Source: Actinomycetospora corticicola
GTDB lineage: Bacteria; Actinomycetota; Actinomycetes; Mycobacteriales; Pseudonocardiaceae
Direction: 5' to 3'
DNA: 64,000 nt
Assembly (NCBI RefSeq): GCF_013409505.1
Contig: NZ_JACCBN010000001.1
Coordinates: 992,001 to 1,056,000, forward strand
This document shows, one piece after another, positions 1 to 64,000 of the stretch. How positions within the stretch are numbered: the first letter of the stretch is position 1; the number at the start of each line of letters is the position of its first letter. Below the pieces are notes generated by a model. That model did not search any database. It was not told the origin of the DNA and worked only from the letters and a program-made list of their open reading frames with translations. The translations under genes were made by a program, and so were the position numbers.

Positions 1-477
1 GGCCTGCACCACCATGTCCACCGAGCCGTCGAGCAGGTTCGGGATGCGCTGCGCGGAGCTCTCGATGCGGAACCGCACGCGGGACGGATCGCCGAGGATC
101 GCGCGGGCCATCTCCCGGGCCACGGCGACGTCGAGCCCGGTCAGCTCGCCGGTGCGCGGGTCGCGGTAGCTCAGCGGGACCGTCGCCTGGTCGACCCCGA
201 CGATCAGGGCGCCCCGGGCCACGATCGCGGCCATCGTCGACCCCGCGGGCATGGCGCCGGGCGGCGGCGGGGGAGTGGGGGTGAGGCTCACGCGGGGGTC
301 GCCGCAGCTGGTGTCGCGCGCGGCGGTGGCCGGACCGGTGACCACCGTGGTGCCCGCGGGCACCGGGCGGACGGGCTCCACCGGCGTCGTCGGCGCCGCC
401 GACGAGCAGCCCGCGACGAGGGCGACGAGCAGCACGAGCAGGGCCGACCGGCGCCCCACCCGTCGGCCCGCCGTCAC
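1..477 (-). CDS. glnH: GlnH-like amino-acid-binding lipoprotein (C-terminus beyond window)
   Basis: Extracellular solute-binding protein of the glutamate/glutamine ABC type; only the first ~159 residues are in the window. The GTG start at 477-475 overlaps the TGA of glnX (GTGA). The N-terminus has a basic start, a hydrophobic stretch and a lipobox ending in Ala-Gly-Cys at about residue 25, so it should be a membrane-anchored lipoprotein. A Pro/Thr-rich linker and a DTSCGDP segment follow, then the typical SBP_bac_3 beginning (IVARGALIVGVDQ, LTGLDVAVAREMARAILG). In mycobacteria glnX-glnH-pknG form one locus in which GlnH senses Asp/Glu and signals through GlnX to the kinase PknG. The order here matches, so pknG is expected just left of the window (inference). 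Confidence 0.85.
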   Translation of the reverse strand, partial: MTAGRRVGRRSALLVLLVALVAGCSSAAPTTPVEPVRPVPAGTTVVTGPATAARDTSCGDPRVSLTPTPPPPPGAMPAGSTMAAIVARGALIVGVDQATVPLSYRDPRTGELTGLDVAVAREMARAILGDPSRVRFRIESSAQRIPNLLDGSVDMVVQA

Positions 478-1841
478 CGGTACTCCTGCAGCCGCGGCCA
501 CACGCCCGCGACGAGCCCACCGGCCGCCACGAGGGTCAGCAGCACGATGCCGAGGGGGAGGAGCAGCGTCGCCGCCCGGGCGGTGTCCGCGTCCCGGGCG
601 CTCGTCGTCGAGGTGGTGGCCACGGCGCGGTCGAGCGCGTCGAGGACCTGCTGCACCGAGCCCTGCCCGCCGTCGGCGCCGGCGGCGAGCGCGAGGGCCA
701 CGGCCTGGTCGTACTGCCCGCTGACGTCGAGCGTGCGGACCAGCTCGTGGACGACGATGCCGCGCCGCCCCGCGTCCTGGGCGGCCGTGGCGTCGTCGGC
801 CACCGGTCCGTCGCCCGCGGCGGTGCGCGCGCGGTCCAGCAGCCCCTCCCACCCGTAGAGGGCGATGCTGCGGCTCACGTAGTCCTGCTCGTAGGCGCCC
901 CCGGTCGAGCGCGCGACGAGCGTCAGGATCTCGTCGCTGCGGGACTGGAGCACGGCGACCCGGGCGGCGACGAGCTCCCGGTTCGGCTCCGCGCCGGCGT
1001 CGCGGGCGTTCGCCGTGGCGAGCGCACTCACCCCCAGGGCGACGACCGTCCACACCCCGAGCAGCGCCAGGGCCGCCCCGGCCACGACCACGCCCGGGGT
1101 GCGGCGCCGCTTCGTGGTGTGGGCGATCCGCCGGTGCAGCCGCCACGTCGCGAGGAGCGCGGCGAGGAGCACGAGGAGGGCGAGCACCGTCAGGACCCCG
1201 CCGTCCGCCCCGTCCTGGGCGTCGGCGAGCGCGGCGGACTGGAGGTCCCCGATCTGCTGGGCCGCCGGCAGCAGGTCCGTGCGCAGGAAGGCGGACGCCT
1301 CCCGCAGGTAGGCCGAGCCGTAGGAGAGGCCCTGTCGGTCGACGGCCCGGGCCGTCTCCACCAGCCCGGTGTAGGCCGGGAGCCCCTCGGTGAGGGTGGT
1401 GACCGCCGCCGCGTCCGCGCCGGTCCCGCTCGACGCGGCGCCGAGGACCGCCAACGCGCGACCCGCGGCGGCGAGGTCGGTCTGGTAGCGCAGGCGCAGC
1501 GTCGCCGGTTCGGCGGCGCCGAGCAGGAAGCCCTGCCCGGCGCTCGCGTCGGCGTCCGAGAGCGCGCGGTACAGCTCCTGCGCCGAGGCGGTGAGCGGCC
1601 CGCTGCGCTCCACGACGTCGTCCGCCGCCGCGCCGGTGCGCAGCGCGGCGACCAGCGCCAGCACCCCGGCCAGCAGCACCAGCAGCAGGGTGATCAGGCC
1701 GGCGCGCGCCAATTGGCCGACCCGCGTGGTGCGTCCGAGCTCGACGGCGGAGGCCACCCGCTCCCGCCAGGTGGGGGACGGCCCGGCGTCGGGAAGGAGC
1801 CCGGGCGCCGGCCGCTCCGAGGTGACGCTCACCGTGTCCAC
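474..1841 (-). CDS. glnX: GlnX-like transmembrane signalling protein
   Basis: Membrane protein of 455 residues, close to the size of mycobacterial GlnX (Rv0412c family). It has four hydrophobic segments at about 45-66, 213-232, 248-275 and 425-448. They enclose two predicted extracytoplasmic regions rich in helix-forming Ala/Asp/Leu, a chemoreceptor-like layout without a kinase domain. The GTG start at 1841 is preceded by GGGAGGGG. The gene overlaps glnH by 4 bp, so the two are translationally coupled. In the known system GlnX passes the amino-acid signal from GlnH to PknG, controlling 2-oxoglutarate metabolism. Assignment rests on size, topology and the glnH neighbour; no catalytic motif is expected. 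Confidence 0.8.
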   Translation of the reverse strand: MDTVSVTSERPAPGLLPDAGPSPTWRERVASAVELGRTTRVGQLARAGLITLLLVLLAGVLALVAALRTGAAADDVVERSGPLTASAQELYRALSDADASAGQGFLLGAAEPATLRLRYQTDLAAAGRALAVLGAASSGTGADAAAVTTLTEGLPAYTGLVETARAVDRQGLSYGSAYLREASAFLRTDLLPAAQQIGDLQSAALADAQDGADGGVLTVLALLVLLAALLATWRLHRRIAHTTKRRRTPGVVVAGAALALLGVWTVVALGVSALATANARDAGAEPNRELVAARVAVLQSRSDEILTLVARSTGGAYEQDYVSRSIALYGWEGLLDRARTAAGDGPVADDATAAQDAGRRGIVVHELVRTLDVSGQYDQAVALALAAGADGGQGSVQQVLDALDRAVATTSTTSARDADTARAATLLLPLGIVLLTLVAAGGLVAGVWPRLQEYR

Positions 1842-1920
1842 CCCCTCCCGTCGTGGTGTCGATCACCCTAGCCGAGGGGACCGACGACGTGGCCGGGTCG
1901 AGCGGGGGCGGGCCGCGGGC

Positions 1921-2538
1921 TCAGTACGGCGCGTAGGCCCAGCCGAGCGGCCGCTGGAAGAAGTCCACCGGCACGATGCCGACCTGGTGGTGGGCGCTGG
2001 AGGACACGACCCGGCCGTCGCCGAGGGAGAGCGCGACGTGTCCGTCGGAGGAGGTGTCGTAGAAGACCATCGCGCCGCGGGGGGCGTGGCGCCAGTCGCT
2101 GTGCTGCTGCTGCTGGGACTCCCAGTCCTGGATCGCGCTGGCGTAGTGCCCCTGGGTGCCGAAGGCGTTCTCGACGGCCCGCTCGCACCAGTTCTCGTAG
2201 TTCGTCGACCCGATCTTCGACTCGAACCGGTCGATCGCGGCGTCGATCTTCGTCGCCTGCGCCTGCATCCCGGCCGCCTTGGTCAGCTCCGGCACCGTTG
2301 CGGCCGCCGAGGTCGGCTCCGCGGACACCGGCGCCACCGCGGCGTTCCCGACGGCTGGGGTGCTCCCGGCGGTCAGGTGGAGGTCCGCGGCGACCGTGGT
2401 GATCGCGGGGGCGGAGATCGTCGTCGCGTGCGCGCCGATCCCGCCGAGGGCGGCAGCACCCACGGCGCCGGCGGCGATGCCGAGCACGGCGGTGAGCGGG
2501 TGGACGCCGAGGGACGGGGCGCCGAGGGCAGCGGTCAT
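1921..2538 (-). CDS. secreted NlpC/P60-like cysteine peptidase/amidase
   Basis: Protein of 205 residues with an N-terminal hydrophobic segment (about 13-36) acting as signal peptide or anchor, an Ala/Thr-rich spacer and a C-terminal cysteine-amidase fold. The putative catalytic Cys lies in NWCERAVENAFG (about residue 118) and the His in DGHVALSLGDGRVV (about 166). The arrangement resembles the NlpC/P60-like proteins of actinobacteria that cut or remodel cell-wall peptides. The region between them (DWRHAPRGAMVFYDT) is the usual strand before the His. The ATG start follows a GAGGTGACC ribosome site. It is divergent from uppP, another cell-wall gene, across a 204-bp gap. The substrate is not known from sequence; CHAP-type amidase is the alternative. 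Confidence 0.7.
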   Translation of the reverse strand: MTAALGAPSLGVHPLTAVLGIAAGAVGAAALGGIGAHATTISAPAITTVAADLHLTAGSTPAVGNAAVAPVSAEPTSAAATVPELTKAAGMQAQATKIDAAIDRFESKIGSTNYENWCERAVENAFGTQGHYASAIQDWESQQQQHSDWRHAPRGAMVFYDTSSDGHVALSLGDGRVVSSSAHHQVGIVPVDFFQRPLGWAYAPY

Positions 2539-2742
2539 GGTGCGGGGTCACCTCTTCCAGGCGGCGGACCGGTCGTGGGAGCGGGGGAACGTGACCGGGC
2601 CGTGATCCGACCGGGGCACTTTAGCAACCGAATCGTGATCCGCACGTCGACCCCGATTCCTTTCCGTGTCGGCGGGCGGAATTTTGCCGATTCTTTCCCG
2701 ATACGATTCGAAGGACGTCGTCGACCGAGAGGACCGTCATTC

Positions 2743-3753
2743 GTGTCGGCACATCTGAGCTGGCTGGAAGCTGCCGTCATCGGGGCGCTGCAGGGCGTCG
2801 CCGAATTGTTCCCGGTGTCCAGTCTGGGCCATTCGATCCTGTTGCCCGCGGTGCTCGGCGGCTCCTGGGCGCGCGATCTGGACGTCACCGCGAAGGACTC
2901 GCCCTATCTCGCCTTCGTGGTCGGCCTGCACGTCGCCACCGCGCTGGCCATGATCGTCTACTTCTGGCGTGACTGGGTGCGAATCCTCACCGGCCTGGTC
3001 ACCAGCGTCCGGGACCGCCGGGTGGAGAACGACGACCAGCGGCTCGCCTGGATGCTCGTCCTCGCGACGATCCCGGTCGGGCTCGCGGGGCTCGTCCTCG
3101 ACCAGCTCTTCCGCACGCTGCTCGCGAAGCCGGTGCCGACCGCCGCGTTCCTCGTGGCGAACGGGTTGCTGCTCATCGCCGTCGAGGAGCTCGCGCGACG
3201 CCGGGCCGGCGCGGCGGGTTCGGCGGGCGCGGCAGGCCCGGCGGGCGCGACGGGACCGGGGGCCGGGGCGGTGGACGCCCCGACCGTCCGGCTGGACGCC
3301 CCCACCCAGGTCCTGCGCGGCTCCCGGGTCGCCACGGCGACGACCCCCGAGGAGCAGGCCGACGCCCGGCTCGCCCGCCTGCCGCTGCTGACCGCGGTGC
3401 TGATCGGCGCCGCCCAGATCCTGGCCCTGCTCCCGGGGATCAGCCGCTCCGGCGCGACGATCGGCAGCGGCCTGCTGTCGAAGCTCTCCCACGAGGACGC
3501 CGCCCGGTTCGCGTTCCTCCTGGCGACGCCGGTGATCCTGGCGGCGGGGGTGCTCAAGCTGCCGGAGCTGTTCGGTCCGGCGGGCGACGGCATCCGCGGC
3601 CAGGTGCTGCTGGGCTCGGTGCTCTCCGGGGTCGGGGCGTACGTCTCGGTGCGCTTCCTGACCCGGTACTTCGAGCACCGCTCGATGCGCCCGTTCGGTG
3701 TCTACTGCATCGTCGCGGGCGCCGCGTGCCTCGCGTGGTTCACCCTGGCCTGA
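2743..3753 (+). CDS. uppP: undecaprenyl-diphosphate phosphatase UppP (BacA)
   Basis: Integral membrane enzyme (336 residues) that dephosphorylates undecaprenyl pyrophosphate to recycle the lipid carrier of peptidoglycan synthesis; it confers some bacitracin tolerance. Both family signatures are visible: the (E/Q)xxxE region Q17-E21 in ALQGVAELFPVSS with His30, and PGISRSGAT at 231-239 with the catalytic Arg235. The GTG start at 2743 has GAGAGGA upstream; the frame stays open further upstream but without family similarity. Odd: the cytoplasmic loop around residues 150-210 is enlarged by a low-complexity Gly-Ala-Pro stretch resembling collagen-like triplets. Convergent with the PemK-like gene. 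Confidence 0.93.
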   Translation: MSAHLSWLEAAVIGALQGVAELFPVSSLGHSILLPAVLGGSWARDLDVTAKDSPYLAFVVGLHVATALAMIVYFWRDWVRILTGLVTSVRDRRVENDDQRLAWMLVLATIPVGLAGLVLDQLFRTLLAKPVPTAAFLVANGLLLIAVEELARRRAGAAGSAGAAGPAGATGPGAGAVDAPTVRLDAPTQVLRGSRVATATTPEEQADARLARLPLLTAVLIGAAQILALLPGISRSGATIGSGLLSKLSHEDAARFAFLLATPVILAAGVLKLPELFGPAGDGIRGQVLLGSVLSGVGAYVSVRFLTRYFEHRSMRPFGVYCIVAGAACLAWFTLA

Positions 3754-3781
3754 GCCGTTCCCGCCGGTCGGTGCCGTCCGG

Positions 3782-4312
3782 TCAGTGCCACCCGTACGCG
3801 GAGCGCAGTTCGCCGGCGACCCGGTCGAAGCGGTCCTTCGGCATCACCGCGCCCTCCCGCCGGATGCCGTGCTCGGGCACCTCGAGCACGCGGTCGAGCC
3901 GCACGTAGGAGTCGCGGCCCTCGCGGTCCCAGGGCCCGGAGCCGATCGGGACCCAGTTCGCGTCGTCGGCCCGGTGGCCCTGCGAGGAGAGCATCAGCCC
4001 GAGCAGCTCCCCGGCCTCGGCGGCGCGGGCGACGACGAGCACCGGCCGGTCCTTGCCCTGCGAGGCGTCCTCCTCGAACGGCACCCAGGTCCAGACGATC
4101 TCGCCCGGGTCGGCGGCACCGTCGAGATCGGGGGCGTAGCTGATCTGCCGCGCGCGCTCCGAGGACGGCACCGTCCGGACACCGCCCGGCGCGGGCGGGC
4201 CCGCGGCGTCGCGCTGCCCCGGCCCCTTCTCCTCGGTCGAGGTCAGCATGTCCAGCCCGACCTGCAGTGCCTTGCCCACGAAGTCCCCGAATCCGGCCAT
4301 GGCGCACAGCAT
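3782..4312 (-). CDS. PemK/MazF-like family protein, solitary
   Basis: Protein of 176 residues. The C-terminal ~110 residues resemble the PemK/MazF-like family of actinobacteria: PGEIVWTWVPFEED, a KDRPVLVVAR strand that is the family's hallmark, then a GSGPWDREGRDSYVRLDRVLEV strand region. The first ~60 residues are a linker absent from classical MazF toxins. No antitoxin gene is adjacent: the neighbours are uppP (convergent) and an antiporter (divergent, 25 bp away). It is therefore probably a fixed chromosomal relative rather than an active toxin-antitoxin pair (inference). ATG at 4312 follows a GGGGG tract; an internal ATG at 4300 is an alternative start. Confidence 0.65.
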   Translation of the reverse strand: MLCAMAGFGDFVGKALQVGLDMLTSTEEKGPGQRDAAGPPAPGGVRTVPSSERARQISYAPDLDGAADPGEIVWTWVPFEEDASQGKDRPVLVVARAAEAGELLGLMLSSQGHRADDANWVPIGSGPWDREGRDSYVRLDRVLEVPEHGIRREGAVMPKDRFDRVAGELRSAYGWH

Positions 4313-4337
4313 GCCGAACGCCCCCTAGGGTCGGGCG

Positions 4338-5975
4338 GTGACGGTGCTCCTCGTGGTCGTCGGCGCCATGTCCGCCGCCGTGCTCCTGGCGGGGGCGGGC
4401 GACCGGTTGCGGCTGCCCTGGCCGGTCCTGCTCCTGCTGCTCGGCGCGGCGGCGGCCTTCGTGCCGGGGATCGAGGCCCCGGACATCGACCCGGAACTGA
4501 TCCTCCCGCTGTTCCTCCCGCCGCTGCTCTTCGCGACCGCGCAGCGCACCTCGTGGGCGCTGTTCCGCCAGCGCTGGCGGGCGATCGCCTTCCTCGCCGT
4601 GGGCCTCGTGGTGGCGACGGTGGCAGCGGTGGCGGGCACGCTGGTCGCCCTCACCGCGGTGCCGGTGGCCGCGGCGCTCGCCCTCGGCGCCGCCGTCGCC
4701 CCGCCCGACCCGGTCGCGGTCGAGGCCGTCGCCGGACCGCTGCGGGTGCCGCGCCGCCTCGTCGCGACCCTGCAGAGCGAGGGGCTGTTCAACGACGCCA
4801 CGTCGCTGGTCGTGTTCACCACCGCGATCGCCGCCGCGACGGCGGGCGGTGAGCTCGGCAGCGGGACGATCGTGCTGCGGTTCGTCTACGGCGCGGTGGT
4901 GGCGGTGGCGCTCGGGTTCGCCGCGGCGTGGCTCGTCCGCCGGCTGCTCGACCGGCTCACCGACGTCGTCGCCGGCAACGGGCTCACCCTCGTCCTGCCG
5001 TTCGCGGTGTACCTGGCCGCGGACGCGCTCGGCGCATCCGGCGTGATCGCCGTGGTGGTCACGGCGCTGCAGGTGCGCCAGCACGCCGACGCCGACGCCT
5101 CCGAGGCCCGCCTGACGGCGACGTCGTTCTGGAACGTCGTCGAGCTGCTCGTGACCGGGGTGGCCTTCGCCCTGATCGGGCTGGAGCTGCGCGCCGTGGT
5201 CGAGCAGGCCGACCGCTCGCTCGGGGAGATCCTCGCGCACGCCGCCGTCGTGTGTGTGGTCGTCGTCGGCGTGCGGGCGGCCTGGATGACGGTGACCTGG
5301 CTGGCCTACGCGCGGCAGGCCGCACGGCGGGGCGAGGAGCGCGCCCCGGCGACGGCGGCGGAGGCCGCGGTCCTGACGTGGGCGGGGATGCGGGGGCTCG
5401 CGACCCTCGCCCTGGCCCTCGCGATCCCGCTGACCCTCGACGACGGGAGCCCGTTCCCCGACCGGGCGGAGCTGGTCATCATCGCCTGCGCCGTGCTCGT
5501 GGTGACCCTGGTCGGGCCCGGTCTGACGCTGCCCTGGCTGGTCCGGTGGCTCGGGCTGCGGGAGGACGACGGGGTGGCGGCGGCCGCCGAACGCGACCTC
5601 GCCCTGCGTGCCCGCCGGGCGGCGCTCGACGAGCTGCGCACCGTCGACCGCGAGGCGCTCGGGGTCGACGACGAGCAGGGCGAGCAGGTCCTCGACGCCG
5701 TGCGCACCCGCTTCGGGCGGATCGGGCGGACCCTCGCGGGCGACGACGTGCCCCGGGCCGGCGCCACGGACGACGACGCCGACGAGGACTACCGCGAGCG
5801 CCTGGCCCGGCTCCAGCGGCGGCGCGACCAGTGGCAGCGCGTGCAGACCGTGGCGCTCGCCGCCGCCCGGCGCGAGGTCGTGGCCGCTCGCGCGGAGCCC
5901 GGCGTCGACCCGGAGGTCGCCGACCGGGTGCTCCGGCGGTTGGACGTGCGGACCCTCGGTGCCGGAGGCCTGTGA
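4338..5975 (+). CDS. CPA1-family Na+/H+ (monovalent cation) antiporter
   Basis: Membrane exchanger of 545 residues with about 12 hydrophobic segments followed by a ~130-residue charged cytoplasmic tail rich in Arg/Glu (from about residue 415). CPA1 signatures include the early LPPLLFATAQRTSW segment, the APPDPVAVEAV motif whose paired Asp/Pro region is the ion site, LFNDATSLVVF (the FND core), and WAGMRGLATLALALAIP near residue 350. Expected role: exchange of Na+ or K+ for H+ at the plasma membrane. GTG start, divergent from the PemK-like gene. Its TGA stop lies inside a 40-bp palindromic repeat (5972-6011) shared with the convergent dihydroxyacetone kinase gene. Confidence 0.88.
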   Translation: MTVLLVVVGAMSAAVLLAGAGDRLRLPWPVLLLLLGAAAAFVPGIEAPDIDPELILPLFLPPLLFATAQRTSWALFRQRWRAIAFLAVGLVVATVAAVAGTLVALTAVPVAAALALGAAVAPPDPVAVEAVAGPLRVPRRLVATLQSEGLFNDATSLVVFTTAIAAATAGGELGSGTIVLRFVYGAVVAVALGFAAAWLVRRLLDRLTDVVAGNGLTLVLPFAVYLAADALGASGVIAVVVTALQVRQHADADASEARLTATSFWNVVELLVTGVAFALIGLELRAVVEQADRSLGEILAHAAVVCVVVVGVRAAWMTVTWLAYARQAARRGEERAPATAAEAAVLTWAGMRGLATLALALAIPLTLDDGSPFPDRAELVIIACAVLVVTLVGPGLTLPWLVRWLGLREDDGVAAAAERDLALRARRAALDELRTVDREALGVDDEQGEQVLDAVRTRFGRIGRTLAGDDVPRAGATDDDADEDYRERLARLQRRRDQWQRVQTVALAAARREVVAARAEPGVDPEVADRVLRRLDVRTLGAGGL

Positions 5976-6011
5976 GCACTCAGTGGGGCTATCGGCCCAC
6001 CGAGTGCTCAC
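5972..6011. repeat. 40-bp palindromic repeat, copy A (terminator-like)
   Basis: Left arm GTGAGCACTCAGTGGGGC, loop TATC, right arm GGCCCACCGAGTGCTCAC; 16 of 18 positions pair. It contains the stop codons of both convergent genes (antiporter TGA at 5973-5975, dihydroxyacetone kinase TGA at 6010-6008). One of five related 18-4-18 elements in the window. A bidirectional terminator role is inferred from its position. Confidence 0.8.
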
Positions 6012-7654
6012 CTGGCGAGCGCAGCGAGCCACACCGTGACCGCCTCCGCCCCGGCGTCGCGGTGCCCCTGGACCCGGTCGCCGAGGTAGGACGAGCGACC
6101 ACGCCGGGGCGCCATCGTCTCGGTCGACGCCGCACCCTTCCGGGCGGCGTCGAGGGCGTCCGACGCGGACCCGGACGAGGCGAGCGTGGACGCCGCGGGC
6201 AGCAGGGCGTCGAGCATCGTGCGGTCCCCGGCCTTCGCCCCGCCGAGGTCGGAGACGCCGTCGGCGGCCGCCTGCAGCGCCGTCGCCCAGGTCCCGCCGT
6301 CGGCCAGGTGCTCCGCCGCGTGCAGCAGCCCCGTCGCGTAGAGCGGGCCGGAGGTGCCGCCGATCGCCCGCCGCAGGGTGGCGGCCAGCCCCTGGAGCAC
6401 CGCCACCGGGTCGTCCCAGCGGTAGGAGTCGAGCGCGTCGGTGATCGCGTCCGCCCCGCGGTTCAGCGAGGTGCCGAGGTCGCCGTCGCCGGTGGCGGTG
6501 TCCAGCTCGGTGAGGTGCGGCTCGGCCTCGCGGACCGCCGCGCACACGGCCTCGACCGCGTCCCGCATCCCCTCCGGCGCCGCGACCCCCGAGGACGTGG
6601 CCGCCGCCGCCTCCTCGGGGGCGTCCGGCACCAGCGCCACCCCGTCGGCCACGACGCCCGCGCCGGACGGCCACGCCGCCGAGCGGGCCGGGGCGTCGAG
6701 CAGCTCCAGGCGCGCGTCGTCGAGCCCGAGGACGGCGACGGAGAAGCCGGCCATGTCGATCGAGGACAGGAACGTGCCGGCCCAGGCCCGCTCCACGGTC
6801 ACGTCCCGCGCCGCCAGGTGCTCGAGCGCCCGGCGCAGCAGGATCGACAGCTCCATCGGCGGCGTCGCCCCCGTGCCGTTGACCAGCACCGCGACCCGGT
6901 CGCCCGCGCCGAAGCCGCGGTCGTCGCAGACGGTGTCGAGCACCTCGTCGACGAGCTCGTCGGCCGGGCGCAACGACTCGCGCCGCACCCCCTGCTCGCC
7001 GTGGATGCCCAGGCCGATCTCGATCTGGTCGGCCTCGAGGACGAAGCCGGGCTCACCCGCCGTCGGGACGGTGGCGGCCGAGAGCGCGACCCCCATCGTG
7101 CCCACCGCCGCCGCGGCGTCCCGAGCGGTCCGGGCCACCTCCTCCAGGGACGCCCCCGCGTCGGCGGCCGCGCCCGCCACCTTCGTCACGAACACCGTCC
7201 CGGCGAGACCGCGGCGCCCGGCGGTGACGTCGTCGTCGGCGTCGAGGGCGACGTCGTCCGCGACCGTCACCATCTCGCACGCGATCCCCTCGGCCCGGGC
7301 GAGCTGGGCGGCGAGCCCGAAGTTGAGCCGGTCGCCGGTGTAGTTCATGACGACGAGCAGCACCCCCGGGTGGTCGCGGAAGGCGCGGATGCCGGAGAGC
7401 ACGGCGTCGGCGGAGGGGGAGGCGAACACCTCGCCGCACACCGCGCCGGCGAGGTGGCCCGGGCCGACGTAGCCGGCGTGGGCGGGTTCGTGGCCCGAGC
7501 CGCCACCGGAGAGCACCGCGACCCGATCCGTCGGCAGGTCCGTCCGGACGAGCACGGTGGTGCCCTCGACGAGGGCCGCGCCCGGGGTGGACCGGACCAC
7601 GCCCTCGAGCGCCTGGCCCACCACGTCCCCGGCGTCGTTGATCAGCTTCTTCAC
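6008..7654 (-). CDS. dihydroxyacetone kinase, DhaK-DhaL fusion
   Basis: Single-chain kinase of 548 residues phosphorylating dihydroxyacetone (or a related triose). DhaK part: residues 1-~330, with LSGGGSGHEPAHAGYVG at 49-64 and the substrate-binding His218 in GLGIHGEQG that forms a hemiaminal with the ketone. DhaL part: from about residue 365, with TGDGDLGTSLNRG, GGTSGPLYATGLL, GGAKAGDRTMLDAL and GRSSYLGDR, the Mg-ATP site. GDGDLG replaces the GDGDHG seen in many DhaL subunits. The fusion is the ATP-dependent type, not the PTS-dependent three-subunit type. GTG start at 7654. The stop is inside palindromic repeat copy A. No PTS DhaM gene is adjacent. Confidence 0.9.
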   Translation of the reverse strand: MKKLINDAGDVVGQALEGVVRSTPGAALVEGTTVLVRTDLPTDRVAVLSGGGSGHEPAHAGYVGPGHLAGAVCGEVFASPSADAVLSGIRAFRDHPGVLLVVMNYTGDRLNFGLAAQLARAEGIACEMVTVADDVALDADDDVTAGRRGLAGTVFVTKVAGAAADAGASLEEVARTARDAAAAVGTMGVALSAATVPTAGEPGFVLEADQIEIGLGIHGEQGVRRESLRPADELVDEVLDTVCDDRGFGAGDRVAVLVNGTGATPPMELSILLRRALEHLAARDVTVERAWAGTFLSSIDMAGFSVAVLGLDDARLELLDAPARSAAWPSGAGVVADGVALVPDAPEEAAAATSSGVAAPEGMRDAVEAVCAAVREAEPHLTELDTATGDGDLGTSLNRGADAITDALDSYRWDDPVAVLQGLAATLRRAIGGTSGPLYATGLLHAAEHLADGGTWATALQAAADGVSDLGGAKAGDRTMLDALLPAASTLASSGSASDALDAARKGAASTETMAPRRGRSSYLGDRVQGHRDAGAEAVTVWLAALAR

Positions 7655-7775
7655 GCCGACGGGTTACCCGCGACGGTCACCCGTTCAGCCTCGACGTCAC
7701 CCCGTTGCGGTCGAACCGGTGGGTGTAGCCCGGACGGATCCTGGCAATGAGAACGTCCGCGACGACAGGAGGCCG

Positions 7776-8435
7776 ATGGGGATCCAGCTCGGGCCCGCCA
7801 CGGGAGCCCACCGTGCGGTGCGCCCCGGACCGTCGTGGCCCCGGATCGCCCTCGGGGCGGTCGCCCTGGTCGCGCTCGGCGTCGTCGTCGGTCTGCTCGT
7901 GGCCCCCCGTGCCCCCGAGGTCACCGTCCCCGCGCCGAGCACCGTGGTGACCTCGCCCGTCTCCTCGGCCCCGGCGAGCTCGCACCCGACGATGCTCGGT
8001 CAGGTGGTCCGGGTCGACTCCGGCGACGAGGTCGTGGTGCGGGTCGGCGACTCGGAGGCCGTCGTCGCCGTGCTCGGGATCAGCGCGCCCCGGTCGGCCG
8101 GCGCCCAGCGGGCGACGGGGGAGTGCGGCGCCGCCGAGGCGCTGCGGTTCGCCGACCGGACCCTGTCCGGGCAGACGGTCACGCTCGTGCCGGACCCGAC
8201 CGTCCCCGAGGTCGACGACGCCGGCCGCCGCCTCGCCTACGTCGTGCTGCCCTCGCAGCTCAGCTACACCGACGCGGCGCTGCTCGCGGGTGTCGTCGCC
8301 GCGGACACCACCCGCAGGCTCTGGTACGCGCCGGTCTTCGCCCGCGAGCAGGCCGAGGCCGTCGCCGACGACCGCGGCATCTGGGGTGCCCCGTGCCGCG
8401 CCGAGCCGGGGCAGCCCTTCCCGGCGGAGCGCTGA
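7776..8435 (+). CDS. membrane-anchored staphylococcal-nuclease-fold protein, probably inactive
   Basis: Protein of 219 residues starting at an ATG with CAGGAGG in good position. A hydrophobic anchor lies at about 24-45, followed by a Pro/Ser/Thr spacer and an SNase-like domain from about residue 73 (VVRVDSGDEVVVRVGDSEAVVAVLGISAPRS, later DDAGRRLAYVVLP, YTDAALLAGVVAA and an RGIWG end). In active SNases the corresponding segment reads like RLIGIDTPE; here Arg, Asp and Glu are replaced, so catalysis is doubtful. Two Cys (in GECGAAEAL and APCRAE) could form a disulfide outside the cell. Role unknown; calling it a nuclease would overstate the evidence. Confidence 0.6.
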   Translation: MGIQLGPATGAHRAVRPGPSWPRIALGAVALVALGVVVGLLVAPRAPEVTVPAPSTVVTSPVSSAPASSHPTMLGQVVRVDSGDEVVVRVGDSEAVVAVLGISAPRSAGAQRATGECGAAEALRFADRTLSGQTVTLVPDPTVPEVDDAGRRLAYVVLPSQLSYTDAALLAGVVAADTTRRLWYAPVFAREQAEAVADDRGIWGAPCRAEPGQPFPAER

Positions 8436-8489
8436 GGCTTCCCGACGACGGGTCGGTGCGGGTCGGTGCGGGTCGGTCATGATGTCCCC

Positions 8490-8768
8490 ATGCCCGAGAT
8501 GCACGTCCGCCTCCGCCGGCCCGACGGCACCACCGAGCGGGTGTACTCGCCGTCGCTGGTGCTCGCCGAGTACCTCGAGGAGGGCACCATGTACCCGCTC
8601 GATGACTTCGGGCGCCGGACCCGCGCGGCGTTGACCGAGGCGAGCGAGCGCGTGCGGGCGAAGTACGGCTTCCCGTGCAGCCGCGCGGCCGCCTCCCTGG
8701 CCGGCGTCGAGGCGCGCCTGGCCCGGCAGACCGGCGGCGGGGTGCTGGTCGAGGCGATCGAGCGCTAG
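8490..8768 (+). CDS. MSMEG_0570-family nitrogen-starvation response protein
   Basis: Small protein of 92 residues. It matches the MSMEG_0570 family by its MPEMHVRLRRPDGT start, the YSPSLVLAEYLEEGTMYPLDDF core and the ASERVRAKYGFPCSRAAAS segment. In other actinobacteria the family belongs to a gene cluster induced by nitrogen limitation; here none of that cluster is adjacent, so it is an orphan copy. The ATG at 8490 is chosen because family similarity begins there. Its TAG stop shares a CTAG tetramer with the TAG of the convergent kinase gene (3-bp overlap of the two genes). Biochemical function is not known. Confidence 0.75.
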   Translation: MPEMHVRLRRPDGTTERVYSPSLVLAEYLEEGTMYPLDDFGRRTRAALTEASERVRAKYGFPCSRAAASLAGVEARLARQTGGGVLVEAIER

Positions 8769-10222
8769 CGACCGCCGCCGAGCACGCCACCCACCAGGCC
8801 GCCGACCCCCTGGAGGACCTCGCCGACCGCACCCGGACGGCGGGTCGGCCGGTCGGTGTCCGGGGCCTCGTCGTCCTGGTCCTGGTCCGGCTCCACCCGG
8901 GTCGGGGCGGGCTCGGTGGCCTCCGGGGTGGTCGGTTCGGCGGTCCGCGTGGGCGCGGGCCGGGACGTCCGGCCGCTCTCGGCGGTGGGCGTCGTCCGCC
9001 GCACCGGCTGCGCGACCGGTTCCGACGACGGTTCCTCCGCCGGGGCCTCCGACGACTCCTGCGACGACTCCTCGGCGGCGGGCGGAGCGGCGGGCACGAC
9101 GATCGCCGGCGGCCCGGCGGTGTCGGGTGCGCCGACGGTGGCGCCCCCGGCGACCACGGCCGGCCGGTCGTCGGCCGACACCTCGGCGACCGGCCCGGAG
9201 GACGCGATCGCGACGGTCCCGGCAAGGACGGCGCTGGCGGCGAGCCCCGCCAGCACGAGCGCCCCGCGCGTCCCGGTGCTGCGGGGCACCGCGGTGCGGG
9301 CGGGCGCGCGGCCGACCACGGTGAGGCCGCCGAGACCCGTCGTCGCGGCCGGACCGAGCGCCCGGACGCCGGGGGTGACGCCGGGGGCGGTGAGCAGGGC
9401 GGCCGTGGGCGGCTCGGCCTCGACCAGGGCGCGGCGCAGGGCGCCGGAGGCGGTCGCGGCGTCGGGCCGGTCGGCGGGGTCGGTCGCGGTCATCCCGGCG
9501 AGCAGGTCGGTGACGTCGCCCGGTACGCCCTCGGGCAGGGCCGGACCGTGGTCGAGCCGCGCCTGCGCGGCCGAGAGCGGGTCGCCCGGGAAGGCGCGTC
9601 GGCCGGTGAGGGCCTCGATCAGCACCAGGCCGAGGGCGTAGAGGTCCGCCGGGGCGCCGGCGATCTCCCCGCGGACCTGTTCCGGCGCGAGGTACGGCGC
9701 GGCGCCCACGGTCAGTCCGGTGTCGGTGATGCGCGGGGCGTCGGCGACGAGGGCGACGCCGAAGTCGGCGAGGTGGGCCCGTCCGTCGCCGTCGAAGAGC
9801 ACGTTGGCGGGAGTGACCCCGCGGTGGGTGACACCGGCCCGGTGCAGGTGGTCGAGGGCGCCGCTGACGACGGCCGCGGTGCGCAGCGCGACCGCGAGCC
9901 CCAGCCCGCCGTCCGTCGTCGCGAGTCGCGAGGTCAGCGACCCCCCGCCGAGCAGGGCCATCACGACGAAGGCGCGGCCGTCGTGCTCCTCGACGTCGTA
10001 GACCGGGACGAGCCCCGGGTGGTCGAAGCGGGCGAGCAGGGTGAGCTCGCGGTCGGCCCGCGGGTCGCACTCGACCCGGAAGATCTTCACCGCCGCGTCG
10101 CGCCCGAGCAGGGTGTCGTGCGCGCGGATCACCACCGAGCCGACACCACGGCCCAGGACCGCGCCGGGTTCGTAGCGGGCGGACAGGCGTGTCGGCAACG
10201 TCGGAACGGCCACCGTCGTCAT
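8765..10222 (-). CDS. membrane Ser/Thr protein kinase-like protein lacking the HRD aspartate
   Basis: Protein of 485 residues. Kinase fold at 15-275: Gly-rich loop GRGVGS at 24-29, ATP-site Lys46 in AAVKIF, catalytic loop HRGVTPAN at 133-140, DFG at 153-155, APYLAPE activation-segment end. The canonical HRDxKxxN loop has lost both the catalytic Asp (Gly135) and the Lys (Thr137), while Asn140 and DFG remain, so it may be a pseudokinase that still binds nucleotide. One membrane helix lies near 315-338, then an extracytoplasmic Pro/Thr/Glu-rich tail ending LLGGVLGGGR-like. ATG at 10222 has GGAGG upstream; a longer in-frame start lacks support. Divergent from the MerR gene. Confidence 0.82.
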   Translation of the reverse strand: MTTVAVPTLPTRLSARYEPGAVLGRGVGSVVIRAHDTLLGRDAAVKIFRVECDPRADRELTLLARFDHPGLVPVYDVEEHDGRAFVVMALLGGGSLTSRLATTDGGLGLAVALRTAAVVSGALDHLHRAGVTHRGVTPANVLFDGDGRAHLADFGVALVADAPRITDTGLTVGAAPYLAPEQVRGEIAGAPADLYALGLVLIEALTGRRAFPGDPLSAAQARLDHGPALPEGVPGDVTDLLAGMTATDPADRPDAATASGALRRALVEAEPPTAALLTAPGVTPGVRALGPAATTGLGGLTVVGRAPARTAVPRSTGTRGALVLAGLAASAVLAGTVAIASSGPVAEVSADDRPAVVAGGATVGAPDTAGPPAIVVPAAPPAAEESSQESSEAPAEEPSSEPVAQPVRRTTPTAESGRTSRPAPTRTAEPTTPEATEPAPTRVEPDQDQDDEAPDTDRPTRRPGAVGEVLQGVGGLVGGVLGGGR

Positions 10223-10354
10223 GCCGGGTCTACCTCCACCGCTCGCGGGCCACGGCATCGTCCCGTGCGGTTACCCCGTTCGGCTCACTCACACGTCCCG
10301 ATTCCCCCGAAGATGTGAGAGCGCACCGTCGGGGTGACCGACCCGTCTGAATCG

Positions 10355-10383
10355 TTGACAGAAGTTGCAGTCCCGAGTAGAAC
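10355..10383 (+). promoter_or_regulatory. sigma-70-type promoter of the MerR/Cys-rich operon
   Basis: TTGACA at 10355-10360, a 17-bp spacer and TAGAAC at 10378-10383. This is the best housekeeping-sigma match noticed in the window. It would start transcription near 10390, about 88 nt before the GTG of the MerR gene. Confidence 0.55.
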
Positions 10384-10477
10384 TTTTCGACGGGTCGCCC
10401 GGTCTCGAGCCGCGTGTGACCTGCACGAAAAGCACTCCCGGGTCTCCCGGGGACGAACCGCAAGGACGCGACGAGCA

Positions 10478-10975
10478 GTGGGCGCCGAGGGCCTCGACGA
10501 CGAGGACGTACCCGCCCTGACCACCGGTCAGGCCGCGGACGTCCTCGGGGTGCAACCGGCGTTCCTGCGCAGTCTGGACGCGGGTCGGATGCTCCGTCCG
10601 CAGCGATCGGCGGGCGGGCACCGGCGTTGGACACGCCGGCAACTGACCCTCGCCGCCAGGGTGCGCGCGCTCTTCGACGAGGGGCTGACCCTCACCGCGG
10701 CCTGGAAGGTCGTCTCCCTGGAGGACCGGGTGGGCGAGGTCGAGCGCGAGCGCGACGTCGCCCTGGCCGAGCTCGACCGCACACGCCGGGAACTGGCCCG
10801 TGTGCGCCGGGGGTCGGCCGAGGCAGTGAAGGCCCGCACCGGGACCACCACCCGGACCGGGTCGTCCGTGCACGCGAACCGCGTGCCCGGACTCCCGCGC
10901 GTCACGGGGACCTCCCCGTCGGCCGCGTGCCCGTCGACCACCCCTGCGACCACCACGGACATCACCTCGCCATGA
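10478..10975 (+). CDS. MerR-family helix-turn-helix regulator
   Basis: DNA-binding protein of 165 residues. A winged HTH of the MerR type lies at about 12-75: ALTTGQAADVLGVQPAFLRSLDAGRMLRPQRSAGGHRRWTRRQL, with the family's S(A/E)GGHRR wing. A coiled coil follows at about 85-120 (VERERDVALAELDRTRRELARV) for dimerisation, then a Thr/Ser-rich tail without an obvious ligand domain. The GTG at 10478 follows AAGGA with a long spacing, so the start is moderately certain. The stop overlaps the next gene's ATG (ATGA), meaning translational coupling. A strong promoter lies at 10355-10383. The target and effector are unknown. Confidence 0.75.
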   Translation: MGAEGLDDEDVPALTTGQAADVLGVQPAFLRSLDAGRMLRPQRSAGGHRRWTRRQLTLAARVRALFDEGLTLTAAWKVVSLEDRVGEVERERDVALAELDRTRRELARVRRGSAEAVKARTGTTTRTGSSVHANRVPGLPRVTGTSPSAACPSTTPATTTDITSP

Positions 10976-11172
10976 AGCTCATCGACCCGTCCCGCACCCA
11001 CCGCCCGACCGTGCTCCGCCGTCCGATGCCGCCCTCGCTGGCCCGCATCCCGCTCGTGGACCTGTGCACCTGCAAGCACCCCCGCGAGTCCCACGAGCAC
11101 TACACCGTCGCGCAGGACTGCGCGCAGTGCGACTGCCGCGCCTTCGTGCGCTGGGAGCCCGCGGGTATCTGA
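10972..11172 (+). CDS. small Cys/His-rich putative metal-binding protein
   Basis: A 66-residue protein whose ATG overlaps the TGA of the MerR gene by 4 bp. The second half is dense in possible metal ligands: DLCTCKHPRESHEHY followed by DCAQCDCRAF, that is CxC-x-H-x4-HxH and CxxCxC. This suggests a zinc- or iron-binding knuckle. I do not recognise a named family. The coupling to a MerR regulator hints that the two proteins act together, for instance in metal or redox sensing (inference). The N-terminal half is basic and Pro-rich with no membrane segment. Confidence 0.65.
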   Translation: MKLIDPSRTHRPTVLRRPMPPSLARIPLVDLCTCKHPRESHEHYTVAQDCAQCDCRAFVRWEPAGI

Positions 11173-11196
11173 CCCGCATCCGCCCGGGCCCTCGTC

Positions 11197-11215
11197 CCGC
11201 CGTCACCGACGGCGG
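11197..11215 (+). terminator. hairpin after the MerR/Cys-rich operon
   Basis: Perfect 8-bp arms CCGCCGTC and GACGGCGG around ACC, 25 nt after the stop codon. There is no U-tract, as is usual in high-GC actinobacteria. Confidence 0.45.
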
Positions 11216-11301
11216 AGCGGGGGCCTCTCGCGTCCCACGGCGCAGGAGACCCGCACCGCTTCCGAGGGCGTGGTGCGCCGCTCCCGCCTACCCTCGGAGC
11301 C

Positions 11302-12591
11302 GTGACGACCGTCGACGAACCGGCGCGCACCGCCCCGGTGGTGGTCCCACCGGTGATCGCCGCGCCGCATGCCCTCGTCGTCGGGGCCGGGATCGCCGGT
11401 CTGGCCGCCGCCACGTCGTTGCACCGCGCGGGCTGGCGGGTCACCGTCTGCGAGCGCGCTCCGGCCCGCCGCACCGGGGGCTACTTCGTCCGGCTCGCCC
11501 CGGAGGGCGTGGAGGCGGCCGAGCGGCTCGGCGTCGACGAGGCCCTGCGCAGCCGCCTCCCGGCCGACGGCATCATCACCGGGGTCGACGGGCGCGGTCG
11601 GACGACCTCGCGGGTCGACGCGGCCGTCGTCGAGGACGGCGTGAGCCTGGCGCTGGTGCGCGGGGACCTCGAGGCGGCGCTCTGGGAGGGACTGCCCCCG
11701 GAGGTGGAGGTCCGCTTCTCCTGCGCCCCGGACGCCGTCGCCGACGACGGCACGGTCACCCTCGACGGCGCGACCGGGCGGTGGGACCTCGTGGTCGCCG
11801 CGGACGGGGTGCGCTCCGCGGTGCGGGAGATGGTGTTCGGCCCCGAGGCGGCCTTCCGGCACGACTTCGACCACGTGGTCGTCTCGGCGGTCCTGCCCCG
11901 GCTGCCGGGCACCCTCGTCGAGGGGGACTACGTGGTGCTCGTCGAGCCCGGCCGTACCGCGCACCTCATGGCGATGGCGGGCCACGACCCGGTCGTCTTC
12001 TTCACCTACCGCGCCGACCTCGCCCAGGCGGCCGGCACGGAGCCCGCCGCGCGGCCGGAGGAGGCGCTCCGGGCGGTCTACGGGGACTTCGACGGGCTCA
12101 TGCCGGAAATCCTCGACCTCGTGGGCGAGGCCGGCACCACCCACGCCGACACCGTGGGTCAGATCCACCTCCGGCGCTGGAGCAGCGGACGAGTGGTCCT
12201 GTTGGGTGACTCGGCATGGTGCCCGACGCTCTACTCCGGTCACGGCTCGGCGCTCGCGCTCGCCGGCGGCGAGGCCCTCGGCCGCCACCTGCGGGTTCCC
12301 GACGACGGGATCGGTCCCGACGTGCCCTCCGCGCTCGCCGCCTGGGAGGCCGAGCGCCGCCCCGGCACCCGCTCCGCCCGCTCCGCGGCCCGCCGGGCGC
12401 GGCACTTCTTCCTGCCGGGGAACCGGGTGGTGACCGTGCTGCGCGCGACCGCGCTGCGGGTCGCCTCGTGGCCGATCGTCTCCCGGCTGCTCGGCAGCGG
12501 CGCCCGCACGCGCGCCGCGGACCTCCACCGGGCGGACGTTCACCGGACGGACACCTCGTCGTCCGGGTCGACCACCCGTCCGGGTCCGTAG
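11302..12591 (+). CDS. FAD-dependent monooxygenase (PHBH fold)
   Basis: Flavoprotein hydroxylase of 429 residues. The Rossmann FAD motif is ALVVGAGIAGLAAATSLHRAGW at about 24-45 with the ERAPA end of strand 2; the second FAD motif is GRVVLLGDSAWCPTLYSGHGSALALAGGEAL near 300-325, where GDS contacts the ribityl chain. The middle GDLEAALWEGLP segment matches the DG/RxxL region of the family. A substrate cannot be named. The gene stands alone between the MerR operon and the large ATPase. A GTG start is used; the N-terminus before the FAD motif is a short Pro/Val linker. Related proteins act in antibiotic tailoring or in aromatic degradation. Confidence 0.82.
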   Translation: MTTVDEPARTAPVVVPPVIAAPHALVVGAGIAGLAAATSLHRAGWRVTVCERAPARRTGGYFVRLAPEGVEAAERLGVDEALRSRLPADGIITGVDGRGRTTSRVDAAVVEDGVSLALVRGDLEAALWEGLPPEVEVRFSCAPDAVADDGTVTLDGATGRWDLVVAADGVRSAVREMVFGPEAAFRHDFDHVVVSAVLPRLPGTLVEGDYVVLVEPGRTAHLMAMAGHDPVVFFTYRADLAQAAGTEPAARPEEALRAVYGDFDGLMPEILDLVGEAGTTHADTVGQIHLRRWSSGRVVLLGDSAWCPTLYSGHGSALALAGGEALGRHLRVPDDGIGPDVPSALAAWEAERRPGTRSARSAARRARHFFLPGNRVVTVLRATALRVASWPIVSRLLGSGARTRAADLHRADVHRTDTSSSGSTTRPGP

Positions 12592-12764
12592 ACTGTCGCT
12601 CGATCGGAACTGCAGGGTCCCGTCGTAGGCTGGATCTCCGATCACTGCAGGGCACCGGCGTTTTCACCGCCGAGAACGCCGGGAAGAGACCCCTCGGGCC
12701 GCGCCACCACGGCGTCCCCTCCGCCCCGCACGTTCGTGTGTCGAAAGGACGAGTCCCACCCCCC

Positions 12765-15700
12765 ATGCACCCCGACCGCATCGTCGATACCCCGCGGCCC
12801 TCCCGTTCGCTGCTGGCCCGGCTGGCCGACCCCCTGGGCGTCGCCCGGGCCGCGGTCGACGCGCTGGACCCCTCGCGGTACCGGGGACGGCGGGTGTGGC
12901 GCGGTGACGGACGGGTCCACATCGGCGTGCCCGCGACGGCCCGGGAGTCGGGCTCGGAGCTGCTGCGCGCGGTGGAGAAGGCCCTCACCGCGCACCCGGC
13001 GGTCGACTGGGCGAGCGTGAACGCCGCGCTCGGCGTGGTCGTGGTGGCCCTCGCCGAGGACGCCGGCGGCGCCGACGACCTCGGCGAGACGGTGGACGAC
13101 CTCGTCGACCTCGTCGAGGTGCTGGAGGAGCAGGAGCAGGTCGCCGACGGCGACGCCCACCCCGCGGGCGGCCACTCGCCGACCGCGGTGTCGCAGGCCC
13201 TCACGACCTTCGCCGCCGACCTGGCCGGTCTCGGCGCCGCCGGGATCGGCTCGATCCTGCGTCGCACGCCGCTGCCGGTCGAGCTGGCCTCCGCGGCCTC
13301 CTTCGTCGACCACCAGCCGCGTCTGCGGGCCGCCGTCGAGCGCGCCCTCGGGCGGCAGCGGGCGGACATCCTGCTCGCCCTCACCAACGCCGCGGGCCAG
13401 GGCCTCGGCCAGGGCTCGACGGGCCTGCTCGTCGACGCCGCCTACCGCGCCCTGCAGATCGCCGAGGCGCGGGCGGCGCACGACGCCTTCACCCGCGCCG
13501 AGCCGCGCCTGATGGCCGACCCCGAGCAGGTGACCGCCGCCGCCGACGACGCGACGACGCTGGACGCCCGGCCGGTGCCGTTCCCGCTCGGCCCGGTCGA
13601 GCGGCACGGCGACCAGGTCGGTCTCGCCGCCCTCGGTGGCTTCGGGACCACGCTCGCGCTCGGCGGCCCCCGACGGGCCGTCGGGGTCGCGCTGTCCACC
13701 CTGCCCAAGGCGGGCCGGATGGGCCGCGAGGGCTTCGCGACGACGTTCGGCCGGGTGCTGTCCCGCCGCGGTGCCGTGGTCGTCGAGCCGACGGTCCTGC
13801 GCCGGATGGACCGCATCGACACCGTGGTGCTCGACGCCTCCGCCCTGACCACCGGGGCGCTCATGCTGGGCGACCTGGCGCTGGTGGACGGCGACGGGCT
13901 GACCGCCCCGGACGGCACCCCCGTGTCGGTCGAGTCGCTGACGCCCCTGGTGCACGAGCTGTTCGACCCGTCCGACGCCACCCGGACCGCGTCCCACCAC
14001 GCCGGGTGGTCACTCGCGCCGCTGCCCGCCGGGCAGGAGGACGAGCCCGTCGTCGCCCAGGCGGTCGACGCGCTCCGCACCGACGGCGCGACCGTCGTGC
14101 TCGGCCTCTCCCACGGCGGCTCCGACGACCGGGCCCTGGTGGCCGTCGTCGGCGCCCTCCCTGAGCCGGCCGCCGCGGCCGAGGCGCTCGGGGCGGCGGC
14201 CCGCCGGGCCGGCCTGACGCTCGTCGTCGGGACCGAGGACCAGACGTCGGCCCCCGCGTCCGACGGCGAGTCCGACGGCGAGGCCGGCCCCGAGGCCCTG
14301 CCCGGTGCCGACGGCGCCGTCCCCGCCACCCGCCGCACGGTGGACCGGCAGGTCCCCGGCGGCGAGGGACTGGCGACGGCCGTGCGGTTGCTGCAGCTCG
14401 AGGGCGCAGGCGTCCTCGTGGTCTCGCGTGACCGTCGGGCGCTCGCCGCCGCCGACCTCGGCATCGGGGTCACGCGCGCCGACGGCATCCCGGCCTGGGG
14501 CGCCCACGTGCTGGTCGGGGACGACCTCGCCACGGCCGCCCTACTCATCGAAGGGGTCAAGGTCGCGAAGGCGACGTCCGGCCGGTCCGTCGGGCTGGCC
14601 CGGGCGGGCACCGTGCTCGGCGCCGCGATGGCCACGGCCGGGACGGCGCCCCGTGGTGCCTCGCTCGCCGGCCTCGCGGTGAACGGCGCCGCCGGCGTCG
14701 CGCTCGGGGCCGGGGCCTGGTCGGCCTCGGAGCTGGGCCGCAAGACCCTCGTGCCGGGCGTCTCCCGCACGCCGTGGCACGTCATGCCGGCCGAGACCGT
14801 GCTGACCCGCCTCGACGCAGGAGAGCAGGGGCTCACCGCCGCCGAGGCGGCCCGTCGCGTCCGGGAGGACCCGGCCGCCGCCGAGGAGACCACCTCGCTG
14901 GGGCGGGCCTTCATCGAGGAGCTCAACAACCCGCTGACCCCGGTGCTCGCGGGCGGCGCCGTGCTCTCCGCGGCCATCGGCGCCATCGCCGACGCCGCCA
15001 TCGTCGTCGGCGTCACCGCCGCCTCCGCGCTCATCGGCGGGGTCCAGCGCGTGGTCACCGACCGCGCCGTGGCCGGCCTGCTGGAGCGTTCGTCGACCCG
15101 GGCCCGGGTGCTGCGCGACGGGGTGCCGGTCGCCGTCACCGCCGAGGACGTCGTCGTGGGCGACGTCATCGAGCTGGGGCCGGACGACGTGGTGCCGGCG
15201 GACTGCCGCGTGCTGCGGGCCGACGCCCTGGAGCTCGACGAGTCGTCGCTGACCGGCGAGTCGCTGCCGGTGCCGAAGACCGCCGCACCCGTCATCGCGC
15301 GGTCCGTCGCCGACCGGCGCTCGATGCTCTACGAGGGCACCACCGTCGCCACCGGCCGGGGACGCGCCGTCGTCGTCGCCACCGGGTCGTCGACCGAGGT
15401 CGGCCGGTCGACCGCCGCCGCCCGGGCGAACGCCCCGGTCGCGGGCGTGGACCAGCGGCTCTCCGGCATCACGAAGATCACCACGCCGCTCGCGCTGGCG
15501 TCCGCGGCCGCCGTCGTCGGGGCCGGTGCCGTGCGCGGCCTCCCGATGAACCAGAACCTGCACTCCGGGGTCGGCCTCGCCGTCGCCTCGGTGCCCGAGG
15601 GCCTGCCGTTCATCGTCTCCGCCGCGCAGCTGGCCTCCGCCCGCCGCCTCAGTGCGGAAGGGGCCCTCGTCCGGAACCCGAAGACGATCGAGGCCGTCGG

Positions 15701-17462
15701 CCGCGTCGACGTCCTGTGCTTCGACAAGACCGGCACGCTCACCGAGGGCAAGCTCGCGCTCTCCGCGATCTCCGACGGCGTGAAGCTCCGGCCCACCGAC
15801 CGGCTGCGCAAGCGGCAGCGGCGGGTGCTCGCGGCGGCGCTGCGGGCGACACCGCGGCCGAAGGCGGGGGAGCGGCTCGCGCACCTCACCGACCGCGCCG
15901 TGGTGTTCGGGGCCCAGTCCTTCGACGTCGACCCCGAGCACAAGCGCGCCGCCTGGTGGCCGGTGGCCTCGCTCGACTTCGACCCCAGCCGCGGCTACCA
16001 CGCCACGCTGGGCGAGGCCCGGAGCGAGGAGGGGCTCAAGGAGCAGGTGCTCTCGGTGAAGGGCGCCCCCGAGGTCGTCATCGCCCGCTGCGTCGACTGG
16101 GGCGGCACCGAGCTCGACGACGAGGCGCGCCAGCGGCTCGTGGAGCACACCGACCTGCTGGCCGGCCAGGGCATGCGCGTGCTCGCGGTGGCCGAGCGGT
16201 CGCGGCCGTGGGGCGACGCCCCCGAGCACGGGCTCGAGGTCACCGACGACGACGTGGCCGAGCTCAGCTTCGTCGGCTTCGTCGGCTTCACCGACCCGGT
16301 CCGCGCCGGCTCGCAGGCCACCGTGCGCGACCTGCGCGAGGCCGGGGTCCAGGTCGTCATGATCACCGGCGACCACCCCAGCACCGCCGAGGCCGTGGCG
16401 GAGGAGCTCGACGTCCTGAACGGCGGGATCGTCATCACCGGTCAGGAGATGGACGAGCTCGACGACGACGCCCTGGACGCGGTCCTGCCGACGGTGCGCG
16501 TGGTCGCCCGCGGCACGCCCGCGCACAAGGTCCGCGCGGTCCAGGCCTTCCAGCGGCTCGGGCGCACGGTCGCCATGACCGGCGACGGCGCGAACGACGC
16601 CCCCGCGATCCGGCTGGCCGACGTGGGCATCGCGCTCGGCCGCCGCGGGACGCCCGCGGCGCGGGCCGCCGCCGACCTCGTCGTGACCGACGACCGCCTC
16701 GAGACCATCCTCGCGGCGCTCGTCGAGGGCCGGGCCATGTGGGCGTCGGTGCGCGAGGCGCTCGGCGTGCTCGTCGGCGGCAACATCGGCGAGATCGCGT
16801 TCACCGTCCTCGGGGCGTCGACCACGGGGACCTCGCCGCTGACGGCCCGCCAGCTCCTGCTGGTCAACCTCCTCACCGACCTCGCCCCGTCGCTGGCGCT
16901 GGCCGTGCGCGCCCCGGCACCGGGGGACGCGCGGTCGCTGCTGGCCGAGGGACCCGAGGCGTCGCTCGGCGACGCCCTCAACCGCGAGATCGCGCTGCGG
17001 GCGGCGGCCACGGCCGGGGGCGCGACGCTGGCCTGGATCCAGGCGCAGGCGACGCCGTACGGCAGCCCGGCCCGGGCCCGCACGGTGGCGCTCGCGGCCC
17101 TCGTCGGGACGCAGCTCGGACAGACGGTGGCGGCCGGCGGGCACCGCAGCCCGCTCGTCGTCGGGGCCTCCGTGATCTCGGCGGGTGCGCTGTTCGCGGT
17201 CGTGCAGACGCCCGGCGTGAGCCAGTTCTTCGGCTGCACCCCGCTGGGCCCGATCGCCTGGGGACAGGCGGCCGGGTCGGCGGCCGTGGCCACCGCGGCG
17301 TCGATGGTCGGCCCGGGTCTGGTCGAGCGCTACGGCGACGTCATCGCGCCGGAGGGGTCGGCGATCGCCGGTCTGCTGGAGCGGTTGGCCGAGGTCCGCG
17401 ACGAGGCGGGTGCCCGGTACCTGGCGCTGCAGGAGAAGGCCACCGCTGCACTGACCGGGTGA
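12765..17462 (+). CDS. giant cation-transporting P-type ATPase (CtpI-like)
   Basis: Protein of 1565 residues, about twice the usual P-type length and similar in size to mycobacterial CtpI/CtpH. The C-terminal half is a complete ATPase: TGES at 830-833, PEGL at 944, DKTGTLTEG at 987 (phosphorylated Asp987), KGAP at 1099 and GDGANDAP at 1273. PEGL places it near Ca2+/P2-type pumps. The N-terminal half repeats the plan in decayed form: a segment ending RIDTVVLDASALTTG puts Asp357 where DKTGT would be, followed by a pseudo-hinge AADLGIGV region and extra membrane segments. ATG at 12765 is chosen because similarity begins just after it; AAAGGA lies 15 nt upstream, a rather long spacing. Ion specificity is unknown. 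Confidence 0.88.
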   Translation: MHPDRIVDTPRPSRSLLARLADPLGVARAAVDALDPSRYRGRRVWRGDGRVHIGVPATARESGSELLRAVEKALTAHPAVDWASVNAALGVVVVALAEDAGGADDLGETVDDLVDLVEVLEEQEQVADGDAHPAGGHSPTAVSQALTTFAADLAGLGAAGIGSILRRTPLPVELASAASFVDHQPRLRAAVERALGRQRADILLALTNAAGQGLGQGSTGLLVDAAYRALQIAEARAAHDAFTRAEPRLMADPEQVTAAADDATTLDARPVPFPLGPVERHGDQVGLAALGGFGTTLALGGPRRAVGVALSTLPKAGRMGREGFATTFGRVLSRRGAVVVEPTVLRRMDRIDTVVLDASALTTGALMLGDLALVDGDGLTAPDGTPVSVESLTPLVHELFDPSDATRTASHHAGWSLAPLPAGQEDEPVVAQAVDALRTDGATVVLGLSHGGSDDRALVAVVGALPEPAAAAEALGAAARRAGLTLVVGTEDQTSAPASDGESDGEAGPEALPGADGAVPATRRTVDRQVPGGEGLATAVRLLQLEGAGVLVVSRDRRALAAADLGIGVTRADGIPAWGAHVLVGDDLATAALLIEGVKVAKATSGRSVGLARAGTVLGAAMATAGTAPRGASLAGLAVNGAAGVALGAGAWSASELGRKTLVPGVSRTPWHVMPAETVLTRLDAGEQGLTAAEAARRVREDPAAAEETTSLGRAFIEELNNPLTPVLAGGAVLSAAIGAIADAAIVVGVTAASALIGGVQRVVTDRAVAGLLERSSTRARVLRDGVPVAVTAEDVVVGDVIELGPDDVVPADCRVLRADALELDESSLTGESLPVPKTAAPVIARSVADRRSMLYEGTTVATGRGRAVVVATGSSTEVGRSTAAARANAPVAGVDQRLSGITKITTPLALASAAAVVGAGAVRGLPMNQNLHSGVGLAVASVPEGLPFIVSAAQLASARRLSAEGALVRNPKTIEAVGRVDVLCFDKTGTLTEGKLALSAISDGVKLRPTDRLRKRQRRVLAAALRATPRPKAGERLAHLTDRAVVFGAQSFDVDPEHKRAAWWPVASLDFDPSRGYHATLGEARSEEGLKEQVLSVKGAPEVVIARCVDWGGTELDDEARQRLVEHTDLLAGQGMRVLAVAERSRPWGDAPEHGLEVTDDDVAELSFVGFVGFTDPVRAGSQATVRDLREAGVQVVMITGDHPSTAEAVAEELDVLNGGIVITGQEMDELDDDALDAVLPTVRVVARGTPAHKVRAVQAFQRLGRTVAMTGDGANDAPAIRLADVGIALGRRGTPAARAAADLVVTDDRLETILAALVEGRAMWASVREALGVLVGGNIGEIAFTVLGASTTGTSPLTARQLLLVNLLTDLAPSLALAVRAPAPGDARSLLAEGPEASLGDALNREIALRAAATAGGATLAWIQAQATPYGSPARARTVALAALVGTQLGQTVAAGGHRSPLVVGASVISAGALFAVVQTPGVSQFFGCTPLGPIAWGQAAGSAAVATAASMVGPGLVERYGDVIAPEGSAIAGLLERLAEVRDEAGARYLALQEKATAALTG

Positions 17463-17557
17463 GTGGCGCTGGTCACTCCGTGGTGTTTGTGCAGGTCGCA
17501 GGCGGGGAACACTGTGCGTAGCAACGCACCCGGAACCAGGGAGTAGTGGGAACCGCC

Positions 17558-18478
17558 ATGGCCGACCGCGACGTGAAGCCGACCGACGACGGCTGGCAGG
17601 TGCTGAAGAAGGGCGCCCAGCGCGCCAGCGCGAAGGCGCCGACCCAGGTCGAGGCCGTCGCGCGGGCGACCGAGATCGTGTCGAACGACGGGGGCGGCAA
17701 GGTCGTCGTCTACGGCACGGACGGCAAGGTCCGCGAGAGCCAGACCGTGAAGGCCGGCGCCGACACCGCCACCGAGGCCCCGAAGAACGCCGCCAAGGCC
17801 ACCGTGGCCGGCGCCCGTGCCACGGGCAAGGCCGCCGCCGACAAGGCGGGCAAAACGGCGCAGGCCGTCTCGTCCGACGCGAAGGCGACCGGCGAGAAGG
17901 TGGCCGACCGCGCCGAGACCTCGGCGAAGAAGGCCACGGCGCAGGCGAAGGCCGGCGCCGAGGGCATCGCCGACGAGGCGAAGGCCGCCACGAACGGCAA
18001 GTCCGTGCAGGCCGCGGCCGAGGATGCCGCCACGATCGCGCAGGCCAGCGGTGGGCAGGTCGCGGAGACCACGAGCCGCGCCGGCGAGCGCATCGCCAAG
18101 GACACCGCGCGGGCCGGCAAGCGTGCCGGCCAGACGGTCGGCGCGGCCGCCGAGGAGGCGGGCGAGAAGGCCGTCGAGGGTGGCGACCGGGCCGCCCGCG
18201 TCAGCCAGGGCGTCGACCGTGAGCTGAACACCGTCGGCGACGACCTCGCCGGCAACATCACCAGCGTCACCGAGGCCCAGGCCCGCAAGGTCGACGCCGC
18301 GGTGGAGGAGGCGACGCGTCAGGCGAACGCCGCCGCGCCGTCGTACAACCCGGTGCGGATCGCCGGTCAGGTGGCGGGTTTCGCGGTGCGCACCGCGTTC
18401 AGCGTCACCGGGGCCGTCGTCTCCGCGGGGGGCGCGCTGCTCTCCGGGGCCGCCCGGAAGGCCACCGGCCGCCGGTAG
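17558..18478 (+). CDS. DUF2188-like protein with Ala/Lys-rich helical repeats
   Basis: Protein of 306 residues. The first ~65 residues resemble DUF2188: DVKPTDDGWQVLKKGAQRASAKAPTQVEAVARATEIV and VVVYGTDGKVRESQTVK. Residues ~70-250 are low-complexity Ala/Lys/Glu/Thr sequence with an 11-residue-like rhythm (KAAADKAGKTAQAV, EKVADRAETSAKKATAQ) typical of LEA-like or histone-H1-like helices. The C-terminus (about 262-300) is hydrophobic and could sit on or in a membrane. Such proteins are often linked to stress or desiccation tolerance (inference). ATG at 17558 is preferred over a GTG 12 nt upstream because of ribosome-site spacing. A strong terminator follows. Confidence 0.7.
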   Translation: MADRDVKPTDDGWQVLKKGAQRASAKAPTQVEAVARATEIVSNDGGGKVVVYGTDGKVRESQTVKAGADTATEAPKNAAKATVAGARATGKAAADKAGKTAQAVSSDAKATGEKVADRAETSAKKATAQAKAGAEGIADEAKAATNGKSVQAAAEDAATIAQASGGQVAETTSRAGERIAKDTARAGKRAGQTVGAAAEEAGEKAVEGGDRAARVSQGVDRELNTVGDDLAGNITSVTEAQARKVDAAVEEATRQANAAAPSYNPVRIAGQVAGFAVRTAFSVTGAVVSAGGALLSGAARKATGRR

Positions 18479-18490
18479 TCGTCCTGCAGC

Positions 18491-18533
18491 GAAGGGCCCC
18501 TCCAGTCGATCCACTCGACCGGAGGGGCCCTTC
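18491..18533 (+). terminator. terminator of the DUF2188 gene
   Basis: Perfect 13-bp arms GAAGGGCCCCTCC and GGAGGGGCCCTTC around a 17-nt loop that itself holds a 5-bp stem (GTCGA/TCGAC). It is followed by a T-containing run (GTTCGTT). Confidence 0.85.
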
Positions 18534-18560
18534 GTTCGTTCCGGGCCCACCCACGACGAA

Positions 18561-18592
18561 GGGCCCGCCCCCGGTGTATCGGGGACGGGCCC
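18561..18592 (-). terminator. terminator of whiB1
   Basis: Arms GGGCCCGCCCCCG and CGGGGACGGGCCC (12 of 13 paired) with a 6-nt loop, 18 bp after the whiB1 stop on the minus strand. It forms a back-to-back pair with the terminator of the convergent gene. Confidence 0.8.
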
Positions 18593-18610
18593 TGCGTGCA
18601 GATCGTTCCG

Positions 18611-18865
18611 TCAGGCGGAGACGCCCAGCGAGCGGCCCGCGAGGCGCGCCCGCCGCATGTCGCGACGGTCCTCCTCGGAGGTGCCGCCCCACACGCCGGC
18701 CTCCTGGCCGGTGTCGAGCGCCCAGCGCAGGCACGCGGCCTGGAGCGGGCAGGTGCCGCAGATGAACTTCGCGGCGGTCAACTGCTCCGCCCCGGGGCCC
18801 TCGGTGCCGACGGGGAAGAAGAGTTCGGGGTCGTGGTCGCGGCATGCCGCGAGCTCCCAGTCCAT
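18611..18865 (-). CDS. whiB1: WhiB1-type iron-sulfur transcriptional regulator
   Basis: An 84-residue protein, the same length as mycobacterial WhiB1 and sharing its MDW start and DPELFFPVG segment. The four Cys that hold the [4Fe-4S] cluster are Cys8, Cys36, Cys39 and Cys45 (CGTCPLQAAC). The GVWGG turn is at 57-61, followed by a basic C-terminus (RRDMRRARLAGR) for DNA contact. WhiB1 is an essential NO-sensitive partner of the housekeeping sigma factor in mycobacteria. Expression is probably controlled from the long upstream region (18866-19357), which has a promoter-like pair and a Crp-like inverted repeat. The gene has its own terminator. Confidence 0.92.
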   Translation of the reverse strand: MDWELAACRDHDPELFFPVGTEGPGAEQLTAAKFICGTCPLQAACLRWALDTGQEAGVWGGTSEEDRRDMRRARLAGRSLGVSA

Positions 18866-19357
18866 GGGTCCTGCTGTCCTTTCCGATGTCGCCTGTGCTG
18901 TCGCCTGCGTGCCGTGGTGCTCCCGTCGGGCGCGTGCGCACGCTCGCGCGCCCGGCGTCCTGGTCGTGCGGACGCCGTGACGGGATCAGTCGTCGGTGGG
19001 TGCTGCCGGCCGGGACACACCGATGTCGGGCCGCAGTCCGGTCCCTGGGTGGGACCGCCGCCGCCCGTGACATCAGGCCGTCCGATCCGCTCGTGCGTCC
19101 AGCGATTTCCCGCCGACATGGAGCGATCTCGGACCGACAGCGCTCGTTCACGCTGTCCGGCTTTCACGTATATCCGGACAACATCGCGAGCAAACGAGTG
19201 TCGTCCCGATCGACGTCGGAGCGAACTGTGATGTGCACCACAGTTCGGCGTCGCGGTCGGTGACGATCTCGCGTTGACCACCGTACGTGCATCGGGCTCC
19301 GCGGCGGGGCACACTGATCGGTGATGCCGGTGACACCGGGTGCGGGCGGAGGGTGAC
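18866..19357. other. 492-bp intergenic control region of whiB1 and a small membrane gene
   Basis: No convincing gene is present. It holds a minus-strand promoter-like pair (-35 TTTGCT at 19194-19189, 16-bp spacer, -10 TATACG at 19172-19167) giving a ~295-nt whiB1 leader, and an inverted repeat at 19222-19247. Base composition is locally less GC-rich around 19150-19240. Confidence 0.5.
19222..19247. promoter_or_regulatory. Crp/FNR-like inverted repeat upstream of whiB1
   Basis: Perfect 9-bp arms CGAACTGTG and CACAGTTCG separated by 8 nt. The inner part reads TGTGA-N6-CCACA, one mismatch from the mycobacterial Crp consensus TGTGA-N6-TCACA. Its centre lies about 75 bp upstream of the predicted whiB1 start point and about 123 bp upstream of the small membrane gene's ATG. 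Confidence 0.5.
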
Positions 19358-19573
19358 ATGCGGGCGATCGTCCTGGCGTTGCGCGACATCGTGGTCGGGG
19401 CGATCTGTGCCGCGGCCCTGGTCGCGTTCGTCCTCGGCCACCCCCTGATCGGCCTGGTCCTGGGCGTGCTCGGGCTCTGGCAGGTGGTCCGCATCTTCAA
19501 CGGGCGGCCGAGCATCATCGGGATCGACCAGCGGTGGGCGGACCGGGAGGGCAAGCCGAACGTGCGGGGTTGA
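19358..19573 (+). CDS. small two-helix membrane protein
   Basis: A 71-residue protein with ATG at 19358 and GGAGGG just upstream. Hydrophobic segments at about 5-22 (ALRDIVVGAICAAALVAFVL) and 26-42 (LIGLVLGVLGLWQVVRIF) suggest a membrane hairpin. A polar tail follows (GIDQRWADREGKPNVRG). I do not recognise a family. It is divergent from whiB1 and 44 bp upstream of the SDR-DUF2867 gene, with which it could be co-transcribed. Confidence 0.6.
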   Translation: MRAIVLALRDIVVGAICAAALVAFVLGHPLIGLVLGVLGLWQVVRIFNGRPSIIGIDQRWADREGKPNVRG

Positions 19574-19617
19574 CGTGATCACGAGCACGGACGGTCGCGT
19601 CACGCCAGGATGATCCG

Positions 19618-21132
19618 ATGCGCTGCGCCGTCATCGGGTCGACCGGTTACCTCGGCACCCGGCTCGTGCCCCGGCTCCTGGACCGGGGCGACGAGGTCAC
19701 GGTCCTGGTGCGCTCCCCGCACAAGCTCGCGCTGACCACCTGGGCCGACGCGGTCGACGTCGTGCCGGGCGCGCTCGAGGACCCCGACGCCGTCGCGGAG
19801 CTGGTGCGGGGCGCCGACGTCGTCGTGCACCTCGCCCACGCCCTCGAGCAGTCCGACTTCCCGGAACGGGACCGGGCGGCCGCGCGTACGGTCGCCGCGG
19901 CTGCCACCACGGCCCACGTCGGACGCCTCGTCTACCTCGGCGGCCTGCGCCCACCGCCGGGCACCGGCACCTCCCGCCACCTCGCCTCCCGCGCCGAGGT
20001 CGCCGACGTCTTCCTGGCCTCGCCCGTCCCGACGGCGGCGCTGGAGGCCGGCATCGTCGTCGGGTCCGGCTCGGCGAGCTTCGAGATGATCCGCTACCTC
20101 GCGGAACGGGTCCCGGTCCTGCCCGGCATCCCGTGGCTCGCCCACCGCACCCAGCCGATCGCCGTCGACGACGTGCTCCACGCCCTCGTGGCCGCGACCG
20201 TGCTGCCGCCCGAGGTCGACCGGCGGCTCGACGTGGGAGGCCCGGACGTCCTGACCTACCTCGACCTCGTGCAGCGCTACGCCCGGCTCGCGGGGCTCCC
20301 GCAGCGGGTCGCGGTCCCGGTCCCGCTGCCCGTCCCGCCCGGCGGCCCCGTCGTCGCCGCGATGGCGATGGAGCTGCTCTCGCCCCTGCCGCGCCGCCTC
20401 GTCGAACCGCTCATCGAGTCGCTGCGCCACGAGCTCGTGTGCGACCCGGAGTCCCTCGCCGACTCCCGCCGCCTGCTCGGGGACCCACCCGGCGGCCCGA
20501 CCACCTACGGCGCCGCGGTGCGCGCCGCCCTCGGTCGGCGCGCCGACGGCGTCGACCCCGCCGACCACGACCCGACACCCGTCCTCGGCCAGGCGGGCCG
20601 CCCCGCCGCGCTCGCGCTTCCCTCCGACCCGATCGGTTCCGGTGGCGCCACGTGGCGCTGGTCGACCACGGCCCACGGCGCGGCGTCGCCGGACGCGACG
20701 TGGCGGGCGGTGCAACGGATCGGCGGCGACACCGGCTGGTACGCCCCGCCCGGCGTGTTCGGCGCCCTGGGACGTGCCGACCAGCTGCTCGGCGGGGTCG
20801 GGGGCTACCGGGGCCGCCCGCACGGCCGCGACCTCGTCGTCGGCGACGTCATCGACGGCTGGCGGGTGGAGTCGCTCACCGACGGCGGCGGGCTCCGCTC
20901 GGTCCGGCTGCGCGCCGACCTCAAGGTGCCGGGGCGGCTCTGGCTCACCTTCACCGTCCGTCCCGACGACGGGGGAGGGTCGGCCCTGACCCTCGAGGTC
21001 GCCTTCGCGCCGTCCGGGCTGGCCGGGGTCGCCTACGGCGCGGGCCTGCGGGTGGGAGCACCCGTCGCGTTCGGCCCGATGGCGCGCGGTGCGCTCCGCG
21101 CCGCCGAGCGGTCCGGCCGGCAGTCCACCTGA
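19618..21132 (+). CDS. NAD(P)-binding (SDR/NmrA-type) domain fused to DUF2867
   Basis: Protein of 504 residues. Residues 1-~290 are an atypical SDR: MRCAVIGSTGYLGTRLVPRLL (GxxGxxG nucleotide loop) and VVVHLAHAL, then a divergent active-site region without a clear YxxxK. Residues ~325-500 form a DUF2867 domain (GGATWRWSTTAHGAASPDATWRAVQRIGGDTGWYAP, DVIDGWRVESL, FTVRP), a fold related to the polyketide cyclase/START-like group. The same fusion is common in actinobacteria as a predicted epimerase or reductase of unknown substrate. ATG at 19618 with AGGA 7 nt upstream. Confidence 0.78.
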   Translation: MRCAVIGSTGYLGTRLVPRLLDRGDEVTVLVRSPHKLALTTWADAVDVVPGALEDPDAVAELVRGADVVVHLAHALEQSDFPERDRAAARTVAAAATTAHVGRLVYLGGLRPPPGTGTSRHLASRAEVADVFLASPVPTAALEAGIVVGSGSASFEMIRYLAERVPVLPGIPWLAHRTQPIAVDDVLHALVAATVLPPEVDRRLDVGGPDVLTYLDLVQRYARLAGLPQRVAVPVPLPVPPGGPVVAAMAMELLSPLPRRLVEPLIESLRHELVCDPESLADSRRLLGDPPGGPTTYGAAVRAALGRRADGVDPADHDPTPVLGQAGRPAALALPSDPIGSGGATWRWSTTAHGAASPDATWRAVQRIGGDTGWYAPPGVFGALGRADQLLGGVGGYRGRPHGRDLVVGDVIDGWRVESLTDGGGLRSVRLRADLKVPGRLWLTFTVRPDDGGGSALTLEVAFAPSGLAGVAYGAGLRVGAPVAFGPMARGALRAAERSGRQST

Positions 21133-21151
21133 CGACCCGCCGGGCGAGGCC

Positions 21152-22234
21152 TCACGGGTCCACGACCGCGGAGCGCACCACCTCCCGCAGACCACCCGAG
21201 GCGAAGGCCGCCCGCTGCGCGGCGGCACCCGTCGTCCCGTCGAACACCCGGGCCATCCCGGCCTGCACCAGCTCCCGGTCGTCCCCCAGCGCGTGGTCGA
21301 CGTGCTCGAGCAGTGCCGACACGGCCTCGTGCGCCGGGACCGGGCGCCCGGTCCGCGGGTGCACGAGCACGCCGGTCTCGCCGTCGGCGTGCACGCACCC
21401 GGCCCGGGCGGCCCGCCAGTGCGCCAGCCGCAGCGCCTCCACCGGCGCGCTGGTCGGCGGCTCGCCGGCCGCCCAGGCCGCCGCGGCGGTGGACACCAGG
21501 GCCCGTGCGAGCAGCGCGATCGTCACGGCGTCCTCGACGGTGCGGGAGACGTCGGCGACGCGGACCTCGACGGTCGGGAAACGCGCCGCCAGCCGCGCGT
21601 CGAAGTACACCATCGCGTCGTCGACGATGGTGTCGGTCGCCATCATCGCCTCGACCGCCGCGTCGTAGGCCTCCTCGGACCCGAACACCCGGGACGGCCC
21701 GGCCGAGGGCAGTCGCGCCCAGACCAGGGAGCGGTAGCTCGCGTAGCCGGTGTCCTCGCCCCGCCAGAACGGCGAGTTCGCCGAGAGGGCGCGCAGCACG
21801 GGCAGCCACTCGCCGATGCGGTCGAGGACCCCGACGCCCTCCGCGCGGGAGGCGATCTCGACGTGCACATGCTGACCGTTGGTCAGCTGGGCGGTGGCGA
21901 CCGCGCCGAACCGGTCCAGGATGCGCCCGTAGCGCCCTTCCACCGACGTCGCGGGGCCGGGAGGCACGGGGGAGGTGGCGAGGGCGGCCAGGGCCGCGCC
22001 GGTCGTCTTCGCCGCTCGGGCGGCGTCGCCCCGCCGCCACCGGAGATCGGCCGCGAGCGCCCCGGCGTCGACGTGCGGGACGGAGCCGGTCTCCACCTGC
22101 TCGGCGCGCATCTCGCCGTCCAGGTCGTCCGCGGCGGGCAGCACGGCCGCTGCCAGGCCGAGGGGGCTCCCGTCGTCGGGATCGACGAGCAGCAGCTCTT
22201 CCTCGACGCCCATGTGCCGTGTCGATGTGTCCAC
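21152..22234 (-). CDS. carboxylate-amine ligase (YbdK / glutamate-cysteine ligase-like)
   Basis: GCS2-family ATP-dependent ligase of about 360 residues. The family's MGVEEELLLVD start of the catalytic domain is right at the N-terminus; later motifs include GQHVHVEI (the substrate loop), LSANSPFWRGEDTGYASYR and TVEVRVADV near 245. These proteins form gamma-glutamyl-type amide bonds; true substrates are mostly untested, and weak glutamate-cysteine ligase activity is reported for E. coli YbdK. A GTG start at 22234 is chosen; an upstream GTG at 22288 would add 18 residues without family similarity and would overlap the divergent Nudix gene, so the start is uncertain. Confidence 0.75.
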   Translation of the reverse strand: MDTSTRHMGVEEELLLVDPDDGSPLGLAAAVLPAADDLDGEMRAEQVETGSVPHVDAGALAADLRWRRGDAARAAKTTGAALAALATSPVPPGPATSVEGRYGRILDRFGAVATAQLTNGQHVHVEIASRAEGVGVLDRIGEWLPVLRALSANSPFWRGEDTGYASYRSLVWARLPSAGPSRVFGSEEAYDAAVEAMMATDTIVDDAMVYFDARLAARFPTVEVRVADVSRTVEDAVTIALLARALVSTAAAAWAAGEPPTSAPVEALRLAHWRAARAGCVHADGETGVLVHPRTGRPVPAHEAVSALLEHVDHALGDDRELVQAGMARVFDGTTGAAAQRAAFASGGLREVVRSAVVDP

Positions 22235-22281
22235 GACCGGGGATGTTCCCAGCAGGGGTCGGTGGACGAACGGGAGATCGG

Positions 22282-22752
22282 GTGTCACGAGGAGCGAGCG
22301 GCGACGGCTGGGTACGGTGCGAGGAGGGCCATCGGCACTGGGGCCGGTACGGCGCCGCGGGGCTGTTCCTCGTCGCGGAGGACCACCTGCTCCTCGCGCA
22401 CCGGATCTTCTGGAGCCACCACGGGAACACCTGGGGCATCCCCGGCGGCGCCCGGGACGCGGGGGAGACCGCGGTCGAGACGGCGCTGCGCGAGACCGCG
22501 GAGGAGACGGGGCTCGACCCGGCCCGACCCGTCGTCGGGACGAGCTCGACCGACGACCACGGCGGCTGGAGCTACGTCACGGTGCAGGCCTCGCTGGAGA
22601 CGCCGGTGCCGCTGGAGCCGCTCGACGGCGAGGCCTCGGAGCTGCGGTGGGTGCCACTCGCGCAGGTGGGTGACCTGGACCTCCACCCGGGATTCGCCGC
22701 GTTCTGGGGTCGACGCCTAGCGTGGTCGCATGAGCGCTCCGGACCCCAGTGA
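22282..22752 (+). CDS. Nudix hydrolase
   Basis: Protein of 156 residues. The Nudix box is GGARDAGETAVETALRETAEETGL at about 55-78, holding the Gx5Ex7REUxEExGU pattern (with Thr at one hydrophobic position). It coordinates Mg2+ and hydrolyses a nucleoside diphosphate linked to another group. The N-terminus CEEGHRHWGRYGAAGLFLV is typical of an actinobacterial subgroup whose Cys/His may bind a metal. A GTG start at 22282 is inferred from where that motif begins. The 3' end overlaps the glutaryl-CoA dehydrogenase gene by 23 bp, suggesting co-transcription. The preferred substrate cannot be told. Confidence 0.78.
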   Translation: MSRGASGDGWVRCEEGHRHWGRYGAAGLFLVAEDHLLLAHRIFWSHHGNTWGIPGGARDAGETAVETALRETAEETGLDPARPVVGTSSTDDHGGWSYVTVQASLETPVPLEPLDGEASELRWVPLAQVGDLDLHPGFAAFWGRRLAWSHERSGPQ

Positions 22753-23911
22753 CTTCCTCGCCGTCGACGCCGAGCTGACCGCGGAGGAGCGCGACATCCG
22801 CGACGCGGTGCGCGACTACGCCGCCGCGGAGCTCGCCCCCCGCATCAGCGAGTGGTACGAGTCGAACACCCTGCCGCGGGACATCGCCAAGGGCCTGGGC
22901 GCGATGGGCCTGCTCGGGATGCACCTCGAGGGGTACGGCTGCGCGGGCACGAACGCGACGAGCTACGGCCTGGCCTGCCGCGAGCTGGAGGCGGTCGACT
23001 CGGGGCTGCGGTCGTTCGTGTCGGTGCAGGGCTCGCTCGCGATGTTCGCGATCCACCGCTGGGGCTCCGAGGAGCACAAGCAGGAGTGGCTGCCGCGGAT
23101 GGCCGCCGGCGAGGCGCTCGGCTGCTTCGGGCTGACCGAGCCCGACGCCGGGTCCGACCCCGGCTCGATGCGCACCCGCGCCCGCCGGGACGGGGACGAC
23201 TGGGTCCTCGACGGCGGCAAGATGTGGATCACCAACGGGACGCTGGCCGAGGTCGCCGTGGTGTGGGCACAGACCGACCCCGACCAGGGCAGCAAGGGCA
23301 TCCGCGGCTTCGTCGTGCCGACCGACACCCCCGGGTTCACCGCGAACGAGGTGAAGCACAAGCTCTCCCTGCGCGCCTCGCTCACCGCCGAGCTCGTGCT
23401 CGAGGGCGTGCGGCTGCCGGCCGACGCGGTCTTCCCCGAGGTCACCGGGCTCAAGGGCCCGCTGTCGTGCCTCAACGAGGCCCGCTACGGGATCCTCTGG
23501 GGTGCGGTCGGCGCGGCGCGCGCCTGCTACGAGGCGGCCCTGGAGTACGCGCTCAGCCGCGAGCAGTTCGGGAAGCCCATCGCGGGGTTCCAGCTGACCC
23601 AGCGCAAGCTCGCCGACATGGTCGTGGCGGTCAACCAGGCGGGGCTCACGGCGGCCCGGATCGGGCGGCTCAAGGACGCGCACGAGCTGCACCCGACCCA
23701 GGTCAGCTTCGGCAAGATGGCCAACGTCCGCGCCGCGCTGGACGTCGCGCGCACCGCCCGGACCGTGCTCGGCGGCAACGGCATCACCCTCGAGTACCCG
23801 GTGTTCCGGCACATGACGAACCTCGAGACGGTGCTGACCTACGAGGGCACCGAGGAGATGCACGCCCTGTCGATCGGTCAGTCGCTCACCGGCCTGGCCG
23901 CGTTCCGGTAG
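22730..23911 (+). CDS. gcdH: glutaryl-CoA dehydrogenase
   Basis: Acyl-CoA dehydrogenase family flavoprotein of 393 residues that oxidises and decarboxylates glutaryl-CoA to crotonyl-CoA in lysine, tryptophan and aromatic degradation. It follows mitochondrial GCDH closely: ELEAVDSGLRSFVSVQ with the substrate-binding Arg94, LGCFGLTEPDAGSDPGSM (130-147), WITN (166-169), CLNEARYGILWG (248-258), REQFGKPI, and the catalytic base Glu372 in TYEGTEEMHAL. Starts inside the Nudix gene. The crotonyl-CoA formed would feed a crotonase such as the one at 53.7-54.6 kb (not linked). A hairpin terminator follows. Confidence 0.9.
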   Translation: MSAPDPSDFLAVDAELTAEERDIRDAVRDYAAAELAPRISEWYESNTLPRDIAKGLGAMGLLGMHLEGYGCAGTNATSYGLACRELEAVDSGLRSFVSVQGSLAMFAIHRWGSEEHKQEWLPRMAAGEALGCFGLTEPDAGSDPGSMRTRARRDGDDWVLDGGKMWITNGTLAEVAVVWAQTDPDQGSKGIRGFVVPTDTPGFTANEVKHKLSLRASLTAELVLEGVRLPADAVFPEVTGLKGPLSCLNEARYGILWGAVGAARACYEAALEYALSREQFGKPIAGFQLTQRKLADMVVAVNQAGLTAARIGRLKDAHELHPTQVSFGKMANVRAALDVARTARTVLGGNGITLEYPVFRHMTNLETVLTYEGTEEMHALSIGQSLTGLAAFR

Positions 23912-23918
23912 GGCTCGT

Positions 23919-23941
23919 CCCGACGGCGGGTAGGCGTCGGG
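23919..23941. terminator. bidirectional hairpin between gcdH and the GGDEF gene
   Basis: Perfect 7-bp arms CCCGACG and CGTCGGG with a 9-nt loop, in the 30-bp gap between two convergent genes. Confidence 0.5.
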
Positions 23942-25264
23942 TCAGGCGGGCGGGGCGCAGACCAGCCGGTTGCGCCCGCCCCGCTTGGCCTCGTAGAGCG
24001 CGGCGTCGGCCGCGCCCACGAGTTCCTCGACGCCCCCGCTCGCCGTCGGGCTGACCACGCAGCCGACCGACGCGGTCAGCCCGCCGATGCGGCGGCCGCC
24101 CCCCGCGCCGTCGACGGCGACCTCGAGGCCGCCGATCCGGCCGCGGAGCCGCTCCGCCGCGCGCGTCGCCGACGCCGTGTCGACCCCGGAGAGCAGCACG
24201 ACGAACTCCTCGCCGCCGAACCGGCCGACCGCGTCGTAGGCCCGGACCTCGGCCGACAGCGCCGCCGCCACGGCCCGCAGCACCTCGTCGCCCGCGAGGT
24301 GCCCGTGCGCGTCGTTCACGGCCTTGAAGTTGTCGAGGTCGACCATCAGCACGGCCAGCCCGATGTGGTGCCGGCGGGCGCGGTCGATCTCCTTCGCGGC
24401 GATCTCGGCCCAGGCCGCGCCGTTGACCAGCCCGGTCTTCGGGTCGGTGCGCGACGCCTGGCGGAACTGGTCCACGAGCACGCCGCGGTGGAGCATGATC
24501 ACGGGGACGAGCAGGATCGGGACCAGCCACGGCGAGACCGACGCCAGGACGGCCAGCGCGGCCCCCAGGGCGAGCGCCCCGAGGCCGAGCAGCGTGTCCG
24601 AGGGGCTCGCGAGGTGGCGGCGCACCGACGGCGTCGGCGCGCTCATCAGCAGGATGATCCCGACGACCAGCCCGTGGTTCACCGTCCAGCGCACGATCGC
24701 CGCCAGCGCGACCACCACGAGCCCCAGCGGGCCGGCCGTGGAGACGAGCAGGCGGCCGCGGTCGATGTCGAGGAGCACCAGGGAGGCGGCGCCCGTCCCG
24801 AGCATCACGGTGGCCCAGGAGAAGAACCAGCGGTGCAGGGGCGGGTGCTGCTCGTTGCGGACGTACCAGTAGACGAACGTGGCGGTGACCAGCACCAGGG
24901 CCGGCCCGAGATGGACCAGCAGCAGCCCGGCGAAGGTCCACATCGACTTCAGGTCGATGAACGGCCGGTCGTCCCGGGTGATCCGGACCCGCTCGATGTG
25001 GCGGGCGGCCTCCGCGTGCACGGCCACGCCGACGAACAGCAGGGCCACCACGACCCAGTCGCGGCCGACCACCGGCCGCCACACGAACGCCGCGACGGCC
25101 ACGACGAGGGCGAGGACGTCGACGGTGAGGACGTAGGCCAGGGCCCGCGGGCGCAGCGACCACAGGGTCCACCGGGGAGGGAGCAGGGCGAGGGCACGCG
25201 ACCGGTCGCGACGGGTGACGACCGAGGTGCCACCACCGGGTGCGTCCCCGCGGCCTGCGGTCAC
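23942..25264 (-). CDS. membrane diguanylate cyclase (GGDEF)
   Basis: Protein of 440 residues. The N-terminal half has about six to eight hydrophobic segments (roughly 40-260), a MASE-like sensor of no assigned ligand. The GGDEF domain follows from about residue 275: DPKTGLVNGAAW, LMVDLDNFKAVNDAHGHLAGDEVL, and the active-site GGEEF near 340. An RxxD inhibitory site (RAYD) lies five residues before it, so product feedback by c-di-GMP is likely. The ASVGC and AADAALYEAKRGGRNR ends are intact, so it should be catalytically active. GTG start at 25264. No EAL domain. Divergent from the repeat-peptide gene across a 349-bp gap. Confidence 0.88.
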   Translation of the reverse strand: MTAGRGDAPGGGTSVVTRRDRSRALALLPPRWTLWSLRPRALAYVLTVDVLALVVAVAAFVWRPVVGRDWVVVALLFVGVAVHAEAARHIERVRITRDDRPFIDLKSMWTFAGLLLVHLGPALVLVTATFVYWYVRNEQHPPLHRWFFSWATVMLGTGAASLVLLDIDRGRLLVSTAGPLGLVVVALAAIVRWTVNHGLVVGIILLMSAPTPSVRRHLASPSDTLLGLGALALGAALAVLASVSPWLVPILLVPVIMLHRGVLVDQFRQASRTDPKTGLVNGAAWAEIAAKEIDRARRHHIGLAVLMVDLDNFKAVNDAHGHLAGDEVLRAVAAALSAEVRAYDAVGRFGGEEFVVLLSGVDTASATRAAERLRGRIGGLEVAVDGAGGGRRIGGLTASVGCVVSPTASGGVEELVGAADAALYEAKRGGRNRLVCAPPA

Positions 25265-25613
25265 GTTCTGTTGCCTCCGGGGCTGGGTGGTCGCCGGTCC
25301 GATGTGTCCGGACGGCTGGCGCGACCCCCCGGATCGCGAGGGGAGAACGGCCGCCCGACGAGGCTCACGGTACCGGGGTCACCCCCGGGGGCGGGCCAGT
25401 GGATCACCCTTTCGTGGCGGATCACCTGGTTGGCTGACGCCTGGTCGCCGTCTGGTCACCCATAGCCACACTTGACAGGCTGGAGTCGGCCGACAGCGGA
25501 GAGTCATCGAGACCTCCGTCATGGGGCTCTCCGAGTGGTCACGGTACGTGACAGTGGAGGGCTCCTCAGCGGCGCCCCGTGGGTCACGGGGCGCGACGAC
25601 GAAAGGGACACCC
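25265..25613. other. 349-bp region between GGDEF gene and repeat-peptide gene
   Basis: No gene seen. It contains an inverted repeat GTCACG-GTA-CGTGAC at 25538-25552, a TTGACA at 25474-25479 without a good -10, and a strong hairpin at 25572-25594 directly before the peptide gene's ribosome site. A regulatory leader is likely. Confidence 0.4.
25572..25594 (+). promoter_or_regulatory. stem-loop just before the repeat-peptide ribosome site
   Basis: Perfect 10-bp arms GCGCCCCGTG and CACGGGGCGC around a 3-nt loop, ending a few nt before AAAGGG and 19 nt before the ATG at 25614. It could be an attenuator or translational control hairpin. Confidence 0.5.
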
Positions 25614-25748
25614 ATGCTCCACGACGACTCGAACTGGGTCCGCGCCGCACTGACGGGCGACGACTCCAACTGGGTCCGCGGCGCCGTGCGCGGGGACGAC
25701 TCGAACTGGGTGCGGGACGCGCACTGGCGCGACGCCCACTGGCGCTGA
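25614..25748 (+). CDS. 44-residue tandem-repeat peptide (DDSNWVR repeats)
   Basis: Short gene with AAAGGG about 7 nt before its ATG. After MLH the peptide consists of three 12-residue units that each begin DDSNWVR (then AALTG, GAVRG, DAHWR) and a final truncated DAHWR. The units are encoded by 36-bp repeats whose third codon positions vary (tcg/tcc, gtc/gtg, cgc/cgg) while the amino acids stay fixed, which argues for translation and selection on the protein. It is Trp-rich (five Trp in 44 residues) with no signal peptide and no membrane segment. I recognise no family. A modified-peptide precursor or a binding-repeat peptide are possible; no modifying enzyme is adjacent, but an MFS exporter is convergent. 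Confidence 0.6.
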   Translation: MLHDDSNWVRAALTGDDSNWVRGAVRGDDSNWVRDAHWRDAHWR

Positions 25749-25767
25749 CCGCAGCGCCCACGCCTCC

Positions 25768-25807
25768 GAGCCGCCGGCCGCGCCCCCTCCCGGGGCGCCG
25801 GCCGGCT
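25768..25807. terminator. bidirectional GC hairpin after the repeat-peptide gene
   Basis: GAGCCGCCGGCCGCGCCCC and GGGGCGCCGGCCGGCTC arms (imperfect, one bulge) around a short CTCCC-type loop, between two convergent genes. Confidence 0.6.
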
Positions 25808-25818
25808 CTCGTGCGTCC

Positions 25819-27084
25819 TCACCCGACCTCGTCGGGTGTCTCCCGGTCCACCCCCGCGGAGGCGCGGGACCACGCGCGGGCGGCCAGCAGCGCGACGACG
25901 ACGCCGACCACCCCGCCGAGGGCCACGGCCGTCGACGGTGCCGTGCGCTGGGCGAGCAGGCCGGCCAGGAGCACCCCGAGGCCCTGGGTCACCCGCAACG
26001 CCGTCACCGCGAGGCCGAACGCCTGCCCGCGCCGGGCGTCGTCGACGCTCGCCACGAAGGTCGCGTTCGCCGGGACCTGGTAGGCGCACGCCATCCCCGA
26101 GACCACCCAGGCGCCGACCAGCACCCACAGCGGCGGTCCGAAGGCCGAGACCACCAGCGGGACGCAGGACGCGACCGCCAGCGGCCCGATCAGCCGCCCC
26201 CGCCGGTGCGGGGCCACGAGCCGGGTGAGCAGCAGGATGCCCAGCACCTGCCCGAGCGGGTTCGCCGCCAGCAGGAGGCCCACCGCGGCCGCGCCGGCCC
26301 CGAGTTCCGCCGCATAGGGCGCCGCCAGGCCCTCGACGGTGACGACGAAGGCCGAGATGCAGGCCAGCCCGATGAGCGAGCGCAGGCGCGGGTCGGAGCC
26401 CACGACGCGCGCGCCCGCGACCACCCGCGCGGCCTCGCCGCGCAGCCCGGACCGCGCCGCCCCGTCGTCGGGAAGGGCCCGCTGCTCGGGCACGCCGAGC
26501 CGCAGGACGACCGCGGAGACGACGAACGTCGCCGCGTTGATCGCGAGCGCGGGGGAGACCCCGAGGAGTGCGACCAGGGGGCCGCCGAGGGCGAACCCGA
26601 GGACCTGTGCCACCTGGTAGGTGGTGCTGATGACGGCGGTTCCGGCGACGTAGCGGTCGCCGCCGAGCAGGTGGGGCAGGATCGCCGAGCGCGCCGCGAG
26701 GAACGGGGCGGCGAGCAGTTGCCCCGCGACCAGCAGCGTGGCGAGGGCCGGCAGCGGCATCCCCGGCACGGCCATGGCGGCGACCAGTGCCGCGCGGGCG
26801 ACGTCGGTGACGACCATGACGCGGCGACGGGGGAACCGGTCGGCGAGCCCGGAGAGCAGGGGGCCGGCGACGAGGTCGGGCAGGAAGGTCAGCGCGTAGG
26901 TGAGCGCCGTGAGCGCGGCCGAGCCGGTGCGGTCGAAGACGAGCACCGAGAGCGCGACGCGGGCGACCTGGTCGCCGAGGATCGAGAGCAGCTGTCCGAG
27001 CCAGAGCCACCGGAACGCCGGGACGGCGAGCGCGTCGCGGAACGTCGCCGGACGGTCGTCCCCCCGCTGGTCGCCCCCCGTCAT
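25819..27084 (-). CDS. MFS transporter (multidrug/exporter type)
   Basis: Twelve-helix major facilitator of 421 residues. It starts FRDALAVPAFRWLWLGQLLSILGDQVARVALSVLVFDRTGSA, a signature of the MFS_3/enterobactin-exporter-like group. The cytoplasmic loop 2-3 motif is LADRFPRRRVMVVTDVARA. The second half has PHRRGRLIGPLAVAS. No TetR or other regulator is adjacent. ATG start at 27084. The cargo is unknown; being convergent with the repeat-peptide gene it could export it, but this is only a positional guess. Confidence 0.82.
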   Translation of the reverse strand: MTGGDQRGDDRPATFRDALAVPAFRWLWLGQLLSILGDQVARVALSVLVFDRTGSAALTALTYALTFLPDLVAGPLLSGLADRFPRRRVMVVTDVARAALVAAMAVPGMPLPALATLLVAGQLLAAPFLAARSAILPHLLGGDRYVAGTAVISTTYQVAQVLGFALGGPLVALLGVSPALAINAATFVVSAVVLRLGVPEQRALPDDGAARSGLRGEAARVVAGARVVGSDPRLRSLIGLACISAFVVTVEGLAAPYAAELGAGAAAVGLLLAANPLGQVLGILLLTRLVAPHRRGRLIGPLAVASCVPLVVSAFGPPLWVLVGAWVVSGMACAYQVPANATFVASVDDARRGQAFGLAVTALRVTQGLGVLLAGLLAQRTAPSTAVALGGVVGVVVALLAARAWSRASAGVDRETPDEVG

Positions 27085-27278
27085 CGTCGGATCACGCTAG
27101 GCGAACGGCCGGTCGAGATCCACGCCGTGCGTGCCCGCGACACGCCGAGGCACGCGGTGCACTGGCGTACCAGGGGCATCACAGGGCACACTGCTGCACC
27201 GGTTGGTCATCGCGAAGCCCGAGGACCGAGTTCGAGGACGTTGGGGAAGACGCTTCTCGTCTCGACCGGAGGTCAGCA

Positions 27279-27776
27279 GTGAGCACCCGTGGCGTGGTCT
27301 ACGTCCACTCGTCGCCGCCTGCGGTCAATCCGCACGTCGAGTGGGCCATCTCGGGCGTCCTGGACGCCCGTGTTCAGCTGGACTGGAGCAAGCAGGAAGC
27401 CGCTCCCGGCCAGATGCGAGCCGAATGCTCCTGGACGGGGCCCGTCGGCACCGCTGCGCGGCTCGTGAGCGCGCTGCGGGCCTGGGGCATGCTCCGGTTC
27501 GAGGTCACCGAGGACCCGAGCCCCGGCACCGACGGCGAGCGGTACTCGCACGTGCCCGGCCTGGGGCTCTGGCACGGCCGCACGAGCGCCAACGGCGACG
27601 TCGTCATCGGCGAGGACCAGCTGCGCTCGGCCATGGCCGCCGCGCGCCGGACCGGGCCCGACGCCCTCCACCACCGCCTCGACGAGCTCCTCGGCCGCCG
27701 GTGGGACGACGCGCTGGAGCCCTACCGCTTCGCCGGCGAGGGCGCGGCCGTGGGGTGGCTCCACCAGGTCGGCTGA
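27279..27776 (+). CDS. DUF3145 family protein
   Basis: Conserved actinobacterial protein of 165 residues with no known activity. Recognised by its STRGVVYVHSSPPAVNPHVEWAISGVLD start and the internal ARVQLDWSKQEAAPGQMRAECSWTGPVGTAARLVSALRAW segment. The GTG start at 27279 has GGAGG about 8 nt upstream. Members of this family are often found close to fabF in other actinobacteria (recollection, not checked); here it lies 1.7 kb beyond the fabF end, separated by a hypothetical gene and a repeat-flanked gene. Likely cytoplasmic: no signal or membrane segment. Confidence 0.85.
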   Translation: MSTRGVVYVHSSPPAVNPHVEWAISGVLDARVQLDWSKQEAAPGQMRAECSWTGPVGTAARLVSALRAWGMLRFEVTEDPSPGTDGERYSHVPGLGLWHGRTSANGDVVIGEDQLRSAMAAARRTGPDALHHRLDELLGRRWDDALEPYRFAGEGAAVGWLHQVG

Positions 27777-27798
27777 GCCGGGCTGGTTCGATGGGTCC

Positions 27799-28383
27799 AT
27801 GCGACTCCTGCGGCCCGCGGTGACCGTGCCGATCGCCCTGGTGCTGGTGCTCGCAGCGCTCGGGACGGTCGCGGCGCTGCTCGCCGCCCGCGCCGCCGAC
27901 ACGGCCCGCGACGCCCTCGGCGACACCGGTCCCGCGCTCGCCGGCATCGCTCTTCCCGACGACGGGTCGGCGGGCCCGCCCACCGTCGCGCTCTCGCCCT
28001 CCGCGGCCCTCTTCCCCCGCGCGGCCGAGATCCGCGACCTCGTCGCGAAGCAGGTCGAGGCCCGCAACGCCGACGACTACGTGGGCTGGGTGGCCACCTC
28101 GTCGGCGACCTCGGTCGCGGGGGTCTCACAGGCGCAGTTCGCCGACCGGAACCGGACCGTGAAGATCGGTTCGGTGATCCTGCGGCGCATCGATCCGGTC
28201 GGCGGGGGCGAGTACGTCGTCCCGACCGGCTGGATCACCACCCAGGACCCCGCCGCCGCCCCGCCGGACGTGCCGGCCGCGCGGTTGTGCTGGCAGGTGT
28301 CGCTGACGGTCGTGACCGAGCGGGGGGAGCTCAAGCTCGTCGACCCGGCGGCGGGCAGTTCGTTGCGGACTCCCTGTGGCTAA
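27799..28383 (+). CDS. secreted or membrane-anchored protein of unknown function
   Basis: Protein of 194 residues with one N-terminal hydrophobic helix (about 8-32, VTVPIALVLVLAALGTVAALLAA) and an extracytoplasmic remainder. The segment AAEIRDLVAKQVEARNADDYVGWVATSS looks like the first helix of an NTF2-like/Mce-associated fold, but this is a weak resemblance. A single Cys pair (LCWQVSL and the terminal PCG) could form a disulfide. It follows the DUF3145 gene by 22 bp in the same direction and ends in TAA just before palindromic repeat copy B. Confidence 0.6.
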   Translation: MRLLRPAVTVPIALVLVLAALGTVAALLAARAADTARDALGDTGPALAGIALPDDGSAGPPTVALSPSAALFPRAAEIRDLVAKQVEARNADDYVGWVATSSATSVAGVSQAQFADRNRTVKIGSVILRRIDPVGGGEYVVPTGWITTQDPAAAPPDVPAARLCWQVSLTVVTERGELKLVDPAAGSSLRTPCG

Positions 28384-28389
28384 CGCCTT

Positions 28390-28429
28390 GTGAGCACTAA
28401 CGGTCGCTATCGCGACCGTTAGTGCTCAC
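28390..28429. repeat. 40-bp palindromic repeat, copy B (perfect)
   Basis: Arms GTGAGCACTAACGGTCGC and GCGACCGTTAGTGCTCAC are perfectly complementary (18/18) around TATC. The right arm carries the TAA stop of the minus-strand gene at 28419-29378, whose last residues (GEH) are encoded by the repeat and its flank. Confidence 0.9.
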
Positions 28430-29378
28430 CTGCGCAGCGCGCACACGGGACGAACGGCTGGTCCCAGCCGAGCTGGACGAGGCGGCTCCAGATCAGCCGG
28501 GCGGTCGTGCAGCTGCAGTCGTGGACCTCCTCCCACCCGAAGGTCATCCGCCCCCGGCCCTCGAGCTCGGCCGCGTTGTCCCGCGCCCGGTCGCTCCGCG
28601 CGGTCCTGCGGGTGGCGTGCGTGATCCAGCCGTCGAGACGCACGGTGAGTGTGCCGAGTGGCATGCGGTACTCGACGTCCTCGTAGCGGTTCGTGTCCTC
28701 CACCCGATGGTGCACCTGACGGACGCCGGTGGGGAGCTGGTGGGCCTGCTCGATGTCGGTGGCGTACTCGGCCTCGAGCACGGACCCCACGCCGTCCACC
28801 AGGAGCCGCGCGGCGGCCAGGAGAGCCTTCCCGTAGCGGCGGGGCGGTCGGAGCTCGAGGAACTCCAGGATCTTCTCGGGAGGGACCCTCGACGCCGCCG
28901 CACCTGCCGTCAGGACCCGCATGCCCTCCTTCGCGGTCGGTGCCTCTACGGAGAGGTCGACGAGGGTGACGACCGCCGACGTGACCGGGAGACCGCCACG
29001 CTCCACGCCGAGATGGGCGAAGGCGCGACTGCGGTGCACAACCAGGTTCGCGCAGCCGCGGGCCGAGGACCCGTAGGGCACGGTCACGTGCACGGGCCCG
29101 TCGTCCCGGCCGCCGCGCAGTCCGAGCACGGCGGCCGCGGACCCATGGCTCAGGAGGACGGGACCGCGCACGAAGAGCAGGGCAGCCCACCGCCACATCA
29201 TGGGGGTGGGAGGGCCCGTGACGAGCGCGTACACCCCGTGCAGGAGCGGCACCCAGCGCCGGGCTGCCACGTTCGCGCGGATCGCGCTGCGCGTGAAGCC
29301 CTGCGCCAGGAGCTGCCGGAGGCTCGCCACCTCGTGCTGATCACGCCGGAGCCGCTGCCATGCGTCGAGTTCGTCCAC
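28419..29378 (-). CDS. AbiEi-like N-terminus with Vsr/DUF559-like endonuclease C-terminus
   Basis: Protein of 319 residues. The N-terminal ~90 residues look like the winged-helix antitoxin domain of AbiEi-type proteins (LLAQGFTRSAIRANVAARRWVPLLHGVYAL). The C-terminal ~120 residues resemble the actinobacterial DUF559/Vsr-like PD-(D/E)xK fold: VLEAEYATDIEQAHQLP, RLDGWITHATRRTARSDRARDNAAELEGRGRMTFGWEEV. Key acidic residues are only partly recognisable, so nuclease activity is uncertain. A CxC and CxxC near the end might bind zinc. GTG start at 29378. The gene is bracketed by palindromic repeats B and C and sits between the fab operon and the DUF3145 pair. Confidence 0.6.
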   Translation of the reverse strand: MDELDAWQRLRRDQHEVASLRQLLAQGFTRSAIRANVAARRWVPLLHGVYALVTGPPTPMMWRWAALLFVRGPVLLSHGSAAAVLGLRGGRDDGPVHVTVPYGSSARGCANLVVHRSRAFAHLGVERGGLPVTSAVVTLVDLSVEAPTAKEGMRVLTAGAAASRVPPEKILEFLELRPPRRYGKALLAAARLLVDGVGSVLEAEYATDIEQAHQLPTGVRQVHHRVEDTNRYEDVEYRMPLGTLTVRLDGWITHATRRTARSDRARDNAAELEGRGRMTFGWEEVHDCSCTTARLIWSRLVQLGWDQPFVPCARCAGEH

Positions 29379-29428
29379 ATGGGCTTGGAGGGATCCGGGC
29401 GCCGATCGGTTCCATGTGCCTCCGGCTT

Positions 29429-29468
29429 GTGAGCACTAGAGGTCGCGATAGCGACCTTTAGTGCTCAC
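29429..29468. repeat. 40-bp palindromic repeat, copy C
   Basis: Arms GTGAGCACTAGAGGTCGC and GCGACCTTTAGTGCTCAC (17/18 paired) around GATA, the reverse complement of the TATC loop. The right arm holds the TAA of fabF (minus strand, 29460-29458), so it probably terminates the fab operon. Confidence 0.88.
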
Positions 29469-30720
29469 GTGCGAAGCACAAACTCACGTTGTGCCCGCCG
29501 AAGCCGAACGAGTCGTTCACGGCCGCGTCGAGGGAGATCTTCCGCGCCTCGCCGGACACCACGTCGAGCGCGACGTCGCCGTCGAGGTCGGTGAGGTTGG
29601 CGGTCGGCGGGACGAGGCCCTCCTTGACCGACAGGATCGTCGCGATCGCCTCCACGGCACCGGCGGCGCCGAGCAGGTGACCGAGCGAGCCCTTGGGCGC
29701 GGTGAGCACCGGGTGGTCGCCGATCGCCTTGCGCACCGCGACCGTCTCGGCCACGTCGCCGACCGGGGTCGACGTCGCGTGGCAGTTGACGTGCCCGACG
29801 TCGGACGGGTCGAGACCCGCCGTCCGGAGGGCCGCCGCGATGGCGCGGGACTGGCCCGTGCCCTCGGGGTCGGGGGCAGTGATGTGGTACGCGTCCGCGC
29901 TGGTCCCGATGCCGGCGAGCCGGCCGTGGATCGTCGCGCCGCGGGCCTCGGCGAACTCGGCCCGCTCGAGGACGACCATGCCGGCGCCCTCACCGAGTAC
30001 GAAGCCGTTGCGCTTCGCGTCGAACGGGCGGGAGGCCTGCGTCGGGTCGTCCCAGTCGTGGGCCATGGTCCGCGCCTGGCAGAAGCCGGCGAGCGTGATC
30101 GGCGCGATGCACGCCTCGGCGCCACCGGCGACGACGACGTCGACCTCGTCCGCCTGCAGCATCCGCCACGCCCAGGCGATCGCCTCGGCGCCGGAGGCGC
30201 AGGCCGAGACCGGGGCGTGGATGCCGGCGGCCGCGCCGAACTCGAGGCCGACGTGGGCCGCGGGTCCGTTGGGCATGAGCATCGGGATCGTCAGGACGGC
30301 GACCTTGCGCAGGCCCTGCTGCTCGAGCAGGTCGTCCTGGTCCAGCAGGGTGGTCGCCCCACCGATGCCGGTGCCGATGATGACGGCGAGCCGGAGCCCG
30401 TCGACCTTGGGCGAGCCGCCGTCGGTCGAGGGGTAGTCGCCGAGGTCGGCGTGCTCCCAGGCCTGGCGGGCCGCGATGATCGCGACCTGCTCCGAGCGGT
30501 CGAGGCGACGCAGCTCGACGCGCTTGATGACCTCGGACGGCTCGACGGCGAGCTGCGAGGCGAAGTCGACGGGCAGGTCGAAGCGGGCGTAGTCCTCGGA
30601 GAGGGGCCGCGTCCCGCTGGCACCGGCCAGGAGACCGTCCCAGGTGGACTGCACGTCTCCGCCGAGCGGGGTCGTCGCTCCCATCCCGGTGACGACGACC
30701 CCCTGGCCGGCGGCGCTCAC
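29458..30720 (-). CDS. fabF: beta-ketoacyl-ACP synthase II
   Basis: Condensing enzyme of 420 residues that elongates acyl-ACP with malonyl-ACP in type II fatty-acid synthesis. The catalytic triad is clear: Cys174 in SACASGAEA, His314 in NCHATST, His348 in GSLGHLLGAAG, with the KAS Lys next to it (PKGSLGH). The protein starts VVVTGMGATTPLG. GTG at 30720-30718 overlaps the acpP TGA (GTGA). It is the last gene of fabD-fabH-acpP-fabF. The C-terminal residues after the KAS core (CFAREH) and the stop are encoded within repeat copy C and its flank, suggesting that the repeat re-shaped the gene's 3' end. Confidence 0.96.
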   Translation of the reverse strand: MSAAGQGVVVTGMGATTPLGGDVQSTWDGLLAGASGTRPLSEDYARFDLPVDFASQLAVEPSEVIKRVELRRLDRSEQVAIIAARQAWEHADLGDYPSTDGGSPKVDGLRLAVIIGTGIGGATTLLDQDDLLEQQGLRKVAVLTIPMLMPNGPAAHVGLEFGAAAGIHAPVSACASGAEAIAWAWRMLQADEVDVVVAGGAEACIAPITLAGFCQARTMAHDWDDPTQASRPFDAKRNGFVLGEGAGMVVLERAEFAEARGATIHGRLAGIGTSADAYHITAPDPEGTGQSRAIAAALRTAGLDPSDVGHVNCHATSTPVGDVAETVAVRKAIGDHPVLTAPKGSLGHLLGAAGAVEAIATILSVKEGLVPPTANLTDLDGDVALDVVSGEARKISLDAAVNDSFGFGGHNVSLCFAREH

Positions 30721-30959
30721 GAGTGGGAGGAGATGTAGTCGACGGCGTCGGACACCGTGGTGAGCTTCGCGAGCTCGTCGTCGGGAATCTTGACCCCGAA
30801 CTTGTCCTCGGCCTGGACGGCGATCTCGACCATGGAGAGCGAGTCGATGTCGAGGTCGTCGACGAACGACTTCTCCGGGGTGACCTCGGAGGCGTCGACG
30901 CCGGCCACCTCCTCGACGATGCTCGCGAGGTCGGGCAGGATCTCTTCCTTGGAAGCCAC
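30717..30959 (-). CDS. acpP: acyl carrier protein
   Basis: Acidic four-helix carrier of 80 residues. The phosphopantetheine attachment site is Ser40 in DDLDIDSLSMVEI. Carries growing acyl chains between FabD, FabH, FabF and the reductases and dehydratase encoded elsewhere. It lacks the long C-terminal extension of mycobacterial AcpM, as in Streptomyces AcpP. Its TGA overlaps the fabF GTG; 47 bp separate it from fabH, and AAGGAAAGGAG upstream gives a strong ribosome site, fitting the need for high ACP levels. Confidence 0.97.
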   Translation of the reverse strand: MASKEEILPDLASIVEEVAGVDASEVTPEKSFVDDLDIDSLSMVEIAVQAEDKFGVKIPDDELAKLTTVSDAVDYISSHS

Positions 30960-31006
30960 GGGGCTCCTTTCCTTGACGGGTGCTGCGGGAAGGCTAGGGG
31001 AGGACC

Positions 31007-31990
31007 TCAGGGGAGGACGACGACCTGGCCGCCGTACGACAGACCGGCGCCGAAGCCGACCAGCAGGGCGACGTCCCCGGACCGCACGCGGCCGGCGGCG
31101 CGCATGTGGTCGATCGCCATCGGGATCGACGCGGAGCTGGTGTTGCCGGAGTGCACGATGTCGTCGGCGACCACGAGGTCGTCGCGGGCGCCCTCGGCGC
31201 GGAGCTTCTTCGCGATCGCCTCGACGATCCGGAGGTTCGCCTGGTGCGGCACGAGGACGTCGATGTCGGCGGGGGTGAGCCCGGCCCGCTCGATCGCCTG
31301 CAGCGCCACCGGCGCGATCTTGGTGGTGGCCCAGCGGAACACCGCCTGGCCCTCCTGGCGGAGGTAGTTCTGCTCGTCGATGCCGATGGTCTTGACGAGG
31401 TCGCCGGCCGCGCCGAGGACGACGGGACCGACCCCGACCTCCTCGGGCGTCCCGGCCGCCGTCAGGACCGCGGCCCCCGCGGCGTCGGCGAAGATGATGC
31501 AGACGCTGCGGTCGTCCATGTCCAGCCAGTCGGTGAGCTTCTCCGACCCGACGACGAGGACGTTGCGCGCGCTGCCGGCCCGGATCATGTCCGCCCCGAC
31601 GCCGACGCCGTAGCAGAACCCGGCGCAGGCCGCGTTGAGGTCGAATGCCGCGATCCCGTTGACGCCGATGCGGTCCGAGAGCTGGGCCGCCGCGTTCGGG
31701 ATGGGGTTCGGCATCGTGCAGGTCGCGACGATCACGGCGTCGAGCTCGGTGGGGGCGAGCCCGGCGTCGGCGAGGGCCTTCGACCCGGCGTCGGCCCCCA
31801 TGGAGACCACCGAGTCGGACTCGGCGGCGAACCGGCGCTCGACGATGCCGACGCGGCTGCGGATCCAGGCGTCGTCGGTGGCGACGCGCTGCGCCAGTTC
31901 GTCGTTGGTGACGACGCGGTCGGGCTGGGAGCTGCCCAGCCCGATGATGCGGGCCCCGGCGACCGGGGGAGCGGTGCGCAGGGACGTCAC
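31007..31990 (-). CDS. fabH: beta-ketoacyl-ACP synthase III
   Basis: Initiating condensing enzyme of 327 residues joining an acyl-CoA primer to malonyl-ACP. Active-site Cys122 in NAACAGFCYG; the His is in LVPHQANLRI (about 254) and the Asn in HSGNTSSASIP (about 284). The protein begins with the IIGLGSSQPDRVVTNDEL strand typical of FabH. The GTG at 31990-31988 overlaps the fabD TGA (GTGA), a coupled start; longer upstream frames are in the fabD coding region. In actinobacteria such FabH enzymes usually accept branched primers, but specificity cannot be read here. Confidence 0.95.
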   Translation of the reverse strand: MTSLRTAPPVAGARIIGLGSSQPDRVVTNDELAQRVATDDAWIRSRVGIVERRFAAESDSVVSMGADAGSKALADAGLAPTELDAVIVATCTMPNPIPNAAAQLSDRIGVNGIAAFDLNAACAGFCYGVGVGADMIRAGSARNVLVVGSEKLTDWLDMDDRSVCIIFADAAGAAVLTAAGTPEEVGVGPVVLGAAGDLVKTIGIDEQNYLRQEGQAVFRWATTKIAPVALQAIERAGLTPADIDVLVPHQANLRIVEAIAKKLRAEGARDDLVVADDIVHSGNTSSASIPMAIDHMRAAGRVRSGDVALLVGFGAGLSYGGQVVVLP

Positions 31991-32922
31991 GAGGTCCCCC
32001 GCAGGGTCTCGACGGCGGACGCGAGGTGCTCGGGGGTGGAGACGTTCACGGTGGCGGTGCCCTTGATCTGACGCTTGACCATGCCGGTCAGCGTGCCGGC
32101 GGGGGTGAGCTCGACCGCGGCGGTGATGCCGCGCTCGCGCAGGGTGTCCATGCAGGCGTCCCACCGCACCGAGAGCGTCACCTGCGCGACGAGCCGGTCG
32201 AGCATGTCGTCCCCGGAGGTGACGACGGCGCCGTCGGCGTCGGAGAGCAGGGGCGTCGTCGGGTCGGCCGGGGCGAGCTCGGAGCGGTGCTCCGCGACCC
32301 ACGAGGCCAGCGCCTTCTCGGCCGGCTCCATGAAGCGGGTGTGGAACGCGCCGGCGACGGCGAGCGGGCGGACCCGGGCCCCCTCCGGCGGCTCGGCGGC
32401 GAGCGCCTCGATGTCGCTGGTGCGGCCGGCCGCGACGACCTGACCGGCCCCGTTGCGGTTGGCCGGCTCGAGGTCGCGGGAGGCGAGCACGCGCAGCACC
32501 TCGTCGGAGTCCCCACCGAGGACCGCGGCCATGCTCGTCGGTTCGACCGCGCAGGCGGCCGCCATCTCCCGGCCGCGGACGGCGGCGAGCGCGACCGCAC
32601 GGTCCGCCGCGAGCACGCCGGCGATGGCTGCGGCGGCGATCTCGCCCACCGAGTGCCCGGCCACGACCGTCCCCTCGGGGAGCCCGCCGGCCTCGTCCCG
32701 CAGCGCCTCCCACGACAGCAGCGCGCTCGCGACCAGCAGCGGCTGCGTCACGGCGGTGTCCGCGATCGCCTCGGCGTCGGCCTCCGTGCCCAGGTGCTCG
32801 AGGTCGAGCCCGGCGGCGGTGGAGAACTCGGCCAGCCGCTCCCGGGCGCCGGGCCGCTCCAGCCACGGCGCCAGCATCCCCGGCTTCTGGGCGCCCTGGC
32901 CGGGCGCGAGGATCGCGATCAC
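31987..32922 (-). CDS. fabD: malonyl-CoA:ACP transacylase
   Basis: Acyltransferase of 311 residues loading malonate on AcpP. GQGAQ at 8-12 forms the oxyanion region, Ser91 sits in GHSVGE (89-94), Arg in AVRGREMA near 118, and the catalytic His in AGAFHTRFM near 198. GTG at 32922 with GGAG about 8 nt upstream. First gene of the fab operon, 173 bp downstream of fasR in the same orientation. The gap contains a TCGTTGT-N9-ACAACGA inverted repeat that may be the activator's site. Confidence 0.95.
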   Translation of the reverse strand: MIAILAPGQGAQKPGMLAPWLERPGARERLAEFSTAAGLDLEHLGTEADAEAIADTAVTQPLLVASALLSWEALRDEAGGLPEGTVVAGHSVGEIAAAAIAGVLAADRAVALAAVRGREMAAACAVEPTSMAAVLGGDSDEVLRVLASRDLEPANRNGAGQVVAAGRTSDIEALAAEPPEGARVRPLAVAGAFHTRFMEPAEKALASWVAEHRSELAPADPTTPLLSDADGAVVTSGDDMLDRLVAQVTLSVRWDACMDTLRERGITAAVELTPAGTLTGMVKRQIKGTATVNVSTPEHLASAVETLRGTS

Positions 32923-32988
32923 GGCACGTACTCCATCACGGGCGGGTGGTCGGCAGCAGCACGTCGGGCGACGAATCCTCCTCCGGGT

Positions 32989-33011
32989 TCGTTGTCGGGT
33001 TCCTACAACGA
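32989..33011. promoter_or_regulatory. inverted repeat upstream of fabD, candidate FasR operator
   Basis: Perfect 7-bp arms TCGTTGT and ACAACGA separated by 9 bp, located 67-89 bp before the fabD start in the fasR-fabD gap. Position suits an activator site for the fab operon. Confidence 0.45.
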
Positions 33012-33095
33012 CCCCGTCCCGACGACGGGTCGTGCGCGATCGGTCGTCTCGGCCGCTCTCGTGCGGTGCCGGTCGGGCAACGGTGTCGGCGCAGG

Positions 33096-34370
33096 TCAGA
33101 GTGTCGCGTCCGGCTCCGGTGTGCTGTCGCCCGCACGGAGCCGGTCGAGCGCGATGGCCATTCGCAACAACGCCGACCCGCGCGCGTCGCCGGGGTGGGA
33201 GCCGGTGAGGTCGGCCACTCGTCGGAGGCGGTAGCGCACGGTGTTGGGGTGCACGTAGAGGGTCCGTGCGCACGCCTCCAGCACGCCGGCGTGGTCCAGG
33301 TAGGACTCGACGGTCTCGGTGAGGGCGCCCCCGGCCTCGCGCAGCGGGCGGGCGACCTCCTCGACGAGCGTGGTCACGGCCGTGCGGTCCCCGGCGAGCA
33401 CCCGCTCCGGGAGCAGGTCCTCGGCGTCGACGGGCCGGGGCGCGCCGGGCCACGCCGCCACCGCGCGGTGGCCGGCGAGCGCCCGCGCCGCCGACTCGTG
33501 GGCCTCCAGCAGGCCGCCCACGACGGGCCCGGCCACCACGGGGCCGGGGCCGAACGCGTCGGTGAGCGTGAGGACCGCCTTCGACTCCCCGCGCAATCCG
33601 CCCCCCCTATCGGCGTGCTCGGATGCATGATCGGGAGCTCGTTCCTCGTCCGCGGACATGATCATCAGCAGGTGGCGGCCGTGGGCGCCCAGCAGCACCG
33701 CGGCCCCGGCGCGGTAGGCGGCGCGGCGGACACCGTGCAGCGGGTCGGGACCGGAGGGGCGCCGGGGGTCGGGGTCGGTCGCGGGCGGGTTGCCGACCAG
33801 CACCCGTGCCCGGGCCGCCGGATCCCAGCCGAGGGCGGCGGCGCGGGAGAGGACCGCGCCCGCCGAGTCCCCGGGGTTGCTGTCGCCGCGCACCACGGCG
33901 TCGACGACGAGGGCCTCGAGGCGGGCGTCCCAGGCCCCGCGCGCCTCGGCGGCCGACGCGTAGACGGTGGCGGCGGCGAAGGCGACCTCGCGGCCGAAGC
34001 GCAGCACGGCGGCGACGAGGGTGGCCCGCTCGGTGCGGCTGCCGCCGAGGGCGGGGATGCGTTCCTCGAAGACCTCGGTGGCGATGCGGACGAGCTCGAC
34101 GGTCTGGCGGAGCGTCATCTGCCGCGCGAGGTCGGGCGGGGCGCTGCGGAAGGCCTCGGCGGTGAGGCGGGGCGTCGCGTCGGGATCGCGGAGCCAGGCG
34201 ACGAAGTTGGCGGCGCCGAGCTGGGTGACCATGAGGACCCCGGCCCGCTGGTCGGCGGTGAGGCGGTCGAACCAGGGGAGCCGGGCGGACATCTCCGCGA
34301 CACCGGCCCCGGCGATACCGCCGGTGGCGAGCTCCAGACGACGGAAGGTGTCCGCGGAGACCGGGGCCAT
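33096..34370 (-). CDS. fasR: PucR-type activator of the fab operon (FasR-like)
   Basis: Regulator of 424 residues. The C-terminal PucR helix-turn-helix (about 350-410) is textbook: VESYLDHAGVLEACARTLYVHPNTVRYRLRRVADLTGS. The middle part (about 150-290) corresponds to the GGDEF-like/CdaR region and the N-terminus to the RsbRD-like helical domain (LTADQRAGVLMVTQLGAANFVAWLRDP). In Streptomyces coelicolor a regulator of this architecture directly upstream of fabDHPF (FasR) activates the operon; gene order here is identical. An internal ADEERAPDHASEHADRGGG insertion interrupts the middle domain. An ATG start is used. Confidence 0.88.
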   Translation of the reverse strand: MAPVSADTFRRLELATGGIAGAGVAEMSARLPWFDRLTADQRAGVLMVTQLGAANFVAWLRDPDATPRLTAEAFRSAPPDLARQMTLRQTVELVRIATEVFEERIPALGGSRTERATLVAAVLRFGREVAFAAATVYASAAEARGAWDARLEALVVDAVVRGDSNPGDSAGAVLSRAAALGWDPAARARVLVGNPPATDPDPRRPSGPDPLHGVRRAAYRAGAAVLLGAHGRHLLMIMSADEERAPDHASEHADRGGGLRGESKAVLTLTDAFGPGPVVAGPVVGGLLEAHESAARALAGHRAVAAWPGAPRPVDAEDLLPERVLAGDRTAVTTLVEEVARPLREAGGALTETVESYLDHAGVLEACARTLYVHPNTVRYRLRRVADLTGSHPGDARGSALLRMAIALDRLRAGDSTPEPDATL

Positions 34371-34442
34371 CGGACCTCCCTCGTCGGAGCCGGGACCCGG
34401 AGCCGGAACTCGTAGCCGGGACTCCGGGGTGGAACGACGAAC

Positions 34443-34479
34443 GGGGCCCCGCCCGGCATCAGCTGCCGGACGGAGCCCC
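34443..34479 (-). terminator. terminator of cspA
   Basis: 16-nt arms GGGGCCCCGCCCGGCA and TGCCGGACGGAGCCCC with two mismatches and a 5-nt loop, 28 bp after the cspA stop. Confidence 0.8.
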
Positions 34480-34507
34480 GCTCGTGGTGAACGCGTGTAC
34501 GCGCTAC

Positions 34508-34711
34508 TTACAGCGGCGTGACCTGAACGGCCTGCAGGCCCTTCTGGCCCTGCTCGACGTCGAACGAGACGCGCTGCCCCTCGTCCAGGGTCCGGAACCC
34601 ACGAGACTGGATCGCCGAGTAGTGGACGAAGACGTCAGCGCCACCACCGTCGGGAGCGAGGAAGCCGAAGCCCTTCTCGCTGTTGAACCACTTGACGGTG
34701 CCTTCTGCCAT
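34508..34711 (-). CDS. cspA: cold-shock protein (CspA family)
   Basis: Single cold-shock domain of 67 residues. RNP-1 [10 protein letters not shown] is at 16-25 and RNP-2 VFVHYSAI at 30-37, together with [10 protein letters not shown] at the start. Binds single-stranded RNA/DNA and melts mRNA structure. The 213-bp gap to aceE provides a long leader, as is usual in this family, but no cold box was recognised. It has its own terminator, so it is likely monocistronic, lying between fasR and aceE. Confidence 0.96.
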
Positions 34712-34924
34712 TCCTGCTCCTCATACCGATGTCCCAGGGGCTTCTTCCTGCCCCCGGCCTTCAAGCCGCCGCCGGAGCGATGTACTCCAACCGCCGGACC
34801 CGCCGCTCGTCTCGTTGGCTACGAGGTGGGAGCGGGCGGTCGGCCACAGCCTAGCGGCACCCCCGGGGGAGGAATCCAGCCCCGAGCGCCGAAAAGTCAC
34901 CGCTCGGTCACGGGGACGGGGTGA

Positions 34925-37828
34925 TCACGCCACGCCGCTGTCCGACTCCTGCGGCCCGGCCGCCTGCGGGTCGTGGATCTGGTAGCGCGCCGCGGCGTCC
35001 CGCACCGTCGACTGGTCGACCTCCCCGCGCCGCGCGAGTGCGGCCAGCACGGCGACGACGACGTTCTCGGCGTCCACCCCGAAGTGCCGCCGGGTGGCGG
35101 GCCGGGTGTCGGAGAGCCCGAAGCCGTCGGTGCCGAGCGTCGTGTAGTCACCGGGCACCCAGGGGCGGATGAGGTCGGGCACGGCGCGCATCCAGTCCGA
35201 GACCGCGACGACGGGACCGGCCGCCTCCGCGAGCGCGGTGGTCACGTACGGCGTGCGGGCCTCGGCCTCGGGGTGGGCCTGGTTGTGCTGCTCGCAGGCC
35301 ACCCCGTCGCGGCGCAGCTCTCCGTAGGAGGTGGCCGACCACAGATCGGCCTGCACGCCCCACTCGCTCGCGAGCATCTCCTGGGCCCGCTGCGCCCACG
35401 TCATCGCGACGCCGGACGCGAGGATCTGGGCGCGCGGTCCCGGCCCGCCGGGGGCCTGGGCGTAGCGGTAGAGGCCGCGCAGCAGCCCGTCGACGTCGAC
35501 CCCGTCGGGCTCGGCCGGCTGCCGGTAGGGCTCGTTGTAGACGGTCAGGTAGTACAGGACGTTCGGGTCGCGGCGGGTCGACGCCGCGGCCTCGTGGTCC
35601 GGCTCCGCGGGCGGGGACTCCTGGTCGTCCTGGCCGTACATCCGCTCCAGGCCGTCGCGGACGATGTGCCCGATCTCGAACGCGAACGCCGGGTCGTAGG
35701 CCACGACGGCGGGGTTGGTCGCCGCGAGCAGGTGCGAGTGCCCGTCGTTGTGCTGCAGGCCCTCGCCGACCAGCGTGGTCCGACCCGCCGTCGCGCCGAG
35801 CAGGAAGCCGCGCGCCATCTGGTCCGCCGCGGCCCAGATACCGTCGCCGGTGCGCTGGAACCCGAACATCGAGTAGAAGATGTAGATCGGGATCATCGGC
35901 TCGCCGTGCGTCGAGTAGGACGTGCCGACCGCGGTGAACGAGGCGACCGAGCCGGCCTCGTTGATGCCCTCGTGGAGCAGCTGCCCGGTCTCGGACTCGC
36001 GGTAGGCGAGCAGCTGGTCGGCGTCGACCGAGGTGTAGAGCTGGCCCAGCGGGTTGTAGATCTTCAGGTTGGAGAAGAACGAGTCCATCCCGAAGGTGCG
36101 GGCCTCGTCCGGGATGATCGGGACGACCCGCTTGCCGATGCCCTCGTCGCGGGTCAGCTCCTTGACCAGCCGGACGAACGCCATCGTCGTGGCGATCTCC
36201 TGCTTGCCCGAGCCGCGCTTGACGACGTCGTAGGCCTTGTCGCCGGGCAGCACCAGCGGCTTGTTCCGCAGGCGGCGCTCGGGGGAGGGGCCGCCGAGCT
36301 GGCGGCGGCGCTCGAGCATGTACTGGATCTCGGGCGCCTCCTTGCCCGGGTGGTAGTACGGCGGCAGGTAGGGGTCGCGCTCGAGCTCGGCGTCGCTGAT
36401 GGGCACGCGGACCTCGTCGCGGAAGGTCTTGAGGTCCTGCAGCGTCAGCTTCTTCATCTGGTGGGTCGCGTTGCGGCCCTCGAACGTCGGGCCGAGCGTG
36501 TAGCCCTTGATCGACTTGGCGAGGATGACCGTCGGGCGTCCCTCGTGCTCCAGCGCGGCCTGGTAGGCGGCGTAGACCTTGCGGTAGTCGTGCGCGCCGC
36601 GCTTGAGGTTCCAGACGTCGTCGTCGGAGAGGTCCTTGACGAGTTCCTTCGTGCGCGGGTCGCGCCCGAAGAAGTGCTCGCGGACGTAGGCGCCGTCGTT
36701 GGCCTTGTAGGTCTGGAAGTCGCCGTCCGGCGTGGTGTTCATGAGGTTGATCAGGGCGCCGTCGCGGTCGGCGTGCAGCAGCCGGTCCCACTCGCGGCCC
36801 CAGATCACCTTGACGACGTTCCAGCCCGCGCCGCGGAAGAACGACTCGAGCTCCTGGATGACCTTGCCGTTGCCGTGCACCGGCCCGTCGAGGCGCTGCA
36901 GGTTGCAGTTGACGACGAAGGTGAGGTTGTCCAGGCCCTCGGCGCCGGCGACGTGGATGGCGCCGCGCGACTCCGGCTCGTCCATCTCGCCGTCGCCGAG
37001 GAACGCCCAGGTGTGCTGCTGGGAGGTGTCCTTCAGGCCGCGGTTGTGCAGGTACTTGTCGAAGCGGGCCTGGAAGATCGCGTTGATCGGGCCGAGGCCC
37101 ATCGACACCGTCGGGTGCTCCCAGAACCACGGCATGAGCCGGGGGTGCGGGTACGACGGCAGGCCGCCGCCCGGCCCGGCGTGCGAGAGCTCCTGGCGGA
37201 ACCCGTCGAGGTGCTCGGCGCCGAGGCGCCCCTCGAGGAAGGCGCGGGCGTAGATGCCGGGGGAGGCGTGCCCCTGGATGTAGACGTGGTCGCCGCCGCC
37301 CGGGTGGTCCTTGCCGCGGAAGAACCAGTTGAAGCCGACCTCGTAGAGCGAGGCGGCCGAGGCGTAGGTGGAGATGTGCCCGCCGACCCCGACGCCCGGG
37401 CGCTGTGCGCGGTGCACCATCGCGGCGGCGTTCCAGCGGATCCAGGCGCGGTAGCGGCGCTCGGTCTCCTCGTCGCCCGGGAACCACGGCTCCTGGTCGG
37501 TGGGGATGGTGTTGACGTAGTCGGTGGAGAACAGCGACGGCACGGCCACGCGGCGTTCGCGGGCGCGCTGCAGCAACTGCAGGATCAGGAAGCGTGCCCG
37601 CTGCTGGCCGGCCGAGTCGAGCACGCCGTCGAACGACTCGATCCACTCGGCGGTCTCGTCCGGGTCGATGTCGGGCAGGTGCGTGGAGAGCCCGTCCCGG
37701 ATGACGTGCACGCGGTTGTCGTTACGGGAGTCGTTCTGCGCTGACAACTGCTGCCACTCCTCGTGCTCGTGGGCCCGCCGGTCGGGTGTGACGCGGACGA
37801 TCGGAACCGATTCTGCCCGCGAGTTCAC
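34925..37828 (-). CDS. aceE: pyruvate dehydrogenase E1 component, homodimeric
   Basis: ThDP-dependent enzyme of 967 residues that decarboxylates pyruvate and acetylates the lipoyl domain of E2. The ThDP motif begins [13 protein letters not shown] near residue 275 and ends [22 protein letters not shown]. The N-terminal [27 protein letters not shown] segment is the conserved AceE start, and [26 protein letters not shown] lies in the middle domain. Actinobacteria encode this E1 type apart from E2/E3, as here. GTG at 37828 with GGAGGGG upstream. Divergent from the DUF3052 gene across 230 bp holding a perfect palindrome. Supplies acetyl-CoA to the adjacent fatty-acid operon. Confidence 0.96.
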
Positions 37829-37907
37829 CGTCGGGCCCCTCCATGGTCACCCCGTGTCGCCGGAACGTCATCTCTACCGACGGGTAGCCCGCACGCGTCG
37901 AGTAACG

Positions 37908-37926
37908 CGACGACGTGACGTCGTCG
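37908..37926. promoter_or_regulatory. perfect palindrome in the aceE-DUF3052 divergent promoter
   Basis: CGACGACGT-G-ACGTCGTCG (9-1-9), 80 bp upstream of aceE. Symmetry and position suggest an operator; the binding protein is unknown. Confidence 0.4.
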
Positions 37927-37983
37927 ACACCCCCGGCCGCGTGGCTGGTTGCGTACCGAACCCCGGCCGTGTTCGCTGTGCGT

Positions 37984-38008
37984 CACGACGCCCCGGCGGG
38001 GTGTCGTG
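37984..38008 (+). promoter_or_regulatory. leader hairpin upstream of the DUF3052 gene
   Basis: Arms CACGACGCCCCG and CGGGGTGTCGTG (11/12, plus one G-T pair) with a minimal loop, 50 bp before the start codon. Function unknown. Confidence 0.35.
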
Positions 38009-38058
38009 GGAGGCGGACCCGTCGAGGTCCGCCCGGACACGGAGGAGGGACGGGAGAC

Positions 38059-38502
38059 GTGGTCGCGGCCGCGGGGGACTCCGACGGCAGCCGGAGTGAT
38101 CTGGCCAGCAAGCTCGGGGTCGAGCCGGGGATGATCGTCCAGGAAGTGGGCTGGGGCTCCGACGTCGACGACGACGTCCGGTCCGCGATCGAGGAACGCT
38201 GCGGCGAAGATCTCCTCGACGAGGACGCGCAGGAGGTCGTCGACGTGGTGCTCATGTGGTGGCGGGACGACGACGGTGACCTCGTCGACGCCCTCATGGA
38301 CGCCCGCTCGCCCCTCGCCGACAACGGCGTGGTCTGGGTCCTCACGCCCAAGACCGGCCACGAGGGTCACGTGGAGCCCTCCGAGATCGCCGAGGCCGCG
38401 CCGACGGCGGGGCTCTCGCAGACCTCCAACGTCAACATCTCCGACGGTTGGGTCGGCACCCGGCTCGTGGCTCCGAAGTCGGGGAGCAAGGGACGGCGCT
38501 GA
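38059..38502 (+). CDS. DUF3052 family protein
   Basis: Acidic conserved actinobacterial protein of 147 residues without known activity. Recognised by LASKLGVEPGMIVQEVGWGSDVDDDVRSAIEE, VVDVVLMWWRDDDGDLVDALMD and the GHVEPSEIAEAAPTAGLSQTS stretch. A GTG start at 38059 is chosen because family similarity begins there and GGAGGAGGG precedes it. In Streptomyces a homologue also lies beside aceE and ahpE (recollection), so the cluster aceE-DUF3052-ahpE is conserved. The gene ends 58 bp before ahpE in the same direction. Confidence 0.85.
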   Translation: MVAAAGDSDGSRSDLASKLGVEPGMIVQEVGWGSDVDDDVRSAIEERCGEDLLDEDAQEVVDVVLMWWRDDDGDLVDALMDARSPLADNGVVWVLTPKTGHEGHVEPSEIAEAAPTAGLSQTSNVNISDGWVGTRLVAPKSGSKGRR

Positions 38503-38560
38503 GGTCGATAGGGTGGCCGGTGCACCAGCCGGACCACCCTCACGAGGAGACGCACGCGCC

Positions 38561-39031
38561 ATGACGGTCGAGGTCGGATCTCAGGCCCCCGAGTTCACGC
38601 TCCCGAACCAGGACCGCGAGGAGGTCTCGCTCGCGGACTTCCGCGGCAAGAAGGCCGTGCTCCTGGTGTTCTACCCGTTCGCCTTCTCCGGGATCTGCAC
38701 CGGGGAGTTCTGCGAGGCCCGGGACGACCTGGCCGCCTACGTGAACGACGACGTGCAGCTCATCGGGGTGTCCTGCGACCCGGCCCCGACCCTGAAGGCG
38801 TGGGCCGACCAGGAGCGCTACAGCTTCCCGCTGCTCTCGGACTTCTGGCCGCACGGCGCCGTCGGCGCGAGCTACGGCGTGTTCTCCGCCGACCTCGGGT
38901 TCTCCTTCCGCGGCACGTTCCTGATCGACCGCGACGGCGTCGTCCGCTTCGCCGAGCAGAACGGTCCGGGCGAGGCGCGCGACCAGCAGGGCTGGAAGAA
39001 CGCGATCGAGGAGCTCAAGGCCTCCGCCTAG
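38561..39031 (+). CDS. ahpE: AhpE-type peroxiredoxin
   Basis: Thiol peroxidase of 156 residues reducing H2O2 and organic peroxides. The active-site motif PFAFSGIC places the peroxidatic Cys at 46; a second Cys at 51 (CTGEFC) is absent from the strict 1-Cys mycobacterial AhpE and could resolve the sulfenic acid. Other marks are the GSQAPEFTLPNQD start, Arg in RGTFLIDRDGVVRF and the VSCDP loop. ATG at 38561 with GAGGAGA upstream. Likely co-transcribed with the DUF3052 gene and terminated by the strong hairpin at 39050-39082. Confidence 0.93.
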   Translation: MTVEVGSQAPEFTLPNQDREEVSLADFRGKKAVLLVFYPFAFSGICTGEFCEARDDLAAYVNDDVQLIGVSCDPAPTLKAWADQERYSFPLLSDFWPHGAVGASYGVFSADLGFSFRGTFLIDRDGVVRFAEQNGPGEARDQQGWKNAIEELKASA

Positions 39032-39049
39032 GAATTCCCCGTTCCCGAC

Positions 39050-39082
39050 GACGGGCCCCGGGTAGCGTTCCCGGGGCCCGTC
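39050..39082 (+). terminator. terminator of ahpE
   Basis: Perfect 13-bp arms GACGGGCCCCGGG and CCCGGGGCCCGTC with a 7-nt loop. It ends only 3 nt before the tRNA gene, so the tRNA either uses a promoter overlapping this hairpin or is processed from read-through. Confidence 0.85.
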
Positions 39083-39085
39083 GAG

Positions 39086-39157
39086 GGGCGCATAGCTCAG
39101 CGGTAGAGCGCCGGCCTTACAAGCCGTCGGTCGCAGGTTCGAATCCTGCTGCGCCCA
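39086..39157 (+). tRNA. tRNA-Val (anticodon UAC)
   Basis: Cloverleaf of 72 nt: acceptor GGGCGCA/TGCGCCC, D stem GCTC/GAGC, anticodon stem CCGGC/GCCGT with a C-T mismatch at its outer pair (27-43), loop CTTACAA with anticodon TAC, T stem GCAGG/CCTGC with TTCGAAT loop, discriminator A. The CCA end is not fully encoded (ACCC follows). Decodes GUA/GUG valine codons. Confidence 0.95.
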
Positions 39158-39321
39158 CCCCTCCGGCGGGGACGCCCGACCCGGGTCCGACCGCTCGCCG
39201 CGAGAATCACGTGGGGCAGGTTGTGGGGCCCGCCGGGATGCCTGGTGTGCACCTCGGCGCGTTCGGCCAGCGGCAACCCGCGGGTGGAACACCGACGGCC
39301 CCGTCGGGCACGGTGGGTCCC

Positions 39322-40055
39322 GTGTACCGCGTCGTCCTCCTGCGCCATGGCGAGACCCACGGCTACCTCGGCGACCTCGGGCTGACCGAGCTCGGGGAGT
39401 CCCAGGCCCGCGACCGGGGCCGACAGCTCGCGAAGGAACTCGCGACGACGGCACCGCCGGGCACCCGGGTGCGCTTCCCGCACGCACCGACCGCGCGGGG
39501 GACGGCGACGGCGGTGACGCTGCGCGCGACCGTCGTCGAGGCGCTCCCCGAGGGGCACGGCCTCGAGCTCGGCGAGCTGGAGCCGGACACGCACTTCGAC
39601 AGCCTGCAGTTCTTCCACGACGGCGAGGCGCGCGAGTCCTCGGGGGTCGCGAAGGACCGCCGCGCGCTCGACCCGGGCAGCGGCGCCGACCCGGACTGGG
39701 CGCTGGAGTTCGACCGCTTCGACTCGAACTACGGCGAGCTCGCCAGGACCGGCGGACCCATCGACCGATGGCTGACCTCGACCACGCTGCGCTTCGAGCC
39801 GCCGCAGATCGCGGTGTACCGGCTGTGGGCCGGGGTCACCGCGCTCGCAGCGAAGCACGAGATCGCCCTGGTCAGCACCCACTCCGGTCCGATGCGGGCG
39901 TTCGTCGCCGCGGCGATCGGCCGTGACCCGGGCGAGCCGGAGAACCTCGAGCCGGTCGAGGTCACCGTCGACGGTCGCCTCGCGGAGGTCGTGTTCCGCG
40001 AGCACCGGGTGGTCGTCGAGGTCCCCGACCGGCTCCCGCCGTGGATCGCCCCCGG

Positions 40056-40080
<25 letters not shown>
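39322..40080 (+). CDS. histidine phosphatase superfamily protein
   Basis: Phosphoglycerate-mutase-like protein of 252 residues. The phospho-His motif LLRHGETHG is at 6-14 and the second His is in LVSTHSGPMRAF near 193. Unlike cofactor-dependent mutases it carries an unusual middle region (FDRFDSNYGELARTGGPIDRWLTSTT). A phosphatase is more likely than a glycolytic mutase. The GTG start at 39322 precedes the domain directly; GTG 9 nt upstream is an alternative. Its 3' end overlaps the convergent UvrA-like gene by 25 bp. Substrate unknown. Confidence 0.8.
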
Positions 40081-42431
<2,351 letters not shown>

Positions 42432-42580
42432 CTCGTCTCCTCGCTCGCGGACCGTGCATCCCCTCGACCCGGTCCGTCCCCGGAACGTGACGCGAGGCTA
42501 GCGAGGACCCCCGACACCCACGTCCGGACCGGACACCGCGCGTAGGGTCTGTGGACGTGCCACGCGTCGGGACGACCTGA

Positions 42581-43765
42581 GTGCTCCGAGGTCGGCTCCC
42601 CGCCTTCGTCGCCGCGTCCGTCTCCCTGGTCGCGGTCTGCGGCGCGGCGGGCGTCCCCGCGCCGCTCTACGTGGTCTACGAGCAGACCTACGGGCTCCCG
42701 CCGGTCGCGCTCACCGGGGCCTTCGCGATCTACATCGTCCCGCTGCTGGTCGCGCTCCTGTGCTGCGGCAGCCTGTCCGACCACGTGGGACGCAAGCGGG
42801 TCGCAGTCCCGGCGATCCTGACGGGGGCCCTGGCCTGCCTGGTGCTCACCACGGTGGACGCGGCGGCCCCGCTGATCCTCGGCCGGGCGATCCAGGGGCT
42901 CTCGGTGGGCCTCGCGCTGTCCGCGCTCGGCGCCTTCGTCGTCGACCTCGTGCCCCCGTCGCGCCCCGGCCTCGCGGGCGCGGTGACCAGCGGGGCCCCG
43001 CCCGGCGGCATCGCGCTCGGGGCCCTCGCATCGGGCGCCGCGGTCCAGCTCGCGCCCCGGACGGCGCCGGTCGGGTCGTTCCTGGGCACGGCCGCGGTGC
43101 TCGTGGCGGCCGCGGTGACCGTCGCGCTCCTGCCGGAGACGGTCACACGGGGCCCGGGCGCCCTCCGGTCCCTGCGTCCGGTGGTGCACATCCCGCGCAG
43201 TGCGCGGCCGGTGTTCCCCGCGGTGTGCCTGCTGGTGGCGGCCACCTACGTCCTGGGTGGCTTCACCCAGGCCCTCGCCCCGTCCCTGGCCGTGACGGTG
43301 CTGGGGCGCGAGGACCTGTTCAGCGGTGCCCTCGCGGTGGCGGTCTACCACCTCGCCGGCCCGACGGCGGGTCTGGCGGCCAACCGCCTGCGCGCCACCC
43401 ACGCGCTGGTCGGCGGGGCCGCCGTCCTGGCCGCGGGCACCGCGGGCTTCGTGGCGGCGATCGCGATCGGGAGCTTCGGGGCCTATCTCGCCGCGGCCGT
43501 CGTCGCCGGGGCCGGGTTCGGGGTCGCCTTCGCGGGCGCCATGCGGGTGCTGCTCGACCGGAGCCCCGCGGGCGCCCACGCCGGGACCCTCTCGGCCATC
43601 TACCTGTTCTGCTACCTCGCGGCCGCGGTCTCGAGCCTGCTCGCCGGGGTGGCGGTGGGGATCTGGGGGCTCGCCGCGGTCGCGTCCGTGCTCTGCGGCG
43701 TGGTCGTCGTGCTGGTGGCGACCGGGACCGCCGGGTCGGTCCTGCGGATGCGTCCCGCGACCTGA
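42581..43765 (+). CDS. MFS transporter
   Basis: Twelve-helix major facilitator of 394 residues. The family loop GSLSDHVGRKRVAVPA (about 63-78) follows helix 2, and the start CGAAGVPAPLYVVYEQTYGLPP is typical of a sugar/drug antiporter subgroup. The helix-5 region PGLAGAVTSGAPPGGIALGAL fits motif C of antiporters, hinting at drug/H+ antiport. GTG start at 42581. Followed after 49 bp by a methyltransferase in the same orientation and divergent from the short UvrA paralogue; together they could form a drug-tolerance island (inference). Confidence 0.8.
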   Translation: MLRGRLPAFVAASVSLVAVCGAAGVPAPLYVVYEQTYGLPPVALTGAFAIYIVPLLVALLCCGSLSDHVGRKRVAVPAILTGALACLVLTTVDAAAPLILGRAIQGLSVGLALSALGAFVVDLVPPSRPGLAGAVTSGAPPGGIALGALASGAAVQLAPRTAPVGSFLGTAAVLVAAAVTVALLPETVTRGPGALRSLRPVVHIPRSARPVFPAVCLLVAATYVLGGFTQALAPSLAVTVLGREDLFSGALAVAVYHLAGPTAGLAANRLRATHALVGGAAVLAAGTAGFVAAIAIGSFGAYLAAAVVAGAGFGVAFAGAMRVLLDRSPAGAHAGTLSAIYLFCYLAAAVSSLLAGVAVGIWGLAAVASVLCGVVVVLVATGTAGSVLRMRPAT

Positions 43766-43780
43766 CCCTGATCGGGGTCA
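43763..43780 (+). terminator. weak hairpin at the MFS stop codon
   Basis: TGACCC-TGATCG-GGGTCA, 6-bp perfect arms that include the TGA stop. Short; may only attenuate. Confidence 0.3.
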
Positions 43781-43814
43781 CCACGGGACCGCCCGACCTG
43801 CCACCCTCCGTCGG

Positions 43815-44582
43815 ATGACCGACCAGATCGCCGACCACTACGGCCGGCTCGCGGCGACCTACGACGACCACTGGGCCTACGACCCGGAGTACGTCCGGGC
43901 CTTCACCCGGGCCATGTCCGGGGCCCTGCGGCTCCACCCGGGGGACGCGATCGTCGACGTCGGGTGCGGGACCGGCCTGTACACCCGTCAGCTCGCCGAC
44001 GACGTGGCCCCGCTGCGCCCGATCGTCTGTGTCGACCCGAGCGCGGCGATGCTGGATCGGATCCCGGCGTCACCGTCGCTGCGGCCGGTGCTGGCGAGCG
44101 CCGAGGACGTCGCGACCGGCCGGGTGTCGCTGCCCGTGCCGGGGCCGGTGGACGCCGTGCTGGTCAAGGAGGCGATCCACCACGTCTCCGACCGCGCGGC
44201 GACCCTGCGAGGTCTGGCCGGGCTGCTCTCCGACCACGGCCGGCTCCTGGTGGTGATGCTGCCGACGACCATCCCGCACCCGCTCTTCGCCGCGGCCCAC
44301 GAGCGTTTCGAGCAGCTCCAGCCCGACCCCACGGAGATCCGGGAGGCCCTCGTCGCGGCGGGCCTGCGCACGTCGCTGACCCACCGCACCTTCCATGTCG
44401 CGATCGACCGCGAGCGGTACGTGCGCATGCTCGAGTCGCGCTACATGTCGGTGCTCGGCGAGTTCTCCGAGGACGAGCTGGCCGAGGGCATCGCCCAGTT
44501 CCGCCACGCCTACCGCGAGGACCCGGTGCTGCGCTTCGACGACCACTTCGTCTTCCTGCGGGGCTCGGTCCCGCCGGCCTGA
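43815..44582 (+). CDS. SAM-dependent class I methyltransferase
   Basis: Protein of 255 residues. Motif I IVDVGCGTGLYTRQLA (46-61) binds SAM; ICVDPSAAMLDRI is motif Post-I; the AVLVKEAIHHVSD and LLSDHGRLLVVMLP strands complete the Rossmann core. The N-terminus DHYGRLAATYDDHWAYDPEYV is the usual UbiE/Methyltransf_11 lead. The C-terminal region (YVRMLESRYMSVLGEFSEDEL) resembles arsenite/small-molecule methyltransferases without their Cys set. ATG at 43815. Acceptor unknown. Followed by a short palindrome and the formamidase pair. Confidence 0.8.
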   Translation: MTDQIADHYGRLAATYDDHWAYDPEYVRAFTRAMSGALRLHPGDAIVDVGCGTGLYTRQLADDVAPLRPIVCVDPSAAMLDRIPASPSLRPVLASAEDVATGRVSLPVPGPVDAVLVKEAIHHVSDRAATLRGLAGLLSDHGRLLVVMLPTTIPHPLFAAAHERFEQLQPDPTEIREALVAAGLRTSLTHRTFHVAIDRERYVRMLESRYMSVLGEFSEDELAEGIAQFRHAYREDPVLRFDDHFVFLRGSVPPA

Positions 44583-44595
44583 GCGCGCCCGTAAC

Positions 44596-44615
44596 ACCGC
44601 TGTCTCGACAGCGGT
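44596..44615. promoter_or_regulatory. inverted repeat upstream of the formamidase genes
   Basis: Perfect 8-bp arms ACCGCTGT and ACAGCGGT around CTCG, preceded by GTAAC, a half-site like that of the nitrogen regulator GlnR. It lies 77 bp before the FmdB-like gene. Could be operator or terminator of the preceding gene. Confidence 0.4.
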
Positions 44616-44691
44616 CACGCCGACTGGCAGGTTCGGCGGAGAGATCAGCTCCTGCGCATGGATGCCGGTCGCGACCGACGGGAGCGAGACG

Positions 44692-44976
44692 ATGCCCCTG
44701 TACGCCTACCGCTGCGGGACGGACGGCGCGCTCGAGGTGATGGCCCCGATGGGCAGCGCGCCGGCGACGACCGCGTGCCCGGCCTGCGGGGCCGAGGCGG
44801 TCCGCGTCATGACGGCACCGCGCCTCGGAGGCACCCGACGGGCCGAGCGGGCCGCGATCGACCGGGCCGAGGCATCCCGCACCGAGCCCACGGTGGTCTC
44901 GTCGCCCCCGCCGCGTCCACGGACGGCACCGGCGCCCCGGCTCGACCCGCGGACCGCGGCCCTGCCCCGGCCCTGA
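44692..44976 (+). CDS. FmdB-like zinc-ribbon protein
   Basis: Protein of 94 residues with the FmdB start MPLYAYRC. The second knuckle is complete (CPACG at about 29-33) but the first has only one Cys (RCGTDGA), so the ribbon is half degenerate. The remainder is a Pro/Arg-rich tail. FmdB-like genes sit beside amidases and formamidases, and regulation or maturation roles have been proposed. ATG at 44692 with GGGAGCGAG upstream. It precedes fmdA by 50 bp and is surely in the same operon. Confidence 0.8.
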   Translation: MPLYAYRCGTDGALEVMAPMGSAPATTACPACGAEAVRVMTAPRLGGTRRAERAAIDRAEASRTEPTVVSSPPPRPRTAPAPRLDPRTAALPRP

Positions 44977-45026
44977 GCGGTCACCCCCGAAGCCCCCGCA
45001 CGACCCCGCACCGAGGGAGAGACCCG

Positions 45027-46280
45027 ATGCCCCAGCAGGTGTTCCCGCTCGACAGCACGAAGGCCTTCACCGACCAGGAGAAGATCGGCCACAACCGCTG
45101 GCACCCCGACATCCCCGCCCAGGTGCACGTGAAGCCGGGGGACACGTTCCGGGTCGACTGCCGCGAGTGGTTCGACGGTGCGATCCACAACGACGACTCG
45201 GCCGACGACATCCTCAACGCCCCGCTGAACGGGGTGCACGTGCTGTCCGGGCCGATCGCGGTCGAGGGCGCGCAGCCCGGTGACCTCCTGATCGTCGACA
45301 TCCTCGACGTCGGGCCGATCCCGCAGGAGGACTCCGGCCCGCTCGCCGGGCAGGGCTGGGGCTACACCGGGGTCTTCGCGAAGTCCAACGGCGGCGGCTT
45401 CCTCACCGACCAGTTCCCGGACGCCTACAAGGTCGTCTGGGACTTCCAGGGCGGGAAGGCGACGTCGCGGCACGTCCCGCACGTCGAGTTCACCGGGATC
45501 GTCCACCCCGGCCTCATGGGGACGGCCCCCTCGCACGACCTGCTGGGCCGGTGGAACTCCCGCGAGCAGGCCCTGATCGACACGAACCCGGGGGCCGTGC
45601 CGCCCCTCGCGCTCCCGCCGCAGCCGGACGCGGCGGTCCTCGGGTCGCTGACCGGCGACGAGTACGAGCGGGCCCGCGGCGAGGCCGCCCGCACCGCGCC
45701 GCCCCGGGAGAACGGCGGCAACCAGGACATCAAGAACTTCACCAAGGGCAGCCGCGTCTTCTACCCCGTGTTCGTCGACGGCGCGAACCTCTCGATGGGC
45801 GACCTGCACTTCTCCCAGGGCGACGGCGAGATCACGTTCTGCGGGGCGATCGAGATGGGCGGGTTCATCGACCTGCACGTCGACCTGATCAAGGGCGGGA
45901 TGGAGACCTACGGCGTCTCCGAGAACGCGATCTTCATCCCGGGCAACACCGACCCGCAGTACAGCGAGTGGATCGCCTTCTCCGGCACGTCGGTGACGCT
46001 CGACGGCGAGCAGCGCTACCTCGACTCGCACCTGTCGTACCAGCGGGCCTGCCTGCACGCGATCGACTACCTGACGACGTTCGGCTACTCGCCGATCCAG
46101 GCCTACATGATCCTGGGCGCGGCGCCGATCGAGGGCCGGCTCTCCGGCGTCGTCGACATCCCGAACTCGTGCTCGACGGTGTACCTGCCGACCGGCATCT
46201 TCGACTTCGACGTCAAGCCCGGGAAGAACGGGCCGACGCGGATCGACCCGGGCCAGGGCGTGCCCATGAGCCGGGGCTGA
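45027..46280 (+). CDS. fmdA: formamidase
   Basis: FmdA_AmdA-family amidohydrolase of 417 residues converting formamide (and perhaps acetamide) to formate plus ammonia. Typical marks: HNRWHPDIPAQVHVKPGDTFRVDCREWFDG, ILDVGPIPQEDSGPLAGQGWGYTG, HPGLMGTAPS, FYPVFVDGANLSMGDLHFSQGDGEITFCGAIEM and the TVYLPTGIFDFDVKP end. Length is normal for the family. ATG at 45027 with GAGGGAGAG. Probably nitrogen-regulated. Its stop codon lies in the first copy of a 17-bp tandem duplication. Confidence 0.94.
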   Translation: MPQQVFPLDSTKAFTDQEKIGHNRWHPDIPAQVHVKPGDTFRVDCREWFDGAIHNDDSADDILNAPLNGVHVLSGPIAVEGAQPGDLLIVDILDVGPIPQEDSGPLAGQGWGYTGVFAKSNGGGFLTDQFPDAYKVVWDFQGGKATSRHVPHVEFTGIVHPGLMGTAPSHDLLGRWNSREQALIDTNPGAVPPLALPPQPDAAVLGSLTGDEYERARGEAARTAPPRENGGNQDIKNFTKGSRVFYPVFVDGANLSMGDLHFSQGDGEITFCGAIEMGGFIDLHVDLIKGGMETYGVSENAIFIPGNTDPQYSEWIAFSGTSVTLDGEQRYLDSHLSYQRACLHAIDYLTTFGYSPIQAYMILGAAPIEGRLSGVVDIPNSCSTVYLPTGIFDFDVKPGKNGPTRIDPGQGVPMSRG

Positions 46281-46306
46281 CCCGGCGGCGGGGCTGACCC
46301 GGCGGC
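46273..46306. repeat. 17-bp direct tandem duplication over the fmdA stop
   Basis: GGGGCTGACCCGGCGGC occurs twice back to back; the first copy contains the fmdA TGA stop. It looks like a recent slippage event. Confidence 0.85.
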
Positions 46307-46321
46307 AGGTGCGACCCGCCG

Positions 46322-47548
46322 TCAGGACAGCACGGAGAGGTCGCCGGTCCGGGCGACCTCGCCGAACAGCTCCGCGCTCCGCCGGGGGACGCGCCGCAGC
46401 CCGTCGGCCCGGTCGATCCCGACGAGCCCGAACGTCGGCCGGTAGCCGACGGCCCACTCGAAGTTGTCGAACGACGACCAGTACAGGTAGCCGCGGACGT
46501 CGATCCCGTCGGCGAGGGCGGCCGCGACCTCGCCGAGGTGGGAGGCGAGGTAGCGCACCCGCTGGTCGTCGTCCGTCGTCGCGATCCCGTTCTCCGTCAC
46601 GACGACGGGGAGCCCGGCCTCGGCGATCCGGCGCAGCACCGCGCCGAAGCCGGCCGGGTACACCTCCCAGCCCATGAGCGTCGTCTCCGCGCCCTCGGGC
46701 GGACCCGCCGTCAGGTCGGGCGACGTCGCGTCGATCAGGGCCCGCGAGTAGTACTGCAGCCCCACGAAGTCGCCGACGTCGCCGCCCGCGCGCAGGTCGT
46801 CGAGGTGGGTGTCGACCATGACCATCCGTGCTGCGGCCGCCGCGCCCTCGTCGGCCTCGTCGCCCGGGCGCAGCGGCTCGAGGTGCGGCAGGTGCAGGCA
46901 GGTCCCGAGCTGCGCCGACCCCGGTCCGGCGCGCAGCACCTCGACGGCCCTCCGGTGGGCCGCCGCGAGCACCCCGTTGACCGTGACGGCCTCGGTCAGA
47001 TCGCGGTGCCCGGGCGGGAACTGGCCGGAGAGGTAGCACTCGCGCGCGACGATCTGCGGCTCGTTGATCGTGCAGACGTAGGGCATCCGGTCGCCGAGTG
47101 CGGCGGAGACCCGCGCGACGTACCGGGCGAACACGTCGAGCGCATCCGGCGCGAGCCAGCCGCCGCGGGCGGCGAACCAGCGGGGGAGCGTGAAGTGGTG
47201 CAGCGTCACGAAGGCCGTGAGCCCGTGCCGCGCGAGGGAGTCGAGCATGCGCCCGTAGTGGTCCAGCGCCGCCGTCGAGAACTCGCCCTCGGCCGGCTCG
47301 ATGCGCGACCACTCGAGGGAGAACCGGTGCGCGTTCTGGCCGAGCGAGGCGAGCAGGGCGAAGTCGTCGTCGTAGCGGTGGTAGTGGTCGATCGCGTCGC
47401 CGGAGGGCTCGACGCAGGGCGAGGCCGGGTCGTGCTCCCAGTCCCACCAGTCGTTGTTCGTGTTGTTGCCCTCGACCTGGTGGCTGGCGGTGGCGCTGCC
47501 CCAGTGGAAACCCGGCGGGAAGATCGGCACGGTCGCCCACCCTGGCAT
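46322..47548 (-). CDS. family 1 glycoside hydrolase (beta-glucosidase type)
   Basis: TIM-barrel retaining glycosidase of 408 residues. Acid/base Glu163 in CTINEPQ and nucleophile Glu319 in VVVTENGIAT; the GH1 N-terminal signature FPPGFHWGSATASHQVEGNN is at 10-29, and RFSLEWSRIEP and FVTLHHFTLPRW match the family. It lacks a signal peptide if started at the ATG at 47548, so it should act on imported disaccharides or glycosides. A longer frame upstream is open but gives no family similarity. Convergent with fmdA and divergent from the frameshifted DUF4041 gene. Substrate cannot be assigned. Confidence 0.9.
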   Translation of the reverse strand: MPGWATVPIFPPGFHWGSATASHQVEGNNTNNDWWDWEHDPASPCVEPSGDAIDHYHRYDDDFALLASLGQNAHRFSLEWSRIEPAEGEFSTAALDHYGRMLDSLARHGLTAFVTLHHFTLPRWFAARGGWLAPDALDVFARYVARVSAALGDRMPYVCTINEPQIVARECYLSGQFPPGHRDLTEAVTVNGVLAAAHRRAVEVLRAGPGSAQLGTCLHLPHLEPLRPGDEADEGAAAAARMVMVDTHLDDLRAGGDVGDFVGLQYYSRALIDATSPDLTAGPPEGAETTLMGWEVYPAGFGAVLRRIAEAGLPVVVTENGIATTDDDQRVRYLASHLGEVAAALADGIDVRGYLYWSSFDNFEWAVGYRPTFGLVGIDRADGLRRVPRRSAELFGEVARTGDLSVLS

Positions 47549-47675
47549 GACCGGCCGGACGGCGTGGGCAACGGTGCGGTGGGCACGATCAGGCGACTCG
47601 CTCTGCGCCTGATTCGTCACTCGTTGCACACTTGTCCCGGCGCGCTGGGGGCGGCTGCGCGGGAGGGGGAGCGTC

Positions 47676-48665
47676 GTGTCCGACAACATCACCTACCGTT
47701 ATGTGGTCCCGCCCGGGTGGCCGCAGCCCCCGGTCGGGTGGGCGCCGCCGCAGGGCTGGGTCCCCGACCCCGCGTGGCCTGCCGCGCCGTCGGGATGGCA
47801 GTTCTGGGTGCCGGAGGACGACGGGCGAGGGCGGCACGCGACCTCGTCGTCGGGCCGGGGACCGGCCCGACACCGCCGACCCGAGGACGAACCGGCCGGG
47901 CCCACCTCGACCGGTCCCCTCGCTGCGCCCCGCCACCGCGCCCCCGTGGTCGAAGAGCCGGTCATCCCGTTGGCACGTCGCCGGCCGTCGCCCGGGGCCC
48001 CCGGACGGGGGTGGCCGCCCTCCCCGACGGTCGACGAGCCGTCGGGCCCCTCGCCGGTGCCGGCGGATGCCGCCCCCTCTCAGCGCAACGTGCCGCGGGA
48101 GAAGGTCGGCCTGTTCGGCGCACGTAGGGAACTCCGGCTCTCGGAGGAACGTGTCGTCGGCCTCGAACAGCAGCTCGACGCGGCGATCGGCACGGCGAAC
48201 CGGCTCGCGACGGACAACGCGATGCTGCGTCGGCAGGTCGGCGAGCTCCGTGACCCGGACCTGGTCGCCCTCGAGGCGCAACGGGATCGGCTGCGGGTCG
48301 AGTCGGCGGACCTTCAGGGCCGGATGGCCGTGACGGAGGCGACCTGGCAACGGCGCAGAGGGCTGCCGGACGGATCCGCGACGACGCCGAGCAACTCGCG
48401 CGGGAGGTCGCCGCGCGGGCTGAACAGGAGGCGGCCGGACTCGTCACTCGCGCCTCCCGTCGCGCAGCCGACGAGAGCAGGAACGCCGACGAGCGTCGGC
48501 GGAGCGCGGTGGACGGCGCGGAGGCGGCGGAGCGGCGCCTCGCCGAGCTACGGAGGGAGATCGTCGAGACCGAGGACAGGGCGATGCTGCAGGAGGCCGG
48601 GATCTACGAGTTCCGGCACCGGCTCGCCGACGCGGTCGCCTACAAGGCGCGGCTCGAAGCCGTGA
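47676..48665 (+). CDS. DUF4041/GIY-YIG gene, N-terminal part (frame disrupted near 48350)
   Basis: The real portion runs from GTG 47676 to about 48353 (~226 residues); the rest of this open frame (to 48665) is Arg/Pro/Ser-rich nonsense. The N-terminus holds three aromatic-Pro repeats (PPGWPQPP, PPQGWVPDPAWP, APSGWQFWVP) seen at the start of actinobacterial DUF4041 proteins, then a disordered linker and a coiled coil starting ELRLSEERVVGLEQQLDAAI. The coiled coil continues without a gap in another frame from 48353 onward, so this gene and the next are one ~640-residue protein split by a -1 shift. Confidence 0.6.
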   Translation: MSDNITYRYVVPPGWPQPPVGWAPPQGWVPDPAWPAAPSGWQFWVPEDDGRGRHATSSSGRGPARHRRPEDEPAGPTSTGPLAAPRHRAPVVEEPVIPLARRRPSPGAPGRGWPPSPTVDEPSGPSPVPADAAPSQRNVPREKVGLFGARRELRLSEERVVGLEQQLDAAIGTANRLATDNAMLRRQVGELRDPDLVALEAQRDRLRVESADLQGRMAVTEATWQRRRGLPDGSATTPSNSRGRSPRGLNRRRPDSSLAPPVAQPTRAGTPTSVGGARWTARRRRSGASPSYGGRSSRPRTGRCCRRPGSTSSGTGSPTRSPTRRGSKP

Positions 48666-49594
48666 AGGCGCGCTACAAGGAGCTCGTCCGGCAGGACGGA
48701 GCGGTGCTCGCGGCCCAGGGCTGGACGGTCAACGGCTCCACGGCCGAGGGCAAGCGGATGATCAAGGACTACACCAAGCTGATGCTGCGCGCCTACAACG
48801 CCGAGGTGGACGCCGCCGTCCGCACGATGCGGCCGCATCGGCTCGAGACGTCCATCGAGAGGCTGACGAAGGCCCAGGAGACGATCGCCCGGCTGGGACG
48901 AACGATGAGCATCCGCATCTCGGAGGCCTACCACCGCGCGCGGATCGAGGAACTCGAGCTGACCGCGGACCACCTCGCGCAGATCGAGGAGGAGAAGGAG
49001 CGGGCGCGGGCGGAGCGTGAGCGGGTCCGCGACGAGGCCGCCGCGAAGAAGGAGGTCGCCCGGGAACGCGAGAAGTTGATGAAGGAGCATGCCCACTGGC
49101 AGGCCCTCGTCCAGCGAGCCGAGTCCGGTGCCGTCGACGAGTCCGTCGCTGTCGAGGCCGCCGAGGCGTTGGAACGCATCGACGGAGCCCTCGAGGACCT
49201 GAGCGTGCGGGCGAACCCCGGGGTCGGCACGGTCTACGTGATCTCGAACGTCGGTGCATTCGGGGAGAACGTCATCAAGGTCGGAGTGACCCGGCGACCG
49301 AACGTCGACGACCGGGTCCGCGAACTGGGCGATGCGTCGGTCCCCTTCAAGTTCGACCTCCACACCGCGATCTTCACCCAGGATGCCTATGGCCTCGAGA
49401 ACCAGCTGCACAAGGCCCTTGCAGATCGTCGGGTGAACCGGGTGAACATGCGGCGGGAGTTCTTCTACGCGACGCCCGCGGAGGTCCGGGAGATCCTGGC
49501 GAGGACCGACCACGCCCGGTGGGTGTACGAGTACCGCGATGACGCGGAGGCCGAGGAATGGCGAACGAGTCAGAGGCTCATGTCCGGCGGATGA
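48509..49594 (+). CDS. DUF4041 plus T5orf172/GIY-YIG-like nuclease domain, C-terminal part
   Basis: Open frame of 361 residues from a GTG at 48509; its coding frame extends back to about 48353 with good coiled coil (DDAEQLAREVAARAEQEAAGL). Order: coiled coil and DUF4041 region (about 1-215; KARYKELVRQDG, TAEGKRMIKDYTKLMLRAYNAEVDAAV), then a T5orf172-type domain related to GIY-YIG nucleases (VGTVYVISNVGAFGENVIKVGVTRRP, ALADRRVNRVNMRREFFY). In intact relatives the two parts form one chain. If translated alone it lacks the N-terminal aromatic repeats. The split may be a true mutation, a sequencing error or ribosomal frameshifting. Related proteins occur in phages and defence loci. Confidence 0.7.
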   Translation: MDGAEAAERRLAELRREIVETEDRAMLQEAGIYEFRHRLADAVAYKARLEAVKARYKELVRQDGAVLAAQGWTVNGSTAEGKRMIKDYTKLMLRAYNAEVDAAVRTMRPHRLETSIERLTKAQETIARLGRTMSIRISEAYHRARIEELELTADHLAQIEEEKERARAERERVRDEAAAKKEVAREREKLMKEHAHWQALVQRAESGAVDESVAVEAAEALERIDGALEDLSVRANPGVGTVYVISNVGAFGENVIKVGVTRRPNVDDRVRELGDASVPFKFDLHTAIFTQDAYGLENQLHKALADRRVNRVNMRREFFYATPAEVREILARTDHARWVYEYRDDAEAEEWRTSQRLMSGG

Positions 49595-49666
49595 GCCACC
49601 GAGGTAGAGCGTCACCGACCGTCGCGCGGGGCATTCCCGGCGAAGACGTCGTTGGAAGGGCGCTAC

Positions 49667-50509
49667 ATGGTCGAGTACAACCACTCCTACGTCGACGTGG
49701 GCGAGGTGGTCCTGCACGTCGCCGAGATCGGTGACGGCGCGCCGGTCCTGCTCGTGCACGGCTTCCCGCAGACCTGGTACTCGTGGACCGCAGTTGCGCC
49801 GCTGCTGGCTGACGCCGGCTACCGGTGCGTGATGCCCGATCTGCGCGGTCTCGGGGACTCCACCCGGCCGCTGCACGGGTACGACAAGCAGACCCTTGGC
49901 GAGGACCTCGTGCGGGTTCTCGACGCGTTCGACATCGAGCGGTGCGCCGTCGTCGGGCACGACTGGGGCGGCGCCGTCGCCTTCTCGATCGCGGCGCGGC
50001 ACCCGGAGCGGGTGAGCAGGCTCGGCGTCGTCGACGTCGCGATCCCCGGGGACGGGCAGCCGAACATCTCGCAGGGCGGTCGACGCTGGCACCATGCCTT
50101 CCTCGGCACGCTCGACCTCCCGGAGGCCCTGATCACCGGGCGGGAGGAGGTGTTCCTGCGCTGGTTCTACGAGCACTACGGCCACCACCAGAAGGTCCTT
50201 CCCGACGATGCCGTGGCCGAGTACCTGCGCTGCTACACCGCCGCCGGGGCGCTACGCGCGGGCTTCGAGCTCTACCGCACCGTGCCGCTGGACATCGCCG
50301 CCAACGAGACGCTGGGGAAGATCGACGTGCCCGTGCTCGCCGTCGGCGGTGCGACCTCCTTCGGTCGCGGCGACGAGGTCGAGGAGTCGCTGCGGCGGAT
50401 GGCGCACGACGTCACCGGCCACGTGATTCCCGACTGCGGGCACTGGGTGCCCGAGGAGAAGCCGCGGGAGCTCGCGGAGCTGATCATCGGACACGTGGGG
50501 CCGTCATGA
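49667..50509 (+). CDS. alpha/beta hydrolase, epoxide hydrolase type
   Basis: Protein of 280 residues. The oxyanion/HGFP motif VLLVHGFPQTWYSW is at 27-40 and the nucleophile Asp99 in VVGHDWGGAVAF. Asp rather than Ser at this place is the mark of epoxide hydrolases and haloalkane dehalogenases. The catalytic His is in PDCGHWVPEEKP near 263. The RxGHHQ-like cap residues are not classical, so an epoxide or haloacetate substrate is possible. ATG at 49667 with GGAAGGG 6 nt upstream. Followed by palindromic repeat copy D and the nitrilase gene. Confidence 0.82.
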   Translation: MVEYNHSYVDVGEVVLHVAEIGDGAPVLLVHGFPQTWYSWTAVAPLLADAGYRCVMPDLRGLGDSTRPLHGYDKQTLGEDLVRVLDAFDIERCAVVGHDWGGAVAFSIAARHPERVSRLGVVDVAIPGDGQPNISQGGRRWHHAFLGTLDLPEALITGREEVFLRWFYEHYGHHQKVLPDDAVAEYLRCYTAAGALRAGFELYRTVPLDIAANETLGKIDVPVLAVGGATSFGRGDEVEESLRRMAHDVTGHVIPDCGHWVPEEKPRELAELIIGHVGPS

Positions 50510-50556
50510 CGACGGGTCTCGCCGACTCAGCGCGCCACGAGGTGCGCTGCGCGCCC

Positions 50557-50596
50557 GTGAGTACTTTTCCGTGCCAGGGCACGGATGAGTACTCAC
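50557..50596. repeat. 40-bp palindromic repeat, copy D (variant GTGAGTACT)
   Basis: Arms GTGAGTACTTTTCCGTGC and GCACGGATGAGTACTCAC (16/18 paired, one of the two misses a G-T) around CAGG. It separates the hydrolase and nitrilase genes. Its right flank, CAGGGCGGAGCCACC, contains the ribosome site of the nitrilase gene (start 50613). Confidence 0.8.
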
Positions 50597-50612
50597 AGGG
50601 CGGAGCCACCTC

Positions 50613-51677
50613 GTGATCGAGCCGTACACCGCGGTCGGGCTGATCCCGACGTTCCGGGGCATCCGCGAGCGCGCCGACATCGCGCACAATCTCGAGCACC
50701 TCGAGAGCCTGACGACGGCGGCGTTCTGGCTGTCGAACCTCGACGTCCCGGTGAAGCTGCTCGCCATCCCCGAGGGCGCGCTGCAGGGCTTCAACGACGA
50801 GATCCTCGACGTCGACCACGTCGACTTCGCCCACCACTGCGCGATCGACCTGCCCGGACCGGAGACCGAGCGACTCGGCCGGCTGGCGTCGCGGTGGGGC
50901 GTGTGGATCATGGCGCAGGCGAAGGTCCGGCACCCGGAGTGGCCCGACCTGTTCTTCAACGCGGGGTTCGTCCTCTCGCCGGACGAGGAGATCGTGCTCG
51001 TCCACTACAAGCTCAACGCGCTGCTGCCGGTGGAGCGCTCGGTGTCCCCGCACGACCTGTTCGACTGGTGGGTCGAGCGGTACGGCCGCACGCTCGACGC
51101 GTTCTGGCCGGTCGCGGACACGCCGATCGGTCGGCTCGGCGTCATGATGGCGATGGAGGGCTGCTACCCGGAGAACGGGCGCGGGCTGGCGCTCAACGGG
51201 GCCGAGGTCGTCTACCGGGCCTCGCTGCCGGTGCCGTTCACCGAGAACGACGTCTTCGAGATCACCAACCGGGCGCGGGCCCTGGAGAACAACTTCGTCG
51301 TGATCGCCCCGAACATCGGCGGCTACCACCTCTACCCGGAGAGCCCGACCGCGATCGACGCCGGCGGCGGCCGGTCGATGATCGTGAACCACCGTGGCCA
51401 GATCGTCGGGAAGCAGTTCGACACCAACGGCTCGACGTTCGTCAGCGGCGTCGTCGACATCGAGGCCCTCCGCCACCACCGGGCGTCCGCGCAGATCAGC
51501 AGCTGGACCAAGGACATCCGCGCCGAGCTCGCCCAGATCGTCTACGAGCAGCCGATCTACCCGAAGAACCTCTACCTCGACCGGACTCCGCCCCACCACG
51601 AGGAGTACCGCCGGGAGATCCTGCAACGCCAGATCGACCTGCTGCACGACCGCGACGTCTGGCGGCGCCCGGGCTGA
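50613..51677 (+). CDS. nitrilase/carbon-nitrogen hydrolase family enzyme
   Basis: Protein of 354 residues with the complete Glu-Lys-Cys triad: Glu54 in AIPEGAL, Lys133 in VHYKLNALLP, Cys184 in MMAMEGCYPENG. Hydrolyses a nitrile or amide C-N bond. The insert SVSPHDLFDWWVERYGRTLDAFWPV and the MEGCYPE context set it apart from plant-type nitrilases and suggest an amidase-like member, but the substrate is open. GTG at 50613 with GGGCGGAG upstream, provided by the flank of palindromic repeat copy D. It ends 3 bp before the convergent ribbon-helix-helix gene. May cooperate with the preceding hydrolase. Confidence 0.85.
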   Translation: MIEPYTAVGLIPTFRGIRERADIAHNLEHLESLTTAAFWLSNLDVPVKLLAIPEGALQGFNDEILDVDHVDFAHHCAIDLPGPETERLGRLASRWGVWIMAQAKVRHPEWPDLFFNAGFVLSPDEEIVLVHYKLNALLPVERSVSPHDLFDWWVERYGRTLDAFWPVADTPIGRLGVMMAMEGCYPENGRGLALNGAEVVYRASLPVPFTENDVFEITNRARALENNFVVIAPNIGGYHLYPESPTAIDAGGGRSMIVNHRGQIVGKQFDTNGSTFVSGVVDIEALRHHRASAQISSWTKDIRAELAQIVYEQPIYPKNLYLDRTPPHHEEYRREILQRQIDLLHDRDVWRRPG

Positions 51678-51680
51678 CCG

Positions 51681-52010
51681 CTACGGCTCCCGCGGCGGGG
51701 TCACGTCGAGGTAGCCGCGGATCGCGTCGCGGAGCAGGTCCACCACGGGGCGGCCCTCCTCGATCGCCCGGATGTGCAGCTCGTCGCGCAGTGCCCGGGG
51801 GACCCGGCCGGAGAGGTAGACGAGCTCCTGCCGGGTCGGTGTGCCGCGGTGCTGCCGCCGGCCACGGGGACCGTCGACGGGCATGAGCGGGCTCGGCGCC
51901 GGGGCGAGGGTCGACGTGGGGTCCGGTCGGCGGCGCTCCGCGGCCGGCGGCCCCACCCGACGGCGGGCGCCGGGGTCGGGAGCGGGACGGCGGGGCTCAG
52001 ACGGCGGCAT
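51681..52010 (-). CDS. ribbon-helix-helix protein, partner of ParA
   Basis: Protein of 109 residues. A disordered Pro/Arg-rich N-terminus (~55 residues) is followed by a ribbon-helix-helix at about 60-105: RQELVYLSGRVPRALRDELHIRAIEEGRPVVDLLRDAIRGYLD. Such small RHH proteins serve as the centromere-binding partner of ParA in type Ib-like plasmid partition systems and autoregulate the operon. ATG at 52010 lies 14 bp inside the end of parA. Its probable binding site is the array of 8-bp repeats upstream of parA (52868-52931). No replication gene is nearby, so it is an orphan chromosomal cassette. Confidence 0.75.
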   Translation of the reverse strand: MPPSEPRRPAPDPGARRRVGPPAAERRRPDPTSTLAPAPSPLMPVDGPRGRRQHRGTPTRQELVYLSGRVPRALRDELHIRAIEEGRPVVDLLRDAIRGYLDVTPPREP

Positions 52011-52803
52011 CGAGCCGGACCTCCAGCTGGTCGGCGAGGGTGGCGAAGACCTCGAGCAGCGGCCTCGCCGGGGCTCCGCGCGCCCGGAGGGGCTGGGCGG
52101 CGTCGATGGCCTCGGCGAGCACGGCCCGCGACGGGACCGGGGGCGACCACACCAGCTCACCGAAGGTCTCGGTGACCGACTCGGTGTGCCAGGCGTGCAG
52201 GCCGCGCCGTCGGTCGTGCTCGTTGACGATCACCCCGGAGACGGCGAGGTCGGGGCGACCGAGATGGCGTCGGTAGGCCGCGACGAAGTCCCGGACCCGG
52301 ATCGCGCCCTGCAGGTGGTCGAACTCCGGGCGCAGGACGAGCACCACCGTGTCGGCCGCGGCCAGGCCGAGCTGGGTGAGGTGCCCCAGCGAGGGCGGGC
52401 AGTCGAGCAGCGTCACGTCGTAGTCCTCGGCGACGCCGGTGAGGGCGACGTCGAGGCGTTCGTGGGAGCCGAGCTGGCCGGCCTCGGCGACGCGGGCCTC
52501 GAGGTCGTAGCGGGCCGGCAGCAGGTCGATGCGGGTCGCCAGGTCGGCCGCGGACCCGGTCCACCGGCAGCCGACCAGCGCGTCCGCCGCGCATCCCTTC
52601 TGGTTCGCGGCGACCACCTCGGCGGCGGTCACCATGTCGGTGAGGTCGGCCTCGCCGTAGCCGAGTCGGCGCGACAGGTTGGCCTGCGGGTCGAGGTCGA
52701 CCGCGAGGACCCGGCGTCCGCGGGCCGCGAGGGCCTCCGCCAGGTGTGCGATCGCGGTCGTCTTCCCGGCACCGCCCTTGTTGTTGGCCACGGCGATCCG
52801 CAT
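51997..52803 (-). CDS. parA: ParA-family partition ATPase
   Basis: ATPase of 268 residues. Deviant Walker A NNKGGAGKTT at 7-16 with the signature Lys, Walker A' VDLDPQANLSRRLG, and Walker B-type VTLLDCPPSLG near 128. There is no N-terminal HTH (type Ib-like), in keeping with an RHH partner. ATG at 52803 is chosen because MRIAVANNKGG starts the fold; the open frame upstream runs through the repeat array and is not coding. Forms a two-gene operon with the RHH gene. It is not the chromosomal Soj-Spo0J pair, which lies next to the origin genes. Confidence 0.88.
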   Translation of the reverse strand: MRIAVANNKGGAGKTTAIAHLAEALAARGRRVLAVDLDPQANLSRRLGYGEADLTDMVTAAEVVAANQKGCAADALVGCRWTGSAADLATRIDLLPARYDLEARVAEAGQLGSHERLDVALTGVAEDYDVTLLDCPPSLGHLTQLGLAAADTVVLVLRPEFDHLQGAIRVRDFVAAYRRHLGRPDLAVSGVIVNEHDRRRGLHAWHTESVTETFGELVWSPPVPSRAVLAEAIDAAQPLRARGAPARPLLEVFATLADQLEVRLDAAV

Positions 52804-52867
52804 GCGCCCGCACCCCCGCCCCGACGACCCCCGACCGGCGCGCCAGCGTGGTGCAGCGGGGCCGGGA

Positions 52868-52931
52868 GAGCACAGTGACACCCGCGCACGCGTGCTCACA
52901 AGCACCCGTGCACACGTGCATGTGTGCACAC
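52868..52931. repeat. eight tandem 8-bp repeats upstream of parA (candidate parS/operator)
   Basis: Contiguous units GAGCACAG, TGACACCC, GCGCACGC, GTGCTCAC, AAGCACCC, GTGCACAC, GTGCATGT, GTGCACAC. Consensus GTGCACAC with strict 8-bp phasing and 4 to 8 matches per unit. RHH proteins (for example MetJ) bind directly adjacent 8-bp boxes, so this is a plausible site for the RHH partner. It lies 65-128 bp upstream of the parA start. Confidence 0.7.
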
Positions 52932-53241
52932 GGTGCCGCTGCTCCGAGCGGGGCAACGATCGCGCCACGGCGCGCCGCGCGGCACCCGTCCGTACCAGCG
53001 CAGGCGGGTGAACCGCTTGCGCCGCTTCGCTACCGGGTCAGCATCACCGCCTCGCGGCCCCTTCCGGCCGAACCGCCCGCCGCCTATGGTCCAGCGACAC
53101 CGATCGCCGAGACGTGGCGCAGGCCGGGGACACCACTCCCGCCGCGCCGGCGCCGAGCGCCGTGATCGACGTGCGCCACCCCGGACCGCCCTGCGGCCGT
53201 CGGGGCGACGAACGATGCCCGCGGGACGAGGGGGACCTGTG

Positions 53242-53622
53242 ATGGGGACGAGACCGGCACCGCCGGCACACCACGCGCGGACCGGGGGAAGCATGGACGG
53301 GCTGACGGCGACGGTCGCGACGCTCCCGTCGGCCACGGTGGTCCGGCTGGCGGGCGGTCTGCGTTCCCGGACGGCGACGGTGTTGCGCGAGGCGGTGGAG
53401 GGGGCTCTCGACGGCGGGTCCACCACGCTGGTGCTCGACCTGACCGACGTCGTCGCCGAGGACGACCTGGGCCTCTGGGTGATCCCTGCCGTCGCCGGGG
53501 ACGCCCACGCGCGGGGTGTGGTCTTCACGGTCGTGGCCCCGAAGCGGGCGCTCCGAAGCCGCCTGCGCCGCCTCGGGGGGCGGCCGTTCGACATCACCGA
53601 CGTCCGCCCGGCGGGGTGCTGA
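53242..53622 (+). CDS. STAS-domain protein (anti-sigma antagonist-like)
   Basis: Small cytoplasmic protein of about 126 residues with a STAS fold: LTATVATLPSATVVRLAGGLRSRTATVLREAVEGALDGGSTTLVLDLTDVVAEDDLGLWVIPAVAGDAHARGV. In true anti-sigma antagonists the turn after the third strand reads D-S-(S/T)-G with the phosphorylated Ser; here it is EDDLG, so regulation by phosphorylation at the usual site is lost. ATG at 53242 with GAGGGGGA upstream; ATG at 53293 (GGGGGAA) is an equally possible shorter start. No anti-sigma factor or sigma gene adjoins. Confidence 0.62.
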   Translation: MGTRPAPPAHHARTGGSMDGLTATVATLPSATVVRLAGGLRSRTATVLREAVEGALDGGSTTLVLDLTDVVAEDDLGLWVIPAVAGDAHARGVVFTVVAPKRALRSRLRRLGGRPFDITDVRPAGC

Positions 53623-53701
53623 CCCGGCCCGCCGAGGTTCACATCAGGCAGGGACGGGAGCTGTTCGGGCTGCCTGACGTGACTCTCGCGGTCGGCCCGC
53701 G

Positions 53702-54583
53702 CTACGTGGGCGGCTCGAGGTCGTCCGGGACGCCGGGCCACGGGTCGACCAGGTCCAGGTAGTCCCCGGGCGAGGCGGTGAACTCCGGCGGGCGCTTCTC
53801 GAGGAACGACGTGACGCCCTCGGTCGCGTCCGGCCCGGCGCCGAGCGCGGCGATCACGCGGGTGTCCATCCGGTGCGCGTCCCACGGGGACTCCGCGCCG
53901 AGCATCGACCACATCATGCGGCGGGTGAGGGCGACCGAGACGCCGGAGGTGTTCTCCGCGATCTCCGCCGCGAGCGCCCGCACGGCCGGGCCGAGCTCGT
54001 CGTCGGGAACGACCCGCGAGACGAGTCGGCCGGCGAGGGCCTCGGCGGCTCCGAAGACACGCCCCGTCGCCACCCACTCCATCGCCTGCGAGATGCCGAC
54101 GACGCGGGGGAGGAACCAGCTCGACGCGCCGTCGGGGGCGATGCCGCGGCGCGTGAACACGTAGCCGAAGCGGGCCGACTCCGCGGCGATGCGGATGTCG
54201 GCCGGCAGCAGGAGCGAGGCCCCGATCCCGACGGCGGGTCCGTTGACCGCCGCGATCACCGGCTTCACGCTCGCCGCGATCCGCAGGACGGCGACCCCGC
54301 CGAGGTCCCGCGGCTTCCCGCCGATCGCGCCGCCGGCCTTCAACCGCGCGTCCTGCACCGCCGCGTAGTCGAAGGTCGAGCCGCCCCGGCCGAGGTCCGC
54401 CCCGGCGCAGAACGCCCGCCCCGCGCCGGTGAGGACGACGACGCGCACGGCGTCGTCGGCGTCGGACCGGTCGAACGCCGCGACGATCTCGGTGGCCATC
54501 TCTGGGGTGAAGGCGTTCATCCGGTCGGGACGGTCGAGGGTGACCGTCGCGATCCCGTCCGCGACCTCGTAGCCGATCTGCAT
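53702..54583 (-). CDS. enoyl-CoA hydratase/isomerase (crotonase family)
   Basis: Crotonase-fold protein of 293 residues. The oxyanion-hole segments are GRAFCAGADLGRG near 54-66 and NGPAVGIGASLLLPADIRIAA near 113-133; the position of the catalytic Glu in classical hydratases is not certain here (FTRRGIAPDGASSWFLPRVVG), suggesting an isomerase-like or specialised member. ATG at 54583 with GGAGGCCAC upstream, the flank of palindromic repeat copy E. It lies downstream of the paa operon in the same direction but across the hairpin repeat, so it may have a separate or attenuated transcript. Confidence 0.85.
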   Translation of the reverse strand: MQIGYEVADGIATVTLDRPDRMNAFTPEMATEIVAAFDRSDADDAVRVVVLTGAGRAFCAGADLGRGGSTFDYAAVQDARLKAGGAIGGKPRDLGGVAVLRIAASVKPVIAAVNGPAVGIGASLLLPADIRIAAESARFGYVFTRRGIAPDGASSWFLPRVVGISQAMEWVATGRVFGAAEALAGRLVSRVVPDDELGPAVRALAAEIAENTSGVSVALTRRMMWSMLGAESPWDAHRMDTRVIAALGAGPDATEGVTSFLEKRPPEFTASPGDYLDLVDPWPGVPDDLEPPT

Positions 54584-54598
54584 GTGGCCTCCGGCCTC

Positions 54599-54638
54599 GT
54601 GAGCACTAGCGGTCGCTATCGCGACCGTTTCTGCTCAC
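54599..54638. repeat. 40-bp palindromic repeat, copy E
   Basis: Arms GTGAGCACTAGCGGTCGC and GCGACCGTTTCTGCTCAC (15/18 paired) around TATC. It carries the TGA of paaI (54637-54635) and sits just before the ribosome site of the crotonase gene. Probable terminator or attenuator at the end of the paa operon. Confidence 0.85.
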
Positions 54639-55033
54639 GAGCGAAGCACACGCGACCGGCCGCGGAACTCCGCGATCACCCGACCGTCGGTGGGGCGGGA
54701 GACCGTCACGTCGTAGACCCCGGAGCGCCCGTACACCGTCCGCTCGATCGCGACGGCCTCCAACACGTCGTTCTCCCGCGCCGAGGCGACGAAGGTGATG
54801 TCGCCGCCGGCCGCGACGGTGACGGGGCCGGGGGAGTTGCACGCGCACGCGAACGCGGAGTCGGCGAGCAGGAACAGGTAGCCGCCGTGACACATGCCGT
54901 GGCCGTTGACCATGTCGGAGGTGACCCGCATGGTCACGCGGGCCTCGCCGTCCGCGGCGGCGTGCAGCTCCATGCCGAGCTTGCGGGACGCGGCGTCGTC
55001 GTCCCACATCCGCTTGACCGACGCGGCGATCAC
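54635..55033 (-). CDS. paaI: PaaI hotdog-fold thioesterase
   Basis: Protein of 132 residues hydrolysing hydroxyphenylacetyl-CoA and related thioesters, a safety valve that frees CoA when the pathway stalls. Hotdog signature VNGHGMCHGGYLFLLADSAFACACNS at about 48-73 contains the HGG turn and the catalytic Asp in LAD. The GTG at 55033 overlaps the paaZ TGA (GTGA). Its last codons and stop fall in the flank and arm of repeat copy E. Last gene of the paa operon proper. Confidence 0.9.
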   Translation of the reverse strand: MIAASVKRMWDDDAASRKLGMELHAAADGEARVTMRVTSDMVNGHGMCHGGYLFLLADSAFACACNSPGPVTVAAGGDITFVASARENDVLEAVAIERTVYGRSGVYDVTVSRPTDGRVIAEFRGRSRVLRS

Positions 55034-57063
55034 GCGGACACCGCCTGCTTCGCCACCAGCGTGAGCACGTCGTAGCGCGCCACCGAGTCGCCGTTCTGGT
55101 TCGTCACGTCGGCGTCCCAGCGGACCTCGCCGTACGCGGCGGTGTCGCGCGGGGTGATCTGCTTGGCGGTGAGCGTGATCGTCAGCTCGTCGTCGAACTT
55201 GACGGGCGTGAGGAAGCGCAGCGAGTCGACGCCGAAGTTGGCGAGCACGGGGCCGGGCGCCGGGTCGACGAACAGGCCCGCGGCGAACGACACGACCAGG
55301 TACCCGTGGGCCACGCGCTCCCCGAAGAACGGGTTCTGCGACGCGGCCTCGGCGTCCATGTGCGCGTAGAACGTGTCGCCGGTGAACTCGGCGAAGTGCT
55401 CCACGTCCTCCAGCGTCACCCGCCGCGGACCGCCGACGACGGTGTCGCCGAGCGCGAGCTCCTCGAGGTGCTTGCGGAAGGGGTGGACGTCGGTGACGGT
55501 GCGGGTCGTCCCCGGCACCCACTGCCCGGTGATCGCGGTGAGCATCTCCGGCGAGCCCTGCACCGCGGTGCGCTGCATGTGGTGCTTCACCCCGCGGACG
55601 CCGCCCATCTCCTCGCCGCCACCGGCCCGACCTGGACCGCCGTGAACGAGCTGGGGCATCGGCGAGCCGTGGCCGGTGGACGCCTTCGCGGAGTCCTGGT
55701 CGAGCACCAGCAGCCGGCCGTGCCACGGCGCGATGCCGAGCACGACCTCCCGGGCGAACTCCGGGTCGCCGGTGACGACGGAGCCCGCCAGCGAGCCCTG
55801 CCCGCGGGCGGCCAGCTCGATCACCTGGGTGGTCGAGGTGTAGGGCACGAGGGAGGACACGGGGCCGAACGCCTCGACCTCGTGCACCGCGGCGGCGTCG
55901 GGGTCGGCGGCGAGCAGGACGGGGGAGAGGAACGCGCCGCGCTCGGCGTCGGCGTCCACGACCTCCACGGAGTCCGGCGACCCGAACAGCACCCGCGACC
56001 CGTCGAGGAGCGACTTCAGCGAGCGGCGCACCTCCTCGCGCTGCTCCAGCCCGGCCAGGGCACCCATCCGGACGTCGGGGTTCGAGGGGTTCCCGACGAC
56101 GATCCTCCCGAGGCGTTCGGCGGTCGCCTCGGCCACCGCGTCGAGGTGCTCGGCGGGCACGAACGCGCGCCGGATCGCCGTGCACTTCTGGCCGGCCTTA
56201 ACCGTCATCTCGGTGACGAGCTGCTTGACGTACAGGTCGAACTCGGGCGTCCCCGGCGTCGCGTCCGGGCCCAGGATCGAGCAGTTCAGCGAGTCGGCCT
56301 CGGCGGTGAACCGGACGGCGCGGGCCGCGAGGTTCGGGTGGGTGCGCAGCTGCCGGGCGGTCGACGCCGAGCCGGTGAACGAGACCAGGTCCTGCTCGGT
56401 GAGGTGGTCGAACAGGTCGCCCACGGAGCCCGCGACGAACTGCACGGCGCCCTCGGGGAGCAGCCCGGAGTCGGCGATCAACCGGGCCAGACCCGCCGTC
56501 AGGAAGGCGGTGGGGGTGGCGGGCTTGATGATCGACGGGACCCCGGCGAGGAAGGCCGGCGCGAGCTTCTCCAGCGGGCCCCAGCAGGGGAAGTTGTAGG
56601 CGTTGACCTGCACCGCGACGCCCTGCAGCGGGGAGAGCACGTGCTGGGCGAGGAACGAGCCGTCCTTCGACAGCGGTTCGACGTCGCCCTCGACGAGGAC
56701 CGTGCCGGCCGGCAGCTCGCGCTTGCCCTTTGAGGCGTAGGCCTGCAGCACACCGATGCCGCCGTCGACGTCGAACTTCGAGTCACCGAGGGTGGCGCCG
56801 GTGCGCGCGGACAGGGCGTAGAGCTCCCCGCGGTGCTCGCGGAGGTGCCCGGCGAGCGCCTTGAGCAGCCCGGCGCGCTGGTGGAACGTCAGCTCGCGGA
56901 GCGCCGGGCCGCCCGTCGAGCGGGCGTACGCCGCCGCGCCCGCGAGGTCGAGCCCGTCGGTGGAGAGCCGCCCGACCTCCTCGCCGGTGACGGCGTCGAA
57001 CATCGGCCGACCCTCACCGGACCCGGCCTGCCAGCGCCCCTGCAGATAGCTCTCGACGGTCAC
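55030..57063 (-). CDS. paaZ: bifunctional oxepin-CoA hydrolase / aldehyde dehydrogenase PaaZ
   Basis: Two-domain protein of 677 residues opening the oxepin ring and oxidising the resulting semialdehyde. ALDH domain 1-~520: Glu255 in FTAEADSLN and nucleophile Cys294 in GQKCTAIRRA, one residue off the E. coli numbering. MaoC-type (R)-hydratase domain from ~535: FAEFTGDTFYAHMD and NPFFGERVAHGYLVVSFAAGLFV with the Asp/His pair. Both sites look intact. GTG at 57063, 10 bp after paaE; the end overlaps paaI by 4 bp. Confidence 0.95.
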   Translation of the reverse strand: MTVESYLQGRWQAGSGEGRPMFDAVTGEEVGRLSTDGLDLAGAAAYARSTGGPALRELTFHQRAGLLKALAGHLREHRGELYALSARTGATLGDSKFDVDGGIGVLQAYASKGKRELPAGTVLVEGDVEPLSKDGSFLAQHVLSPLQGVAVQVNAYNFPCWGPLEKLAPAFLAGVPSIIKPATPTAFLTAGLARLIADSGLLPEGAVQFVAGSVGDLFDHLTEQDLVSFTGSASTARQLRTHPNLAARAVRFTAEADSLNCSILGPDATPGTPEFDLYVKQLVTEMTVKAGQKCTAIRRAFVPAEHLDAVAEATAERLGRIVVGNPSNPDVRMGALAGLEQREEVRRSLKSLLDGSRVLFGSPDSVEVVDADAERGAFLSPVLLAADPDAAAVHEVEAFGPVSSLVPYTSTTQVIELAARGQGSLAGSVVTGDPEFAREVVLGIAPWHGRLLVLDQDSAKASTGHGSPMPQLVHGGPGRAGGGEEMGGVRGVKHHMQRTAVQGSPEMLTAITGQWVPGTTRTVTDVHPFRKHLEELALGDTVVGGPRRVTLEDVEHFAEFTGDTFYAHMDAEAASQNPFFGERVAHGYLVVSFAAGLFVDPAPGPVLANFGVDSLRFLTPVKFDDELTITLTAKQITPRDTAAYGEVRWDADVTNQNGDSVARYDVLTLVAKQAVSA

Positions 57064-57073
57064 CCGCGCACCT

Positions 57074-58129
57074 CTAGACGTCGTAGTCGATGGTCAGTTC
57101 GTCGGAGACCGGGACCGACTGGCACGTGAGCACGAACCCGGCCTCGACCTCGGAGTCCTCCAGCGCGAAGTTGCGCTGCATCGCCACCTCGCCGGTGACG
57201 ACCTTGGCGCGACAGGTCCCGCACACGCCACCCCGGCAGGCGAAGGGCAGGTCGGACCGCACCTTCTGGGCCGCGTCGAGCACGAACGAGTCGGGCGGGA
57301 TCGTCGCGGTGACGCTGCGCCCGTGCAGCACGATCGTCGCCGTGGCGCCCTCGGCGGGCGCGTCCTCGTGGCGCACCGGCTGCGGCGGCGGGGAGTCGAC
57401 GTAGAACAGTTCCGCGTGGACCTTCTCCCGCCCGATGCCGAGCTCGTCGAGCAGGTCCCGCGCTCCGGTCACCATCTCCAGCGGACCGCACAGCCACCAG
57501 TGGTCGACCTGCGGGGTCGGGACGAGGAAGCGGAGCAGCTCCCCGAGCTTGTTCCTGTCGAGCCGGCCCGCGAAGATCTCGGCCTCGACGGGCTCGCGGG
57601 AGAGCACGTGGTCGAGCTGGAACCGCGCGCGGTAGCGGTCCTTCAGATCGGCGAGCTCCTCGGCGAACATCACCGTGTCGGCCCGGCGGTTGCCGTAGAG
57701 CAGCGTGACGTGGGTGTCGGGGTGCGCGGCGAGCACGGTCGCGGCGATCGAGAGCACCGGGGTGATACCCGAGCCGGCCGCGATCAACGTGTGGTGCTCG
57801 CCCGGCTGCGGATCGGGCGAGAAGCGCCCGTCGGGCGGTCCGACCTCGAGGGTGTCGCCGACGGCGAGCCGGTCGACCAGCCACCCCGAGAACAGCCCGG
57901 TCTCCACCCGTCGCACGCCGATCCGCGGCGCAGCGCCCTCGGGGGCGCAGATCGAGTAGGAGCGACGTTCGCCGTCGTGGGAGAGCGTCAGGTACTGCCC
58001 GGCGCGGAAGGCGTAGTGCTCGCGCAGATCGGCCGGCACGTCGAAGGTGATCGCGACGGCGTCGTCGGTGAGGTGCTCGACGGCCGCGACCCGGAGGGCG
58101 TGGAAGCCCGTGTCGAGCGTGGCGGTCAT
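57074..58129 (-). CDS. paaE: phenylacetyl-CoA epoxidase reductase subunit
   Basis: Protein of 351 residues passing electrons from NADPH to the PaaAC diiron oxygenase. FAD-binding reductase part: RAGQYLTLSHDGERRSYSICAP (about 43-62) and NADP part AAGSGITPVLSIAATVL with LLYGNRRADTVMF. The C-terminal plant-type ferredoxin domain has CRGGVCGTC plus a last Cys in LTCQ, ligating [2Fe-2S]. The ATG shares its A with the paaD TGA (TGATG). Also called PaaK in some naming schemes. Confidence 0.95.
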   Translation of the reverse strand: MTATLDTGFHALRVAAVEHLTDDAVAITFDVPADLREHYAFRAGQYLTLSHDGERRSYSICAPEGAAPRIGVRRVETGLFSGWLVDRLAVGDTLEVGPPDGRFSPDPQPGEHHTLIAAGSGITPVLSIAATVLAAHPDTHVTLLYGNRRADTVMFAEELADLKDRYRARFQLDHVLSREPVEAEIFAGRLDRNKLGELLRFLVPTPQVDHWWLCGPLEMVTGARDLLDELGIGREKVHAELFYVDSPPPQPVRHEDAPAEGATATIVLHGRSVTATIPPDSFVLDAAQKVRSDLPFACRGGVCGTCRAKVVTGEVAMQRNFALEDSEVEAGFVLTCQSVPVSDELTIDYDV

Positions 58130-58635
58130 CAGATGTCCTTCATGTGCTCGAACGGCTCGGAGCAGGCGCGGCACCGGCGCAGCGCCGTGCAGGCCGTGGG
58201 TCCGAAGCGCGACAGCTCCTCGGTGTCGGCGCTGCCGCAGCGTGGGCAGTCGACCCGCTTCGGCGGGGCCGCCAGCGTGAGCGCGACCGGGCCGGTCGAG
58301 CGCGGGCCGATGTGGTCGGGCGGCGCGACGCCGGCCTCGGCGAGCTTGCGGCGGCCCTCGTCGGAGATGAGGTCGGTGGTCCACGGCGGGGTGAGGGTCA
58401 CCGTGACCTCGACCTCCCCGTAGACGGCGAGCCGCTCGCGCAGGTCGGCGGCCATCGCGTCGAGGGCGGGGCAGCCGGCGTAGGTGGGCGTGATGGTGGC
58501 GGTGACGTGCCCGTCGTCCTGCGAGACCGAGCGCAGCACCCCGAGGTCGGCGAGGGTCAGCATCGGCATCTCGGGGTCGGTCACCTCGGCGGCGGCCCGC
58601 CAGAGCTCCGCGTCCACCGTGTCCACCCCGCTCAC
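58129..58635 (-). CDS. paaD: PaaD, metal/Fe-S assembly factor of the epoxidase
   Basis: Protein of 168 residues. The N-terminal MIP18/DUF59 domain (DPEMPMLTLADLGVLRSV, PTYAGCPALDAMAADLRERL) contains the reactive-type Cys of this family; the C-terminal zinc ribbon has CPRC, then CTALRRCRAC. PaaD is needed to mature the epoxidase, probably the PaaE cluster. The GTG at 58635 overlaps the paaC TGA; a second GTG directly before it (58638) is equally possible. Confidence 0.93.
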   Translation of the reverse strand: MSGVDTVDAELWRAAAEVTDPEMPMLTLADLGVLRSVSQDDGHVTATITPTYAGCPALDAMAADLRERLAVYGEVEVTVTLTPPWTTDLISDEGRRKLAEAGVAPPDHIGPRSTGPVALTLAAPPKRVDCPRCGSADTEELSRFGPTACTALRRCRACSEPFEHMKDI

Positions 58636-59546
58636 CACGTCGCGTCCGGGTGCGCGCGGGCCAGCGACTGCATGGTGGCGAGCACCCGCCCCAGCGACTC
58701 GGTGTGCACGCCGTCCCGGCCCCCGCGGCCGCCGACCAGCCCGACGGCGGGTCGGGTCGGCTCGGTGAGCGTCGCGACCGGCAGGACCTGCGCGAGGTCG
58801 GCGTCCACCGACGCCTTCAGTGACGCCGGGTCGACCGCGACGCCGGCCTCGACCAGCCGGGTCTCGACCGGGTGCGCCAGGAACAGCTCCGTGACGAACG
58901 GCCAGACGTCGTCGAGCCCGGCCTGCATGCGCCGGTGCGACTCGTCGGTCCCGTCGCCCAGGCGCACGACCCACCCCGCGGCGTACTCGCGCTGGTAGGC
59001 GAGCTCCGGCACGGCCTTGGCGGCGACGGCCGCGAGCACCGGGTCGGCCGAGCCCCGCAGCGTCGTCATGAGGGCCAGGCGCCAGGAGGAGTAGACGAGG
59101 ATCCAGGCCATCGTCCGCCCGAAGTCGCCCAGGTCCATCTCGGCGAGCGTGACGTTGCGGAAGGACCGGTCGTCCCGGAAGTAGGCGAGGACGTCCTCGT
59201 CGGACAGACCGGCGGCGAGACCTGGCGTCCGGAAGCGCTCCGCCGCGCCGAGGTGACCGGCGCGCGAGAGCAGCACCCGGGCCTGGCCGAGCAGGTCGAG
59301 CGCGATGTTCGCGAGCGCGACCTCCTCCTCGAGCTCCGGGGCGTGCGTCGCCCACTCGGAGAGGCGCTGGCTCCCGACGAGGGCGTCGTCGGCGAGCATC
59401 AGGCAGTAGGCGGCGAGGTCCTCGCGGTCGACGCCGTCGGGAGCTGGTGCGGTGACCTCGACGACCGTCTCGTCGAAGCCCGCGCCGTAGGCCCACCGGC
59501 CGTCGTGGTCGGCGTCGGCGAGTCCGTCGAACACGTGATCGTTCAC
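58632..59546 (-). CDS. paaC: PaaC, structural subunit of phenylacetyl-CoA epoxidase
   Basis: Ferritin-like helical protein of 304 residues forming the core heterodimer with PaaA. Marks: LADDALVGSQRLSEWATHAPELEEEVALANIALDLLGQARVLL and KAVPELAYQREYAAGWVVRLGDGTDESHRRMQAGLDDVWPF. The true diiron site is in PaaA; PaaC is structural. The C-terminus carries a Gly-rich tail (VGLVGGRGGRDGVHTESLGRVLATMQSLAR). GTG at 59546 overlaps the paaB TGA. Confidence 0.94.
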   Translation of the reverse strand: MNDHVFDGLADADHDGRWAYGAGFDETVVEVTAPAPDGVDREDLAAYCLMLADDALVGSQRLSEWATHAPELEEEVALANIALDLLGQARVLLSRAGHLGAAERFRTPGLAAGLSDEDVLAYFRDDRSFRNVTLAEMDLGDFGRTMAWILVYSSWRLALMTTLRGSADPVLAAVAAKAVPELAYQREYAAGWVVRLGDGTDESHRRMQAGLDDVWPFVTELFLAHPVETRLVEAGVAVDPASLKASVDADLAQVLPVATLTEPTRPAVGLVGGRGGRDGVHTESLGRVLATMQSLARAHPDATW

Positions 59547-59893
59547 AGGTGCGGCACGTCCTCGGGGATCTCGTAGAACGTGGGGTGGCGGTAGACCTTG
59601 TCGCCCGACGGCGCGAAGAACGGGTCCTTCTCGTCGGGGCTCGACGCGGTGATCGCGTCGGCGCGCACCACCCAGATCGACACACCCTCGTTGCGCCGCG
59701 TGTAGAGGTTGCGGGCGTTGTGCAGGGCCATGTGGTCGTCGGGGGCGTGCAGCGACCCGACGTGCACGTGGTTCAGCCCGCGCTTGCCGCGCACGAACAC
59801 CTCGTAGAGCGGCCACGTGCGGTCGGGGGTGACGCCGGGCCGGATGTCCGGCTCGCCCTCGGGGTGCGCGGTGACGTCGTCGGCCATGCTCAT
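59543..59893 (-). CDS. paaB: PaaB, bridging subunit of phenylacetyl-CoA epoxidase
   Basis: Protein of 116 residues: [55 protein letters not shown] is the PaaB core, with an acidic ~20-residue leader. Bridges PaaAC dimers in the complex. The ATG at 59893 overlaps the paaA TGA (ATGA); a second in-frame ATG at 59887 follows two codons later. Confidence 0.95.
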
Positions 59894-60861
59894 GCGACCG
59901 CCACCTCCCCTTCCTGACGGCGGGCCGCGCGCTCCGCCTGCTTCGCGGCGTAGGCGGAGGCCGCGTCGCGGACCCACTGCCCGCCCTCGTGCGCGGCGCG
60001 ACGGTGGGCGAGGCGCTGGGCGTTGCAGGGGCCCGCGCCCTTCACGACGGCGGTGAACTCGTCCCAGTCGATGGCGCCGTAGTCGTACGACCCGCGCTCG
60101 GGGTTCCAGCGCAGCTCCGGGTCGGGGAACGTGACCCCGAGCGCCTCGGCCTGAGGCATCGACATGTCGACGTAGCGCTGGCGCAGCTCGTCGTTGGTGT
60201 GCCGCTTGATCCGCCACGCCATCGACTGCTGGGTGTTGGGGGAGTCGCCGTCGGCGGGGCCGAACATCATGAGCGAGGGCCACCACCAGCGGTTGACCGC
60301 GTCCTGCACCATCTCGCGCTGCGCGTCGGTGCCCGCCATCAGCGTCATGAGCAGCTCGAAGCCCTGCCGCTGGTGGAACGACTCCTCCTTGCAGATCCGC
60401 ACCATCGCCCGCGCGTAGGGGCCGTAGCTGGAGCGGCACAGCGGGACCTGGTTGCAGATCGCGGCGCCGTCGACGAGCCAGCCGATGACGCCGATGTCGG
60501 CGTACGTCAGCGTCGGGTAGTTGAAGATCGACGAGTACTTCTGCCTCGAGTCGATCAGCTTCTCGGTGAGCTCGGTGCGGTCGACGCCGAGGGTCTCGGT
60601 GGCCGAGTACAGGTACAGCCCGTGGCCGGCCTCGTCCTGCACCTTCGCGAGCAGGATGGCCTTCCGGCGCAGGCTGGGGGCGCGGAGGATCCAGTTGCCC
60701 TCGGGCTGCATGCCGATGATCTCGGAGTGCGCGTGCTGGGCGATCTGGCGGATCAGCGTCTTCCGGTAGCCCTCGGGCATCCAGTCCCGCGGCTCGATCC
60801 GGCCCTCGGCGGCCACGGTGGCGTCGAACGCCTCGGCCAGCTGCTGCTCGTCCCGGTCCAC
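59890..60861 (-). CDS. paaA: PaaA, catalytic subunit of phenylacetyl-CoA epoxidase
   Basis: Diiron oxygenase subunit of 323 residues turning phenylacetyl-CoA into the ring-1,2-epoxide. Ferritin-like ligand segments are [17 protein letters not shown] near 74-90 and [12 protein letters not shown] near 155-167; the [30 protein letters not shown] start is nearly invariant in the family. GTG at 60861 with GGGAGGG upstream. First gene of paaABCDE-paaZ-paaI, every junction overlapping or within 10 bp. A TetR-type inverted repeat (60870-60885) overlaps the ribosome-site region. Confidence 0.96.
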
Positions 60862-60869
60862 AAGCCCTC

Positions 60870-60885
60870 CCGAATGTTCGTTCGG
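60870..60885. promoter_or_regulatory. TetR-type operator in front of paaA
   Basis: CCGAA-TGTTCG-TTCGG, an inverted repeat 9-24 bp upstream of the paaA start. It resembles the ACCGAACG/TTCGGT half-sites bound by TetR regulators of acyl-CoA and phenylacetyl-CoA genes. Binding would block transcription or initiation of the operon. Confidence 0.5.
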
Positions 60886-60962
60886 TTACCGATGGTGCCC
60901 GACTCGCGTGGTGGACGCAAGCCGTTCGCCTCGCCGTCACACGGCTCTGGTCGGATGGCGCG

Positions 60963-61670
60963 ATGCCCGACCCCATGCCCGCCGTGATCGCCCATCGTGG
61001 AGCCTCGGCCGACGCCCCGGAGAACACGCTCGCCGCGGTGGAGGAGGCGCGTCGGCAGGGCGCCGACGGGATCGAGGTCGACGTACAGCGCACCGCCGAC
61101 GGCGTGCTCGTGCTCCACCACGACGCGACGCCGCGGCGCACCACCGACGCCGGCCCGGCTCTCGCCGACCGGCTCCTGGGCTCCCTCACGTCCACCGAGC
61201 TGCGGACGCTGGACGCCGGGGCGGGGGAGCGCATCCCGACGTTGGCCGAGCTCCTCGACACCGCCGGCGACCTGGAGCTGTTCCTCGAGCTCAAGGACCC
61301 GTGGCTGTACCCGGGAATCGCCGCCGAGGTCGTCGCGGCGTTGGCCGGCCGGCCCGCCGTGGTGATGTCGTTCGACGCCTCCGCGGTGCGGCCGGTCGAC
61401 GCGCCGGGCGTCACCGTCGGGCAGTTGTTGGCGGCCGCCCCCGACGCGGCGCTGCTCGATGACATCGCGACCTACGCGCAGCTGGTCACCGTCGACTACC
61501 GCGCGATGACCGCTGACCTCGTCGCCGCGATCCGCGACCGTTGGATGTCGCCCGGGGTGTTCACCGTCAACGAGGGCGCAACGATGCGGCGAATGGTCGA
61601 CCTCGGGATGGACCGCGTCATCACCGACCGGCCCGCGATGGTGCGGGATCTGCTGGTCGGGCACCGCTGA
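60963..61670 (+). CDS. glycerophosphodiester phosphodiesterase
   Basis: GDPD TIM-barrel enzyme of 235 residues releasing glycerol-3-phosphate from deacylated phospholipids. Catalytic set: His10-Arg11 in VIAHRGASADAPENT, Glu and Asp in GADGIEVDVQRTADG (38-40), and the second His in VLHHDATPRRTT (52). LELKDP and the C-terminal DRVITDRPAMVRDLL are typical. It lacks a signal peptide, so it is cytoplasmic. Divergent from paaA across 101 bp and 8 bp from the convergent HNH gene. An ATG start is used. Confidence 0.92.
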   Translation: MPDPMPAVIAHRGASADAPENTLAAVEEARRQGADGIEVDVQRTADGVLVLHHDATPRRTTDAGPALADRLLGSLTSTELRTLDAGAGERIPTLAELLDTAGDLELFLELKDPWLYPGIAAEVVAALAGRPAVVMSFDASAVRPVDAPGVTVGQLLAAAPDAALLDDIATYAQLVTVDYRAMTADLVAAIRDRWMSPGVFTVNEGATMRRMVDLGMDRVITDRPAMVRDLLVGHR

Positions 61671-61678
61671 CCCGACTG

Positions 61679-63205
61679 TCAGGCGGCCACGGTGCCGGGC
61701 GGACTCTCCGGTGGGTTGCCGCCGCCGGGGATGGGTTGTCGGTCCGGGTCGATCCAGAGGGGTGGGATGAACCAGGGCCGGCCGGAGAGCATGTGGATCT
61801 CCCAGCCGCCGTGGTGGACGAGGTGGTGGTGGTAGCGGCAGAGCAGGACGAGGTTGTCGGGGTCGGTGGGGCCGCCGTCGATCCAGTGCCGGATGTGGTG
61901 GGCGTGGCAGCGGCGGGGTCGGCGGGTGCAGCCGGGGTGGGCGCAGCCGCGGTCGCGGATGGTGAGCAGGCGGCGGAGGGCTTCGGTGACGGCGTAGGTG
62001 GCGCGGCCGAGTTCGAGGGGTTCGCTGCGGGTGCCGAGGACGACGGGGAGGATTTGGGCGTCGCAGGCGAGGCGGCGGGCGGTGGCGGGGTCGAGGGGGC
62101 GGCCGGTGTCGAATGCGGCGTGGCCGACCTGGCCGCGGAGCCAGTCCAGCGGGATGGTGAGCGCGATCTGGGCGCGGGCGGGGATCGGGAGCCGCTCAGC
62201 CCGGTGGGCTCCTGGCGGCGTCGTGGTCGGCGCTGGTGGCGCATCCGATGTGCTGGGGCTCTGGCGTCGGGTCGCTGTGTCGGCGTCCGCGGGCCGACTG
62301 CCGACGTCGTTCCCGTCGAGGTCGTCAGGGACGAGTTGCAGGCGGCCGTGGCGGCGGTCGAGGTCGGAGTCCTCGCCGTCGGCTTCGCGGAAGTCCGCGG
62401 GGCCGGTCGGCCACGGGTCGGGGTCCTCGTCGGCTTTTGCGCTCCCGCCGGTCGCCTCAGTCCGTGGTTCGGGGTCGTGGGGGTCGATGGGTCCGGTTCC
62501 GGTGTGGGCGGCGGCGCAGAGGTCGAGCAGGGCTTCGGCGCGGCGGGCACCGAGGGGGCGGGTGTCGTCGGGGCCGGCGGGTCCGGCGAGGGCGTCGAGG
62601 GTTTCGAGGAGCAGTTCGACGTCGGCGGCGCCGTGGATGTGGCCGGTGAAGGCGAGGCTGCCGTCGCGGCGGTGGACGAGCAGCCATTCGTCGTCGGGTT
62701 CGTCGGGTTCGCCGGGGGCGATGCCGTCGGGGTCGAGGGTGGCCAGCAGCCGTGCGGCGACGCGTTCGAGGCCGCGCGGGGAGAGCTGTCGGGCGGTCTG
62801 CGCGAGGAGGTCCTCGGCGGCGGCGACCTGCTCGGGCTCGATGTCCTCGATCGACCGGACGCGGTCCATCGCGCGCACCAGCACACGGAGGTGTTCCTCG
62901 CCGATTGCACCCTCGGCGGCCGCCTGCGCCGAGGCCGGGAGCCGGGGCGGAAGTTCCTGCCCGGAGAGCGCGACCATCTGCAGGGTCTGTTCGGCGTGGC
63001 GGAGCAGGTGGGCGGCGTGGGCGTGGTCGACGCGCCAGAGTTCCTCGAGGAAGCGGCCGAGGTCGCGGTGTCCGGTGGTGGTCCAGGCGGCGGTCTCGGC
63101 GAGGTCGCCGATGGCGGCGAGCAGGGCGTGTTCGGCGAGCCGGGCCGCGGTCATCGCGCCCCGCGCCCGCTCCATCACCGCCTCGTCTGCCGCACCCACG
63201 CTCAC
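61679..63205 (-). CDS. DUF222/HNH endonuclease (13E12 repeat family type)
   Basis: Protein of 508 residues. The N-terminal DUF222 helical domain (about 1-350) includes LAETAAWTTTGHRDLGRFLEELWRVDHAHAAHLLRHAEQTL and is interrupted by a long acidic/Pro-rich variable linker at about 240-320. The C-terminal HNH domain (about 400-470) has RDRGCAHPGCTRRPRRCHAHHIRHWIDGGPTDPDNLVLLCRYHHHLVHHGGWEI, with both Cys/His metal ligands and the HNH core intact. Related genes occur in many copies in actinobacteria. A perfect SOS box lies 45 bp upstream of the GTG start. Biological role unsettled: nuclease or group-mobile remnant. Confidence 0.9.
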   Translation of the reverse strand: MSVGAADEAVMERARGAMTAARLAEHALLAAIGDLAETAAWTTTGHRDLGRFLEELWRVDHAHAAHLLRHAEQTLQMVALSGQELPPRLPASAQAAAEGAIGEEHLRVLVRAMDRVRSIEDIEPEQVAAAEDLLAQTARQLSPRGLERVAARLLATLDPDGIAPGEPDEPDDEWLLVHRRDGSLAFTGHIHGAADVELLLETLDALAGPAGPDDTRPLGARRAEALLDLCAAAHTGTGPIDPHDPEPRTEATGGSAKADEDPDPWPTGPADFREADGEDSDLDRRHGRLQLVPDDLDGNDVGSRPADADTATRRQSPSTSDAPPAPTTTPPGAHRAERLPIPARAQIALTIPLDWLRGQVGHAAFDTGRPLDPATARRLACDAQILPVVLGTRSEPLELGRATYAVTEALRRLLTIRDRGCAHPGCTRRPRRCHAHHIRHWIDGGPTDPDNLVLLCRYHHHLVHHGGWEIHMLSGRPWFIPPLWIDPDRQPIPGGGNPPESPPGTVAA

Positions 63206-63249
63206 GTCGATCAGTCTACGGGCCGCTGACCTGGAGGAACATCCGCTGT

Positions 63250-63265
63250 TCGAACGTATGTTCGA
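63250..63265 (-). promoter_or_regulatory. LexA SOS box upstream of the HNH gene
   Basis: TCGAAC-GTAT-GTTCGA, a perfect match to the mycobacterial/actinobacterial SOS consensus TCGAAC-N4-GTTCGA, 45 bp before the GTG of the HNH gene. Predicts DNA-damage induction. Confidence 0.8.
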
Positions 63266-63325
63266 GTAGCGTTCGACAGGCTTGGTCCTGACGATCGGAG
63301 CAACGGCGGCGGTCCGGACACGGTG

Positions 63326-63952
63326 TCAGGGCTTCTCGTGCTCACCTGGCCGGAGGCCACACGCCGGCAGCACCACCGTGTCGACGAGTCGGGCGAGCAG
63401 GTTCACGTCGATCGGCTTGCGCTGCACGATGAGGCGGAACGCGGTCATCGACGGGGTCACGAACGCGATCGTCTCGACGTCCACGTCGTCCCGGACCTCG
63501 CCCCGCTCGATCGCGCGCCGGATGAGCAGCCGCTGCGAGGCGACGAAGGGCTCGACCAGGGCGGTGCCCGCAACCTCGGCCAGCGCCGGATCGGCCGGGA
63601 GCAGCGAGGCCATCCCCGACGCGAGGGCGAGTGTGCGTCGCTCGTCGTCGGGGGTCTGCGGGCGCATGAGAGCGAGGAGGTCGCCGCGCAGGCTGCCGGT
63701 GTCGGGCAGCTCGTCGAGGGTCGGCATCCGGTCGAACTGCGCGACGGCCTGCACGACCAGATCCGACTTCGAGGGCCAGCGGCGGTAGAGCGTCGCCTTG
63801 CCCGCTCCGGCGCGGCGGGCGACCTGGTCCATCGTCATGCGCTCGTAGCCGTGCTCGGCGAGGACCTCGAGCGCCGCCGTCAGGATCGCCGTGTCCCGGC
63901 TCGCGTCGCGGGGGCGACCACCGCGGGCGCGGGGAGCGGAGTCGTCGGTCAT
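63326..63952 (-). CDS. TetR-family transcriptional regulator
   Basis: Regulator of 208 residues. TetR HTH at about 20-65: DTAILTAALEVLAEHGYERMTMDQVARRAGAGKATLYRRWPSKSDLV. The C-terminal half belongs to the TetR_C_16-like/C-terminal helical group (SGMASLLPADPALAEVAGTALVEPFVASQRLLIRRAIERGEV). ATG at 63952 with GGGAGG upstream. No transporter adjoins within the window; a target gene may lie to the right. It may or may not control paa: the operator at paaA is 3 kb away. A hairpin (63982-64000) near the window end belongs to the next locus. Confidence 0.88.
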   Translation of the reverse strand: MTDDSAPRARGGRPRDASRDTAILTAALEVLAEHGYERMTMDQVARRAGAGKATLYRRWPSKSDLVVQAVAQFDRMPTLDELPDTGSLRGDLLALMRPQTPDDERRTLALASGMASLLPADPALAEVAGTALVEPFVASQRLLIRRAIERGEVRDDVDVETIAFVTPSMTAFRLIVQRKPIDVNLLARLVDTVVLPACGLRPGEHEKP

Positions 63953-63981
63953 CGCGGCCCATCCTCCCGAACGCGCCGAGG

Positions 63982-64000
63982 CCCCGGCACGGAGCCGGGG
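63982..64000. terminator. GC hairpin at the right edge
   Basis: CCCCGGC-ACGGA-GCCGGGG, perfect 7-bp arms, reaching the last base of the window, so the arms may be longer. Likely the terminator of a gene beyond the right edge. Confidence 0.5.

What the first reader, a model, noticed from the sequence alone, without database searches (positions are those of the whole stretch)
5972..54638. A family of five 40-bp palindromes (18-4-18) at gene ends
Copies at 5972, 28390, 29429, 50557 and 54599 all have exactly 18-bp arms and a 4-nt loop. Four start GTGAGCACT; one is GTGAGTACT with both arms changed together, a compensatory change that supports a selected hairpin or palindrome. Loops are TATC, TATC, GATA (reverse complement), CAGG and TATC. 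Four copies contain the stop codon of at least one gene. Outside the palindrome the flanks are also alike: TGCTTCGC-like bases on one side (copies C and E share GCGAAGCACA) and GCCGGAGGC-like bases holding the next gene's ribosome site on the other (copies C, D, E). This looks like a dispersed element that supplies stop, terminator and next ribosome site as one module. I know of no description of it.
Basis: seen in the sequence. Interest (0 to 1): 0.8.

Follow-up and report, generated by a model that had tools for sequence, protein, structure and literature searches.

The report
Nuclease gene bracketed by its palindromes
Short DNA palindromes scattered at gene ends in these bacteria appear to belong to a selfish genetic system built around a nuclease-like protein whose own gene sits between two copies of the same palindrome.

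Summary
The five palindromes are real and belong to a genome-wide family: 68 end-pattern matches, 100 copies in the 0.72 Mb read (reversed control 0). Two of the five bracket a gene (28419-29378, minus) for a protein with an AbiEi-like N-terminus and a C-terminal domain whose best-fitting solved structure is homing endonuclease I-Bth0305I (similarity weak). Bracketing is general: both sides in 27 of 30 genus loci and 52 of 76 loci across Actinomycetospora, Rhodococcus, Saccharopolyspora, Pseudonocardia and others (control windows 25 of 2451). Arms agree around one gene (33 of 36 letters) but differ between loci (19). In 200 genomes, the 7 with a close homologue are all palindrome-rich; 3 of the other 193 are. 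At orthologous sites inner arms differ between species as much as random copies do, while copies within a genome are alike: concerted evolution. I read it as a REPtron-like or homing-like system driven by a nuclease; no RAYT-type Y1 transposase was found in the own genome. Recognition, cutting and copying are inferred, not shown. A terminator role remains possible.

The parts
28419..29378 (-). Gene of the bracketed protein (319 aa): AbiEi-like N-terminus, nuclease-like C-terminal domain
   Evidence: Translation; PADLOC AbiEi 4.3e-15, residues 12-151; whole model pLDDT 94.2, Foldseek 1zel 1.9e-5 and AbiEi 6y8q 4.7e-5; C-terminal 132 residues alone pLDDT 93.0, I-Bth0305I 3r3p TM 0.76 by target, prob 0.96, E 0.18
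29429..29468 (.). Palindrome upstream of the bracketed gene (ends 50 bp before its start codon); also holds the stop of the ketoacyl synthase gene
28390..28429 (.). Palindrome at the 3' end of the bracketed gene, holding its stop codon
5972..6011 (.). Solo palindrome between convergent genes; holds the stop codons of both
50557..50596 (.). Solo palindrome of the GTGAGTACT type between tandem genes
54599..54638 (.). Solo palindrome with changed terminal letters; holds the stop of the thioesterase-domain gene
28430..28445 (.). Right-hand mini-hairpin region of the 28390 copy
29414..29428 (.). Left-hand mini-hairpin region (GCC-TCC-GGC; GGA loop on the other strand) of the 29429 copy
29469..29479 (.). 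Right-hand mini-hairpin GTGC-GAA-GCAC of the 29429 copy
29458..30720 (-). Beta-ketoacyl synthase gene, neighbour of the module, anchor for the locus without it
   Evidence: Pfam
27799..28383 (+). Gene on the other side of the module; its homologue is next to the ketoacyl synthase in 10 congeners that lack the module

Best explanation
The palindromes are the dispersed, non-coding part of a two-part selfish system. The other part is a single gene, bracketed by two copies of the same palindrome, for a protein with an AbiEi-like and a nuclease-like domain. The protein recognises its cognate palindrome (as hairpin, cruciform or duplex), breaks or nicks DNA there or at a related target, and repair copies palindrome sequence from one site to another. 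This spreads solo palindromes, which survive mostly at gene 3' ends, and rewrites existing ones to the type of a resident gene. Shown: the bracketing, its limitation to one clade of the protein, co-occurrence across genomes, presence/absence and inversion at orthologous loci, and concerted evolution of the inner arms. Inferred: nuclease activity, recognition, cutting, direction of copying, and that this protein is the driver.
For: Both-sided bracketing in 27 of 30 genus loci (5' palindrome in 28, 3' in 29; 31st homologue had no locus) and 52 of 76 named loci (5' 64, 3' 61; 25 of the 76 are Actinomycetospora and overlap the 30), against 25 of 2451 control windows. Arms 33.2 of 36 alike around one gene, 19.2 between loci. 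Eight remote paralogues of the own genome have no matching pair; of 13 weaker homologues elsewhere, one has a 5-mismatch match on one side, 12 none. Co-occurrence: 7 of 7 genomes with the gene at E<1e-85 have at least 17 palindrome matches (both strands counted), 3 of 193 others at least 12; Fisher 5e-11. Dispersed types resemble the resident gene's brackets: 0 of 20000 label permutations reach the observed mean over 13 genomes. Inner-arm identity 0.67 within a genome, 0.461 between genomes, 0.468 at orthologous sites, n 60. Empty site 4993539 in two congeners. At the ketoacyl-synthase locus the module is present in 5 genomes, inverted in 4 of them relative to the window, absent in 10. C-terminal domain: I-Bth0305I has TM 0.76 by target and probability 0.96; R2, TnsA, Can2 and Bax1 also rank high.
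Against: No experiment. The nuclease match is weak by E-value (0.06-0.2 for the C-terminal domain, none below 0.001) and Pfam gives no nuclease domain. In 5 of 13 genomes (G000, G006, G007, G013, G015) the dispersed palindromes are on average closer to another genome's brackets, and only 87 of 220 elements are individually best matched by their own genome; shared descent was not controlled there. Three palindrome-rich genomes lack a close homologue. Of the 7 close homologues, two are bracketed on one side only. 12 of 76 loci lack the 5' and 15 the 3' palindrome. The 1e-85 cut was set after seeing the data; of all 22 gene-positive genomes (E<1e-40) only 7 are palindrome-rich. Insertion was not separated from deletion at empty sites.
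Confidence: 0.68

Rival explanations
1. Host transcription terminators: the palindromes are bidirectional terminators kept at gene 3' ends, and the nuclease-like gene merely uses two of them.
For: 58 convergent, 37 tandem, 5 divergent contexts of 100, against 136, 355, 128 for all neighbouring pairs of the same stretches (simple gene caller); none inside a called gene; strong predicted hairpins in all 6 folded.
Against: No U-tract hairpin found near two copies; patchy at orthologous sites (28 of 67 comparisons hold an element); species-wide switching of arm sequence and bracketing of one protein clade are not expected of ordinary terminators; avoidance of genes and promoters also explains the positions.
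Confidence: 0.15
2. Operators of an AbiEi-like regulator: the palindromes are binding sites through which the protein represses itself and a regulon, with no mobility.
For: AbiEi-like N-terminus; the 5' palindrome ends 46-52 bp before the start codon in 18 of 28 genus loci. Binding of operator repeats by AbiEi antitoxins is recalled.
Against: Only 5 of 100 elements lie between divergent genes and most lie at 3' ends; the second copy overlaps the gene's own stop in 26 of 29 genus loci; the module is absent, present or inverted at one locus.
Confidence: 0.08
3. Solo palindromes are deletion scars: the bracketed module moves whole, then recombination between its two palindromes removes the gene, like solo LTRs.
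For: Bracketed modules exist, and the inverted orientation of the gene in 4 congeners suggests recombination between the two palindromes.
Against: 96 of 100 copies read are solos, against 2 modules in the genome; the 65 bp difference at empty site 4993539 fits a solo palindrome arriving or leaving alone. It does not by itself explain type switching.
Confidence: 0.09

Closest known systems
REP elements with RAYT (TnpA-REP) genes, 'REPtrons'
   Same: Short dispersed palindromes; one dedicated gene bracketed by the same palindromes; palindrome type linked to the gene copy (concept read in passages of PMC3733652 and PMC8266576).
   Different: No Y1_Tnp found in the own genome; no constant GTAG tag; 40 bp 18-4-18 core with GTG...CAC ends; bracketed protein of another kind.
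CGTC-tagged REPs
   Same: Dispersed palindromes without a RAYT; PMC3733652 (passages) says they apparently lack a dedicated transposase.
   Different: No CGTC tag; here a bracketed gene is found.
Vsr-like (EDxHD) homing endonucleases, I-Bth0305I
   Same: Similar fold of the C-terminal domain; spread by cutting and copying would work alike; I-Bth0305I is said to dimerise on a target of nearly 60 bp (passage of PMC3943268).
   Different: No intron, intein or recognised cleavage-site insertion; non-coding palindromes spread too; N-terminus AbiEi-like.
AbiEi antitoxins and Rv2827c
   Same: N-terminal sequence and overall structure match.
   Different: Extra nuclease-like C-terminal domain; bracketed by palindromes; a partner toxin gene was not looked for systematically.
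MITEs
   Same: Short non-coding elements with inverted symmetry at gene ends.
   Different: The likely parent is a bracketed single gene; no parent IS was searched for beyond Y1_Tnp, and no target duplication was established.

Membership tests
REP/RAYT (REPtron) | HUH Y1 transposase (PF01797) in the genome | tested here: not met
   0 matches in the own genome; the control rings in 5 of 14 genomes. Congeners not tested
REP/RAYT (REPtron) | GTAG tetranucleotide at the foot of the hairpin | tested here: not met
   By eye on the 100 sequences and those: cores run GTG to CAC with no constant GTAG beside them
REP/RAYT (REPtron) | Dedicated gene bracketed by copies of the dispersed palindrome | tested here: met
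   (gene of another enzyme class)
Homing endonuclease gene | Nuclease fold of a homing endonuclease family | tested here: inconclusive
   C-terminal domain: 3r3p TM 0.76 by target, 0.59 by query, rmsd 3.7, prob 0.96, but E 0.18; catalytic residues not mapped
Homing endonuclease gene | Cuts an allele lacking the insertion and is copied into it | not testable with these tools
   needs biochemistry and genetics
Intrinsic terminator | Stem-loop followed by a U-tract | tested here: not met
   0 terminator-like sites in 27500-31000, which holds two copies; the other copies were not scanned
Intrinsic terminator | Stops transcription | not testable with these tools
   Term-seq needed
AbiE type IV toxin-antitoxin | AbiEii toxin gene beside the AbiEi gene | not tested
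   The window neighbours are a ketoacyl synthase and a gene without Pfam match; no AbiEii search was made
Integron attC | Integrase and GTTRRRY core site (recalled) | not tested
   no integrase search was made

The most novel reading that the evidence does not exclude
A new class of bacterial mobile element: an AbiEi-fused, Vsr-like homing nuclease that targets its own palindrome, converts the palindromes of the genome to its current type and seeds new solos, so that enzyme and palindrome coevolve as a nuclease-driven counterpart of RAYT/REP in several actinobacterial genera.
Probability: 0.5. Interest if true: 0.92.

Novelty: new variant of a known kind. Interest (0 to 1): 0.82.

Why it matters
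As far as I know (recalled, and from the passages read), dispersed bacterial REP palindromes have been tied to one kind of driver, the HUH RAYT transposases, and one large REP class was described as apparently lacking a dedicated enzyme (PMC3733652, passages). A palindrome family linked to a nuclease-like protein of another superfamily would suggest that such genome parasites arose more than once. In-place type switching makes concerted evolution of a REP-like family directly testable. It would also suggest a role for a group of AbiEi-like proteins for which NCBIfam gave no family in the two tested and Pfam only a sub-threshold one.

Tried and rejected
Rfam at gathering cut-offs: only a tRNA in the window. 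Y1 transposase: none in the own genome. A strict 40-mer pattern in named genomes: none (records near the window may be left out). Homologues in viral contigs and plasmids: none found. PDB by sequence: no credible match. GNA mini-hairpins as a feature of the window as a whole: not clearly enriched. A plus-strand reading of the bracketed gene (P0001) was set aside because homologues were found with the minus-strand reading; its own Pfam scan did not run (one search failed). The gene between elements 368182 and 369197, about 1 kb apart, looks like an ordinary membrane-protein gene (label recalled), so bracketing alone is not proof. Ten paper searches (open-licence PubMed Central, no bioRxiv collection) listed no description of this system as far as titles and abstract starts show; this is not proof of absence. 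Passages only were read of PMC3733652, PMC12306157, PMC8266576, PMC12907096 and PMC3943268; other papers were seen as listings.
Full report
What is there. The five palindromes exist as described, with 15 to 18 of 18 pairs formed. The own genome is one contig of 6.17 Mb; the window is its bases 992001-1056000. The end pattern matches 68 times genome-wide and never in the reversed control. In 717,580 bases (window, stretches around hits, and five 19 kb stretches chosen blind) a tolerant scan finds 100 copies and 0 in the reversed sequence; the five blind stretches hold none, so density outside the hit regions is low. The covariance-model search of the own genome scored only its first 150 candidates, both strands counted, and all 150 matched, so its count is a lower bound. 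All 18 genus genomes searched have matches; in the family 25 of 120 genomes do, many weakly.

Anatomy. The 40 bp core runs GTG to CAC, 18-4-18. Outside it, in this genome, most flanks carry a mini-hairpin whose loop reads GNA outward: of 200 flanks of 100 elements, 122 have a stem of 4 or more and 113 of these have a GNA loop; shuffled flanks give 0.4 such on average (at most 3), flanks 60 bp further out give 0. Both mini-hairpins had stems of 4 or more in 31 elements and were identical in 2, which favours local pairing. Against that, the folding program's best DNA structure for the 6 elements tried joins left and right flanks into one long hairpin; it may not reward GNA loops, whose stability in single-stranded DNA is recalled. 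In the flanks of other genera printed such mini-hairpins were not obvious; I did not count them.

Place. With a simple codon-usage gene caller, 58 elements lie between convergent, 37 between tandem and 5 between divergent genes, against 136, 355 and 128 for all neighbouring pairs of the same stretches; none lies inside a called gene (tests). Of 153 flanking 3' gene ends, 71 fall in the core, 72 within 40 bp outside it and 10 further off. The TGA in GTGAG (37) and the TAA in CACTAA (17) are the commonest stops in the core.

The bracketed gene. Palindromes 28390 and 29429 bracket a 319 aa gene on the minus strand. A paralogue (60% identity) at 4769248-4770183 is bracketed by palindromes 4769213 and 4770234. 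Eight remote paralogues have no matching pair. In 18 genus genomes there are 31 homologues at E<1e-30, in 17 genomes. Of the 30 with a locus, 27 have a GTG...CAC 18-4-18 palindrome with at most 5 mismatches on both sides; the other 3 are two truncated genes and one gene at a contig edge. The 5' palindrome ends 46-52 bp before the start codon in 18 of 28 cases; the 3' one overlaps the stop in 26 of 29. Windows elsewhere in the same loci give 25 of 2451, some of which may be real solos. The two palindromes of one gene share 33.2 of 36 arm letters on average, palindromes of different loci 19.2. Over 55 loci, protein identity and palindrome similarity rise together (Mantel rho 0.23; 0 of 300 permutations as high).

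The protein. Pfam gives only sub-threshold AbiEi_4 for the window protein (18 of 22 family members at E up to 0.1); NCBIfam gives nothing; PADLOC AbiEi matches residues 12-151 at 4.3e-15, and the paralogue at 1.8e-22. The whole model (pLDDT 94.2) matches Rv2827c (1.9e-5) and AbiEi (4.7e-5) (aligned ranges not shown). The C-terminal 132 residues, folded alone (pLDDT 93.0), have no match below E 0.001; the top of the list is R2 retrotransposon proteins, TnsA, Can2 and I-Bth0305I, which fits best (TM 0.76 by target, 0.59 by query, probability 0.96, E 0.18). Most of these are restriction-like endonucleases (recalled). E202, E233-D234, D249-G250, H254 and D263 are invariant over 58 sequences. I call the protein nuclease-like on that basis; activity is not shown.

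Co-occurrence. In 200 genomes of the order, the generic palindrome model finds at least 12 matches at E<1e-5 in 10 genomes (both strands counted, capped near 33). The protein profile finds 22 genomes at E<1e-40 (by its tallies the same draw). The 7 at E<1e-85 all lie among the 10; the 15 weaker ones do not. Of the 7 close homologues' loci, 5 are bracketed on both sides and 2 on one; of 13 weaker loci looked at, one had a 5-mismatch match on one side. The other 3 palindrome-rich genomes belong to genus g16, which holds 4 of the 7 carriers. The cut was set after seeing the gap in the data.

Change over time. At the ketoacyl-synthase locus the module is present in 5 of 18 genomes, and its orientation in the window is opposite to that in the other 4. 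In 10 genomes the two flanking genes are neighbours with no such palindrome; in 3 other sequence adjoins the ketoacyl synthase, and two of these (G005, G009) have the bracketed gene beside the other flanking gene nearby. For 12 solo sites compared with 9 congeners, 67 of 108 combinations gave a usable left flank; 28 hold a GTG...CAC palindrome (up to 6 mismatches), 2 more were chance matches with other ends, 37 hold none. In many of the 37 the right flank is missing or far away. The clearest empty site is 4993539 in two congeners, 65 and 63 bp shorter. In 60 pairs of orthologous sites that both hold an element, inner arms are 0.468 identical (best of two orientations), no more than elements of two genomes (0.461) and less than two elements of one genome (0.67). 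Flanks average 0.67 in all 60 pairs; in the 21 pairs chosen for flank identity of at least 0.70 they average 0.82, with inner arms 0.48. At 1272188 the own genome and three congeners (G002, G008, G013) share the mini-hairpin flanks, yet each has another arm type. Dispersed types tend to match the brackets of the resident gene: over 13 genomes and 220 elements (96 of them from the own genome), own-genome similarity averages 29.9 of 36, not reached in 20000 label permutations; 8 of 13 genomes are best matched by themselves, 5 are not, and 87 of 220 single elements are. Elements of G002, G005, G008, G009, G013 and G017 were sampled with a model trained on the own genome or as orthologous sites, those of six others mostly with the generic model. 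Shared descent was not controlled, and brackets may themselves be converted.

Reading. Bracketing, co-occurrence, cognate type and in-place switching are most simply explained by a nuclease that acts on its own palindrome, with repair copying palindrome from copy to copy. It resembles a REPtron in layout and a homing endonuclease in the proposed step, and is filed under neither: no Y1 enzyme, no GTAG, and no shown homing. A terminator effect at convergent genes may be a by-product that helps solos persist.

Noticed in passing
It may mark a lost or replaced gene.
   Followed up: partly
window 18490-18534: Another palindrome, CGAAGGGCCCCTCCAGTCGA / TCGACCGGAGGGGCCCTTCG; a similar one sits at the orthologue of site 221605 in G002. 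Possibly a second dispersed family.
   Followed up: no
own genome: Elements per Mb in the stretches read: 25, 16, 10, 12, 21, 15, 1 from 0 to 6 Mb, fewer in the middle. Sampling followed hits, so only a hint.
   Followed up: partly
L170-L177: Eight remote relatives of the bracketed protein in the own genome (25-33% identity) without a matching palindrome pair.
   Followed up: partly
L184, L197, L199, L205, L194: Homologues in congeners that are truncated or carry a stop, yet keep one or both palindromes.
   Followed up: partly
site 997972 in G008, 820408 in G005 and G017, 4670088 in G013: What look like decayed or shortened palindrome remnants at orthologous sites (by eye).
   Followed up: partly
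own genome 368182 and 369197: Two elements about 1 kb apart enclose an ordinary-looking membrane-protein gene in a tandem array.
   Followed up: partly
window 39086-39159: tRNA-Val gene (anticodon tac).
   Followed up: no
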